Shown: positions 1 through 64,000 of the stretch, in pieces | Numbering within the stretch: the first letter of the stretch is position 1 | Layout: each line of letters opens with the position of its first letter | Assembly (NCBI GenBank): GCA_001972305.1 | Contig: BDDD01000316.1 | Span: forward strand, 62,001 to 126,000 | Direction: 5' to 3' | Length of the DNA: 64,000 nucleotides | DNA from: Cephalotus follicularis | Taxonomy: Eukaryota > Streptophyta > Magnoliopsida > Oxalidales > Cephalotaceae | The notes under the pieces: model-generated | What the model was told of the DNA's origin: nothing | What the model saw: the letters and a program-made list of their open reading frames with translations, nothing else | Database searches by the model: none | Program-made: the position numbers and the translations under genes

Positions 1-485
1 GACGTTGTCGAACCCCTTTGTGTTGCAATGAGGTGGGGGAACACCAGTTGTTAGGACCAGAGTTGGTACAGGAAGCAGCATGAAGGTAAAGGTGATCCGA
101 GAACGTTTGCGTGCGGCCCAGAGCAGGCAGAAGAGCTACGTAGACAAATGCCGTAAGGACTTGGAATTCCCTATAGGTGACAAGGTTTTCCTCAGGGTAT
201 CACCTTACACGGGGATTGTTCATTTTGAGGAAATACGTTGCTGATCCTTCCCATGTGTTGACTGAGCCAGTGGTGTTGTCCGAGGAGGCTTTACCAGTGT
301 TGGCTTATAAGGAAGCCCCATAGCAGATCTTGGACCGCTGAGAACAGGTGCTAAGGAACAAGACCATTCCCTTGGTGAAGATCTTATGGAGAAATCATGT
401 AGCAGGGGAGGCTACCTGGGAACGTGAGAACCAGATGAGGGAGCACTACCCTGACTTGTTCCCTAGACCAGAGCTGGAATTTTGA
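1..485 (+). pseudogene. Ty3/gypsy pol C-terminal remnant (integrase tail and chromodomain-like end)
   Basis: This is the last part of a gypsy polyprotein whose body lies left of the window. The first 80 bases read as the end of an integrase (LLGPELVQE) and stop at a TGA at 81-83. One frame over, the AAQSRQKSY and GDKVFLRVSP motifs of the integrase C-terminal region follow. At about 215-225 the sequence jumps from that region straight into KYVADPSHVL, so a segment is deleted. The end (LRNKTIPLVKILW, ATWERENQM) is the chromodomain-like tail seen in Tekay/Del chromoviruses, and the frame closes with TGA at 483-485. A polypurine tract and an LTR start follow directly. The product would have integrated element cDNA, with the tail guiding it to chromatin. 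It is not functional. Confidence 0.85.
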
Positions 486-498
486 GAACAAAATTCAT

Positions 499-512
499 TA
501 AGGGGGAGAGGA
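499..512 (+). other. Polypurine tract of the first gypsy element
   Basis: A purine-rich run (AAGGGGGAGAGGA) lies between the pol stop and an LTR start of the form TGTAACGACCC. This is the normal place for the plus-strand primer of reverse transcription. Confidence 0.8.
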
Positions 513-1695
513 TGTAACGACCCGCCTTAATTTTTGGGTAAATTGATGTTTGGGGATTGGGGGAATTTTTTTTTCTCCTTGGTTGTGGTCGGCTTGGGCT
601 TCTCTTCTTGGATAGTGTTAGTTAGGCTTGGGCTTGGTGGAGGCCCAATGGTTTGTTATGGTTATGTGATGAAGAGATGTTTGTATTGGTGTTGGGATAT
701 GTGCAAAGCTTACTTACGAAGCTTTGGAAGTTGGTTTTCGGTAGACATCACATCCATCATCTCACTCCTGAAGAAGCATTTGAGAGAGTGATCTTTCACC
801 TTTCATCTTTCTTCTGAAGCTTCGATCGCTGTTTAAGGTTAGGACTTCTTTTACCCGTCTACGCGTCTAGCAGGTAAGAGTTCGCCTCGGTAGATTGTGG
901 TACGTTGCTTTGTTGGTGTTGAGACGATCTTTAAGGCCGAGAAAGAGCTTCCCCTTGGTTTTCATGGATGTATGTGGTTCATTCATGACCTCAGAAATGT
1001 TTGTTCATGGTGGCTAAGCGTTGTTGGGTGTTGGTCTTGCAGAGGAGGATCTAGGCACGGAGTCCGCACGACAAGGAAGCTAGCCGAGAAAGCTACTGAT
1101 ACTAGTGAGTGGGATGTTCTTTCTATCAATTGATAACTGAGAGTATACTCTTTATATGCCCTTCCATGATATTATCTTTGGCTAGGATTTCTTCTCCAGT
1201 CATCTGCTCATATTGCATGTGAATACTTTTGTTCCGAGCTGAGGACTCGATGACCGGATTGAACTTGTTGTTTCCCCTTCTGTTTAAGTATTCATGCCTT
1301 ATTTTGATATCATGTGATGTTGTCCTCGGGTACTGGTTACTGGTTACTTGGTTATGTATGAGACTTATTGTGGTTGATGGAGGAGTGGGCGTTCGATCCC
1401 AATTCCATTCAGTAGTGCCATTGTCTATGATAAACTGTTGGGTGTGACTGTGCCTGCGTTCCATACCTGGATCAGCTCATTTCATTGGTCTATGATGGAA
1501 TGATGTGTGAGGGCAGCCGAGGATCCGCTATCTTCTCTCGTCAGGCCATAATGGAGTCATCAGGCATGAGATTTCCGGCCCGAGATGGTCTAAGTCGTGA
1601 TACACTTACCTCCGAGCTGATGTTCTCCTCTGTCATCTTGTCAAGGGTAGAGCTGAGCGGTGATTCGCGAGCCCCTTGGACGATACCAACGCTAC

Positions 1696-1875
1696 ATGAT
1701 TACCGACGAGGTAGCTCCTCGATCGATGTTCATATGGTGTACTGCTAAGCTCGTGATTGCCGATGAGGGTGGGCTTGCGTAGCTCCTCGATCGATGTTCA
1801 TGTAGTGAGGTGCGCCAACGTGTGATTGCCGAAGAAGGAGTGCTTGCGTAGCCCTTCTATCGATGTTCATGCGGT
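1696..1875 (+). repeat. Degenerate 69-bp repeat, three copies
   Basis: Copies begin at about 1696, 1753 and 1822. The last two are 69 bp apart. The first is 57 bp from the second because it lacks about 12 bases in the middle. Each copy ends in a segment with the palindromic core ATCGAT followed by GTTCAT. Confidence 0.75.
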
Positions 1876-2317
1876 GCTTTGGAAGTGGGTATCTATATGC
1901 ATATATAACGGAGGTGTACAGTCCTGTAGCCCATGACCACGTTGATGGATCTTCAACAGAGCTGTTATTTGTGCTCGTCGAGGTGGTTCCGGCTATGGAA
2001 CTGTGTGGGTATTATGTGTGCATGTGTGCGTGTGTGTGGAAATGTGCTTAAATGTTGATCCTTAGAGTATGATCTTTTGATGATCCCCGGATCCCTGGCA
2101 TGATTGATATATATATAACATTTTGTTATCTTCTTTCCTTGAGGTCGATCATTGAGTTGGTAGCTCTGACATCTCCTCGGGTTTCCTTTTTATCGATATC
2201 TTTGTACATATTCACCTCTGCCTTGTTTTGTTGAGCAGGGGATATGGGTTGTCCTCGGCCCAGTTGGGGTAGGACACGTTTACCTTGGCTCTTGGCACCA
2301 CGGTGGAAGTGGGTTTG

Positions 2318-2443
2318 CCCATGATATTCCTTGATCTTACTCACTAGTCAGTTGGACTAATCCCCTCTCAGTTTTGTGTGCCCAGGATATTCCTTGATCT
2401 TACTCACTAGTCAGTTGGACTAATCCCCTCTCAGTTTTGTGTG
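2318..2443 (+). repeat. Tandem duplication, 63-bp unit
   Basis: 2318-2380 and 2381-2443 are almost the same sequence, both containing GATATTCCTTGATCTTAC and ending in TTTTGTGTG. The near identity suggests a recent slippage or duplication inside the LTR. Confidence 0.9.
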
Positions 2444-3478
2444 CAGAGGAAGCGGAACAGCAGAGTTCTTGAGATCCACTAAGGATAACGTGTTGACAGA
2501 GGTAGACGCCTGACGCAGCACCTTAGGATGGCTCTTCGGCCACGGGCACCTTCATGCATTTGGGGACATTCTTTGGGTTTTGTGTAGACTTTGTTATTGT
2601 CTATGTCTTGTAAACCCTCTTTTGTAAACATGTATATGACTTCTTGGATGTTGTGGGTCCTTGGCATTTCGCCCGGGACCGTATATAATTCACTTGTTGT
2701 TTTATATACTTTGTTGTTATGAGCTATTTTCCCAGCCTTGTTGTTGTTTATGCTAAGTGTTTGAGGTGCAGGAACGACGCACGGGTTTGGGAGTCGTTTG
2801 ACCCTGGGCAGAGGAGCAGGTCTCCACAGCTCTGGCCTTGGTGAAACCTCAGTGTTTCTCCCCGGGGCCTTTTGAGCGTGGCACCTCTGCTGAGATGCCA
2901 GGGGAAGGGTGGCTATGTTCATGATCAGTCAAACCTTAGGTTGACCTCGTAGCTCGGGTTGGTTGACCCTAAGGTGAGGTCTGGTGGTGTTCCTAGGTGT
3001 TTGTCTCCGAGCATGCTCGCAGGCGTTAAGAGAGAGTTAAGAAGTTTTCCTTAGTTTTGCCCGTCCTCCCGACCTCGGACCAGCTCGGTCCCTGGAGGTG
3101 TTTTGTCATGTGAGCCCTGGTGGATCCCTTGGGTACTTGTCCAGGGTGAGATTTCATCTCCTTAGTGTAAGTTGAGTGCTAGAGGGACCTCGGGTAGTTG
3201 TCTCATGCTTGGCGTTTGCCCCCGGGCCCTTGTGTTGATCTCACGTTTAGCTTGATGGTAAACCTTGTCATTTTTGTGCCCTAGAATATCCTTGTTTGTA
3301 TGCCTTATATGCGTTTGGCCTGGGGAGCGTGGCTCTCCTCGGCAACGTGTTTTAACGTCTGCCTTGGCCTTAGTGTTAGTCTTATTTGTTGGGGGTTTTT
3401 GTTAGGGATCCGGGTGGAGGATCCTTCCACCTGGCACGGTCGTCCTCGGGCGGGGGTGCTCGGGAACGGGGGGTGTCA

Positions 3479-4506
3479 GCTCTGGCGTGACCTACCCATA
3501 TCACCCCCCGGATCTGTGTATTACCTTGTCTATCAATCATAATCCGAATACACAGTGCTTTACTCAGTCATCGGCATATGTGTCATATTTCCCTCGTCAT
3601 ACTTAGCTCTGATCACATACTAGGGTTTGGATTAATGTCACCCCTAGATATTCTGCGATAACTATAAATCTATGATCGCACTGAGACTATCGGCACACCT
3701 CCCATTGAAACCTCTGGTTCTCAGTCCACCTATGCTTCATCAGGAATTTTAAGTCTACAACATACATAGATAATTGAGCCAGTCACCCTCAACCCGGGTG
3801 TGACGATCCCCTATTGCGCACTTGCCCATACATCTCAATGCAGCTCCCACATGACCCAAAGACAACCCTTTTGCCAGCACGTAGCTAGTGCTGGGGAAGG
3901 AAAAATTCAAAGTCAAGCAGTTACTACACAATGCATGCCAGCCACTCAGGTCAAAGGAGACAACGGAGACTATAGACCTACTAGTCACCATTGACTATAC
4001 ACTACCGAGACCATAGGAATCCGATTGACATTGGGTATTGACTATCCTAATAGGTTTCCTATTGTTGGGCCAGTTCAGTGTCATGCTCTCTAGCACACAC
4101 CTCACATTAAATTTAAGAATAAGCCCAGATGGCAGATGAGATAACCATCATCCACTGCTAACCCGAAAGCAAGCATAATGTGACAAGTCTTCGTGATTCA
4201 TCAATGGCCCTAAGAAAGTGAACCTATGACTTGGAACATTTTGTCACAGGGAATAAGGATCTCATTCTCACAGCCTCCTTGGCACGAGATCTTACCCTTT
4301 GATGTATCAGGGCATTATATGACATACAGTTAATTATAAATAATTATTCTGTTCCTTTTGGTTGGTTGGGATGATCCATATAGCCTTGCCAATATAATAA
4401 AAATGCACATAAAACATGAATGGAATTCGTAATTGCATAAATCAATAGTGTATATATACAAACAAAGATCCATATCGTGGAAAACAGGGACATCCCTAAC
4501 CTAACA
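3479..4506 (-). repeat. 3' LTR fragment of the minus-strand copia-related host element
   Basis: Read on the minus strand, this stretch aligns in order with the LTR of the plus-strand copia element (4589-6682). Shared blocks include the ATCAAAGGG block near the LTR start, the TTCACTT..TTAGGG block, the first-person-of-title-page-like CTAGGG(T/G)TGACA block near 3630, and TATAGATTTATAG-type sequence. The LTR is put at 4506 on the minus strand (TGTTAGGTTAGGG), parallel to TGTTAGAGAG in the other element, but no clear polypurine tract precedes it. The left part is cut off by the gypsy LTR ending near 3478. Confidence 0.65.
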
Positions 4507-4588
4507 AGTAGACATGTGTAGCAACCTAAGATAAAGAAACTAATGGTAAAAGTTAGCATCTATTCCAAATTTTATTCTACTACCATAA
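4507..4588 (-). other. End of host copia-related leader, left of the copia insertion
   Basis: This 82-bp piece continues the leader that resumes at 15956. The join is marked by the CATAA duplication at 4584-4588 and 15956-15960. Its minus-strand sequence (GGTAGTAGAATAAAA..., TCTTAGGTTG) matches the plus copia leader just upstream of gag (around 10073-10135). It runs straight into the 3' LTR with no gag or pol between. Confidence 0.65.
4584..4588. repeat. Target-site duplication CATAA, left copy
   Basis: CATAA lies directly before the LTR start TGTTAG at 4589 and is repeated at 15956-15960 directly after the other LTR. It defines the ends of the copia element. Confidence 0.93.
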
Positions 4589-6682
4589 TGTTAGAGAGAG
4601 TGTGACCCGACAAGCCACTAGGTGGCTGGATGTACATGTACTATGCTCATATAATATACAGTCTTGTTCTATCCATGTTACATTGTGCAAATTATATTTT
4701 ATTAATGGCATAACTGTATATGTTTTATCACATAATTGAAGCATGTCACTGCTTACATATATGGTTCCCTGTCACATCAAAGGGTTGGTTGTCGAGCCAA
4801 GGGCTATGAGAGCGACTTCCTTATTCCCTGTGACTAAACTGTTCTAAGTCATTGGTTCACTTATTTCGGGCATTAGTGAATCAGATAGACTTCCCGTGTC
4901 ATGCTTGCTCTCACGAATTGGAGGGTGGAGTATCTCATTGCCACTTGGGTTGAACCCTAAAGCTAATACGGGGTACGTGTTGGGAGCATGTACACTGAAC
5001 TTGACCCACCATGGGAATTCTATTTGGATGGTCACATATCCCATGTCAGTAGTGTTTCTCATTTGAGACAGTAGTGTATAGACTCTATGAGTCTAGCCAA
5101 TTCTTAGAGGACTTGTCTAATCCTTAGACTTGAGCGGCTACTATACATTGCATAGAGACTAACTGACTTTTATGTCTGCCCTACCCAGTTCTTTCGCGGG
5201 ACTGGCAAACAGGCAGCTTTTGGGTCTTGCAGGATTTATGTGAATGTAAGTGAGTTCATAACATGGGATCGTCACACCTGATTTGAGGGTGATTGGCTCT
5301 ATAGTATATGTATTCATTGTGGACTTTGAAATACTTGGACAAGTTATGACAAGCTGGAACCTAGGGTTTTTGGAAAGAGTTGTTGATAGTCATGATGGTA
5401 ATTACAGATTTATAGATTCTTGCATATCTAGGGTTGACACGTATCCTTAGCCTAGGCCGTGATCAGAGCCAATGATGACGAGGGATTATAGTACACGGTA
5501 ACTGCATCAGGATAAAGTATCGGATGTATCGGAAACGAACTTAAATTGTGGAAATTAATTAAGGGATTAATTTGCAAACCAGGAATATGATGGTCATAGC
5601 TTCAAGGTCTTAAAAATATTCAATGGCTATTTATGGTGAGTTTACTTAAGAGCAAGGAATCTTAGTAACGTACCATCGTTACCGATTTAATTCCAGACTT
5701 TCTGGTCTTGCCTCACGAGTATATGTATTCGATACATATATCGTATAGTTTTATAACGTGTGATGGCACATGTTAATTTGTGGTGTATTAGTGCTGTTAC
5801 GTGACTAATTAGTTGACGTAACATACTAATATGATTATGGTATTAAATAATAATTGGATTATTGTTCTCTTATCTCTCTATCTCTCTCTTGATTGGTTGC
5901 ATGGCTAGCTGATTCAGAATCGAGCTTGCATGATGAAAGACGCATGCATTTTCTATGTATGGAAAGCAACGCGTTTTCTTGATATGGAAACTCGTATCTC
6001 ATGTAACAACAAAATGGAAAAGCCATATCTCTTGTCTTTTAGAAAAGGATATGGCGTCAAGGATGAAAAACGGGATTTGTATTCATGGAATGAAATCCCA
6101 TTAACACGTTTTTCATTATGGCTGGCTTAATGGTGATCCACATTTGGTGGATCACATCATTGGATGCATGAATGCATAAGAGAGAGGGAGAACACGTTTT
6201 CTAAAGACTGGAATGAACCTGGATGGCTTGCGTAGTGAGAGAGAGTCTGGATTTTGCTTCTAAGAGAACAAAAGAGAAAAGAGTGAACACTCAATACCAT
6301 AACACCACAACTTTATTTCTATAGGTGATGTACTGCTTTCATTGAGCAATACTTCTCCTATATTGATCTTAGTATAAGATTAGACATATAGGATTTGTTT
6401 TGTTATTCCACTGTTGTCTGTTCCTGAGTTAAAGCTTGAAGTTTCAGAATGGATTCTTGAAGGAAGGAGTTGGTTTCTTGATATAATCTCAATCCTTCTC
6501 AATATGTATATAAGTGATTGTTTGATTGGGTTGTTGATTAGCGATCCTAGGTTGTTTGTGATCGTTTATGGAGTTAGATAATATGATGTTCTTTGTTTTG
6601 GAGCCACTTTAATGAAAATTAAAGTTATACATCCTATGTACCTAACGTCTAAAATGGACATAAACTCAGTATTATTCTTTCA
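4589..6682 (+). repeat. 5' LTR of the copia element
   Basis: It begins TGTTAGAGAG and ends ATTCTTTCA. It aligns with 13862-15955 at equal length. It contains CT-rich microsatellite sequence near 5870-5890. A 66-codon open frame at 5930-6130 is also present in the other LTR but shows no sign of selection (see rejected items). Confidence 0.93.
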
Positions 6683-6684
6683 AT

Positions 6685-6697
6685 TGGTATCAAAGCC
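6685..6697 (+). other. Primer-binding site (initiator tRNA-Met type)
   Basis: TGGTATCAAAGCC starts two bases after the LTR end. It differs at one base from TGGTATCAGAGCC, the usual complement of the 3' end of plant initiator tRNA-Met. Confidence 0.88.
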
Positions 6698-7549
6698 AAC
6701 TAATCAAACTCAGTTAGGTTTTGTTTTTGGTTTGTGGTGGTTCTTTTGGATTAATTTTGTGGTTGTTTGTTGTTAAATACTGTCTAACCGTCGACGGTTT
6801 TGATTAAACCGTCGACAGTTAGACGTTAAGCACTGACGAAGTGTTGTTAAGCGTTGGTGGAAACTATAAAGCACAGACAATATGGAATATGCGTCGACGA
6901 TTAATGGTTTAAGTGACGACTCTTTGTTTAAAGCACAGATGATTATGCAAAGCGTCGAACCACCGACGCTTATGTTAAAGCGTCGACGCTTTCAACGGGA
7001 CATACACGTTTTTTGGTATTATGGTATGTAATCCTTGTGGATGCTGGATTTGATTAATCTAGTGGGAATTATACTATGTTATGCCACGTATGATTTGGTT
7101 AGCCACCGAAAATTAAAATGGATATGTGTTCATTCAAAATTTATATTATATATTTTTTTTGGATGTGTATGCATGATGGTAAGCTATAAGACTTGACATA
7201 GATTTCAATTTCTTTTGTGGATGTTTAATTTGCTTTATTATTTTTATTTGGTTTGTAATTTGGTGGTCTGCGAGCACCTTAATTCCTTATCTTTTAATTC
7301 CTCTCTAGGATAGATTCTCTTCTCCCTATATTTGTATATTCTTCTTTGTTTTTTAAAATGTAATTTTATTAAAAGTTTGTAAGCAAAGAAGGAGGATCAA
7401 ATGGAGGTTGGAGAGGAAGATCACGGAAGTTGCAAGACAAAAATGAAGGCCATGAATGCATGGTTGTATATGTAATAAACTAGAATTAAATAGTTCACCC
7501 CTAGCCTAGCCATTTTATTTTATGTTGGTCATTGGTCCATACACGTCAT
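6698..7549 (+). other. Copia untranslated leader, first part, with TCGA-core palindromes
   Basis: No coding region. Between 6780 and 6995 there are several short palindromes with GTCGAC at the centre, including a perfect 14-mer at 6786-6799 (AACCGTCGACGGTT) and a perfect 16-mer at 6977-6992 (AAAGCGTCGACGCTTT). From about 7000 to 7549 the sequence is A/T-rich and matches, in inverted orientation, the leader of the older host element (about 17180 down to 16600). The leader is broken at about 7550 by an LTR fragment and resumes at 9871. Confidence 0.75.
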
Positions 7550-9870
7550 TGCACCCAAAACGGAGCTTGATCCAAAATACATTATCCAGTATCATCATAA
7601 GTCAAGTAACCGGAAAATGCAGTACACAACACCTAAAGGGACATAACCCCTAGTAAAGACGTTATCAAAACTTGTAGTTCATCCATACTGATTCCCAAGC
7701 CTGTCCACTGCATCAATCTGTAAAGTAGGGGGTTAGCCTTTGTCCTCACTCGGCTAAGAATAAGTGCACATGGGATCAACATTAAATGCATGTCATGTAA
7801 TGTATGCATAGGTGATGCAGTGCAGTAGAAATACCAGTTTATATATATGAAAATATATATAAGTTTAACAGTACAGTAAAATAACAGTAGGAACATATAT
7901 GTGAAAATATATGTATGCAATAACAGTACAGTAGTAACCCGGCCAAGGCTACATCAACAAGCACAGTACTGTCCTAAAAGGACCAACAAACAGTATGGTA
8001 TGTCCAAATAGGGACCACAAACAGGCAAGCAGTATGTACAATGCCGCCAACTCCTGGCCCCATGTTGCACTCCCACTTCGGTCCCTTCTCCAGGCAACCA
8101 AGCAAGACAACAGTACAGTACAGTGAGTTACCCAGCCAACTCCTGGCCCCTAGGTCAACCCTGCCACTAGTCAACGCTGGCAGTCCCCGCCATGCAACTA
8201 TTACGTCTCAAGCACAAACACAGTAAATTCACAAAGCAAGCACAGTGAATAGTCACAGTAAACAGTTCAGTAACAGTACAGTAATGATCGTTAGATCAAC
8301 AACAGGCAGTTCATTTAAAAATCTTTTTGAAAGTCGTAAACATTTGAAATATGTATTTACAATAGATAGAAAATACGTTAAACAGTTTCAGTACTGGAAA
8401 TTGCTTTCCCAGTATGTTCAAAAATATAACAATACTCATTTTATATTTTCGTACTCAAACATAGTAGTTTTCAAACTCATATGTGCATTTCTAAATTAAT
8501 ATAACAATTTATAAATCATAACAGTTCATGAACGGTTATTAAACAGGCAGTAAAAAGTACATATGCAATGCATACAACTGCTCAAATGCATCCTAAGCGA
8601 AATCGGGATCATCGGGTGTCAAAATCGTAAAAACTGTCCAAACAGGACCCTAAAGCGTCGACGTTTTTCCCATGGGCGTCGAAGCTTATGTCCTCTAAGC
8701 GTCGACATTCTGTCCCATAGCGTCAGCGCTTTCCAGTGCCTAGGCATTGATGTCTCCTCCCATAGGCATCGACGTTTAAAAAGCATTCAGTAAATAATAC
8801 GCAATTTACAGTATAAAGCGCCAACGCTTACCAAAGGCGTCGACATTTTCGAGTGTCGGTCGTCTTCTTCCTCACAACATGGCAAACCAGTAACATTTCC
8901 AACACAAGAACATGCAATCCAACATGTATAAAGCCCAAAAAACTGACATGCAACATCATATTACACATCCAGTACAACATGGCATAAATTTAGTGACCAA
9001 AAACAGTTCAACAGGTCATGCAATCTATGCATGAACATCACTGATCAAACACCAAACATTGAACACAAAATACAATTATGGCTTCCCCTACCTTTGAACC
9101 CTGAGTTAGGAGTTGCACTCCACCTCTTTAAGTCCTGGAATCTGGTCACAGTAGCCTCAAGGTTCGTCCTCCACTGCCTGCCACAAGCTCCAAGCTCCAA
9201 AATGGTCAACAATGGTGGTTCCTCTCTCACTTTCACTTTCTGTTTTCTTACTCTAGTGTTTTAGCCAAACCAAGGACAAAGAGAGGAGCATTTATGCTTT
9301 GGGCAACCCTCTCTCTCCTTCTCCATTTCCGTTGCATGCATTTCCCATGTCCCATTTCCCCTATTTCCCAGTTTTTGTTCTTTTCCTCTAACTTTCTACC
9401 ATTGTAGGTAATGAAACCATATTCCCTTGCATGCAACTACTAAGGCCACTTGCTTGGATGACTGGCGCCTTGCTAGCATGGCTAACACGTTTCATGTGCA
9501 TGTGAAGGTGCCAGGAAGGTGATATACACTTGTCCCTTGCCCCACGTCTTCTGTCAGGGCATAAACATGTCTGATATTAGACGCTAAGCGTCGATGTTCA
9601 CATCCAGGCGTCGATGCTTATGTGTTTGAATTAAGTGCGCGTTTTAATTGCTTAGGCGTCGACGCTTCACTCAAGGCGTCGACGCTTTAGCCTCAAAACT
9701 ATGCCGTTTTGACTTAATTTTACACTTTATCATTTCCTCTTCCAAAATCAACATTATAAGAGTTTGGAAAACATCATCAAAGCCAGGAATTTCATTATTC
9801 TCATTAATTCCATGATAAGGTTACATCAAAAATTAAATTATTACAATGCATGAAAATCCCGGGCGTTACA
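7550..9870 (-). mobile_element. Truncated solo LTR, gypsy family of 37144-39112, minus strand
   Basis: Read on the minus strand the LTR begins at 9870 (TGTAACGCCCGG) and follows the solo LTR 37144-39112 block by block. Shared landmarks are the start, the GTTTTGAGGYTAAAGCG block, the hairpin TTAGCC/GGCTAA (7734-7758) and the AAAACGGAGC block near 7558. About 200 bp of its 3' end are missing, together with about 400 bp of the flanking copia leader, so one deletion took both and no TSD can be seen. There is no internal region, so it was a solo LTR. GTCGAC-type palindromes cluster at 8650-8850 and 9580-9690. Confidence 0.8.
7734..7758 (-). promoter_or_regulatory. Conserved LTR hairpin, stem TTAGCC/GGCTAA, 13-nt loop
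   Basis: Stem arms at 7734-7739 and 7753-7758 flank a loop of exactly 13 nt that reads GAGTGAGGACAAA on the element strand. The same structure is found at 26528, 33067, 38683 and 40879. Role unknown. Confidence 0.65.
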
Positions 9871-10115
9871 GGATTGGATCCTGAGCAATGTAAATTGGCA
9901 GGTGAGCATACCTATCTTAGGTGTTATGGTTTGTCAAGCTATAGCTGAGGCCATAATATGTTGAGATAGATTCCAATCCCCACTAGGAGATTAGATCCCC
10001 CAAATTCCACAGGATGTGTGGGATACGATTAGAATAGTGGGAGGAACCATAAGCACTAAAGACCAAGTGTTATGGTAGTAACATGATAAATGGAATATTT
10101 GCTAATAACCTCTAA
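9871..10115 (+). other. Copia leader, second part
   Basis: Non-coding sequence between the solo LTR and gag. It is inverted and related to 15956-16160 of the host element; CCAAGTGTTATG near 10066 is the complement of the host sequence at the copia insertion point. It ends with TTTCCTATAGGTTG just before gag. Confidence 0.65.
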
Positions 10116-10934
10116 ATGTTTCCTATAGGTTGTGTATACTTTGCGAACATGCCTGTCAGCATCGCTATTACTAGAGTCTTAGAGACTAATAAATTGGCTG
10201 GGTCAAATTTTCTCGATTGGCAGCAAAATTTGCTCCTTATTTTAGGAAGCTTAAATGTTTCTCATGTTGTGATTGAGGCACCCTTGGTACTGGGTACCAA
10301 CCCCTCTGAGGACCTCAAGGCTATGGTGGCCAAGTGGTGGTTTGACAATGACCGAGCATGTTACCTAGCGATTGAAGGCATGATTCCTGAATTGCAAAGG
10401 CAATGTGAGCATTTACAGACCTTACGTGCCATTCTAATACGTCTCAATGAGTTGTATGGCACACAGTCTAGGACTGATGAGGAAGATTTTGACCTTGATG
10501 GGTTGAACTCGTCTGTAATACCTCTTCCATTTTATGGAACGACCTCTGAGAGGGGTAGTTCCAAGGGTAAGACTCTAATGGAGAGGCCGCTTGGTCGAGG
10601 GGGTGCTACTAAGAGTAGGATTCAATGGCTTAAAAGGAAGAGGGCTTTCTTCTTCTGTGAAAAACAAGGATATTGGAAAAGTGACTGCAAAGAGTTTCTT
10701 GTTTCCACTGCTGGTGCCTCTAGTTCAGGTACCTACATGATTGAGCTTCATATAGCTTCTAATATTAGTTCTAGTTGGGTGTTAAATATTAGTTCTAGTT
10801 GGGTGTTAGACACTGGTTGTGGTACTAATATTTGCAATTCTTGGCAGGGCCTAAGAAACGCAAGGCAGCTTAGAGCTGAAGAAGCAGTGGACCTAGACTG
10901 GGTGATGGATCAAGGATCATTACTAGAGTTGTAG
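10116..10934 (+). pseudogene. Copia gag and start of protease, degenerate
   Basis: A 272-codon open frame. Residues about 16-70 resemble the start of a copia gag (TNKLAGSNFLDW). The middle of the capsid region is largely missing: the frame goes from LNELYGTQSR directly into an acidic and glycine-rich linker. Near residues 185-200 a zinc-knuckle-like segment (FFFCEKQGYWKSDCKE) has lost its first cysteine. The protease catalytic motif D-T-G follows in WVLDTGCGTNIC, preceded by an exact 24-bp tandem duplication (10761-10808) that repeats NISSSWVL. Gag would form the particle and the protease would cut the polyprotein. The frame ends early in the protease. Confidence 0.85.
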
Positions 10935-11238
10935 GATTTTATGATTTACATTTGCCTCATGGTTTTGTAAACAGTTTGAATCCCTGTTATTTGGTTGAGA
11001 ACTTAATTCGGAACATTGTTAGTATTTTGTACCTATTTAAATTGGGCTTTGAGCTTAATTTTAATGTGAATGGTTGTTCTCTTTTTGTCTAGTGACAAAA
11101 ATATCATATGTAATGGGCACATTGATAATGGAATTTATATTTTAAATACTGATCACAATATGGTATTGTCAATCGAGCAAGGAACTAAAAGACAGAGAGA
11201 ATAATGAAATAAATCAATCGTATACTTGGCATTGCAGA
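10935..11238 (+). pseudogene. Copia protease end and pre-integrase remnant
   Basis: One frame reads through about 10920-11095 as a protease C-terminal part (RVVGFYDLHLPHGF... NIVSILYL... NGCSLFV) and stops at TAG. After a short break, DNGIYILNTD resembles the pre-integrase segment. A further gap leads into WHCRLGHP at about 11230, the start of the integrase zinc-binding region. Similarity is clear but the frame is broken. Confidence 0.65.
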
Positions 11239-11796
11239 TTGGGTCATCCTAGTGAGTCAAGGATGTCAAAGTTGGTTAAGGATGGACTTTTTGACATCCA
11301 AGACTTAGAGTCTTTTCCAACATGTGAATCTTGCCTGCTTGGAAAAATGACCGATTCTCCCTTCTCCGGTCAAGGAGAGAGGGCGGTGGATATACTGGGT
11401 TTAATCCACACCGACGTCTATGGACCTATGTCGATCAGTGCCCGAGGTGGATATCTTTACTTCATTACTTTTACCGATGATTTGTCACGGTATGGGTATG
11501 TGTTTCTGATGAGACACAAATCAGATTCCTTTCAGAGGTTCAAGGAATTTAGAAATGAAGTAGAGAAGCAAACAGGTAAGCCCATTAAAACACTTCGATC
11601 AGATCAAGGGGGTGAATACCTTTCTGCTAAATTCCAGGATTATCTTAGAGATAATGGCATTCTCTCACAGTGGACACCTCCAGGAACACCACAGCATAAT
11701 AATGTGTCCGAATGGAGGAATCAGACCTTGAAGAATATGGTCCAGTCCATGATATCGTTTGCAGACCTCCCTTCCCCTTTTTGGGGTTATGCATAG
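11239..11796 (+). pseudogene. Copia integrase
   Basis: The frame starts in the zinc-binding domain (LGHPSESRM with CESCLLGK, giving His and Cys ligands) and enters the catalytic core. All three catalytic acids are visible: Asp in IHTDVYGP, Asp in RSDQGGEY, and Glu in VSEWRNQTL. It stops at TAG (11794-11796) inside FWGYA. The same frame continues after this stop. The protein would insert the cDNA copy into the genome. Integrase lying upstream of RT identifies this as copia rather than gypsy. Confidence 0.9.
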
Positions 11797-12228
11797 GAAA
11801 CAGCTGCATATGTCCTTAACTGGATTCCTTCGAAATCTGTTCCCTCCACTCCATACCAGGTATGGAGTGGGAGGAAACCCAGCCTAAACCATTTGAAGGT
11901 TTGGGGCTGTCCAGCTTATGTTAGTAGGTTGGAACCTAATAAGCTGGAGGCACAATCGGATCGGTGACGGTTTATAGGGAATCCCAAAGAATCAATGGGA
12001 TATTATTTCTACCATCCCAGCGAACAAAAGGTTTTTGTTTCGCGTAATGCTATTTTCCTGGAGAGGGAATTCCTACTCGCAGGAAGCAGTAGGAGTAAAG
12101 TGGAACTCGAGGAGTGTCCACCGGGATAAACACCACAGAACGGAAAGGAATTAGAGGCTGGTACCTCTAGGGACACAGCTGGAATTAGATTCCAGCATAA
12201 GATTAGATCTCATACAGGCACTCCTATA
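11797..12228 (+). pseudogene. Copia integrase C-terminal region and linker to RT
   Basis: Reading on after the TAG gives ETAAYVLNWIPSKSVPSTPY, WSGRKPSLNHLKVWGCPAY and YFYHPSEQKVFVSRNA, the typical copia integrase C-terminal region. It is interrupted by a TGA near 11966 and a TAA near 12127. It joins the RT region in the same general frame. Confidence 0.75.
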
Positions 12229-13845
12229 TTGAGGAGATCATGCAGAGTTTCAACAGTGCCCAAGAGATACGGTTTTCTCGTTGAAGGCACTGATGAACCC
12301 AACATCATCAAGGATGATGAGCCTGCCAGCTATCAGGAACCAGTGCAAGGCACTGAATCCGAGGCATTGTTAGATGCCATGAAATCTGAGATGGATTCCA
12401 TGTATGCCAACCAAGTTTGGAACTTGGTCAAAGCTCCCGAGGGCATAGTTCCTATTGGTTGCAAATGGATCTTCAAGAAGAAGATTGGCACAGATGGAAA
12501 GATTGAGACAAACAAAGCGCAATTGGTGGTGAAAGGGTATAGACAGCGACATGGTGTCGATTATACCAAAACTTTCTCACCAGTTGCTATGCTCAAATAT
12601 ATTCGAATTTTGCTTGATATTGCCGCTCATTATGATTTTGAGATATGACAAATGGATGTCAAGACTGCGTTCTTGAAGAGGACATTTATATGTCCCAACC
12701 CCAGGGGTTTACATCCATTGAAACTTCGCACCATGGTGTGCAAGCTTCAAAGGTCGATTTATGGCCTAAAGAAAGCATCTAAGAGCTGGAACATACGTTT
12801 CGATGAGGGTATTAAGTCTTTTAGTTTCGTTAAAAATGTCAATGAGCCTTGTGTCTACCGGAAACAGGATAACTCAGGCATCACTTTCTTGGTACTATAC
12901 GTGGATGACATTCTACTCATTGGGAATGATGTAGGGATGTTGAAATCCATGAAAGTATGGCTAGCCAAGAACTTCTCCATGATGGATTTGGGAGAAGCCT
13001 CCTACATACTTGGTATAAAGATCTATAGGGATAGATCTAGTAGGTTGCTTAGGCTTTCCCAAAGCCAGTACATAAGCAAAGTTCTGAAACGGTTTAGTAT
13101 GGAGAATTCCAAACAGGGCTTATTGCCCATAGGCCGTGGAATTAAACTTTCTAGGAAGATGTCCCTGCAGACATCTGAGGAAATGATAGCCATCAGTCTG
13201 ATGCCTTATGCTTCGAATGTAGGATCGATCAGGTATGCCATGCTGTGTACTAGGCCTAATGTGGCACATGCATTGGGTATGGCAAGTCGATTTCAGTCCA
13301 CTCCTAGTATGAAACACTGGGAAGTAGTCAAGGGTATCCTTATGTACCTTAGACGGACTCATGATGCTTTCTTGATCTACAGTGGAAATAGCGAGTTGAA
13401 ATTGGACGGGTACACTGACTCCAGTTTCAATAGTGATCCGGATGATCACAAATCAGTGTCGGGATATGTCTATATCCTGAATGGCGGTGCTGTGAGTTGG
13501 ACAAGCCCAAAACATGACACTACAACAGACTCCACTACGGAAGCAGACTGTATAGCAGCCTCAGATGCTGCAAAGGAGGGTGGTGTTTGGATGCGTAAGT
13601 TCACAGCTGAACTTGGAGTGGTGCCAACCATTAGTCGTCCTGTAGTTCTCTACTTTGACAATAATGGGGTTGTTGCACAAGCCAAGGATTCCAAACATAT
13701 CCAACGGCGTTATCACTTGATCCGTGAGATCATTGACAGAGGAGACATAGTGTTAGAGAGGGTTGCCTCAGAGGAAAATATAGCAGACCCACTAACTAAA
13801 GCTCTTTGTAGTAATGTATTCGAGCGTCATGGCTTCGTGGCTTGA
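12229..13845 (+). pseudogene. Copia reverse transcriptase and RNase H
   Basis: Two frames in register are separated by a single TGA at 12646-12648. RT motifs in order: PIGCKWIFKKK, ATAF-type VDYTKTFSPVA, the catalytic Asp in MDVKTAFL just after the stop, and YVDDILLIGND with the paired aspartates. The RNase H domain shows Asp in YTDSSF, Glu in STTEADCIAAS and Asp in YFDNNG, followed by QRRYHLIRE and the end IADPLTKAL. The stop at 12646 falls where a Trp codon is usual. Apart from this stop the second part (397 codons) is open. Confidence 0.92.
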
Positions 13846-13861
13846 GGGCCAAGTGGGAGAC
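13846..13861 (+). other. Copia polypurine tract
   Basis: GGGCCAAGTGGGAGAC, directly after the RNase H stop and before the 3' LTR, is the usual plant copia polypurine tract. Confidence 0.85.
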
Positions 13862-15955
13862 TTTTAGAGAGACTGTGACCCGTCAAGCCACTAGGTGGCT
13901 GGATGTACATACATTCTGCTCATATAATATACAGTCTTGTTCTATCCATGTTACATTGTGCAAATTATATTTTATTCATGACATAACTGTATATGTTTTA
14001 TCACATAATTGAAGCATATCACTACTTACATATATGATGCCCTATCACATCAAAGGGTTGGTTGTCAAGCCAAGGGCTATGAAAGAGACTTCCTTATTCC
14101 CTATGACTAAATTGTTCCAATTCATAGGTTCACTTATTTTGGGAATTAGTGAACCGGATAGACTTGTCGTGTTATGCTTGCTCTCGCGAATAGGAGGGTG
14201 GAGTATCTCATTGCCACTTGGGTTGAACCCTAAAGCTAATACGGGGTGCGTGCTGGGAGCACGTACACTGAACTTGACCCACCATGGAAATTCTATTTGG
14301 ATGGTCACATATCCCGTGTCAATAGAGTTTCCCATCTGAGACAGTAGTGTATAGACTCAATGAGTCTAGCAAGTTCTTAGAGGACTGGTCTGATCCTTAG
14401 ACCTGAGCGACTACTGTACATTGCATAGAGATTGTCTGACTTTTATTTCTGCCCTACCCAGTTCTTTCGCGGGACTGGAAAATAGGCAGCTTTTAGGTCT
14501 TGCAGGATTTATGTGAATGTAAGTGAGTTCGCAACATGTGATCATCACACCTGATGTGATGGTGATTAGCTCTGTAGTATCTGTATTCATTGTGAACTTT
14601 GAAATACCTGGCCAGGTTATGACTAGCCGGAACCTATGGTTTCCAGAAAGGCTTATCGATAATCATGATGGTAATTATAGATTTATAGATTCTGGCATAT
14701 CTAGGGTTGACACGTATCCTTACCCTAGGCCTTGATCGGAGCCGAGGATGACGAGGGATTATAGTACACGGTAACTGTCGTCAGGATAAAGTATTGGATG
14801 TATCAGAAACGGACTTAATTATGGAAATTAATTAAGGGATTAATTTGCACACCTACAATATGATGGTCATAGGTTCAAGGTCTTAAAAATAGTCAAGGAC
14901 TATTTATGGTTAAGTTACTTAAAAGCAAGGCGTCTTAGTAACATACCATCGTTACTGATTTAATTCCAGACTTTCGGGTCTCGCCTCACGAGTATATGTA
15001 TTGGATACATATAACGTATAGTTTTATAACGTGTGATGGCACATGTTATATTGTGGTGCATTAGAGATGTTACGTGACTGATTAGTTGACGAAACATACT
15101 AATATCATTATGGTATTAAATAATAATTTGATTATTATTCTCTTATCTCTCTAACTCTCTCTTGCTTGGTTGCATGGCTAGCTGATTTGGAATGAAGATT
15201 GCATGATGAAAGACGCGTGCAGTTTCTCTGTATGGAAAGCAACACGTTTTCTTGATATGGAAACTCGTATGTCATGCAACAACAAAATGGAAAAGCCATA
15301 TGTCTTGTCTTTTAGAAAAGGATATGGCACCAAGGATGAGAACCGGGATTTGTATTCATGGAATGAAATCCCATTAACACGTTTTTCATTATGGATGGCT
15401 TAATGGTGATCCATATTTGGGGGATCACATCATTGGATGCATGAATGCATAAGAGAGAGGGAGAACACGTTTTCTAAAGACTGGAATGTACCTCGACATC
15501 TTGCGTAGTAAGATAGAGTTTGGCATTTAGTTCTCAAAGAACAAAAGAGAAAAGAGTGAAAACTCAATACCATAACAGCATAGCTTGATTTCTACAGGTG
15601 GTGTACTACTTTCATTGAGAACTACTTCTCCTATATTGATCTTAGTATAACATTAGACATATAGGATTTGTTTCGTTATTACGCTGCTGTCTATTCCTGA
15701 GTTAAAACTTTAAGTCTCAGAACGGATTCTTGAAGCAAGGAGTTGGTTGCTTGGTATAATCTCTATTTTTCTCAATATGTATATAAGTGATTGTTTGATT
15801 GGGTTGTTGATTGGCGATCCTAGGTTGTTTGTGATCATTTATGGAGTTATATTATAGGATGTTATTTATTTTGGAGCCACTTTAATGAAAATTAAAGTTA
15901 TACATCCTATGTACCTAACGTCTAAAATGGCCATAAACTCGGTATTATTCTTTCA
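13862..15955 (+). repeat. 3' LTR of the copia element
   Basis: It aligns end to end with 4589-6682. The first base pair has decayed from TG to TT, and the end ATTCTTTCA is intact. It is followed by the TSD CATAA at 15956-15960. Confidence 0.93.
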
Positions 15956-15960
15956 CATAA
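15956..15960. repeat. Target-site duplication CATAA, right copy
   Basis: It matches 4584-4588 exactly and directly follows the CA end of the copia 3' LTR. Confidence 0.93.
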
Positions 15961-17239
15961 CACTTGGTCATTAGTGTTTATGGTTCCTCCCACTATTTTA
16001 ATTAAATTCCACACCTCCATGTGAAACTCGAGATTTCCAACCTCCTAGTGGGGATTGGAATTCATCCAACATATTATGGCCTCAGCTGTGACATGACAAA
16101 CCATAATAGCTAAGATGGTTAGGCTTGCTTGCCAATTTACACTCCGCAGGGTCCCACCCTCACTGTGTAAGATCCAATCATGGATTTGGCCTCGCAGCTC
16201 AATATGGTCAGGGTTGTGGCTCGACAAGCCATTAAAGCCATAATAAGTAAGTTACCCATAATCCTCAAAGACATGCGCCTGTTTTGACACCCACACGTGT
16301 GCATGTCCAAGTGCCAAAGCATAGCCATCTCCCTGCAGTGCCTAGCACTGACATTGGCATGACACTAGACAAACTATAGACCTTAGTTGTCTCTAACCGC
16401 TCACAACATATCCATGCCACTCAACGAGAATCGTGGAAGGCTACGTTGGGTCACTTACTTGTATCTTTGACGTTAAGACTTATTATTTATAGTTTGGGAG
16501 GTATTTGGGTCTCACATTTTAATTTTTATCAAGCCTTTAATTAATTTATTGGTTGCATTAGCCAATTCCAATTAATTACGGCTAAGCCTGCTTGACGTGT
16601 TTGGACCATCCATCTCATGCAACCTATGTCCAAGATAGAAATAAAATGGCCTGGCTAGGGACTCAAACTATAAGTGATCCGCACGAGCCAATGCGATCAC
16701 TCTGTCCCCTAGATGAACTATTTAATTCTAATTTATTACAAAATGTACCATGTATTCATGGCCTTTATGGGTCTTGTAATTTTCTTGATCTTCCTCTTCT
16801 TCCTTCTTTGTCACTCCCTCTTTGGTTATAAAATGAAATTTCTAAAAAATAAAATGAAGTTAAAGAAGAGAATACAAATTAGAGGGAGAAAAGATCATAT
16901 CCTAGAAAGGAATTAAAAGATAAGAAATGTGGTGCTCGCAGACAACCTTATTACAGACCAATTGAACCATTAAAGTAATAAATAAAATTAAACATTCACA
17001 AGTGAAACCAAAAGCTAGGTCAAGTCCCTTAGCTTACCATCATGCATAAGATATTCAAAAAATTATATCTAATGTAAACTTTGAATAAACACAAATAATT
17101 CCAATTTTCGATGGCTAATCGAAATAATTGTAACTAGTGAGCCAATATTTCAGTAAAACTCTCACTAGATTAATTAAAGCTTAGTTGCCCCTTGGTTTAA
17201 GGAAAAATAATTTAGTTTTCAAAAGTTTTCAAAAAACAG

Positions 17240-17580
17240 TGTGCGTGCGCATGTGCACCCTGTGCGTGCGCGTACGCTACGTGCCCTGCACGTGCGCAGT
17301 GTGTGTTCTACACATGCGTCAAGTGCCTAGAACTTCCTCCCCATGTGTCATGCACGCATTCACTGCGTGTGCACTGCCTGCGTGCACAACACCTGTGCAC
17401 TGCGTGCCCTGCATGCGTGCGTTGGGTGCCTGCTCAGCAGGTGCGTGTTGCCCGCATAGTGCGTGCATGCTGCCTGTGCGCATGCGTTGTGCGCAGCCTG
17501 CATGTGTTAGCCGCTTACACTCGCTGCTTGTACCGCGTGCCCTGTACACACACTGTGTGCCTTGCACACAAGGCTGTTGT
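17240..17580 (-). repeat. TGCG/GTGC-rich low-complexity tract
   Basis: About 340 bp of degenerate TGCGTGC/GTGCAC-type sequence with alternating purine-pyrimidine runs, unlike the A/T-rich flanks. It lies in the host leader near the primer-binding site. Open frames across it are products of the simple sequence. Confidence 0.85.
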
Positions 17581-18163
17581 GCAGATTTATTCTCCAAAAA
17601 AAGACACATGAAATATGCAGAAAACTAACAGGAACATTCTGCATGAAACTATGAGCATTGTGTGCATTACGCGCACGAACTACGAGTCTAGGTTTCTGCC
17701 CATAATGTATGACTTCCATGTAGGCACACATGCTGCCCTGTAGACAGCTGTAGTTTTGCTGCCTGTCTACCTAACAGCAGGTAAATTCTTGCCGGAAACT
17801 ATGTGCAGAAAATTTTTGCACGCGTTCGTTTTACTCGCAGCCACTCGTAACACTTTGAAACCCAAGCCCGTTGACCTTGCAAGGCCCTGTCAATGATCCG
17901 TAACTGTACTTATGAGCCTATATTGTTGTCCACGTTACAAGACAGCCCCCAATACACTCTTCCGGACACAAAAACAGTCCACTAGTTGGTCTACGACACT
18001 AGTTCGCAAATTCTTCCAACCAACACACAAACACACATCACAATCTAATTGCATATTTATAAAACAACCAAGGAAGGGAAATAAAGTCAATATACAGCCA
18101 CAATAATCATTTCAAAACATCCACCAAAACTGAAATTAATGTTTAATTGAAATTAAAAAGGAT

Positions 18164-18176
18164 GGCTCTGATACCA
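18164..18176 (-). other. Primer-binding site of the minus-strand host element
   Basis: The complement reads TGGTATCAGAGCC, a perfect match to the initiator tRNA-Met type site. It is one base from an LTR end (minus strand TTTTCTAACA). This shows the orientation of the host element. Confidence 0.88.
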
Positions 18177-18177
18177 C

Positions 18178-18558
18178 TGTTAGAAAACTGTTAGGGTTTC
18201 CGTTGATTTTGAGCCTAGGTTGCCAATAGGTATAATTTACATTTTTAAAATATCCAAAACTCCAAGTCAAGGATCTAACAAACATTCCAAGTCCCAAAAT
18301 AAATGTCACAAAATATCCATTTAATATTCAATTGAACTACACTAACTAGTCAGGCGTGCTAATATTAAAACCTAATCCAATTCGGCAAAGTCACAAGGAA
18401 CTAAATCATACCATCGTTTGGAGGCTCCATCATCTTTGGCCACCTCCTTCACACAGCATGAACAGCTCCTTAGCTCAAAGCTTTGTCGCATCTAAGTTCA
18501 TCCAAAATGCTCGAACAGCTTTCATTTGGTCCCAAAAGGGAACCTCCAAAGTCATACC
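18178..18558 (-). repeat. 5' LTR of the host element, 3'-terminal part
   Basis: It begins on the plus strand TGTTAGAAAAC, the complement of an LTR end in TAACA, next to the primer-binding site. The LTR is split at 18558 by the gypsy element and continues at 49585. Confidence 0.75.
18554..18558. repeat. Target-site duplication ATACC, left copy
   Basis: ATACC precedes the gypsy LTR at 18559. GTACC follows the far end at 49580-49584, a match at four of five bases. Confidence 0.75.
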
Positions 18559-18778
18559 TGTGACGCCCCAAATTCCTTTCTGTGCTGTTCATGCATACCT
18601 TGTACTGTATCGTACCGTATTGAATTGTATTGAATCGAATTGTATTGTACTGACTTGTACTGGACCGTATTGTATTGTATCGGCATGAAATAAATATGTA
18701 CTTATCGATTATAGTATGGAACGTATGCATGTATAGTCGGGATTTTGGACTATGTGTCGAAGAGATAAGGAAATTGAC

Positions 18779-18786
18779 TGTATAAG
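18779..18786 (+). promoter_or_regulatory. LTR TATA-like box
   Basis: TGTATAAG here corresponds to TATATAAG at 26051-26058 in the 3' LTR copy, followed by a pyrimidine-rich patch (CCTCCCTCTTTTTCTCTC). This is the most likely promoter of the element. It would place the palindrome array about 0.5 kb downstream, inside the transcript. Confidence 0.6.
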
Positions 18787-19289
18787 TCAATGTCCTCCCT
18801 CTTTTTCTCTCATTTTTCCCCACAATCTCCCTCTCTCTACCTTTCTCCTCCCCTCTCTTAGCTAGACAGCCTTCATCCTTCATCTAGTAGCTCCGGTTTG
18901 GCTTCTTCCATCAACAAGATAGAAACTGCAAGCTGTGGCTTACCAATTGAACAATAAAGGAGAGGATTCTTGGGAATTTCCAGCCTTGGATCGATTGCTG
19001 CTCAATTATTGAAGCTGCTATTTTAGGTAGGACTTCTTACTTGAATTGCCTACTACTTGTATAGATTGATTGATTGAATTCAATGATTGTATTGAGTGAA
19101 TTATAGGTTCTGGGGTTTTTTATTAAATCCTTAGCAAAATTGATATAGAAAATGATAGAATTTGTAAATTGAAGGTAGTAACTTGTCTTACTAACCTTAA
19201 ATGATTGATTTTAACACTTGGTTTTTAAAGAATAGGTTTTAAAGGGTTTTTGACCTGGGATTTGGCTATTTTTCTGCATAAAATCGACC

Positions 19290-19650
19290 CTGCCAAGTAA
19301 CGACATCGATCCCTAGCCCAAGGACATCGATGTCTTTTGCTTGAAATGTCGCATCTTCGAATTCTGTAGCAAAGACATCGATGTCTTTCAAAGACATCGA
19401 CGTCTTTGCCCAGGATCTCTCTTCTTTGAAGAAGACATCCATGCGCATTTACAGGCTATTTTTAATGAAACGCGTCGACGCCTTTTCCCAAAGACATCAA
19501 CGTCTTCAAGCCAGATCTCTATACAAATAGAGAAAGACATCGATATCTTTCAAAGACATCGATGTCTTTCAAAGACATCGATGTCCTTCTGCAGTTTTAA
19601 CGAATTTCCTGAAACGCATCGATGTCTTTCGCCAAAGACATCGACGCCTT
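19290..19650 (+). repeat. Array of ATCGAT-core palindromes in the LTR
   Basis: At least eight copies of a motif close to AAAGACATCGATGTCTTT occur here, including perfect 18-bp palindromes at 19371-19388 and 19552-19569. Variants have GACGTC or CAACGTC in the second half. The array is repeated in the 3' LTR at 35405-35770. Confidence 0.9.
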
Positions 19651-20578
19651 CAGTGCATAATGGAATTTTAACTGTTTTAAAAGCTGATTTTCAACCGCTT
19701 TTTCACATCACCGCTTGACCGGAGCCTCACTTGAGGTATTCAAGCGTTTGAAACACAGTTTTCTACGGTTTTCAAAGATTGAAATGATAATTGCTAGAGT
19801 GACAGAGTTAGCCATAGCGATGATCCAGTGATTTTCATCAACCGGATAGACATTTCTTCCCATCTCGTTGATTCGATTGTCACCGTCTATTGGCTACTAA
19901 CTGATTGATTGATTGTTTGTTTGATTCATAAGTGTTGCGAGTCTAAGTTTGGAACGTTGGCCGCACATTCCCATTTCTCCATTACACATCACCACTTATC
20001 GGCATTATACTGACAGATCGCATCAGCATGTTAGGTTGTTGACTTTGTCCACCTATTTCGTCGATCGCGTCATTTATTGTATTGATCTGCTGATGAGCAA
20101 TACTGTACTGATTGATGATTGATGCTCTCGGAGGGTCGTAGCTCCGCCATGGTTGTAGCTCATCGATATTGTATTGACCCAGCCGTAGGCTTGAAGACCT
20201 ATGAGTCCCAAACATGATCAGTTTGAAACAAATGGGTAGATCTCCCATCTTTTTTGAAGGACTACATTCTGTTGGATTGATCATTGCCACTGATTGACAC
20301 TGTACTGACCGAGGTCGCATGCTATATAGGATATGATTGATATGATTGATTGATTGGGTGTTTGATGCACCACCACTGAGTGTCTGCTATTTATTGATTG
20401 TTATAGATCCTATCCATATGCTCTATTATGGGCCAGTGGCATACGGATAGTGGATCGCCAATTGTATTCATGCATTTTCCATATCATGCATTGATATTGT
20501 ACACCGCACATTATATTGCATAAACTGTCACTGATATTACACACTATACATGCATACATGCTGCATGGGGTTTCTGCA

Positions 20579-20592
20579 TAGCCTTGTGGCTA
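20579..20592 (+). promoter_or_regulatory. Short hairpin TAGCC-TTGT-GGCTA in the LTR
   Basis: A five-base stem with a four-base loop, followed by ACCCC and a second GGGG/CCCC pairing around the CCTTCGAGG sequence. It lies about 400 bp from the LTR end, the same area that holds the TTAGCC/GGCTAA hairpin in other families. The other LTR copy has it near 42044. Confidence 0.5.
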
Positions 20593-21004
20593 ACCCCATC
20601 CTTCGAGGTGGGGCTGTGTTGTACTTTTATGTGCGGCATAGGTAGGGCAACAAGTAGCAGCGGACAAAAGGATTGAAGTTCGGCGTGACTGCATGACCGT
20701 TGGGATGTGATAGAATCGTTTTACAGATCGTGCCGATGAGACTGAAGACTAGTATTGTAGGGGAATGTATTGAAATTAAATGACTGGTCTAGTATTGTAC
20801 CTGAATATATTGTATTGTAATGACTAGTACTGTACCGTTTGTACTGCATGAATGGATTATCATACTGTATCTTCTGATTATGACATGTACTGAAAATTTT
20901 TAAGTTTTTCCGCATTTTTATATTGCTAGTCCCGACCATTGTATTGTATATTGGATTGAGAATAATGCCACGTGTCCGTTCTGCGGGCGTGGGGTGTTAC
21001 AGAA

Positions 21005-21016
21005 TGGTATCAGAGA
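21005..21016 (+). other. Primer-binding site (initiator tRNA-Met type)
   Basis: TGGTATCAGAGA starts three bases after the LTR end. Confidence 0.88.
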
Positions 21017-21187
21017 CATTGGTCAGCCTGCTAGTAAAGTATATTAATGCGTTGATTGAGATTGACTGAATGGAATTGCATGATATATGTTCTTGCCTAT
21101 TCATGCTTTTGTTTATTTGGAAAAGAGATTGATATTGGAATTGAAAGTGATTGTATCTGATCATACCATTGTTGTCTTCTTATAACA

Positions 21188-22423
21188 ATGGATAATAGAG
21201 GAAGGCATGGCAGACGGGGTGGAAGGAATGCCCCTGCCCTTACTCCTGCCCCTATTCCTGTGGATGATGAACCGACTCATGGTAATGTCTTTCCAAAGCA
21301 TGACCCTAATGCTCCTTCCGTCAGGGCTGACCCTGAGGTTTGGAGGCAGATGTGCGCCACTATGGCACAGATGCATACTCTGATGGGATGACAACAGGCT
21401 CAAGTGGAGCGTAGGCCAAGGAGGGAAGATATGTTAGGCCGCTTTCTAAAGTTGCAGCCTCCAACATTCATAGGACTCCCTGATCCTGCCCTTGCTGAGT
21501 CTTGGCTAGCTCATTTTGAAAAGATCTTTGAAGCAATGGGATGTGAAGATGAGAAGAAGTTGGTGTTGGCAGTGTATATACTCCAAGGAGAAGCCGAACA
21601 AAGGTGGGCTATGGTAAATACAGATTGGACAAGGAATGGTACCACCCACTCTTGGGATGCCTTCAAAAGAGAGTTTAATGCAAGGTACTACCCTCAGGTA
21701 GAGATCTACAGAAGAGAGGTTGAATTTGTCAACTTGGTACAGGGAAGCATGACGGTTGCTGAGTATGAGGCAAGATTCATGAAGTTAGCCCGATCTGCCC
21801 CATACATAGTTGAAGGTCAAGAACGTAGAGCGAAGAAGTTCCTTAGAGGACTGAGATTGGACTTGCGGAGATAGTTAACTCCCTTGGATTTTACCTGCAT
21901 ATCGGATATCTCTTCCCGAGCCATGCAGCTTGAGGATATTGGAGTGGAGGCTAGACAGATGAGAGAGAAAGCCCGAACTCGATCTACTCCTTCTGCTTGG
22001 CAGAGTGGTAGTGACACTGGCAGTGCTAAATCATAGAAGACTGATAGTAGCCCCTCTCATGGTTCTCAAGGTAGCAGTCAAGGCAGCGAGAATCAGTCTC
22101 ATTTTGCTCGGAGTAGAGGCAGGTCTAGAAGTGCACACCGTGGAGGCCGATCTTCAGGATCTAGTTCAAGTGTACCCTCCAGGTTTGCAGATGCTGGTAA
22201 CCAGAGTGCCCCAGCTCCTTGCATGCATTGTCAGAAGACCAACCACACTTTTGAGAATTGTAGATGGTTTTTGGGCCATTGCTTGGCTTGTGGTGGTTCC
22301 GACCATATCGCCAGAGATTGCCCTCGGAGTTTTCATCCTAGAGGAATGGATCAAACACAGCAGTCACAGCCTCCACAGGGACTAACCACCAGTACACTAT
22401 CTTCCTCCCGTGGGACTTCGTAG
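21188..22423 (+). pseudogene. Gypsy gag
   Basis: Starts at ATG 21188 (MDNRGRHGRRGG). The frame meets a TGA near 21389, resumes as the capsid domain at 21404-21874 (PPTFIGLPDPALAESWL, VYILQGEAEQRW, FNARYYP, EFVNLVQGSMTVAEYE), and meets a TAG near 21872. Two zinc knuckles follow in the 22223-22330 area (CMHCQKTNHTFENC and CLACGGSDHIARDC), each C-X2-C-X4-H-X4-C. This is the retrotransposon gag family of chromoviruses, which packages the RNA. The capsid domain is intact between the stops. Confidence 0.88.
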
Positions 22424-22442
22424 TCCAGGGGGAAGCAACCTA

Positions 22443-22875
22443 TGGGTTCTACTCTGACAGTCCAGGCTAGAGTGTTTGCTTTGGAACCGAGTGTTGCAAC
22501 AGAGTCTGATGTTGTGATTGGAGGTACTATTCGACTCTTTCAGCTTCCAGCATGGGTTCTTATTGACCCGGGTTCATCACACTCATAAATTGCATTACTT
22601 TTTGTCTCCCATGTTGGTTTGAGACCCTTCCTTTCTTGATGGAAGTGTCCACACCTCTCGGTGAGTCGGCGACCACCGATCGAGTGTGTAGATATTGTGT
22701 TATTGAGATTGATGATCTTTGCTTGTTAGCCGATCTTATTGTTCTTCCTATGGATAGCCTAGATGTGATTCTGGGCATGGATTGGTTGTTTGCTGGTTTT
22801 TCTCAGGTGGATTGTAATCGGAAAGTGGTGGTTTTAAGTCCTCCGGGACGAAAACCTGTTCAATTCTTTGGTACC
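22443..22875 (+). pseudogene. Gypsy aspartic protease
   Basis: The region from VFALEP onward reads as a retropepsin-like domain. The catalytic triplet, normally D-T/S-G, reads D-P-G in [10 protein letters not shown], so the threonine or serine is lost. A TAA follows within the same motif. The later part ([18 protein letters not shown]) keeps the conserved ILGMDWL segment. It would have cut the polyprotein but cannot be active. Confidence 0.8.
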
Positions 22876-23937
22876 TTAGAGCCATCGTTTGTTCAGAAGA
22901 TTTTGGCTTTGCATGCCGACAGATGGTTACGACAGGGATGCCAGGGGTTTCTGGCACATGTGCTCGACACTGATAGATGGCGACCGAAACTGGAAGATGT
23001 ACCAGTAGTTCGCAAGTTCAGAGATGTTTTTCCTCAAGACTTGACTTCACTACCACTGGACAGGGAAATAGAATTTGTAATTGACTTGATACCGGGTACT
23101 GCACCGATTTCTCGAGCACCGTACCGAATGGCACCGATAGAATTGAGAGAGTTAAAGATACAACTAAAGGATCTTCTTGACAAAGGTTTTATAAGACCTG
23201 GTGTGTCACCATGGGGAGCACCTATTCTCTTTGTCGAAAAGAAAGATGGATCGCTTCGAATGTGTATCAACTATCGGCAACTCAATAAAGTTACAGTGAA
23301 AAATAAGTACCCTCTAACGCATATTGATGAGTTGTTTGACCAGCTTAGAGGAGCGACAGTTTTTTCTAAGCTCGACTTGAGATCGGGCTATCATCAGATG
23401 AAAGTGAGACAGGAGGATATACCGAAGACTGCTTTTAGATCACGATATGGTCATTACGAGTTCCTAGTTATGCCTTTTGGTGTAACTAATGCTCCTGCAG
23501 GTTTCATGGACCTCGTGAATCGAGTGTTCAGACAGTACTTGGATCAGTTCATTGTGGTTTTTATTGACGATCTCTTGGTATATTCCAGGACTGAGGAGGA
23601 GCATGCCCAGCACCTCTACATTGTATTGCATACACTAAGGGATCACCGATTGTACGTCAAATTTGAGAAGTGCGAATTTTGGCTATCTAAGGTTGCTTTT
23701 CTTCGACACATTGTTTCTGCTGATGGTTTATCTATGAATCCATCCAAGATTGAGGCAGTGAAAGATTGGAAACAACCGACGAATGCTTCTGAAATCTGTA
23801 GTTTTCTTGGTTTAGCAGGGTATTATCGTCAGTTCGTTGAGGGATTCTCCCGTATTGCTGCTCCTTTGACTAGACTGCACAGAAGAATGCTGCTTTTGTG
23901 TGGGATAGTGACTGTGAAAGAAGTTTTCAAGAGTTGA
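22876..23937 (+). pseudogene. Gypsy reverse transcriptase
   Basis: The frame, open from 22636, enters the RT domain after the protease. RT motifs: [25 protein letters not shown], Asp in [24 protein letters not shown], and FIDD in [11 protein letters not shown] as the catalytic pair. The connection region follows ([23 protein letters not shown]). Near 23882-23900 a one-base shift moves the sequence into the frame that continues as RNase H. The RT part itself is open and looks complete. Confidence 0.92.
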
Positions 23938-24368
23938 AAGATAGATTGGTTTCCGCTCCTATCCTAGCTTTGCCAGATGGGATTGAATACTTTGTTCTGC
24001 ATACCGATGCTTCCGAGAAAGGTCTTGGTTGCGTCCTTATGCAATATGGAAAAGTAATAGCCTATGCATCAAGAAAGATAAAACCAGATGAAGAAAACTA
24101 CCCAGTGCACGACTTGGAGTTGGCAGCCATTGTCTTTGCTCTTGGAAAATGGCACCACTACCTTTATGGGACCAAGTTTATAGCTTTTACAGATCATAAG
24201 AGTTTGAGATATCTCTTTTCACAGAAAGAATTGAACATGAGACAGAGAAGATGGTTTGAACTTTTTAATGATTATGATTATGACATTAAATATCATCTAG
24301 GGAAGGCAAATGCTGTTGCAGATGCCTTGAGTCGCAAGCTATCTTGTATGACACTTTCCCATATATAG
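23898..24368 (+). pseudogene. Gypsy RNase H
   Basis: Continues RT after a one-base frameshift. Catalytic acids are visible in [20 protein letters not shown] and FTDHKSL, with [11 protein letters not shown] at the end. It degrades the RNA strand of the hybrid. It stops at TAG in the linker to integrase. Confidence 0.9.
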
Positions 24369-24410
24369 GCACAACCGGTGTTACTTGACCAGATAAGGAA
24401 TGCTTAGATT

Positions 24411-25475
24411 GTGGACATGGAACGGCAGAAAATGACTACTGCTTTTGAAGGGGGGATGAAACCCGATTTCTCTCTATCTACAGGTGGGTTATTGAGGTAC
24501 AAAAACAAGATTTGCATTCCAGCCAATAGCGAGTTGAAGGAGGAGCTGCTTTCTCAAGCTCATAAATCTCGTCTCTCTATCCATCCGGGGAGTACGAAGA
24601 TGTATCATTACCTGAAACTTAACTATTGGTGGGATCGCGGAGTTCGTGTCGAGATGTCTTACTTGTTAGCAAGTTAAGGCAAAGCACCAAAGACCGGCAG
24701 GCTTACTTCAGCCTCTACTCATCCCAGAGTGTAAATTGGAGGACATCACCATGGATTTCGTTTCCGGTTTACCTCTGACACACGACAAACATGATGCTAT
24801 ATGGGTTGTAGTTGATCGACTTACAAAGTCGGCCCATTTCCTACCGATACGAATGACTTGTTCTAGAGAGAAGTTGTCCAAGTTGTTTATAAAGGATATT
24901 TTTAGCACGCGCATGTTAGCGTTGTTTCAGATCGAGACTCTCGCTTTACTTCTGGGTTTTGGAGGAAGTTACAGGTAGCTATGGGTACAGAATTAAGCTT
25001 CATCACCGCTTTTAATCCCCAGTCAGATGGTTTGTCCGAAAGGACCATTCAGACTTTAGAAGACATGCTTCGAGCATGTGTCCTTGAATTTGGAGGTAAT
25101 TGGGACGACTACCTGCATTTGATTGAATTCTCGTATAACAATAGTTATCACGAGAGCATTCAGATGGCTCCTTACGAGGCCCTTTATGGAAGGAAGTGTC
25201 GATCACCAATTTGTTGGGATCAGGTCGGCAAAAGAAGCATTTTGGGGCCAGAGATAGTATAGTTTACCTCAGAGAAAGTGAAATTGATTAAAGACCGACT
25301 GATAGTGGCACATAGTAGACAGAAAAGCTATGCGGATAGTCATCGCAGAAGCTTGGAGTTTAGTGTTGGTGACCATGTTTTCCTCAAAGTGTCGCCCACT
25401 AAAGGAGTCATGAGATTCGGGAAGAAAGGGAAGCTTTCTCCTTGTTTTATCGGACCGTTCGAGATATTGGATTAG
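24411..25475 (+). pseudogene. Gypsy integrase
   Basis: The zinc-binding part (AHKSRLSIHPGSTKMY) ends at a TAA near 24675. The core resumes at about 24736 with Asp in ITMDFVSGLP. The second Asp is found only after a frame change: the open frame reads QIETLALL, while a neighbouring frame gives SDRDSRFTS. The catalytic Glu is in LSERTIQTLEDML. The C-terminal region (AHSRQKSYAD, GDHVFLKVSP) continues past a TAG at about 25260 to a TAG at 25475. There are therefore at least three lesions. Confidence 0.88.
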
Positions 25476-25507
25476 ATTGGCCGATTTTCTTATAGGCTTG
25501 CCTTGCC

Positions 25508-25777
25508 TTGTCGGGAGTTCATGATGTGTTCCATGTTTCACAGTTGAGGAGATATGTTCGAGATCCCTCACACATCATGGAGTATGGTCAGATTCAGCTG
25601 GAACCTGACTTGTCCTTTTTCAAGACTCCTATACAGATTATTGACAGACATATCAGAGTTTTGAGGAACAAGACCATCTCATTGGTTAGTGTTCTATGGC
25701 AGTTTCACGGTTCATCGGAACGCACTTGGGAGCGCGAGGACGAGATGAGAGAGAGATATCCATTCCTGTTTGATTGA
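25508..25777 (+). pseudogene. Gypsy pol C-terminus with chromodomain-like tail
   Basis: Reads HDVFHVSQLRRYVRDPSHIM and ends with LRNKTISLVSVLW and RTWEREDEMRERYP, the chromodomain-like end of Tekay/Del chromoviruses. In the family this part is thought to direct insertion to chromatin marks. It is separated from the integrase by a small frame disruption. Confidence 0.85.
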
Positions 25778-25817
25778 TCGATCGACTAACTGTTGAATCT
25801 GGGGACCAGATTCATTT

Positions 25818-25830
25818 AAGGAGGGGAGAA
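25818..25830 (+). other. Polypurine tract of the gypsy element
   Basis: AAGGAGGGGAGAA directly precedes the 3' LTR start TGTGATGCCCC. Confidence 0.88.
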
Positions 25831-26188
25831 TGTGATGCCCCAAATTCCTTTCTGTGTTGTTCATGCATACCTTGTGCTGTATCGTACCGTATTGAATTGT
25901 ATTGAACCAAATTGTATTGTATTGACTTGTATTGGATCGTATTGTATTGTACCGGCAAGAAATAAATATGTACGTATCGGATATTCTATGGAACATATGC
26001 ATGTATAGTCAGGATTTTGGACTATGTATCGGAGAGATAAGGAAATGTACTATATAAGTCAATCTCCTCCCCCTTTTTCTCTCATTTTCCCCAAAATCTC
26101 CCTCTCTCTACCTTCCTCCTCCTCTCTCTTAGCTAGACAGCCTCCATCCTTCATATAGTAGCTCCGGTTTGGCTTCTTCCATCAACAA
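25831..26188 (+). repeat. Gypsy 3' LTR, piece 1
   Basis: Matches 18559-18917 of the 5' LTR and keeps the better TATA box (TATATAAG at 26051-26058). It is interrupted after TCAACAA by gypsy II. Confidence 0.93.
26184..26188. repeat. Target-site duplication AACAA, left copy
   Basis: Repeated at 35038-35042. The uninterrupted 5' LTR has a single ATCAACAAGATAG here. Confidence 0.95.
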
Positions 26189-26527
26189 TGTCACACCCCG
26201 TTATTCCATTACATAAGACAACATATGAGGTGATATCAGTTATAAATAAATAATCCAGCATTCCAATTAACAATTCAACCATATAAGCGGAAGCATTCCA
26301 TAAGCCGGATTATAAAGTAAAAGTCATCCGCACGCAGCCCATACTACGTGCTCGTACAATACTAGCAATTATCCTTTTACATAAGGAAAGTAAACATCGA
26401 CACGGAGTGTGAACGTTCATTACAAAACAATACGACAAAAAAGTAACAACCTTAAGCAGAAAGAAGCTCTCCAAAAGCTTCAACAGTACCTCCCGAACGC
26501 CCTTGCTTAATCTGAAATTGTTGGGGG

Positions 26528-26552
26528 TTAGCCGTTGTCCTCAATTGGCTAA
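26528..26552 (-). promoter_or_regulatory. Conserved LTR hairpin, stem TTAGCC/GGCTAA, 13-nt loop
   Basis: Arms 26528-26533 and 26547-26552. On the element strand the loop reads AATTGAGGACAAC. It lies about 340 bp from the LTR 3' end. Confidence 0.65.
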
Positions 26553-27577
26553 GTAGGAAGATAAAGCATGTAATTGAATCTATAAATGTAAATATGCATG
26601 ACAATTTAAATAAATGACATATATATATATATAGTATTCCAATATATACGCAATCATGCAAAGTAGACATAGACAGTACAATGCATGAATACAGCACAAG
26701 GGTAAAATCAATTCATACTATGTTTGGGTAACACATGTCGCTACCTCCTAGCATAAACTGCGCACCACCTATCTATCACCCTACACTCCGAAGATGATAG
26801 ATCAGGTAACATTTACTGCCGGCGTTAGGGGGCAGTTTAACAAATAAGAACTGCAAGGCAGGTAAGTTTGGGTGAATACTCTAGCCAACTCCTGGCACAT
26901 AGGACCATCTCCGTAGTCAGTGACCTCTGCCATCACTCGACTAACGGCATTAAGCATAGACAATAAATTCAATAACAAAATTACATATATATATATATAT
27001 ATAATATGCAATATAGTAGTTGTTTTCTTTTAGAAACATATAACAATTCAATAACTGTGCATCTCACATTTGGAGGAACAGTAACATTTCAATAGTGGTT
27101 CTCTTAGAGAACAAAACAGTGGCAATACCTCTAAAGAGGAAAATAGCAATTTGCATAACATTAAGATTTCTTACGAAACCTATTGAAAATCATTATTTGT
27201 GCTTATAGCATTCAATTAGTATAATCCTTAAAAATTAGGTGAAATCATATCAATTTCTTGAATAAACAGTAATAACAGCAACAAAACTTCAAGGAGTAAC
27301 ATCCACTAAGCCTCTGAGCGTCGATTGTATATCTTTAATTTATTGAATTTTCTGTTCTAAAGCGTCGACAGTTTCATTTTAAGCGTCGACGGTTTAGGTC
27401 TTAAGCACCGTTCCTACTGTCCTAAGCGTCGATGTCTCGAACCAATACACACCATTTTTAAACTTAAAGCGTCGACGGTCAAATATTAAGCGTCGGCGTT
27501 TCTGGCGTTCATACGAATTCCAGGAGCAACAACAAAACAGAGCATGCATAAAATCCTTTCAATCACAGTCCAAATCA

Positions 27578-27882
27578 NNNNNNNNNNNNNNNNNNNNNNN
27601 NNNNNNNNNNNNNNNNNNNNNNNNNNNNNNNNNNNNNNNNNNNNNNNNNNNNNNNNNNNNNNNNNNNNNNNNNNNNNNNNNNNNNNNNNNNNNNNNNNNN
27701 NNNNNNNNNNNNNNNNNNNNNNNNNNNNNNNNNNNNNNNNNNNNNNNNNNNNNNNNNNNNNNNNNNNNNNNNNNNNNNNNNNNNNNNNNNNNNNNNNNNN
27801 NNNNNNNNNNNNNNNNNNNNNNNNNNNNNNNNNNNNNNNNNNNNNNNNNNNNNNNNNNNNNNNNNNNNNNNNNNNNNNNNNN
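27578..27882. other. Assembly gap (305 N)
   Basis: Unknown bases inside the 3' LTR of gypsy II. The intact LTR copy has only 51 bp (33900-33950) between the same flanking words (CCAAATCA and AAAAACATGTC), so the gap length is probably too long. Any open frame crossing it is meaningless. Confidence 0.95.
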
Positions 27883-28969
27883 AAAAACATGTCAAAAACC
27901 CCTACCTCAATTGCTATCCCGAAATCAATTGGAATTGATTTCTCTCTTTATGTCCAATGTTCTTCACCCTCCTTTCAATCCTTCAATCCCAGTAGTTTTC
28001 AATCTATATCTTGCATTTTCAACAGAAGATACATATATATATACGTGAAATTAGTATGTATATACAAGCCAGTTACTATAATCATTATCTGATTTGAATC
28101 AAAAGGATTACTAGAATTTCTAAGCCTCTAATCCCATCTAAATCACTTCTCCATTTTTCAATTAACTTCCACGATCCAACTACTGATTCGCATGTTCAAC
28201 AGTAGGTATATCATTGACATCACATGTTTACATAACCATTTTAACCACAGTAAGTGAGCTTCGAATTGTAACTTACCTGGAATCAGAGCTTCAACCACTT
28301 GAACTCTTCAAACATTAACATGTAACCTCTAGCACCTCCCAGCAACTGTCCAGCTAGTCCTCCTCGTCCTCAGTGTTTTTCAACACTCAAATAGCTCAAG
28401 TGTCAGCTGATATAAGTGCTCAATCACATGCCTTTCATTCCTCAGTTGGTTCAACTATTAATGTACACTTCCTTCTCTCACATGCATGCATCCTCTCTTT
28501 TGTTCTTCCTCTTTAATTTTTGCAGGTTGTGCAGGTGAAAGGAATACATGCAAGACTCCTTGGTCTGGCACTATCAACAGCTGGTAACATTTCCTTGCAT
28601 GATTGACATGTCGCCGGACACTTAGCTTGCAAGGAAAACCATTTGGCGCCATTGCTCTGTTCTAACAGGCGTGTGTCACATTCCTGACACCGCGCAAAGT
28701 GTCGACAGTTTTATCTCTGTCATCGGCGATTTGTGCGTCAGAACTCAGCCTTCAACTACGCGTTTGTACACGTGTCAGGGCTCAAAGCGTCGACGGTAAG
28801 GAGTTAGGCATCGATGGTTTGGCACCAAAAATTATTTCTTTAGTTTTCCATCTAAGAATTTTATTCCAACTTCGTTCTATTCAAAAAAGGTAACCAACAT
28901 AACATCTCAAAAAGTACATTTATTCATCGTTGGGTACAAAACACATGAATTAAAATTGCGGTTATTACA

Positions 28970-28983
28970 TTCCCCGTTCCTTA
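28970..28983 (-). other. Gypsy II polypurine tract
   Basis: On the minus strand AAGGAACGGGGAA precedes the LTR start TGTAATAACC. Confidence 0.8.
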
Positions 28984-29010
28984 AAGAAAATTCGTCCTCA
29001 AATTTAGCCT

Positions 29011-31800
29011 TTACATTCCGAACAAGTGGGGAAATGTCTCAATCATTTCATCCTCACGCTCCCACGTAGCTTCCTCTGCTTTGTGAAAATGCCACAACAC
29101 TTTTACCATAGGAATAGTCTTATTCCTCAACACCTTCTCCATTCGATCCACTATCCTTGTCGGCCTCTCTTCATAAGACAATGTAGGACTGATGAATCCA
29201 TGGTCGTAACTCAATATGTGAGATGGGTCAGGCACGTATTTCCGTAACATGGAGACATGAAATACGTTATGCACATCCGACAAACTAGGCGGTAGTGCAA
29301 TCTGATATGCTACATCCCCCACTCTTTCCAGTATCTCATAAGGCCCAATATACCTCGGTGCCAACTTCCCTTTGACGCCAAAACGGTGTATCCCTTACGA
29401 AGGCGAGATCTTAAGGAAAACATGATCCCCCTTCTCGAATTCTAGCTTCCTCCTCTTGCTATCGGAGTAACTTTTCTGCCGACTTTGTGCAACTAGCAGT
29501 CTCTTCTTGATTATTTCCACCTTATCAGTAGTCTCTTGTACCAACTCCGGTCCCAGCACTTGTCTCTCACCTGCCTCGTCCCAGCAAATAGGTGATCTAC
29601 ACTTTCTCCCATACAAAGCTTCATAGGAAGCCATTCCAATGCTGGTGTGAAAACTGTTGTTGTAGGAGAACTCAATCAGTGCCAGATGATCCTCCCAACT
29701 CCCAGCAAAATCAATCATGCAAGCCTGTAGCATATCCTCCAGAGTCTGGATGGTACGCTCGGACTGTCCGTTAGTTTGTGGGTGGAATGCAGTGCTAAAG
29801 TTCAAGGTTGCTCCCATTGCTGCTTGGAACTTCTTCCAGAACCTTGAAGTAAACATAGCATTTCGGTCACAAACAATACTGACCAGCACTCCATGCAATC
29901 TCACTATCTCCCAGATATACAATTGAGCAAGCTTCTCGATAGAATACGTCATGTTCATTGGAAGAAAGTGAGCATATTTTGTGAGTCTGTCCACTACAAC
30001 CCACACTGCTTCATGCTGATTCCGTGACCTTGGTAATCCTGACACGAAGTCCATGGTCACATGCTCCCATTTCCATTCAACCACTGGTAGCGATTGTAGC
30101 AGTCCCGCAGGTCTCTGATGTTCAGCCTTCACTCTCTGACAGGTCAAACATCTTGCTACGTATTCGGTAATCTCTCTTTTCATGCCACTCCACCAGTAGT
30201 CCCATTTCAAGTCGTGTCACATCTTGGAACGTCCCAGGTGAACACTGTATTTTGACTTGTCAGCTTGTTGCAGTATCTCATTCCTGATGTTCTCGTCATC
30301 CGAAACACATATCCTTCCTCAGAACCTCAGTATGCCATCAGTATGAATGGAGAACTCAGAATCAGTGTCTAGGTTCTCATGAATACTCCATAACTCATAA
30401 TCACTATACTGAGCAGTCAGAATACGCTCCACAAGTTCCGGTTGTGCTCTCAGACTTGCCACAATAACTCCTCGAAAAACCATGAACGGATTCCATCTCT
30501 GAATTTCCTCCAATAGCTTCCACTGTTTAACCATTGCTCCAGCAATCATAACCTTGCGACTCAGCGCATCTGCCACTACATTCGCCTTTCCTGGGTGGTA
30601 TTGGATGTTACAGTTGTAATCATTAAAGAATTCCACCCATCGTCTCTGTCTCATGTTGAGCTCCTTCTGGGAAAACAAATATTTTAAACTCTTATGGTCA
30701 GTAAAGATCTCAAATTGAGCACCATAGAGATAGTGCCTCCATTTCTGAAAAGCAAACACTATGGCTGCCAACTCCAGATCGTGTACAGGATAATTGTCTT
30801 CGTACGGCTTTAACTTCCTCGATGCATATGCAATCACCCTACCATGTTGCATAAGAACGCATCCCAATCCCTTCCCAGAAGCATCAGTATAGACAGTAAA
30901 ACCCTCATTGCCTTCCGGTAATGCCAACACTGGAGCCAAAATCAACCGACTCTTCAACTCTTGGAAACTTGCCTTGCAAGCATCATCCCACACAAAACTT
31001 GACTTCTTCTGAGTCAACTGTGTCAAAGGTGCAGCAAGCTTTGAAAACCCTTTGATGAACCTTCGGTAGTAACAAGTCAATCCCAAGAAACTACGAACCT
31101 CAGTAACGTTTCATGGTTGAGGCCAATCAACAATACTCTCTATCTTCGAAGGATCCACTGACAATCCTTCACTCGACACAATGTGACCTAGGAAAGTCAC
31201 ATGATCCAGCCAAAATTCGTACTTGCTGAATTTGGCGTATAGCTGTTCCTTCCATAGTGTCTGCAATACAATTCTCAAGTGTTGCATGTGTTCCTCAATG
31301 CTCTTTGAATAAATCAGGATGTCGTCTAGGAATATAACGACGAACTGGTCAAGATAGGGCTGGAACACTTTGTTCATCAGACACATAAAAACTGCAGGAG
31401 CATTTGTCAAACCAAACGGCAGTATCAGAAATTCGTAATGCCCATATCTGGTTCAAAATGCGGTCTTCTCCACATCATCCTCTCTGGTCCTCAACTGATG
31501 ATAACCTGTTCTCAGGTCTAGTTTGGAGAATACAGTTGAGCCTTGCAATTGGTCGAACAACTCCTCGATATGTGGCAGAGGGTACTTGTTCTTCACAGTT
31601 ACCTGATTTAGCAGTCTGTAGTCGATGCATAGTTGCATTGATCCATCCTTCTTTTTCACAAACAGAACCGGTGCTCCCCAAGATGATACACTTGGTCTGG
31701 TAAAGTCCTTATCAAGGTAGTCCTGTAATTGAATCTTCAATTCCTTCAGTTCGACAGGAGCCATTCGGTACGGAGCTCTTGATATAGGAGCAGTCCCAGG
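29011..31800 (-). pseudogene. Gypsy II pol (RT, RNase H, integrase, chromodomain-like tail)
   Basis: One continuous frame with five in-frame stops and no frameshift seen. In order on the minus strand: RT ([12 protein letters not shown], Asp in [21 protein letters not shown]), RNase H ([27 protein letters not shown]), integrase (Asp in VTMDFVSGLP, Asp in VCDRNAMF, Glu in SERTIQTLEDML) and the tail (VLWHFHKAEEATWERED). All catalytic acids are kept. Stops lie near 31440, 31108, 30316, 30216 and 29390. At least three are TGA where the family normally has an Arg CGA codon, the pattern expected from deamination of methylated CpG. The RT N-terminus at about 31800 is joined to unrelated-looking sequence. 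Confidence 0.92.
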
Positions 31801-32149
31801 TAATAATTCGATGCTGAACTCTCACTATCGTGATCGTACTATTATCTATTATCGCATCGGTCAGTAAGAAATTGCTAGTTGGAGCATTCGCCTCCAATTA
31901 CATATGTAAACAAACTGTAATGAAATGCAAGTCATACAGAAAACATGATGCAATGAATGAGTATATGACCCTAAGGTCAACTAGTACACTAGCATTTATA
32001 TACCTCATATCAATTATATCTTATTGGATAAGTATAACCTTACCTTCCATGATTCTTTTCCAGTATCTCCTCGCGGTTGAGAAGTCGCGCCACTTCCACC
32101 AGCTCCATCACTACTCGGTTGAGCTTTCACAATGGAACACTATTCCACA
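31801..32149 (-). other. Gypsy II internal sequence without recognisable domain
   Basis: About 350 bp between the RT start and the gag knuckles, where the protease should be. I see no protease D-T-G motif. The sequence is A/T-rich, with GGTAAGG on the minus strand next to the knuckle region. It looks like a deletion replacement or filler. Confidence 0.5.
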
Positions 32150-32634
32150 CGATGATCAGATGAACCACATCTCAGGAACTTCCCTACCTTCTTCCAGCAC
32201 CTAGTTTCCTCATGATTTGGAAGACCACAAAATTTACATCCTCCAGAATTCGGCCGACCACTTCGGATGGGAGTCTTTGAACGAGAAGTATCTTGAGTAA
32301 CAGTCTGTCGAGGCTATTTGGAAGCTCGCCTAGACCGTCAAGAAGGTTGTCTAATATGTTGTACTTAGACGTACAATCGCTGCATTTCCTCAATGTGAGC
32401 TGCACTAGCAGTCATCTGTTCTCGGATAAAATCGGTTATCAGTTCCATATTTGCCGTATTGGCTTGAATCTGCTGTTGGAAGAGGTCAGCCATGCGGTCA
32501 AAGTTACACTTCTCTTCTTGCACTGGAGGAATATTCACTCCTTCACTCGCTGGTGGATCATTTCCATGCACTGGCGGTGCATTAAATCCTTCGGCGGCTC
32601 TATGCCTTCCTCTTCTACCACTTCATAGGTCCAT
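32150..32634 (-). pseudogene. Gypsy II gag remnant
   Basis: On the minus strand an ATG at 32634 is followed by a TGA at codon 4. The frame then reads GRRGRHRAAEG and an alpha-helical stretch (RMADLFQQQIQANTANMEL) ending at a TAA near 32364. The capsid domain is absent. About 100 bp on, in another frame, zinc knuckle 1 is intact (CKFCGLPNHEETRC, around 32205-32245), and knuckle 2 is damaged (LRCGSSDHRVE then a stop). So gag keeps its two ends and has lost its core. Confidence 0.8.
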
Positions 32635-32726
32635 TCGGTTTCATATATGGAATGACATAATCATTAGGAAATAATTCACTTGATTTCCAAGAAACTTATC
32701 CCCAACGATAGCTTATTTAAAAATAA

Positions 32727-32738
32727 GCTCTGATACCA
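32727..32738 (-). other. Gypsy II primer-binding site
   Basis: The complement reads TGGTATCAGAGC. It abuts the 5' LTR, whose last bases have a short deletion. Confidence 0.88.
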
Positions 32739-35037
32739 TGTTGTCCATTACATAAGACAACATATGTAGTGATATCAGTTATAAATAAATAATCCAGCAT
32801 TCCAATTAACAATTCAACAATATAAACGGAAGCATTCCATAAGCCGGATTATAAAATAAAACTCATCCGCACGCGGCCCATACTTCGTGCTCGTACAATA
32901 CTAACAATTATCCTTTTACATAAGGAAAGTAAACATCAACGGGGAGTGTGAACATTCATTACAAAACAATACGACATAAAGGTAACAACCTTAAGCAGAA
33001 AGAAGCTCTCCAAAAGCTTCAACAGCACCTCCCGAACGCCCTTGCTTAATCTGAAATTGTAGGGGGTTAGCCGTTGTCCTCACTTGGCTAAGTAGGAAGA
33101 TAAAGCATGTAATTGAATCTATAAATGTAAATATGTATGACAGTTTAAATGAAATGACATATATATATAGTATTCCAATATATACACAATCATGCCAAGT
33201 GTCCATAGACAGTACAACGCATGAATACCGCACAAGGGTAAAATCAATTCATACTATGGTTGGGTGACACATGTCGCTACCTCCTAGCACAAACTGCGCA
33301 CCACCTATATATATATATATATATAATATGCAATATAGTAGTTGTTTTCTTTTAGAAACATATAACAATTCAATAACTGTGTATCTCACATTTGGAGGAA
33401 CAGTAACATTTCAATAGTGGTTCTCTTAGAGAACAAAACAGTAGCAACACCTCTAAAGAGGAAAATAGCAATTTGCATAACATTAAGATTTCTTACGAAT
33501 CCTATTGAAAATCATTATTTATGCTTATAGCATTCAATTAGTATAACGCTTGAAAATTAGGTGAAATCATATTATTTTCTTGAATAAACAGTAATAATAG
33601 CAACAAAAGTTCAAGGAGTAACATCCACTAAGCCTCTAAGCGTCGATTGTATATATTTAATTTATTGAATTTTCTGTTCTAAAGCGTCGACAGTTTCATT
33701 TTAAGTGTCGACGGTTTAGGTCTTAAGAGACGTTCCTACTGTCCTAAGCGTCAATGTCTCGAACCAATACACACCATTTTTAAACTTAAAGCGTCGACGG
33801 TCAAATATTAAGCGTCGGCGCTTCTGGCGTTCATACGAATTCCAGGAGCAACAACAAAACAGAGCATGCATAAAATCCTTTCAATCACAGTCCAAATCAA
33901 CATGCAATCAAGTTTGAACCATCACTACACATTATACATGTTATATGTCTAAAAACATGTCAAAAACCCCTACCTCAATTGCTATCCCGAAATCAATTGG
34001 AATTGATTTCTCTCTTTATGTCCAATGTTCTTCACCCTCCTTTCAATCCTTCAATCCCAGTAGTTTTCAATCTATATCTTGCATTTTCAACAGAAGATAC
34101 ATATATATATACGTGAAATTAGTATGTATATACAAGCCAGTTACTATAATCATTATCTGATTTGAATCAAAAGGATTACTAGAATTTCTAAGCCTCTAAT
34201 CCCATCTAAATCACTTCTCCATTTTTCAATTAACTTCCACGATCCAACTACTGATTCGCATGTTCAACAGTAGGTATATCATTGACATCACATGTTTACA
34301 TAACCATTTTAACCACAGTAAGTGAGCTTCGAATTGTAACTTACCTGGAATCAAAGCTTCAACCACTTGAACTCTTCAAACATTAACATGTAACCTCTAG
34401 CACCTCCCAGCAACTGTCCAGCTAGTCCTCCTCTTTCTCAGTGTTTTTCAACACTCAAATAGCTCAAGTATCAGCTGATATAAGTGCTCAATCTCGTGCC
34501 TTTCATTCCTCAGTTGGTTCAACTATTAATGTACACTTCTCTCTCTTACATGCATGCATCCTCTCTTTTGTTCTTTCTCTTTAATTTTTGTAGGTTGTGT
34601 AGGTGAAAGGAATACATGCAAGACTCCTTGGTCTGGCAGTATCAACAGCTGGTAACGATTCCTTGCATGATTGACACGTCGCTGGACACTTAGCTTGCAA
34701 GGAAAACCATTTGGCGCCATTGCTTTGTTCTAACAGGCGTGTGTCACATTCCTGACACCGCGCAAAGAGTCGAAGGTTTTCTCTCTGGCGTCGGCGGTTG
34801 GTGCGTCATAACTCAGTCTTCAACTGCGCGTTTGTACACGTGTCAGGGCTTAAAGCGTCGACGGTAAGGACTTAGGCATCGGCGGTTTGGCACCAAAAAT
34901 TATTTCTTTAGTTTTCCATCTAAGAATTTTATTCCAACTTCGTTCTATTCAAAAAAGGTAACTAACACAACATCTCAAAAAGTACATTTATTCATCGTTG
35001 GGTACAAAACACATGAATTGAAATTGAGGTTATTACA
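32739..35037 (-). repeat. Gypsy II 5' LTR
   Basis: Pairs with 26189-28969. Compared with that copy it lacks about 12 bp at its 3' end (the CACACCCCG part) and about 214 bp at the point matching 26772-26985, where both sides are TA repeats. It keeps the palindromes (33640-33830, 34755-34870) and the hairpin (33067-33091). Confidence 0.93.
33067..33091 (-). promoter_or_regulatory. Conserved LTR hairpin, stem TTAGCC/GGCTAA, 13-nt loop
   Basis: Arms 33067-33072 and 33086-33091. The loop on the element strand reads AAGTGAGGACAAC. Confidence 0.65.
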
Positions 35038-36159
35038 AACAAGATAGCAACTACAAGCTGTGGCTTACCAATTGAACAAGAAAGGAGAGGATTCTTGGGA
35101 ATTTTCGGCCTTGGATCGATTGCTGCTCAATTGTTGAAGCTACTATTTTAGGTAGGCCTTCTTACTTGAATTACCTACTACTTGTATAGATTGATTGATT
35201 GAATTGAATGATTGTATTGAGTGAGTTGTAGGTTCTGGGGTTTTTTATTAAATCCTTAGCCAAATTGATATAGAAAATGATAGAATTTGTAAATTAAAGG
35301 TAGTGACTTGTCTTACTAACCTTAAATGATTGATTTTAACACTTGGTTTTTAAAGAATGTGGTTTAAAGGGTTTTGACCTAAGATTTGGCTATTTTTCTG
35401 CATAAAATCGACCCTGCCTAGCAAAGACATCGATCCCTAGCTCATGGACATCGATGTCTTTTGCTTGAAATGTCACATCTTCAAATTCTGCAACAAAGAC
35501 ATCGATGTCTTTCAAAGACATCGACGTCTTTGCCCAGGATCTCTCTTCTTTGAAGAAGACATCGATGTTGAATGTCGATGCGTATTTACAGGTTATTTTA
35601 ATGAAACGCGTCGGTGCCTTTTCCCAAAGACATCGACGTCTTCAAGCCAGATCTCTATACAAATACAGAAAGACATCGATGTCTTTCAAAGACATCAATG
35701 TCCTTCTACAGTTTTAAAGAATTGCTTGAATCGCATCAATGCCTTTCGCCACAGACATCGACGCCTTCAGCGCATAATAGAATTTTAACTTTTTTAAAAG
35801 CTGATTTTCAACCTCTTTTTCACATAGCCGCTTCACCAGAGCCTCACTTGAGGTATTCAAGCGTTTGAAACACAGTTTTCTACAGTTTTCAAAGATTGAA
35901 TCGATAATTGCTAGAGTTATGGAGTGAGCCAGAGGTGACGATCTAGTGATTTTCATCAACCGGATAGACATTTCTTCCCATCTCATTGATTTGATTGTCA
36001 CCGTCTATTGGCTATTGGCTGATTGATTGATTGATTGATTGATTGAGCCATAAGTGTTGCAAGTCTAAGTTCGGAACGTTGTACGCACATTCCCATTTCT
36101 CCATTAGACATCACCACTTATCAGCATTATACTGACATATTGATTGATTGTATTGTGTG
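35038..36159 (+). repeat. Gypsy 3' LTR, piece 2
   Basis: Resumes with AACAAGATAG after gypsy II and matches about 18913-20013 of the 5' LTR, including the ATCGAT palindrome array (35405-35770). It begins with the AACAA duplicate (35038-35042). It ends with GTGTG (36155-36159), the left TSD of the next insertion. Confidence 0.93.
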
Positions 36160-36439
36160 TGTAATGCCCTGACTTTCATAAATAATTATTATGAAATTGG
36201 TGCGTGTATTGTCGTAATAAAACCGATAGAGACCTGGAGTAATAAAAAGGCATTAGGCACTAAAGCCGTACTTACATTGGCAAAAAAGGCTACTAAATCC
36301 TATTTTTAATGTGTGACAGTAAAGCCCAATGTTCAAAATATTATTTCGATTTTTGTGGTGGCTGTTCGGATAATTTATGTCGTAATTTGCGGAAAAATCG
36401 GAACCCATACCTTAATATTTTACCAGAAAATACAAAAGA

Positions 36440-36705
36440 GGAAGCAATGTATAAAGGAGAAAGGGAGATGGCACGGGCGCATCACGCGCTCGTGCAAAGA
36501 AAAGAGCAGCTGGCGGTCTGTGGGCCCGCACCAGAGAGAAAGGGAGAGACATCGGGAGAGAAAGCAGCAGAGAGATCGGGAGAGAGCGCCCGAGCCAGCT
36601 ACCGGACCGGGAGAGCACAACGGTCAACCCAGGCATGCCAACGGACGGTAACTCCTCCCTCCCCTTCCCCTTTTTCTTCTTTTTCTTCTCCTCTATCGTC
36701 ACTGT
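36440..36705 (+). repeat. GAGA-rich tract followed by a pyrimidine tract
   Basis: About 170 bp of degenerate GAGA/GGGAGAGA sequence, then about 50 bp of CCTTCCCCTTTTTCTTC-type pyrimidines. Open frames on either strand are low-complexity artefacts. It might be a promoter-proximal GAGA or Y-patch element of this LTR. Confidence 0.6.
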
Positions 36706-37143
36706 GCGCGCCATCTACCAGCATTTCCCAGGGCCGTTAGCATCGCGGATGGAGGGGGTTTTCATCTAGAAGGCCCACTCTATCCATTTTGACCACCGGT
36801 GAGGCATGGTTCGGCCGGGATGTGTCAACTAAGTTGACTTGGCGAGTCGACTCATGGCTGCCTGAGACCGCGCATTTCGCGCTGAGTCTCGGCGAGTCAC
36901 GGGCAGGGATGTGTATAACTGGTGAATGTGTGGCATTTTTTTGTGGCAATCGGACCTGTTGAGGTCCGACGAGTTGACTCAGTGAGTCATAACTTGCTGT
37001 CGGTCGTGGTACGGCGTTCAGCGCCTATTCACGACGAGTTTTGAATGGTTCTGTGTAGACCGTTCAATGTGGAACCCGTTTATGTGCGTTTCGCAAGCTG
37101 GATGAGCTGGCCGGAATCCGGTCGGTGTTTTGGTGACGGCAAT

Positions 37144-39112
37144 TGTAACGCCCAAAAATTTCATGTGTTGTAATTTCACAATGTAAATGTACTTTATTTG
37201 GAGAATTAATAAAAAGATGGATTTTTCAGATTTGATGATATTTTCCCAAACTCTGATGATGTAGAATTTGGAATCCAATTGTTAGATTAATGTTAAAAGT
37301 GTAATTTAGTTAAATGGCACAGTTTTGAGGTTAAAGCGCTGACGCCTGGATTTATAGCCTCGATGCTTAAGCCGTTGAAACGCGCGTTTAAACTCAACAC
37401 ATTAGCGCCAACGCCTGCATGTAAACGTCGACGCTTTGAGGCGTGTTTTGCATATACATAATAGCAGATGGACGTGTCACAGGGAGGTGATTTTGTGACA
37501 CTTATCAAGCATCTTAGCAGGCGCTTAAGAACGTGGAAATGCATGCTTTTGTTGCCAGACTTACCTGCAACAAAAAAGCCTTGAATAGAGAAAGAATCTC
37601 TGAATGCATGGCCTGTGGAGAAGAAGAATGCAACACCTGTTGCACCCAGCTTGCATGAAGGAGAGGGGCTAAACTGGTGGGTTTTGGTAGAGAGAACAAA
37701 CGTTTTCTGCATAAAAGTCAACCCTCATCTCTTAACCATGGTTGTTACTGATAAAGAAAGCACCTCAGACTTGAGAGAAACACAGAGAGTGGAAAAGAGC
37801 AGGAGAGCTTGAGAGTGGAAGCTCAACCACCATTGTTGAGCAAAGGGGAGCTTGGAGCTAGCACACCAACTACTGGGATGAACCAGGGAGCTTTCAAGCC
37901 GTACCTGGGGACTCAAGTGACTTATTGGATACTAAAAGATGTGGACCTTCGGCTTCTCACTTAAGGCCTGAGGTAGGGGAAGCCATAATTGTACTTTGTG
38001 TTCAATACTTGATGTATGTTCAGTGATGTTTATGCATGAATTTCATAGCTTCATGATCCATTTATAGTCACTGAAATGATGCTACCTTGTACTGGATGTG
38101 TCATATGATATTGCATGGCCGTTTTCTGGGCTTTATACATGTTGGATTGCATGTTACTGTTATGGGAGTGCCACTATTTAGTCATGTTGTGAGGTAGAAG
38201 ACGACCCCTGCTTGAAGTCGTCGATGCCTAAGTAATTACCGTTGATGCTTAATACTGTGAACTGCGTTTTATATGTTGGAAGCGTTAAACGTCGACGTCT
38301 AAAGGGAGGAGATATCGATGCCCAGACACTGGAGCAGGGACCGAAGTGGGAATGTAGCATGGGGTCAGGAGTTGGTGGCGTTACATATACTGCCTGACTG
38401 TTGTGGTCCTTTATGGACATATTGTACTGCCTGTTGGTCCTTTTCAGACATTACTGTGATTGTGGAAGTGATTCTGGCCGGATCACTACTGTACTGTTCT
38501 TGCATACATATGTTTTCTTATATATGTTCCCACTGTCATTACTATCATTTTTACTGTACTGCTAAAATATATATATTTCTCATATATATATATATATATA
38601 TATTGGTATTTTCTGCACTGCATCATTTATGCATACATTACATGACATGCATCTAATGTTGATCCCGAGCTACTTTTATGACTTAGCCGAGTGAGGACAA
38701 AGGCTAACCGCCCCCTACTTTACAGATTGATGCAGTGGACCCGTTGGACTGGCACGGACGAAGAACAAGATGTTATGTTGTTTTGTTCTTGGTTTTTACT
38801 TATTCTCCTGTTTTGTAATAAACCGGGTTTTGTTTAAGTACCAATGTGTTGTACTTATGGTTTTGTCCAATGGTGGGATTTAATCTTCTACTGTGATCAC
38901 GCTCCGTTTTGTGGGCTATTTATAATGACGGACTTCTACTGGGTAGCGTGCAGTATGGGATGCACGTTACATGTTTTCAGCTTATGAATCTTATGCTTCC
39001 ACAACTGATATCTTGTTATAAGTTTAAATTTTATGTTATTTGCATAAGCTGTATTTATATGTTATTTGCCTATACAACTTAAATGTTGTCTTACCAAAAC
39101 GGGGGCGTGACA
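37144..39112 (+). mobile_element. Solo LTR nested in the solo LTR
   Basis: Starts TGTAACGCCCAA, ends GGGGCGTGACA, and is flanked by GCAAT on both sides (37139-37143 and 39113-39117). Length 1969 bp, no internal region. It is the same family as the truncated minus-strand copy at 7550-9870. Palindromes occur at 37330-37435 and 38210-38320, and a TA microsatellite near 38580. Confidence 0.92.
38683..38707 (+). promoter_or_regulatory. Conserved LTR hairpin, stem TTAGCC/GGCTAA, 13-nt loop
   Basis: Arms 38683-38688 and 38702-38707. Loop GAGTGAGGACAAA, identical to the copy at 7734-7758. It lies about 400 bp from the LTR end. Confidence 0.65.
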
Positions 39113-40878
39113 GCAATGTTTTGCGTGGTTTGATCATAATGAAATGTGTTGTATGTGCAGTGTGTGTGGAAATTGGATTCGGTAGTGGAAAGGATCAATT
39201 AGCAAGAACCGGCTTCGGTTCAACGGTTATTGGAAAGGTTCGGCAATTGAACCTGCGGCTCGACTGTGCTGTTGCTGCTACGACTCCTAACTTGGAATCA
39301 GAGGAAGGGGTAATAGTAGGGCATTTATACTTGCTTATTTGAGTTCAAGAATGATGTTTATCATTGATGAACTACGTGAACTTTGTGGATTGAATTGCAT
39401 GCACGTTTTGGGATGATTTTACCTTGGTGTGTGAATGGTGTGATTGTGTTAGGGTTGCTATGAGTAGCTAACCTGCCTTGCATTTTGTGATTGAAATGAT
39501 TGTGGATCGAATTGCATGTGTAATTATGCATGTTGACCTCTTGGTATTGAACGTGTTGAAGAAGAAGATGTTTATGATCTTCTCTAATCGCCGATGCTTA
39601 GATGATAAGCGTTGACACTATGGACTGTTACGTGTAGGAGTGTGTACTGACTTCACGATAAACGTCGATGCTGAAGGAAATCGTTGACATCTTGGTTCGA
39701 ATATGCGTAGTGATGGACACGTGGATGTTGATGCTTGAGGTCCTACCTCAAAGCGTCGACGCCAATGAACGCTGACGCTCAAGGATCCTTACCTTGAAGC
39801 GTCGACGTCAAGGACAATTGTTGACACTTGGGTTACTGGTTAAAGCGCCGACGCTTAAAGGGTATACGAGCTGACGCCTAGGGTTAAGCGGCAATGCTTA
39901 AGTAACTAATATGATCGATTTGGTGACTAGAGGTTAGGTATCGACGCCGAAAGGGTCGGGTTGCATTTTGAGCATATGTTTGCTTGCATATTACTATGGG
40001 TTTGTCGAGCTTTCCTCTCCTTGTGCCGGTTAGCGTCGATGTAGGTATGGATTGAACTGTGAACTGAATTGTGAATTCAAATGTGATTGAATTCTAAAGT
40101 GTTTTATCATTTTAGAAGTGCATACATGATTTTATAACAAATCATTATTTTACACGAAAATGTATATTTGTTAAATGTATATTTTCGAAGGATGGAAACG
40201 TGATTTCAAAGACTGTTTACATTTTGAATAAATGTATTATTTCAAGTATTTTATAACTTATGAATTACTTGGAAAGGATTTATTTTTGGATTGATTGAGC
40301 TTTCCTAGCACCATGGGACGGTTAGTCGTGTGCTTTCCTAACTCGGGGCCGGTTAGCATCAATGATTGAATTGTTTGATTGATTGTGATTGTTACGCTGT
40401 TAGTGCGGTGACGGAGGTTGTCACTTACGCTAATGGCAGGTTGTGCGTTGGGGGCCAGGAGTTGGCAAGGACACCACACCGGATGGTCTTCCTCCGCTAT
40501 GTGCCGGTTGACATCCACACTATGAGCTATCCTCCGCCTATGTGCCGGTTAGACTCATTTGTTTGTTGAACTTTCCTCCGCTACGTGCCGGTTAGTGTCA
40601 ATTATTGATAGAGCTTTCCTCCGCCTATGGGCCGGTTAGCATCGACGTGAGATAATACTAACCTACAGGTGGTGGTTATCGAATACTGATTGAATTGATT
40701 GGTCCTTAGTGACATGACTGATGGATTGTGTTGATGTAGCCACTTGGCATGGTTGAGTAACTACTGATCGAGATACATATACAAATACATATTGTATATA
40801 TATTGTATTGCATCATTATGCATTCATTACATGATTTACATTATTGTTGATCCCGAAAGGTATTTATACTTTCTCTAC

Positions 40879-40903
40879 TTAGCCAAGTGAGGACAAAGGC
40901 TAA
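40879..40903 (+). promoter_or_regulatory. Conserved LTR hairpin, stem TTAGCC/GGCTAA, 13-nt loop
   Basis: Arms 40879-40884 and 40898-40903. Loop AAGTGAGGACAAA, followed by CCCCC. It belongs to the outer solo LTR. Confidence 0.65.
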
Positions 40904-41441
40904 CCCCCTACAATTTCAGATTGACAGGGGCAATCGGACCAGTGCTGCTGAAGCTGTGTTGGAAGCTTCTTTCCTGAATGTTGTTTTAATTGTATTGTAT
41001 TTTAATAATCATACTCGTGTTTTAAGAGAATGATGAGATGTGCTTGTTAAGAATTATCAGTTGGATATTGTATCAATCGGTTATTGAAATGATGGAATCT
41101 AGTACTGGATTAATGTATAATGGTTTATGACTTTACTAATTTGGGATAATATATCATCGTATTTGATGGATAATCATTAAGTATGGATTATGTATTAATG
41201 AAATATTGTATCGACATGTCTTAATCACGCTCCGTTTTGAGGGCAATTAACAATGAAATGTCATATTTTGGTAACACGTAGTATGGGATACGTGTTACGT
41301 TGTTAATTCGGCTTATAATTGAATGCTTCCGCAAGTTATTAATCGTTTTGAAAGTTTTAAATTTCCACATAAAATTGTATAAGCCGGATATTATGTTGAT
41401 TGCTACCATTATTATTGTTGTTATGGCAACGTGGTGTGACA

Positions 41442-42217
41442 GTGTGGATCCTATAGAGGGACCTTATGACTCGTATCGGCATGTTAGGTTGTTGACTTTG
41501 TCTACCTTTTTCGTTGATCGCGTCATTTCTTGTATTGATCTGTTGACGAGCAGTACTGTACTGATTGACGATTGATGCTCCCAGAGGGTTGTATCTCCCT
41601 AACGGTATAGTAACTCCCCCGTGGTTGTAGCTCATCAATACTGTATTGACCCAGCCCTAGGCTGGAAGACCTATGAGTCCAAAACCTGATCAGTTTGAGA
41701 CAAATGGGTAGATCTCCCATCTTTTTCGAAGGACTACCTTCCGGGGGATTGATCATTGCTACTGATTGACACTGTACTGACCGAGGTCGCATGCTCTATA
41801 GGATATGATTGATATGATTGATTGATTGGGTGTTTGATGCACCACCACTGAGTGTCTGCCATTGATTGATTGTTATAGATTCTATCCATATGCTCTGTTA
41901 TGGGTCAGTGGCATACGGATAGTGGATCGCCAGTTGTATTCATGCATTTGCCATATCATGCATTGATATTGTACACCGCACATTATATTTCATAAACCGT
42001 CACTGATATTACTCACTGTACATGCTGCATGGGGTTTCTGCTTAGCCTTGTAGCTAACCCCATCCTTCGGGGTGGGGCTATGTTGTACTTTTATGTGCGG
42101 CATAGGTAGGGCAACAAGTAGCAGCGGACAAAAGGATTGAAGTTCGGCGCGATTACATGACCGTTGGGATGTGATAGAACTGTTTTACAAATCGTGCTGA
42201 TGAGACTGAAGACTAGT
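41442..42217 (+). repeat. Gypsy 3' LTR, piece 3
   Basis: Matches about 20019-20747 of the 5' LTR from GGCATGTTAGGTTG onward. It begins with about 35 bp not present in the 5' LTR and ends with CTAGT (42213-42217), the left TSD of gypsy III. Confidence 0.92.
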
Positions 42218-44195
42218 TGTAACACCCCCGGACGGCGGGAGTCGTCACAGGGTCATATCATACATATCATAACTTAACAAACTCATAAATTTGCTTTACT
42301 AGCCAAAAACAGTCGAAAACGTGGCAGTCATATCAAAACATTTAAAACTTAACATATTAAGTAGTTGCGGAAAACTCAAAACATAGTTCAGTTCCAATTT
42401 AACACACAAAACATAAAAATCCATGTTTCAGACCACTAAACATAACATAAGGATCACTCTCCTAAGGATCCAATACATAGGGTGGTCATCACTCAATCAC
42501 ACTTTCCCTCGCTGCTCCAGAAAACCTGCCGCATGGAAAACAAAAAAATACGCGGCTGGGCAAACCTCAGTACGGATAAGGGAATCAAAACAGTAAACGG
42601 TAATTTAAAAAACATTATCATTTCAATAATAACGTAACAGAAATCTTTAACAAATAAAACAGTTTAATCATATTCAAATGACAGTTACATAATTTTTGAA
42701 ACAATTACGAAACATCGAAATCATAATTGTTTAAAACATACTGAGCCATATTCATATCACATGTTATAAATTTTGGCAAGGGAGGCGCTAATTCCACATG
42801 GCCACTAGAATTGAAGTGTACGGCACTACACAAGTCAATTCTCACATACATATATCCGATCACACCTCGGACCATATATCTGAATTCACCTCAGATCACA
42901 TAAACTAGAATCGATTCATACGCCTCTATCACATAGCGGATCCACAAATCCACCTCATGGGATTCGTTCATACACTCAGAGACGTCGTAGTCTAATCACA
43001 CAGCTACGGAAGTGTCACGTCGCCATGCCAGGCCCACGACGTGCCTATGGATACGCCCCATAGGTGGGTACAATACTCAGTATTTAATTTAAAATAATTG
43101 ATCTATCAAAATCAACTTAAATCACATAATTATGTTTTCACACAACATATTCAAAAACTGCTCACAACAGTATATAACATATCATATCATAACATATCGT
43201 ATCTTAACATATCGTACCATAACATATTATATAGATAAAGTCTGAATCAATTAAGATGTCAAACCAACTTTAAATTCAAAACGTATCAAAATACTGAAAC
43301 ATCATTGATTTCTTAAATGAAGATGCTTGTCAAAACAGTTTTAGTTTGAATGTCAGATAGCCAAGGAACAGAAAATCCGTACCTTATGCGCTTGCAAAGC
43401 ACTTACGAATAGACAATTTTAAATGGAATCCACTTGAAACTCAAAAATCTATAAATACATTCAAAATCATATGTATAAGAGTCTAAAACACATTAGAAGC
43501 ATTAAACAGACTCATAAAAGTGTTTGGAAAAGATTCGGATCGATTCGGGGGTCAAACGAATCAAAACAGTTGAAAACATCACATTCCAGGGCATAACGGT
43601 CGACTAGAATAGGGGTCCAGTCAACTGGAGAGGCTTGGCAGTCGACTGGATCATATGAACAGTTGACTACACAACCCAAAAATACAGGTAGTCGACTACA
43701 CAACAATTCCAGTCGACTGTCCGCTCAGACAGCCGACTGTTCTGGGTGACAGAACAGTTGGAAATCCGACGATTTGCTGCTGAAAATGGTTCAAATGATT
43801 TCTACAATAAACTAGAGACATATGGACATAAACATATGATTATATATGACTTTTAGGTGACTTTCAAACACAAATTTGACAAAGAAACGACCTTTCCATG
43901 ATTTAACTTGAAAAAGGAAGTAAGGAGACATTGCATGAACATGTCCAGATTCTGTGTTTTATTAAATACAGATGTTATAAACTCAGTTTGTGACATATAT
44001 AGGTGCATAAAACGTGCAGATAACATTACTAATACAATGGCAACATGTTTAGACAAGAATCAAAGACCCCAAGACACCAAGAGCACAAAAACTCAAAGTA
44101 AGCCATTGAAACAAAACTACAATTAAAGGGAATGAATTCACTAACCTGTAGTGATGTTAAGAAACCCAGAAAACAGTACGAAGAACACAAACACT
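42218..44195 (-). repeat. Gypsy III 3' LTR, distal part
   Basis: Starts TGTAACACCCCCGG on the plus strand and matches 46806-48617 closely, except that it keeps about 170-190 bp (near 42800-42970) absent from the other copy. It stops abruptly at ...AACACAAACAC, where another LTR end begins. CAGTCGACTGG-type palindromes cluster at 43600-43740. Confidence 0.88.
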
Positions 44196-44646
44196 GTAAC
44201 ACCCCCGGACGGCGGGAGTCGCACAGGGTCGTGTCATAACATAACTTAACAGATCATACATATATGAGCATATACATTTCTTAACAAATCATAAGTTTGC
44301 TTTTATTAGCCAATAACAGCCGAAAACATGGCAGTCATATCAGAACATTAAAACTTAACATTTAACATATTAAGTGGTTGCGGAAAAATTCAAAACATAA
44401 TAAAGTTCCAATTTAAAACATAAAACATGAAAATCCATGTTTCTGACCACTAAACATAACATAAGGATCACTCTCCTAAGGATCCAACACAAAAGGGTGG
44501 TCATCACTCATTCACACTTCCCCTGCTGCTTCTGAAAACCTGCCGCATGGAAAACAAAAACGCGGCTGAGCAAACCTCAGTACGGATAAGGGAAAATAAA
44601 ACAGTAAATGGTAATTTAAAAACGTCAATATTTCAATAATAACGTA
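44196..44646 (-). repeat. Third LTR copy, terminal 451 bp only
   Basis: Begins TGTAACACCCCCGG like its neighbours but differs from both at many positions (for example CGTGTCATAACATAAC and CATACATATATGAGC). It ends at the junction with RT sequence near 44646. Probably the leftover of a sibling element inserted into the gypsy III LTR. Confidence 0.75.
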
Positions 44647-44975
44647 AAATCATCAATCCTAGGTAGCGGGTATTTATTCCGAACAGTGATTCAGTTCAAC
44701 TCTCTGTAGTCTATACATAACCTCATAGACCCATCTTTCTTATTCACAAAAAGAACCGGAGCACCCCATGGCGAAACATTAGGCCGAATGAAACCCCGAT
44801 CTAACAGCTCTTGCAATTGTTCCTTCAACTCTTGCAGTTCCAACGGTGCCATTCTGTAAGGTGCCTTAGATATAGGTGCCGCCCCGGGAATGAGTTCGAT
44901 GGTAAACTCCACTTCCCGTTGTGGTGGCAAACCCGGTAACTCTTCCGAAAACACATCAGAAAATTCTCGCACCAC
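44647..44975 (-). pseudogene. Gypsy III reverse transcriptase, N-terminal part
   Basis: Reads [47 protein letters not shown] and LCIDYRELN. After a TGA (near 44688) the same frame gives NKYPLPRIDD and then breaks at about 44646 into LTR sequence. The catalytic centre, RNase H and integrase are gone. It is in the same frame as the gag and protease upstream. Confidence 0.9.
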
Positions 44976-45104
44976 AGGATAGTCTTAAAGGTGAGGCTCA
45001 ACCTTTGAGACATCCTTCACAACAGCTAAGAAACCTTCAGCACCGTTAGCTACCAACTTCTGAGCTTTCAAAGTGGATATAACTTTCACTTCTTTCCTTG
45101 GCTG

Positions 45105-45585
45105 TCAACCCTGAAAAACAAAATCAGGGCTATTCACATCCCCAAACAAAACTCTCCGAGCATAGCAGTCGGTCGTAGCCCAATGACGATCCCACCAGTT
45201 CATTCCCAAAATCATATCGAAGTCGTACATATCGATAGGCAAAAGATCCGCATCACGAACCCGATCATCAAAAACAAGAGGACAAGCATAAAAGCACTCA
45301 GATATCACAATAGATGAACCCGTAGGGGTTGAAAGAACCAAATCTGGATCAAGCAACTGAGAAGACATCCCAAGACGCTGAACAAAAGACCTCGCTACAA
45401 CCGAGTGGGTCGATCCAGTATCATACAAAACATAAGCTCTACGGTTACCAACATAAATGAAGCCCGAAACAGTACCTGGTGCGTTAGCTGCCCGCTGAGT
45501 CGTGATAGCAAAGACACGACCTCCCATGTTGCGCTGTCCACGATCTGCATTGTTTTCCTTCCTTTCTTTTGCACGAGGGTCAGGA
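45105..45585 (-). pseudogene. Gypsy III aspartic protease
   Basis: The catalytic D-T-G is intact in AYVLYDTGSTHSVVA (around 45422), followed by LPIDMYDFDMILGMNWW. The frame continues from gag without a shift and stops at TGA (45105-45107) in the protease-RT linker. It looks the most intact of the gypsy proteases here, but sits between stops. Confidence 0.88.
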
Positions 45586-46628
45586 CAATCCTTCACGAAG
45601 TGCCCTTTTTGTCCACACACAAAACAGGCCCCGATCGCCTTATAGCATACTCCCACCGGATGCTGTCTACCTCACACTTCACATTTGGAAATCTGGACAT
45701 CCGCAGCTCCCTGTGTCTGCCTTTGGTCATTACCGGAATGTTGCTGTCCCCGGTAATCATTTCTCTTCCCACGCTTACCATTCCTATACTTATTCTGTCC
45801 AGAACCTTGCCCCTGAGAATCACCTCTATTTCTCTTTCTGTCAAACTCCTGTCGAGCAGCCTGGAAATCTAACCTTTCCAGCTCAATGTTCTTTGCCGCA
45901 TTAGCCACTTCAGATATATCAGCAAACCTGGTGTTGATAAATTTACCCCGGAACTGGTAGTGTAACTTCCATTTGAACTTTTCTGCCTGTTCCAATGCTG
46001 TTCCTACAGCGGACCCAGCAAAACCAGCAAGCCTAGTGGATCGGGTCAAGAACTCTGTCACTGACTCTCCATCCTTCTGTCTGGTATTGACAAACTCTCT
46101 GGCGTAAGCCTCCTTATCAGCGGTGGGAAAATATTGCTGATAAAAGACCTCGCAAAATTTAGACCAGGTCAAAGTCTCTGCATAGTTGCCACCCTTAGCC
46201 AAAACCACAGCTTTCCACCATTTCTGAGCATCACCCTCAAGCTTGTATACAACTAACTTAATCTTCTGTTCATCACTGCAACCAAGCACATCAAATATCT
46301 TGTCCATATTTGCAATCCAGTACTCAGCTTCCACCGGAGTCATGGCTGAGCTGAAAGACTGCGGCCTCTGCTTCTGGAACCGCTCAAGCCAAACATAAGT
46401 GGGCGTAACGGTCCTGTCCCCAGCATCTCTTCCCAACTGGACATCAGCTGGAGCATCATTAGCAGCAACCGGCTCCCTACGGTCCTGATTCTGATTCTAT
46501 TCATTCAATGCGCGCCGTATCTCCTGAGCAACTGCCTGACGTACGAGCTCCTCCATAGTAGGCTCATTTCTAGCTTCCTGAGCCTCAACGGGTGCAGTCC
46601 TCCGAGCAGCATTCCTTGTACGTGCCAT
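45586..46628 (-). pseudogene. Gypsy III gag
   Basis: ATG at 46628 (MARTRNAARRTAPVEAQEA). A TAG lies near 46501. The capsid domain follows (YVWLERFQKQRPQSF, KIFDVLGCSDEQKIKL, YKLEGDAQKWWKA, FYQQYFP, REFVNTRQKDGESVTEF). Then a Lys/Arg-rich linker and two zinc knuckles: the first, CEV-stop-GRQHPVGVC, has a TGA in place of a cysteine (45669-45671), and the second, CFVCGQKGHFVKDC, is intact. Gag, protease and RT share one frame. The first ten residues resemble the histone H3 tail (see findings). Confidence 0.9.
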
Positions 46629-46788
46629 CTACGAAAAGATGCTCAAACATAAAACATCACCCGGAACAAAACAGAAAGCAGAAAACCGAAAACATATCAG
46701 AAGATCATAAGCGAAACAGCCTAACCAGGTGTCTACCCAATCTCACAGGTCAAACCTAGTTAGGTCTTCTAAGGAAACAAAACCTATA
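46629..46788 (-). other. Gypsy III leader
   Basis: About 160 bp between the primer-binding site and the gag start. Nothing recognised in it. Confidence 0.7.
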
Positions 46789-46800
46789 TCTCTGATACCA
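46789..46800 (-). other. Gypsy III primer-binding site
   Basis: The complement reads TGGTATCAGAGA, five bases from the LTR end (GTTACA on the minus strand). Confidence 0.88.
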
Positions 46801-46805
46801 CAATC

Positions 46806-49339
46806 TGTAACACACCCGGACGGCGGGAGTCGTCACAGGGTCATATCATACATATCATAACTTAACAAACTCATAAATTTGCTTTACTAGCCAAAAACAG
46901 CCGAAAACGTGGCAGTCATATCAAAACATTTAAAACTTAACATATTAAGTAGTTGCGGAAAACTCAAAACATAGTTCAGTTCAAATTTAAAACAAAAACA
47001 TAAAAATCCATGTTTCAAACCACTAAACATAACATAAGGATCACTCTCCTAAGGATCCAACACATAGGGTGGTCATCACTCAATCACACTTTCCCCCGCT
47101 GCTCCAGAAAACCTGCCGCATGGAAAACAAAAAAAAAATGTGGCTGAGCAAACCTCAGTACGGATAAGGGAATTAAAACAGTAAACGGTAATTTAAAAAA
47201 CATTATCATTTCAATAATAACGTAACAGAAATCTTTAACAAATAAAACAGTTTAATCATATTCAAATGACAGTTACATAATTTTTGAAACAATTACGAAA
47301 CATCGAAATCATAATTGTTTAAAACATACTGAGCCATATTCATATCACATGTTATAAATTTTGGCAAGGGAGGAGCTAATTCCCCGTAGTCTAATCACAC
47401 AGCTACGGAAGTGTCACGTCCCCGTGCCAGGCCCACGACGTGCCTATGGATACGCCCCATAGGTGGGTACAATACTCAGTATTTAATTTAAAATAATTGA
47501 TTTATCAAAATCAACTTAAATCAAATAAATATGTTTTCACACAACATATTCAAAAACTGCTCACAACAGTATATAACATATCATATCATAACATATCGTA
47601 TCTTAACATATCGTACCATAACATATTGTATAGATAAAGTCGGAATCAATTAAGATGTCAAACCAACTTTAAATTCGAAACGTATCAAAATCATGAAACA
47701 ACATTGATTTCATAAATGAAGATGCTTGTCAAAACAGTTTCAGTTTGAATGTCAGATAGCCAAGGGACAGAAAATCTGTACCTTATGCGCTTGCAAAGAA
47801 CTTACGAATAGTGAATTTAAAATGGAATCCACTTGAAACTCAACAATCTATAAAGACATTCAAAATCATATGTATAAGAGTCTAAAACAAATTAGAAGCA
47901 TTAAACAGACTTATAAAAGTGTTTGGAAAAGATTCGGATCGATTCGGGGGTCAAACGAATCAAAACAGTTGAAAACAGCACATTCCAGGGCATAACAGTC
48001 GACTAGAATAGGGGTCCAGTCGACTGGAGAGGCTTGGCAGTCGACTGGATCATATGAACTGTCGACTACACAACCCAAAAATGCAGGTAGTCGATTGTGT
48101 TCTTCAATCCAGTCGACTACACAACCATTCCAGTCGACTGTCCACTCAGACAGCCGACTGTTCTGGTCGACAGAACAGTTGGAAATCCGACGATTTGCTA
48201 CTGAAATTGGTTCAAATGATTTCTACATTAAACTAGAGACATATGGACGTAAACATATGATTATATATGACTTGTAGGTGACTTTCAAACACAAATTTGA
48301 CAAAGAAACAACTTGATGGTGATTTATCTTGCAAAAAGGAAACAAGAAGACATTGCATGAACATGTCCAGATTTTGTGTTTTATCAAATACAAATGTTGT
48401 AAACTTAGTTTGTAACATATATAGGTGCATAAAACGTGCAGATAACATTACTAACACAATGGCAACATGTTTAGACAAGAATCAAAGACCCCAAGACACC
48501 AAAAGCACAAAAACTCAAAGTAAGCCATTGAAACAAAACTATAATTAAAGGGAATGAATTCACTAACCTGTAGTGATGTTAAGGAACCCAGAAAACAGTA
48601 GGAAGAACACAAACACAGACACACAATCTGGCTGTGAACAGAAACAAAGAAAGAAGAATACAAAACCATGGTATTTTTAGACATACATAGCAAACTAAGA
48701 GAATTTAATTCAAGGAAGCAATTAAAGGATTGAGATTACCTCTTGAACTTTGAAGAATGATTTACACAGCAGAATATTGCACAATAACAAGGCAAATTCG
48801 GAGTGGTTTGCAATAAGGATGGTGGCATCATATAAAAATGGCAATGGCACTCAATAATGAAGAAAGGGGGAGACAAGATTTGACAAAAGGGAAGAAGATG
48901 GGAACTTTTCTGGATTTAGATATAGAAAGGAAGCTTTAACATGTGAATTGATAGTGGGAATTGCTGGAAAGAAGGAGATGGTGGAAGGAAGTAGGAAGAA
49001 AGTTGAAGAAAATGCTAAAATAAGAAAAAAGGAAATAAAATGAATTAATAATAAAATGAATTAATAATAAAATGAATTTGGAATTATAAAAATTAAAAGA
49101 ATAATAATTGTTTTTAATAAAATAAGTTTTGGATTAAAATAAGAATTTATAAAACCCAACATAGCATAACATACCCAAATTTCGGACCGGTATCATTCCG
49201 CACAATCACATAAACCCGATCATAGGACAACCGGACTTTTAAAATTAAACAAAATTAAAAGCCCGAAAACACATACAAAATCCATAAAATATATTTATGA
49301 ACCCGTAAAAATACATTTATGAACGAACAGGGTATTACA
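46806..49339 (-). repeat. Gypsy III 5' LTR (2534 bp)
   Basis: On the minus strand it runs from TGTAATACCCTG at 49339 to GTGTTACA at 46806. Palindromes of the form CCAGTCGACTGG cluster at 47990-48180 (a perfect 12-mer at 48016-48027). The region near 47120-47160 holds a decayed GCCGC/GCGGC hairpin seen intact in related copies (42529-42556, 44542-44566, 51109-51131). Confidence 0.9.
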
Positions 49340-49579
49340 CTAGTATTGTAGGGGAATGTATTGAAATTAAATGACTGGTCTAGTATTGTACCTGAATATG
49401 TTGTATTGTAATGACTAGTATTGTACCGTTTGTAGTTCATGAATGGATTATCGTACTGTATAATCTGCTTATGACATGTACTGAAAAGTTTTAAGTTTTT
49501 TCGCATTTTTATATTGCTAGTCCCGACCATTGTATTGTATATTGGATTGAGAATAATGTTGCGGGAGCGGGGTGTTATA
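49340..49579 (+). repeat. Gypsy 3' LTR, piece 4 (end)
   Basis: Matches about 20747-21001 of the 5' LTR. The terminus reads GGGGTGTTATA with a decayed last base pair. It is followed by GTACC (49580-49584), matching the left TSD at four of five bases. Confidence 0.88.
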
Positions 49580-49584
49580 GTACC

Positions 49585-50758
49585 AAATTGCACCAAGTTC
49601 GCTCCCGGTTTTGCACCAATAAAATTGCCACCACCATGCTTCCATAACAACAAGATGACGCACACAACTTTCTACCTAAAGGGCGCACAAAACAGCCCTA
49701 GATATGCGCAACATACATGCACCAAATGTGTGCTCAAAAGCTCTCAGGTTTTTCACCAAAATGTCGCCACCAAATTAACTTCAAAACTATGCTCCTAAAT
49801 CCTAATCTAAAGGTGAGAAAAGATCAAGAAAATTCTCAATGCAAGAACATTCTCCACCCAAAATCACCGCCGGTTTTTGGCAACAAGAAAAGAAGATAAA
49901 TATGAGAGAAGATGAGGGATGAAAAATGGAGAAGAAAACTCCAAGCTTTCTTCCTTCAAGGCCAAACTTGTAGGTAAGACTGAATTTCCTTCTATCTTTT
50001 TCTTCCTCCATTAGTTTCGGCCGAACATTGTGTGTCTCTTAATGCCTCTCATCCTAACTTCTCATAACTTCAATCTTCTTGTATAATCCACCAAGTGCCA
50101 TGTGTCCTAAACATGTCACTTTCTGATGATAGGGCGGGACTCAAAAGTCCAAATCAAAATCGGTAATGACCATAAATTACCGAAATGTCCCTAGGGTCCG
50201 GTAAAGTCATTTTAATAGTCCCTAGACTATTTTAATGACCTCGAAATAATATCCAAATTATCCGAGTGTGGAAACTTAATTCTAAATTAATTTCCACATA
50301 AATGTCCGTTTCCAATTCACCCGGTACTTTATCTTGTCGACGGTTACCGGGTACTACAATCCATCGTCATCCCGATTCCGACTGCGGCCTAGGGTAAGGA
50401 TACGTGTCAACCCTAGTTTTGCCTGGTGCTTATAAATCCGTAAACTCAATACAACTATCGGCGGACTTTTCCCGGAAACCTAGTTTCCAGTCCCAGTAAC
50501 CTTCGCAGGTATTTTCCAGTCCATAATGAATACATATAGTATAAAGCCTATCACCCTCGCTATAGATATGATGATTCCATTTTGCGTACTCGCTTACATT
50601 CATGCAAATTTCGTAAGGCCCAAAGACCGCATGTTTGGCAGCCCTGAGAGAGGACTGGGTAGGGCAGAGATCAAACCCAAACTTCCTCTACATAATGTAG
50701 AGTAGTAGCTCAGGTCTAAAGATAAGACAGGTCCTCTAAGGTACTGCTAGGCACTAAG
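49585..50758 (-). repeat. 5' LTR of the host element, middle part
   Basis: Continues 18178-18558 across the gypsy insertion. Read on the minus strand it contains the copia LTR blocks in order, for example CTAGGGTTGACACGTATCC near 50400 and the TGTAGTACCCGGTAACC block. By comparison with the 2094-bp LTR of the other copia element, roughly 0.5 kb should remain to the right of 50758. That part is displaced beyond the window by the next insertion. Confidence 0.75.
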
Positions 50759-51520
50759 TGTAACACCCCTAGATGGATTGGGAGCGCTTACAGGTCATAA
50801 TACAGAACTAAACACAAACAAAACAGAACATAAAACTCATTTTTTTATTCATAAACGTGGTGGTAAAAACATCATCTAATCTCAAAATCTGAATCTGAGA
50901 ATCATAGTCTAAAAACTTTAACTTAAACAAAAAAAAAATGAAAACCATAATCTGAAATCATAATCAGAAAACATAATATCTTTCAAAGGACTGGCCTAAA
51001 CACGACCACATCACTAATGAAAACACAGATGGACCAATCTCCTAGATGATCCTCAGATATAGGTGGATATCTCTCATCACACATTTCCCCCATGCTCCTG
51101 ATAACCTGCCGCATGAAAACAAAAACGCGGCTGAGCAAACCTCAGTACGGATAAGGAAATATAAAACAGTAAACGGACATTTAAAATATAAACAAATATC
51201 CAAACTTTAAAATAAGAAAATAGTACAATTAAATATTCTTTATAACGTAAAGTAGAATATTTAAATAAAACAGTTATAAAATCTTCATAAATTTTCGAAA
51301 AGCATAGTATCATAATTTTTCAAATAACATAAATTCATAATTTATAACTTTATCCGATTTCATAATTCCATACAGATATCTAATGTACATATATATATGT
51401 GCAAGGGGTTCGCGAGGCCCACATGCTCTGACGGAAAGACATGTACGGCACTACACAATCAATTCCCAAAATCTGAATCTGATAATAACTACAGTCAACT
51501 CATACCCCTCAAATGGATCC
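50759..51520 (-). repeat. LTR fragment related to gypsy III, minus strand
   Basis: Starts TGTAACACCCCTAG on the plus strand. It shares CCTGCCGCATG...CGCGGCTGAGCAAACCTCAGTACGG-type sequence with the gypsy III LTRs but is diverged from them. It is cut at 51520 by the Tat element. The preceding bases CTAAG would be its TSD; the partner lies outside the window. Confidence 0.75.
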
Positions 51521-52165
51521 TGATAGGGGAAAAATCTTATATATAAGTCTGGTGACGGGCATCATCAGGGAAGGGCAACAGCTGTCCTCCTAGGAGATGG
51601 GTACGTGGAATATGTCATGTCATACTCCAATGAAAAAGTCGCCTAAGCAGTCTGACATGCCACACAGGTCAGGAGGTCAGGCTTGCACGCCCATGCAGCC
51701 ACTCAGATAAGCTGACACCCCATCATATCAGTATGGGAAAAGAAACTGACAAGCCGGTACAACCCTCCAATCCATTAATGGGCTTGCGGCCATGGCCACC
51801 AAAGGGGGAGGACACCAAGGGAAATTTCAGGGCCACTGACGTCCTCTCCCTAGGGGCAACCAACTCCCGATTGGACGCTCATCAGTCACAGACATTCCTA
51901 TAAATACCAGTTCAACAGTCAATACAAAGGTCAGCCATTTTTCTTGCACACAAAGAACCTAAATACTCTCTGCACAACTGATAACTTGAGCGTCGGAGTG
52001 TCCCCGGGAGCACAACCTCCTGGACCTTCTACTGTTCTCTCTTGCTTGTGTAGGGACCACCAGCCATCACTAAGCTTTCTTCTCGGACAGATTCCAGCGT
52101 TCTCCCAAAACAAATCAAGCCCTTACACGTGGGGTGCTGTTGGAGGAAAGATTTCCGCATCAACA
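51521..52165 (+). repeat. Tat 5' LTR (645 bp)
   Basis: Begins TGATAGGGGAAAAATC and ends CATCAACA, one base before the primer-binding site. Pairs with 63008-63548. Confidence 0.92.
51898..51906 (+). promoter_or_regulatory. Tat LTR TATA box
   Basis: CTATAAATA, kept in the other LTR at 63386-63393. It is the likely sense promoter. Confidence 0.75.
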
Positions 52166-52166
52166 G

Positions 52167-52184
52167 TTGGCGCCGTCTGTGGGA
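52167..52184 (+). other. Tat primer-binding site
   Basis: TTGGCGCCGTCTGTGGGA. This TGGCGCC type is usual for Tat/Athila elements and differs from the tRNA-Met type used by the other elements here. Confidence 0.85.
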
Positions 52185-52210
52185 GACGCAGCAATAAGCC
52201 ATCTAGAATC

Positions 52211-53695
52211 ATGCCTCAGAGCAAGCACGTCAACACTTACTCTGGTGCGGGTGGAAGTCATCCCGCCGCTGGAAGTGACCCAACCCAAACTATTCAAGCC
52301 GTCGCCGTCACAGAACAGGCTCCCGTTACGGGGGAGCGGTTAAACAAAATGATCGAAGGGGTGGAGCGCCTCACCGACTTGCTAACCGTCGCCTTGGCAC
52401 ACCAACAACGCTTTGGGGCTGTCCCGTCAGTGGTCCGGGGAGTTTTTGGCCACAACAGGCCAGTGGTGGAGATTGGGCACCCCCGAGGTGACAGGCAAAA
52501 CCCGCCAGGGGGAGACGAACTTCCCCCTAAGTGGTCAGGGGATAACCTTCCCCTGGGGAGGAGACCTGAGACCCATGTATCTCAGAGGGCAGAGTCCTCA
52601 ACTGCCCGGGATAAGCTCAACAATCCCAGAAGGGCGCGCTCTCAACGCCAGCCAATGGAAGTGTATCCCCAAGGGGAGGTCGGGGGCGCAGAAGAGGTGT
52701 GAATGCGCTCCAACGCTTCGCGCAGAGCCGGAGCAGAGCAAGGGACTAGGCGTGACCACCCCGCCGCATCGGCTGGGGGGTCGCGTGTTTCTAGCAAGCC
52801 TAGGAACATTGAAGACGTGGAGCAAGCAATGAATAGGAGGCTTACGGAGGTGGAGAAAAGGCTCCAAGGAGCCGAGAAGCCGAAGGGATACCTGGCGGAG
52901 GTGCGCAGCCTCAGCGCCCATCCGTTCATGATAGAGATCATGGCGGAGCGCATTCCCAGTGGGTTCCAGGTCCCTAGCCTTGACAAATATGACGGGTCCA
53001 TGGACCCCCTCCAGCATGTCCGCACCTACATCCAAACTATGTTGGTGCACCAGGCTTCAGACGCCACGCTCTGCGGAGGTTTCCCGGCAACACTGACTGG
53101 AGCCGCCCAATCACGGTTCTCGACCCAGGCCCAGAAGTCAGTAGAGGACTTTGATCAGCTCACAGAGCTGTTCGTCACTAAGTTCCTCAACAGCACCAAG
53201 CAGAGGAGGAATGCCACCCATCTGATCAACGTGGTGCAAGGAAGGGACGAGTCATTAAGGGACTACCTAACCAGGTTCAACAAGGAGTCTCTCTCGGTGA
53301 AGGACCTGGAGCCATCTTTCGCCATGGCGGCATTAAGCAACGGCCTGAGGAACAACTCCTCTTTCACCTTCTCCATTCTGAAAAGACCCGCCTTGGACAT
53401 GGAAGACCTGCTGAGGAGGGCAGAGAGATACGTCAACGTGGAAGAAGAGATGGTGGCCAGAAAACAAAACACCCTCTGGTTGGGCCATCAGGAGGAGAGA
53501 GAAGACCATTCACGAAATGCTCCTGGAAAGAAAGAGAAGAGAAGGGAGAGAACGAACCTAACCAAGGACGACCTCAGACACAAGCTCTCCAGGAGGGAGG
53601 GCCCAACCCAGGGAGGGGCACCGATCCCATCCTACAACAACTTCTCCCCCCCTCTTAGACACCCATACCAGGATACTAGCTATGGAGCAGGTTAA
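52211..53695 (+). pseudogene. Tat gag
   Basis: The first ATG after the primer-binding site (52211, MPQSKHVNTYSG) opens a frame with one TGA at 52700-52702. The capsid domain lies after it: AERIPSGFQVPSLDKYDGS, DPLQHVRTYIQTM, GGFPATLTGAAQSRF, DFDQLTELFVTKFL, HLINVVQGRDESLRDYL. A charged C-terminal part follows. Just past the end, in a shifted frame (53757-53880), is [14 protein letters not shown], the His/Cys segment usually found at the end of Tat gag, here with the last Cys changed to Trp. Confidence 0.9.
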
Positions 53696-53975
53696 GGTCC
53701 CCATCCAGTGGCCCGAGAAGTTGAGGTCCCCAGCAGAGAGAAGGGACGTGGAGAAGTAATGCCGGTACCATCGTGATCACGGGCATGACACTGAGGAATG
53801 GAGGCAACTGAAGAACCAGATCAAGGATTTGATCCGAAGGGGACACCTACACAAGTATGTAGATAGGGAGGCTCCCTAGGGAAGAAGGGAGTCAAGGAGA
53901 GAATAAGCTCCGCGGCAATAGGAAGAGCAGCAGCAAAAGCCCAGGGGTGTTATCCACACCATCTCTGGGGGAGTC

Positions 53976-54635
53976 GTGTCTGACGGCGACCATAAGAATG
54001 CCAGGAAAGCCTATGGGAGGCAGTCCCTAGCGGTACAGCAGGTCCATCATAGCAAGAGGCTGAGGACTCGCAGATATGAGGAGGTCATATCCCTCTCTGA
54101 GGCAGACTATGAGGGAGTACGTCTCCCTCACGATGATCCAGTGGTGGTGACTCTCATGGTGGAACTTTTCACCATGAAAAGGATCTTGATCGACAGCGAC
54201 AGCTCGGCCGACATCCTGTACAAGCACGCCTTTGATCAGTTAAGGATACCAGTCGACCAGCTGAAGCCAGTGAAGAACCCACTGGTTGGATTTGCAGGGG
54301 AAATGGTCCATCCTCTAGGATCCATCAACCTGTCGGCGGTGGCAGGTACAGTTCCTCACCAAACCCAGGTGCAGATGACTTTCCTGGTGGTTGACACGCC
54401 CAGCCCATACAACGCAATAATCGGGCGAGTAGGGCTGAACCTGACGGAGGCGATAGTGTCCATGAGATACCTACTCATGAAGTTCCCTACAAGGTTTAGC
54501 GTGGGAGAATCCAGAGGGGACCAACAGGCGGCCAGGCATTTCTATAAGGCTGTCGTTGCGGACCGCGGGAAGGACAAGGTTCTCCCAATCGCGAACGTGG
54601 AGCTCAGAGGGGACGTGGAACCCGAGCGTCCGTAG
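53976..54635 (+). pseudogene. Tat aspartic protease
   Basis: Preceded by IHTISGGVVSDGDHKNARKAY, the usual lead-in. The catalytic motif, normally D-T/S-G, reads D-S-D in ILIDSDSSADILY, so the glycine is lost and the enzyme should be dead. The rest (PLVGFAGEMVHPLGSINL, FLVVDTPSPYNAIIGR) is well kept. A TAG at 54633-54635 separates it from RT in the same frame. Confidence 0.88.
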
Positions 54636-54647
54636 CCTGTTGAAGAT

Positions 54648-55772
54648 GTGATCCAAGTGCCGCTGGAGGCGGGCAGCTCCGAGAGGGTCTTCCAAGTCGG
54701 CTCACAGCTCGGAGAGGTAGGGCGGGGGGAATTAATAACATTCCTCAGAGATAACGGAGATGTGTTCGCCTGGTCGGCAGAGGAGGTCCCCGGAATCAGC
54801 CCAAGTGTAATAGTTCACAAACTAAGTGTGGACCCGGCAAGGCCCCCAACCAGGCAGAAGAAGAGGAACTTTGCTCTCGAGCGTCAGCAAGCGATAGCCG
54901 ATGAGGTGAGTAAGCTCATGCAGGCAGGGTTCGTAAGGGAGGTCCATTACTCGGACTGGCTGGCGAACCCAGTCCTAGTCAAAAACGCAAACGGCAAGTG
55001 GAGGATATGCATCGACTTCACAGACCTCAGCAAAGCTTGTCCTAAGGATCATTTCCCTCTTCCAAAGATAGACCAGCTGGTGGATGCGACCTCGGGCTAC
55101 CGAATGTTGAGCTTCTTGGATGCTTACTCTGGGTACAATAAGATCCCTATGTACGAGCCCGATGAAGACAAGACAACTTTTGTCACCGACCGGGGGATGT
55201 ATTGTTACAAGGTCATGCCCTTCGGTTTCAAGAATGCAGGGGCCACCTACCAACTACTGGTCAATAAGATCTTTGAGTCCCTGATTGGGAGGAACATGGA
55301 GGTATATATCGATGACATGCTCGTCAAAACCCCAGGCGGGAGCCCCCACATCAAAGACCTGGAGGAGACATTTGAGGTACTAAGAAGATATCAAATGAAA
55401 CTCAACCCTTCCAAGTGTACTTTTGGAGTCACCTCGGGAAGGTTCCTAGGGTTCATGGTCTCAGGAAGGGGAATAGAGGCCAACCCGAAGAAGATCTCGA
55501 CGGTTCAGGATCTGAGGCCTCCCCAAACCATCAGGGATGTGCAAAAGCTGAATGGAAAGATAGCGGCCTTAAGCAGGTTTATTTCGAAGTCAGCAGAAAA
55601 ATGCCTTCCGTTCTTTAGGGTGCTGAGGGACCCCAAGGGGTTTTCCTGGTCAGATGAATGCCAAGCAGCCTTCGACAAGTTGAAGGAGTACCTGGCTTCC
55701 CCGCCCCTAATCTTAAAGCCTAAGGACGGGGAAGACTTGTATTTGTACCTTGCGGCCGCCCCGGCACAGTGA
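54648..55772 (+). pseudogene. Tat reverse transcriptase
   Basis: Motifs in order: GDVFAWSAEEVPGISP, KLMQAGFVREVHYSDWLAN, FTDLSKACPKDHFPLP, Asp in LSFLDAYSGYNKI, MPFGFKNAGATYQ, and YIDD in VYIDDMLVK. The connection domain (FISKSAEKCLPFF, FDKLKEYLASPP) leads to RNase H. The frame stops at 55770-55772 because of a one-base loss. The RT core is open and keeps its catalytic acids. Confidence 0.93.
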
Positions 55773-56660
55773 GTGCAGTGCTGGTCAGGGAGGAAGAGAA
55801 GGTTCAAAGGCCGGTGTACTATGTGAGCAAGGCGTTAAAAGATGCTGAGGGGAGGTACCTGGAGGTGGAGAAGTTGACCTATGCTTTGATCATCGCAGCC
55901 CGAAAATTAAGGCCGTATTTTCAAGCCCATACAATCGAAGTTCTGACTGACAAGCCACTCAAGCAAGTTCTCGCAAAGCCTGACACCTCGGGCAAGCTAA
56001 TCAAGTGGTCAGTCGAGCTAGGCGAGTATGATGTGAAGTTCAAAGCCAGGCCAAAGATCAAGTCACAGATTCTGGCCGACTTCGTTGGAGACAATACACC
56101 TACCGAGTGTATGGAGGAGGATCCCTTTGAGAGCGAGAGGGAGAGTTGGAAGCTATTCGTGGATGGCTCTTCCTGCATCACTGGCAGTGGAGCAGGGGTG
56201 GTACTGGTAAGTCCAAGTGGGTGGACATTGGAGTACGCTCTAAGGTTTGGCTTCAAAGCCATAAACAACGAAGCTAAATGGGAAGCTCTTATAGCCGGCC
56301 TAACAATTGCGAAGCACCTGGAGGTGCAGAGGATAGAAGCCTCCAGTGATTCTCAGCTAGTGGTTGGTCTGGCCTGTGGAGAGTATGAGCCCTGAGAGGA
56401 TTCGATGGCAAGATACCTATCACACTTCCGAAATTTGAAGCCAGTGTTCGAAGTTCTCAGAGTGATGAAGATACCCAGGGCAGAAAACGCCCGAGCAGAC
56501 CAGCTATCAAGACTAGCCACTGCAGGGGAGTTAGAGAAGAATCAAACCGTGCTGGTGGATTACTTGGATAGGCCCACCATCTCCGAGGTAGATGTGATGG
56601 ACATTGACTTACCCCAGGAGCCGAACTGGATGACCCCGTTCGTTAACTGGATAAGGGATG
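55769..56660 (+). pseudogene. Tat RNase H and second, archaeal-type RNase H
   Basis: After a one-base frameshift the gypsy RNase H (SAVLVREEEKVQRPVYYVSKAL, EVLTDKPLKQVL) is followed by a second RNase H: LFVDGSSCITGSGAGVVL, INNEAKWEALIAGL and SSDSQLVVG, with Asp, Glu and Asp visible. Having both is the mark of the Tat lineage. A TGA lies at 56393-56395, after which the same frame goes on through AENARADQLSRLA into the integrase linker. Confidence 0.9.
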
Positions 56661-56697
56661 GGACTTTACCAAGGACCTTGCGGAGGTCAGAAAACTG

Positions 56698-57861
56698 GTG
56701 TACAAATCGAACAGATTTAAACTCCATGATGGGATTCTCTACAAAAGGTCCTTTTCGTTCCCCTGGCTGAGATGCCTGGCTCCCCTAGAGGCCGATTATG
56801 CTCTAAGGGAAGTCCATAAAGGAGTGTGTGGCAATCATACAGGGGGCAGGAAGTTGTCCCACAAGCTGCTAAGGCAAGGCTACTATTGGCTGACTTTGCA
56901 CCAAGACGCCCTCGATTTGGTGAGAAAATGTGATAAGTGCCAGAGGAATGCGAACATAAGCAGAAGGCCTTCTCAGCCTCTGACATCTATAACGGCCCCC
57001 TGGCCCTTTGCACAATGGGGGATGGATTTCGTAGGACCACTTCCAATGGCGACAGGCCGGAGGAAATTCCTCGTTCTAGCAGTGGATTATTTTACCAAGT
57101 GGGTAGAGGTAGAACCCCTGGCCACTATCACAGAGAAGAACACCGAGAGCTTCGTGTGGAAGTCCATTATCTGCAGGTTCGGAGTCCCCAGGATAATAGT
57201 TTCAGATAATGGGAAACAGTTTGACTGCCAGGCTTTCCGTGACTTTTGCCAAGAGTGGAGAATAGAGCATAGGCTCGCCTCTGTGGCCTACCCCCAGAGC
57301 AATGGCCAAGCAGAGGTAATAAAAAGAGAAATCATCTCGGGCTTGAAGAATCGCCTCAAAGACAGCAAAGGAAGATGGACTGAGGAGCTACCAAGTGTTT
57401 TGTGGGCGTATAGAACTACTCCCCGAACCACGACCAGGGAGTCCCCCTTCAGTCTTTGCTTCAGAGCGGAGGCCATGATACCAATGGAGATTGGTGTCCA
57501 GTCACCAAGGGTTCTGAACTTCACATAGTAGAACAACGAAGAAGGGCTTAGATGCCTCCTTGATCTGGTAGGAGAGCTTAGAGACAAGGCCGCTATCAGA
57601 GTCACAGCTTACCAATAAAGGGTGAGCCGTTACTACAACAAGAGGGTGAGCCCCAGACCACTAGGGCAAGGAGATCTGGTCCTGCGCAACTCAGCAATTT
57701 CAGACCCCACCGGTACTAGAGGAAATCTAGCCCCTGCCTAGGAGGGGCCATACAAGATCAAGAGAGTACTCCGACCAGGAACATTCAAAATTGAAACTCT
57801 GGGGGGTAGGGAGATTGCCAGAGCCTTGAATGCCGAGCATCTGAGGAAATACTACCAATAG
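56698..57861 (+). pseudogene. Tat integrase
   Basis: A frameshift near 56665-56700 precedes it. Zinc domain: VHKGVCGNHTGGRKLSHKL and CDKCQRNA. Core: Asp in WGMDFVGPLP, Asp in VSDNGKQFD, Glu in SNGQAEVIKREI. The frame stops at TAG 57526-57528. It continues with further stops as the C-terminal part (GDLVLRNSAISDP, EGPYKIKRVLRPGTF, LNAEHLRKYY) up to about 57861. Confidence 0.9.
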
Positions 57862-59110
57862 TTGTTAAATGCACACAAACTCAGAGGAAATAAAGCTGAC
57901 TTTTTCTTCAACTCTTCCTTCAAAATTTGTATTCAAGACTATAGTTCCAAGTTTGCAAGGGGCCGGAGGTCTAATGTTCATGTCCTTAAACCTCTGAACA
58001 ACCATCGATCAACTCTAACAAAGCCTCCCCACCAGGGGAGCACAAAAGAGACCCCCAGGGGGCAGACCTAACAATGCTAAGTAGGGGGAACTACCCCAGC
58101 CCCCCCCCCCCCCAAACGCTCAACCGATACCGAGGAGACGGGGTTTCACATCGGCTGCCTACCCAAGGGTTTCGTCGGGGCACACCTGACAAAACATCTC
58201 CAGGGGCCGGGCTGAACTGAGGTCGAGAGCACGGGTAAAACTAGGCCAAACCTCTTACTCCCCCATAAAGCCCGCGCTCGGGCCCGGGCACCAACGCCCG
58301 AGGACTCCACCAGACCTCAGCTTATGGTTGACTGACCCGAGCTCCCCAGTGGAGCACCCAACAAAAAAGCCTCCCCCAGAGGATCACGTGAAAACTTCCA
58401 AAGAAACAATAAGACTCCCCAGGGAGCATCCCCCGATCGGCAATCCCACAGGAACTTTTTCGACCGGACCTGAAGTCATGTCTTGAGAGGAGAATCCATG
58501 GGAACTCGCAACGATCAAGTTAGTTGTACTGAGCACTTTAATACATGTGTCCCTACGTGGACTGCGAGCTTAGAAAACCTGGCTCGCGACTTGCTGAGCC
58601 AGACGATAACCTGCGTGGAAAACCCATAAGAACTTTTTCGGGCAGAGCGGAAGCTTAGTCTACGAACACAACAAAACTCATACAGGCTAAGTCTTCTTTG
58701 CCTAAGCGCCTTTAAAACGAGGTGTCCCAATGGGACTTCAAAGCTTGGGCGATCAAGTTCAGAGACTCTTATACTATTTATAATTCATTGTCCTAAGAGG
58801 ACTACAAAACCTAAGTGATCGAGTGTGCCAAGTTAGAGGATTGTTATGTTGTTTGCGTTCAATTGCCCTAAGGGGACAGTGCAGGCCCGGGAGGAGCTCA
58901 AGTGCCGCGCGCAAGGCAAGCAGAGCCTGGGGCCGAGGAGTACGATGCTTCCTAAGTACTTCATGAATTGTTAAAAGCAAATAAGTAAAATGGACAAGTT
59001 TGATATAAAAACATGCCATTTTATTAATAATTCAAGATTACAAGGCAGAAAAGAGAGAAAGTTACAAGGCAAAACTAAAAACAAAAAAAAAGAGAGGGAA
59101 AAAAGCTATT
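57862..59110 (+). other. Tat 3' untranslated spacer
   Basis: About 1.25 kb, G/C-rich and without a coding region on either strand. It contains a 14-base C run (58100-58113), several blocks with CCCCAGGGGAGCA or CCCGAGCTCCCC sequence, and loosely repeated pieces around 58540-58900 with CCTAAGNGGAC. Such long variable spacers are normal in Tat elements. Confidence 0.65.
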
Positions 59111-60780
59111 CTAGGCCTCGTCCCCCGAGGGGATGTCCACTATCGGCGGAGGGGGAGGAGGGGCATCTTCTTCCATTTGGGGAGGAGGAGGAGGGTCTTC
59201 AAGGCTGAGACCGAGAGGGGGAGCTGGATCACCCTCGGCCGTCCGTGCCGGGGCGGACTTGTCAGTAATGATCCGCGAGAGTGGCTCAGCATCAAAAGCT
59301 ACCTCGGTAGATGCATCGAAGGGGACAAGGTCATGACCATTGGGTGACCAGCGGGTGTCCTGAGCTTGACTGTGCTCCTCGTCAAAGGTTCTGAAGGCCT
59401 CGTCCTTGGCCTTTTCAATGCCCTCTGGGATAAAGTCGTACTCAGCCACGGAAGGACTACAAACGAAGGACCCCAGTGGGAGATCCGGAAAGCACTCCAC
59501 CATGTTCCGACAGGTGTAGTACCCCCGGCGAAAATTGGATGAGGATTTCTTTAGGACCTTGCGGTTGAAGTCCTCAGAGGCCTTGTAGAGCTCCACTGCC
59601 TGGTCCATTGTATCTAGATACTCCGTCGAGGCCTTAAAGTCTAGGACAGCCCTCTCCGCAGTGGTTTTGACCCTGGCGTCACCAAGCTCTTGACACTTGG
59701 TCAGCTGGCTGCTCAGAGCCTCCACCCTGCCTTCGAGCCCAGCTGCCCACTCCGATACGGCGATCTTGAGCCCCCTTTCCCTTTGGCCTCATGCATGGCC
59801 TCCTCCTTCTCAGCTGCCAGCTTTTCCTGGGCCCCCAGTGCATCCTCCAGCTGAGCACGAGCCGCGCCCAAAGATCTGCCAAGCTCAGCGTTCTCGGCCC
59901 CCAACTGCTCGTTCAGACTGGACTCTTGGTCTGTCTTCTCCATCAAGAGATGGGCGTTGACCATAGCCTGTAGAAAAGAGAACATGTCAATACATATTTA
60001 GCGAAAAGTTTAAGTTCAAAGAAGAAGGTCGAGACAGGGGGGTTTACCCGCTGGCAGCACTGGAAGAGGTTGGTCCAAAGCTGACCGACCGTCCATTCCT
60101 CCCTCAGCCCCGCCTCGCAGGGGAACATGCCTGCCCGACCCAGCTCTGTGGTGACCCCCGGCGTCCTCAGGCACACACCAGCTCGCCCAAGATCCCCCAT
60201 GATATCCCTCACCTGCGTGAGCTCCGCAGCGGGATAGGGATTGTCGGGATCGCATAGGCGCCGTTCAACGGCCTCGCCTCGGGGGCCTTCCCTTTCTCTA
60301 TCCGCGGCCTTTTTGAGGGACAGCCAAGCTCCCCGTCAGACATTGGATCCCTGGCTGAGGCGTCCGGGACTTCACGGGCAGCTCCGGCCCCTTCAGCAGC
60401 CCTTACCTCAGCATTACGCACCGTCTCGATGGCACGCCCCTCCTCGGCGCTCGGGCCTTCGCAGCCCTGGCCTCCGTCTCTTTTGCAGCGACGACTGCCG
60501 CAACCCTGGCCTCCCTCACCGCCGCCGCCCTTGCTTCCTGAACCCCCCTCTCCTCAGGATCACTGGCCGCCCTGGCCTCCTCAGAGATAGTTTGGGGTAG
60601 CTGGTCCAGTCTTGCCCTGGCCTTGGCCCGCCTAGCCGCCCTCCTTTCTTCCACCCTCCGTGACTTTTCCATGGCCTTCTGCCTCCACTCAACATCCCTC
60701 CTCGGTGTATCGGGGTCTACAGAGCGGGCCTGTTCACGCCCGACCTTGATCAGGTCCATCGCGGAGTCCTGGCGTGCCAT
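59111..60780 (-). pseudogene. Tat antisense gene, downstream part (coiled-coil region)
   Basis: Reading on the minus strand from ATG 60780 (MARQDSAMDL): an Ala/Arg/Glu-rich helical stretch, then a segment with AELTQVRDIMGDLG and WTVGQLWTNLFQCCQ, then an 80-bp intron (59968-60047), then a coiled coil (AMVNAHLLMEKTDQESSLN, LGAARAQLEDALGAQEKLA) and a C-terminal block (FRRGYYTCRNMVECFPDL) ending in a proline-rich tail. At least three frameshifts are needed: about 60440, about 60270, and a G run near 59770. Such coiled-coil proteins are coded antisense at the 3' end of many plant Tat elements. The function is unknown. Confidence 0.75.
59968..60047 (-). other. Putative intron of the antisense gene (80 bp)
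   Basis: The donor CAGCGG/GTAAAC and the acceptor TTTTCTACAG/GCT are good plant splice sites on the minus strand. Removing exactly 80 bases joins the upstream frame (...LFQCCQR) to the downstream frame (AMVNAHLLMEK), which are two frames apart. A stop-free join across a frame change is good evidence. Confidence 0.75.
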
Positions 60781-60860
60781 CTCTGCACAGACGAAGAAAG
60801 AAACAGTTAAGGACTTTGAAAGAAAAAAGGGTCTAGCACATACATAAAAATAAACTAGCC

Positions 60861-61850
60861 CTAGATAAAGCGTAGTACGGCTCTCTCCTTGCGGGGACAC
60901 AGAGGAAGCAGCTCTGCCATGGCTGTCCTACTCTCTCTCTCTGTCTGCAACCCCATGGGCCCCTCCTCGGCCTCCAGCTCCAGCCTAGCCCTGCGACCCA
61001 CAGACATGCTCAGCCCGTGCGGCCGTAGACGGTCCTCGGACACGACCTTTGGCACGTCCTCCAGCTCAAGGGCCGAGAGCCTCCTCAAGTCCGCTGCCTC
61101 TTCCCTAGTCAGGAAAGACCTCTGGTTCAGGCACCCGGTGTCCAGTGAGTCTGCCCAAGGGCAGGGCGTGAAGCCAGGGAGGTTCTTAACCAGGAAGTAC
61201 TTCTCCCTCCAGTGCTTGACCAACTTGGTATTCTCTGCCAGCAGCTTAGGGCGGCTCACATGTGACTTGAAGTGAAAGCTGCGTTTCTTCGGAGTAGGAG
61301 CCATGGTATGGAACTCCTTGATTAGTCCAATGGTGGGCACCGCGCCCGCTTCAAGGCACCGCATGAGGAGCCCCACGATGAACCCCCAAGACTAAGCTTG
61401 CAGCATCGAGGGGTGGATATTGTAATGCCTGAGGATGGTGATGGCGAACGGAGGCAACGGGAGCCTCAGCCCGTGCTCCAAGGCGTCCTGGAACACCAAA
61501 AAATGCCCTGGATGGTTCACGGTAATGGACCGGGGGTCAACTGAGATCTCCAAGTCCAGCCCGCCTGGGATGGCGTACTCCTTAGCCAGCTACGCCAGTT
61601 TGTGTGGGCACATGGTGGACTCTTCAAAGTCTGCCCTGAAGACCCGGACTTCGGCCCCCGCGGCCACAACATTGAGGTTCCCGGCGGTGGAGGCCCCCAT
61701 CTCCACCTCTATATCTAAGGGGCGGACAGCAACTGTTACTCCGGTGGATGCACGGGCGACTACTTCAGGGCCCCTGGCGAATCTTTTTGTTTGCTTCATT
61801 CTCGCCATGGGGTTGTCAGAGAGAGATGACGAGGAGGATGAGGTGGTCAT
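60861..61850 (-). pseudogene. Tat antisense gene, upstream part (putative gypsy-type transposon domain, PF04195-like)
   Basis: From ATG 61850 (MTTSSSSSSLSDNPMARMKQTK) one frame runs to 60861 with two TAG stops (61590-61592 and 61392-61394). The middle reads AKEYAIPGGLDLEISV, FQDALEHGLRLPLPPF, RHYNIHPSMLQA, SWGFIVGLLMRCLEAGAVP, then HWREKYFLVKN. The order 'entry of alternate N-terminal hydrophobics, GLRLPLPPF, W-x-x-x-x-G, C-L-E-A-G' fits the plant family annotated as putative gypsy-type transposon (Transposase_28, PF04195), to my recollection. Nothing shows transposase activity. It would be expressed from the minus strand (TATA at 62011). Confidence 0.78.
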
Positions 61851-61865
61851 AGGTAGTTTAGACAA

Positions 61866-62339
61866 GGGAAGGGATGAACAGAGATGGGCTCACTTGTGTT
61901 CTTGCGTTAGAGGGAAGATGAAGTTTGAAGGTGCGAAGGTCAAAAGCTTTTTTTTCTGTTCCTCTTAGGGTTTGAGAATGTGTAAAGAGAACCCTTGGAG
62001 AAGGAAGGGGTATTTAAAGGCCCCCAGGGCGAATCTGGACCATGGATCCCAGGGACCATCAAGGGTGGAGATCCCCCTGTCAGTTCAGGGGCGGTTAATG
62101 AAGGGTCATGCGCGGGCATCAAAACGTCAGACATTTAAGATCTTGAAGGGACATGCGCAGGCATTGAAGCGTCAGGCGTTTAAAAATTAAAAAATCCAAA
62201 ATTTACGGCGTAATGATGAGCATTAAGTGAGTATTAAGTCAGAGGGTGTGGGTCAAGGTGACACTTGTCGCACCCTACCTCGTTGGCAGTTGGGGTGGGT
62301 TGCTAGACTTGGACCTAGTTCACCCAACACAGGATAAGC
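61866..62339 (-). other. Upstream region of the antisense gene
   Basis: About 470 bp without a gene. It holds the TATA-like box and probable 5' untranslated sequence of the antisense gene, and an A/T-rich stretch near 62180-62240. Confidence 0.6.
62011..62018 (-). promoter_or_regulatory. TATA-like box of the antisense gene
   Basis: On the minus strand CCTTTAAATACCCC, about 160 bp before the ATG at 61850. Its position fits a promoter independent of the LTR. Confidence 0.55.
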
Positions 62340-62905
62340 CCTAGGAAGGTCCCACAAGCCAGCCCAGGAGGGGACCTCAACCCGGTCTCTTCCCTTCACC
62401 TGGTCAGCCCAAGTAGGCTCCGCACGCTAGCCCAGGAGGTGTCCTCAGCCCGGTCTCTTCCCTTCACCTAGTCAGCCCGGGCAGGCTCCGCACGCCAGCC
62501 CAGGAGGGGTCCCCAGCCCGGTCTCTTCCCTTCACTTAGTCAGCCCAGGCAGGCTCCGTACGCCAGCCCAGGAAGGGTCCCCAGCCCGGTCTCTGCCCTT
62601 CACCTGGTCAGCCCAGGCAGGCTCCGCACGCCAGCCTAGGAGGAGTCCTTAGCCCGGTCTCTTCCCTTCACCTGGTCATCCCAGGCAGGCTCCGCATGCC
62701 AGCCCAGGAGGGGTCCTCAGCCCGGTCTCTTCCCTTCACCTGGTCAGCCCAAGCAGGCTCCGTATTCCAGCCCAGGAGGGGTCCTCAGCCCTATCTCTTC
62801 CCTTCACCTGGTCAGCCCAGGCAGGCTCCGCACGCCAGCCCAGGAGGGGTCCCCAGCCCGGTCTCTTCTCTTTACCTGGTCAGCCCAGGCAGGCTTCGCT
62901 AGCTG
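62340..62905 (+). repeat. 68-bp tandem array, about eight units
   Basis: Units begin (GTCAGCCC or GTCATCCC) at 62403, 62471, 62539, 62607, 62675, 62743, 62811 and 62879, a constant 68-bp spacing, with a partial unit before the first. Each holds CAGGCTCCGCACGCCAGCCC and CCGGTCTCTTCCCTTCACC. 68 is not a multiple of three, so the array is not coding. Confidence 0.95.
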
Positions 62906-62989
62906 ACCCAGGGGAGGCCTTCCTCCAGGGAGCAATCCCGGTTCCGGTTCCTCAACTCTACTCCCCCTCCTCTACCATGGCCAGAGAAG

Positions 62990-63007
62990 TAGGACCAGGG
63001 GGGTGTA
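62990..63007 (+). other. Tat polypurine tract
   Basis: AGTAGGACCAGGGGGGTGTA just before the 3' LTR start; the G6 run is the core. Confidence 0.7.
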
Positions 63008-63548
63008 TGATAGGGGAAATATCTTATATATAAGCCTGGTGATGCGCGTCATCAGGGAAGGGCAACAGCTATCCTCCCAGGAGATGGGTACGTGGAATAT
63101 GTCATGTCATACTCCAATGAAAAAGCTGCCTAAGTAGTCTGACATGCCACACAGGTCAGGAGGTCAGGCTTGCACGCCCACGCAGCCACTAAGATAGGCT
63201 GACACCCCATCATATCAGTATGGGAAAAGAAACTGACAACCCAACATAACCCTCCAATCCATTAATGGGCTTGAGGCCATGGCCACCAAAGGGGGAGGAG
63301 ACCAAGGGAAATGTCAGGGCCACTGACGTCCTCTCCCTAGGGGCAACCAACTCCCGATTGGACGCTCATCAATCACAGACATTCCTATAAATACCAGTTC
63401 AACAGTCAATACAAAGGTCATCCATTTTTCTAGCACACAAAGAACCTAAATACTCTCTGCACAACTAATAACTTGAGCGTTGGAGTGTCCCCGGGAGCAC
63501 AACCTCCTGGACCTTCTACTGTTCTCTCTTGCTTATGCAGGGACTGCC
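63008..63548 (+). repeat. Tat 3' LTR, truncated by insertion
   Basis: Matches 51521-52060 and keeps the TATA box (63386-63393). After GCAGGGACTGCC another LTR begins, so about 100 bp of this LTR must lie beyond the window. Confidence 0.9.
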
Positions 63549-64000
63549 TGTGATGACCCGAATTTCTAGTAAGGATATTAATTGTGGAAAATGATTGCTA
63601 TTGTGTAGTTGGAAAATATTTCAAGGGACCCGTAGTATGACCCTACGCTTGGTGAAAAACGCAGGTAAAGGCTGTGACCGTCGCGCTTAGAGATAAACAG
63701 TCGACGCTTTGCCCTGTGTTAAGTGCAGAATTCTAACTTTTTACCCCATTTCGGAGGAATTAAATGAATTGTAGGACACGTGGCAAGCAAGGGATGGAAG
63801 ACTTATGTTTTTCTGATAAGAAAGGGCAGGTGGCATCAGAAGAATTGAGGGAATTATGCACATGGGCAACTAAGGAGACTTTGACCCAAGTCTTGGAGGA
63901 GACCTTGACCCCAAGTCTTGGAGGAGACTTTGACCCCAAGTCTTGGAGGAGACTGGATCGTTAAATGGTTAAACGATTTGACGGTCAAAGGTTACACCCA
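63549..64000 (+). repeat. Start of another gypsy-type LTR
   Basis: TGTGATGACCCGAATTTC is a typical LTR start. CTGCC (63544-63548) is the probable TSD. The stretch has GTCGCGC and GTCGAC motifs (63680-63715) and a 25-bp repeat. The rest of the element is beyond the window. Confidence 0.7.
63873..63952 (+). repeat. 25-bp tandem repeat, three units plus a partial
   Basis: GGAGACTTTGACCCCAAGTC-type units begin at 63873, 63898, 63923 and 63948. The first has one base fewer C and is otherwise nearly identical. Confidence 0.9.

What the first reader, a model, noticed from the sequence alone, without database searches (positions are those of the whole stretch)
6780..48180. TCGA-core palindrome clusters shared by unrelated LTR families
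Clusters of short inverted repeats with TCGA at the centre occur in at least seven families here, copia and gypsy. Examples: AAAGCGTCGACGCTTT (6977-6992, copia leader), AAAGACATCGATGTCTTT (19371-19388 and 19552-19569, gypsy LTR; again 35405-35770), CCAGTCGACTGG (48016-48027, gypsy III; also 43600-43740). Further clusters lie at 8650-8850, 9580-9690, 27320-27510, 28690-28815, 33640-33830, 34755-34870, 37330-37435, 38210-38320, 39590-39960 and 63680-63715. The flanks differ between families while the symmetry is kept, so simple sequence exchange does not explain it. Degenerate copies often differ by C to T or G to A, as expected of methylated CpG decay. Possible roles (inference): binding sites for a dimeric host factor, RNA hairpins or dimer sites, or a methylation-related signal.
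Basis: seen in the sequence. Interest (0 to 1): 0.8.

Follow-up and report, generated by a model that had tools for sequence, protein, structure and literature searches.

The report
Phased palindrome arrays in plant retrotransposons
Several unrelated families of jumping genes in one plant genome carry clusters of short mirror-image DNA sites set about 21 base pairs (two turns of the helix) apart, which looks like a shared docking platform for an unidentified paired DNA-binding protein.

Summary
TCGA-centred palindromes exceed dinucleotide-matched shuffles ten-fold in the window (25 vs 2.5) and nine-fold in 200 kb from elsewhere in the same 1.58-Gb genome (73 vs 8.0). The family list needs correcting: most clusters sit in gypsy LTRs of one general type, including two that lie inside the copia leader interval. 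One array (6786-6992) is truly copia and recurs in other copies of that family. A gypsy IV-like element may carry a third. Genome-wide there are 48,687 CAGTCGACTG pairs (reversed control 166) and 4,236 GCGTCGACGC pairs (control 7); of the pairs listed, 57 of 69 and 41 of 50 are 19-22 bp apart. Arms vary independently, and AAAGCG/CGCTTT half-sites keep a 4-bp gap, which suits a DNA-binding dimer better than an RNA hairpin. Best reading: tandem operator-like sites for an unknown dimeric, probably host, factor. Closest known: Sirevirus palindromic repeated motifs. No protein is identified.

The parts
4589..15955 (+). copia A element: LTRs 4589-6682 and 13862-15955, flanked by CATAA, tRNA-Met-type PBS from about 6685
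6786..6992 (+). array of AAGCGTCGACGCTT-like units in the true copia A leader, about 100 bp after the PBS; pairs 21, 22 and 20 bp apart
   Evidence: recurs in other copies
7490..9870 (-). gypsy-type LTR (ends GGGCGTTACA; left end unclear) inserted in the copia A leader; carries the clusters 8650-8850 and 9580-9690
   Evidence: 72-80% to parts of 37144-39112
8653..8848 (-). array, second cluster of that LTR (gaps 21, 23, 45, 22, 71)
9586..9687 (-). array, first cluster of that LTR (gaps 20, 48, 20)
18559..21001 (+). gypsy I 5' LTR (right end read from sequence); its 3' LTR is split by nested insertions at 25831-26188, 35038-36137, 41471-42217 and from 49339
19300..19650 (+). gypsy I array AAGACATCGATGTCTT (gaps 21, 51, 19, 78, 22, 43, 19, 19, 41, 22)
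35424..35767 (+). the same array in the gypsy I 3' LTR
26189..35037 (-). gypsy II element, flanked by AACAA; LTRs 26189-28969 and about 32739-35037; chromo-like domain weak (E 0.005)
27360..27501 (-). gypsy II array, gaps 21, 43, 43, 21; copy at 33682-33823
28697..28819 (-). gypsy II array near LTR start; copy at 34765-34887
36160..41441 (+). solo LTR (outer), flanked by CACAC, inserted in the gypsy I 3' LTR; sense strand inferred from similarity to gypsy II
37144..39112 (+). solo LTR (inner), flanked by ATTGC, nested in the former; arrays at 37334-37436 and 38216-38300
39586..39899 (+). array of the outer solo LTR
42218..49339 (-). gypsy III, flanked by CTAGT; LTR pieces 42218-44194 and 46806-49339
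43596..43740 (-). gypsy III array CAGTCGACTG, gaps 21, 21, 71, 20
47995..48161 (-). gypsy III array, other LTR, gaps 21, 21, 72, 21, 20
63676..63715 (-). one unit plus a one-base-short unit about 21 bp away

Best explanation
The clusters are arrays of dyad-symmetric protein-binding sites in the non-coding control regions of LTR retrotransposons. Each site is two inverted half-sites (class 1: AAAGCG / CGCTTT) around a rigid 4-bp centre, most often TCGA. Sites are repeated at about 21 bp, two helical turns, so that neighbouring dimers sit on one face of the DNA and can bind cooperatively. The same architecture is used with three motif classes (AAGCGTCGACGCTT, AAGACATCGATGTCTT, CAGTCGACTG). SHOWN: excess, class 1 half-site gap, about 21-bp spacing, little-conserved spacers, independence of arms within the power of the test, presence in a copia leader family and in several gypsy LTR families, tens of thousands of pairs genome-wide. 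TENTATIVE: presence in the leader of a gypsy IV-like element.
For: Spacing: in the window 24 adjacent gaps of 19-23 bp vs 6.3 expected (max 16 of 20,000 placements), 11 at exactly 21 vs 1.2. In L005-L034, 49 adjacent gaps of exactly 21 and 19 of 20. Around 173 strong units TCGA lies at offset 21 in 75 cases vs about 1.7 per background offset. Genome-wide listed pairs: 40 of 69 and 22 of 50 at 21 bp. 11 of 12 single-linkage similarity groups have a 19-22 bp gap. Spacers: identity between units exactly 21 bp apart (19, 7 and 20 pairs) is 0.32-0.41 in spacers vs 0.78-0.93 in arms, background 0.26. Half-sites: AAAGCG..CGCTTT with at most 1 mismatch occurs 65 times at gap 4 and once over the other gaps 0-8; centre TCGA 32, CTGA 9, TCAG 6. 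Arms of neighbouring units chosen by a TCGA core alone show no covariation (p 0.36, 0.81, 0.52). Non-Watson-Crick pairs on the sense strand: 33 G-T, 27 A-C, 59 other. The gypsy II array with 21/43/43/21 spacing has no excess RNA structure (z -0.6).
Against: No binding protein, chromatin or expression data. Spacing is not a clean helical ladder: around strong units there are peaks at 48-51, 70-72 and 91 bp as well as at 42 and 63, 27-28 bp recurs in class 3 (12 of 69), and 19 bp is common in gypsy I (one 21-bp gap of 22 in its group). RNA structure is strong in four of five clusters. Copies of one family share ancestry, so units, gaps and genome-wide pairs are not independent events. Spacers are slightly above background, so some tandem duplication occurred. 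The covariation test has limited power (24-43 distinct neighbours per class), and in the motif-selected set copia A is borderline (p 0.065). Transcription starts are unknown, so positions relative to the promoter are inferred. A related copia element (A', about 75% identical over 473 bp of leader) has a GC-rich repeat, not these units, in its leader.
Confidence: 0.6

Rival explanations
1. Hairpin reading, as proposed for maize Sireviruses: the palindromes act in RNA, forming hairpins that feed small RNAs and silencing, or that serve RNA dimerisation or packaging.
For: Four of five clusters fold better than 60 shuffles each (z -3.7 to -12.8); maize Sirevirus palindromes are reported as small-RNA hotspots (passages in PMC5311732 and PMC10760457).
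Against: No significant arm covariation and no clear G-U excess; gypsy II array without excess structure; hairpins give no obvious reason for a spacing near 21 bp in classes whose palindromes differ in length.
Confidence: 0.17
2. Anti-silencing target arrays: a transposon-encoded, sequence-specific protein, as VANC for VANDAL elements, binds the arrays and removes methylation; motif classes reflect co-evolving protein variants.
For: VANC targets are dense short motifs in non-coding DNA that vary between related elements, and one unrelated element shares VANC6 motifs (PMC5735166 passages). Here three motif classes share one layout.
Against: No extra DNA-binding domain was seen in the 20 window frames and stretches scanned with Pfam, which was not an exhaustive search; VANC motifs as printed in those passages are not palindromic; one motif is shared by copia and gypsy, which fits a host factor better.
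Confidence: 0.12
3. No function: a 21-bp palindromic minisatellite spread by slippage, template switching and exchange between elements.
For: Local tandem duplication is evident in gypsy I (19-bp repeats); spacers keep slight similarity.
Against: Neutral decay should erode arms and spacers alike, but arms are 0.78-0.93 identical and spacers 0.32-0.41 (units were chosen by their arms, which inflates the arm value but not the spacer value); a 4-bp half-site gap is kept while the centre varies.
Confidence: 0.08
4. Methylation signal: T-CG-A centres recruit or repel CG methylation as such.
For: CpG in the centre of all three classes.
Against: Centres CTGA and TCAG lack CpG yet keep the arms; a CG mark needs no dyad or 21-bp spacing.
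Confidence: 0.03

Closest known systems
Sirevirus repeated motifs (RM), Bousios 2010, PMC2829016 (passages seen)
   Same: High-copy palindromic boxes clustered in LTRs of plant LTR retrotransposons, flanks diverged; two listed consensuses have a TCGA centre (Vitis CGGTCGACCG, Tnd-1 ACAATCGATTGT).
   Different: There called Sirevirus-specific among Ty1/copia elements and mostly CGG-CCG core; here gypsy LTRs and the leader of a copia that fails the Sirevirus tract test, cores CGTCGACG / CATCGATG / AGTCGACT, and a spacing near 21 bp that the passages I saw do not discuss.
Maize palindrome shared by copia and Helitron elements (PMC10760457 passages)
   Same: One palindrome in unrelated element types.
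   Different: Different motif; read there as RNA structure.
VANC target arrays of VANDAL transposons (PMC5735166 passages)
   Same: Dense short motif arrays in non-coding regions, varying among relatives, bound by a specific protein.
   Different: DNA transposons; motifs not palindromic as printed; the protein is element-encoded.
EBNA1 sites of the oriP dyad symmetry element (PMC3798644 passages)
   Same: Sites for a dimer, two sets of tandem sites 21 bp apart centre to centre; class 3 arrays here several times run 21-28-21 (listing).
   Different: Viral replication origin, unrelated sequence; an analogy of geometry only.

Membership tests
Sirevirus RM boxes | Carrier is a Sirevirus (copia; several AGGGGGAG tracts before the 3' LTR) | tested here: not met
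   Copia A pol frame ends about 16 bp before its 3' LTR (13845 vs 13862) and no AGGGGGAG lies in copia A; most arrays are in gypsy LTRs
Sirevirus RM boxes | Palindromic motif in at least eight copies per element | tested here: inconclusive
   gypsy I LTR 11 units, gypsy II LTR 8, copia A leader 6, gypsy III LTR 6 by the thresholds
Sirevirus RM boxes | CGG-CCG core | tested here: not met
   cores CGTCGACG, CATCGATG, AGTCGACT; Tnd-1 is an exception to this core in the paper itself
Sirevirus RM boxes | Cluster in the LTR upstream of the TATA box, within a CpG island | tested here: inconclusive
   gypsy arrays lie in the LTR, but TATA-like words are many, no CpG-island test was run, and the copia A array is outside the LTR
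VANC target arrays | Element encodes a VANC-like protein that binds the motif | not tested
   only selected frames were scanned; no binding data
EBNA1/LANA-type cooperative paired sites (works like, not member) | Dyad sites about 21 bp apart centre to centre | tested here: met
EBNA1/LANA-type cooperative paired sites (works like, not member) | Cooperative binding of two dimers | not testable with these tools
   needs protein
Chromovirus (Tekay/Del-type) carriers | Chromodomain at the integrase C terminus | tested here: inconclusive
   gypsy II Chromo E 0.005, below the curated cut-off; none found in the gypsy I frames scanned

The most novel reading that the evidence does not exclude
An undescribed dimeric plant DNA-binding protein assembles as cooperative dimer pairs, 21 bp apart, on control regions that two and perhaps three retrotransposon lineages (a copia leader family, several gypsy LTR families, possibly a gypsy IV-like element) use in common. 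The element types have settled on one host regulatory code with a small set of motif variants, copied tens of thousands of times in this genome.
Probability: 0.4. Interest if true: 0.85.

Novelty: new variant of a known kind. Interest (0 to 1): 0.7.

Why it matters
In the papers seen here, palindrome clusters in plant retrotransposons are described for Sireviruses and, in maize, read as RNA structure feeding small RNAs. A strict dyad, a spacing near 21 bp and arm independence point instead to a protein reader, and sharing between copia and gypsy points to a common host factor. That gives a concrete target: a pair of sites on one short DNA is enough bait to find the protein that may switch on, or protect, a large part of a 1.6-Gb genome's transposons.

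Tried and rejected
Rejected: (a) chance or composition. (b) Clusters as one recent shared segment: no flank similarity between the copia 6786-6992 array and the gypsy LTRs. (c) Symmetric CpG decay as the sole source of variants: many centres are CTGA/TCAG. Palindromic CpGs even mutate less than other CpGs (9 of 82 vs 73 of 304, Fisher p 0.0096; without copia A 9 of 82 vs 38 of 184, p 0.058), but the palindrome mask favours conserved copies, so I do not lean on it. (d) Known motif by text search: the listed part (30 of 176 papers) of a search for four palindromes showed nothing on retrotransposon LTR palindromes.

Led nowhere: Rfam at gathering scores (no match); viral contigs (no relatives); a paper search for retrotransposon palindromes with 21-bp or helical phasing (no paper with 5 of 6 terms; that search does not prove absence from print); Bousios 2016 on maize palindromes is not held and is known to me only from citing papers and recall. 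The centre pattern AAAGCGNNNNCGCTTT and the class 2 pair pattern could not be counted genome-wide because the server was busy.

Limits of sampling: L005-L024 come from round positions on eight contigs (L006 and L017 hold 2,178 and 3,723 N). L001-L004 and L025-L034 were fetched because they hold an exact class 1 site. In one search runs of fewer than 3 units and one centre (6956, 8 bp from 6964) were left out of the spacing permutation; 7705, 38746, 36848 and 6956 were left out of its unit list. The groups were joined by single linkage over 600-bp flanks, so nested elements merge (the copia array falls in a mixed group); 12 is a rough number, not a family count. In the covariation counts the motif-selected units are biased against coupling; avoids this.

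Full report
What was checked. The window is a nest of LTR retrotransposons, with no tRNA and no Rfam family at gathering score. It lies in a 1.577-Gb assembly, G000:C316:62001-126000. The three best protein relatives of the gypsy II RNase H frame are 89% identical and come from Cephalotus follicularis, so the host is probably that pitcher plant or a close relative; this is inference. TCGA-centred palindromes are ten times more frequent than in block-wise dinucleotide shuffles (25 vs 2.46). A similar excess appears in 200 kb taken from eight other contigs at round positions (73 vs 8.0). The exact 16-mer AAAGCGTCGACGCTTT occurs 3,552 times in the genome against 5 for the reversed control.

Where the arrays are. 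Copia A (4589-15955) has its own array at 6786-6992, in the leader just after the primer binding site. The other two clusters that lie in the copia leader interval are in an inserted gypsy-type LTR that ends at 9870. Two further cluster groups are in solo LTRs, one nested in the other, each with a matching 5-base flank (37144-39112 with ATTGC; 36160-41441 with CACAC), read from the sequence. Gypsy I, II and III carry arrays in their LTRs. The gypsy I and II pol regions align with each other (65-70%), and a short piece of gypsy III aligns with both, but the LTRs of the three gave no alignment with each other there. So the window shows two superfamilies and about six families.

The copia array is a family property. 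All 15 have at least one unit, and 13 of 16 including the window have four or more; one (L036) appears broken by an inserted LTR. 25 of 62 gaps between units are 20-22 bp. These copies share ancestry, so this shows membership, not independent origin. An older copia relative in the window (A') has a GC-rich repeat in its leader and none of these units. L009, whose pol is 74% identical to gypsy IV of the window, has units upstream on its coding strand, about 1.4 kb beyond the aligned stretch, and L008 and L025 have related stretches. I read this as a possible third lineage, but I did not establish that the array and the pol belong to one element.

The spacing. Successive centres lie about 21 bp apart: window, 24 gaps of 19-23 bp where 6.3 are expected; L005-L034, 49 gaps of exactly 21 bp; TCGA offsets around strong units peak at 21 (75), with smaller peaks at 42 (28) and 63 (13) but also at 48-51, 70-72 and 91. 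Genome-wide, perfect CAGTCGACTG pairs 10-40 bp apart number 48,687 (control 166) and GCGTCGACGC pairs 4,236 (control 7). In the listed pairs, 40 of 69 and 22 of 50 are at 21 bp; 57 of 69 and 41 of 50 at 19-22; the class 3 remainder is all 27-28 bp, the class 1 remainder is spread over 23-40 bp. Gypsy I is an exception, with many 19-bp steps and one 21-bp gap of 22 in its group.

What kind of site. Units exactly 21 bp apart share their arms (0.78-0.93 identity; chosen by them) but hardly their spacers (0.32-0.41, background 0.26). Class 1 half-sites AAAGCG and CGCTTT keep a 4-bp gap in 65 of 66 cases over gaps 0-8, while the centre is TCGA in 32 of the 65. The two arms vary independently within the power of the test (copia A borderline at p 0.065), and G-T and A-C mismatches are about equal on the sense strand (33 and 27). 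These are marks of two recognised half-sites rather than of a base-paired stem. RNA folding is nevertheless strong in four of five clusters, which palindromes give for free, so an RNA role is not excluded.

Comparison. The nearest known feature is the repeated palindromic motif of Sireviruses (PMC2829016), where two consensuses have a TCGA centre, but carriers and cores differ and the passages I saw do not treat spacing. The maize palindrome shared by copia and Helitrons (PMC10760457), VANC target arrays (PMC5735166) and the EBNA1 dyad symmetry element with two sets of sites 21 bp apart (PMC3798644) are parallels of logic or geometry. I saw passages of these, not the whole texts. The name Tekay/Del for the gypsy carriers is recalled, not tested; the chromodomain hit is weak.

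Verdict. The most likely mechanism is a tandem operator for an unknown dimeric, probably host, DNA-binding factor (0.6). It is a new variant of a known kind of feature: palindromic cis-regulatory repeats in plant LTR retrotransposons.

Noticed in passing
7731-7758 (+), 26526-26553 (+), 33065-33092 (+), 38682-38709 (-), 40878-40905 (-): A 28-base sequence GGTTAGCCTTTGTCCTCACTTGGCTAAG with inverted ends is nearly invariant (0-2 mismatches) across diverged gypsy-type LTRs, roughly 240-540 bp from one LTR end; perhaps a transcript-end or start signal.
   Followed up: partly
17240-17760 (-): Leader of an older copia relative (A') holds a GC-rich stretch with repeated TGCGTGC/GCACGCA words where copia A has its palindrome array.
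   Followed up: partly
62358-62899: Eight copies of a 68-bp tandem repeat inside gypsy IV shortly before its 3' LTR.
   Followed up: no
3590-4588, 15956-18558 and 50214-50750: Pieces of an older copia element on the minus strand, apparently split by the copia A and gypsy I insertions and lacking gag-pol.
   Followed up: partly
G000 class 3 pairs: Several class 3 arrays run 21-28-21 bp; the 27-28-bp spacer often holds ACACGCATCAG-like letters, unlike the variable 21-bp spacers.
   Followed up: no
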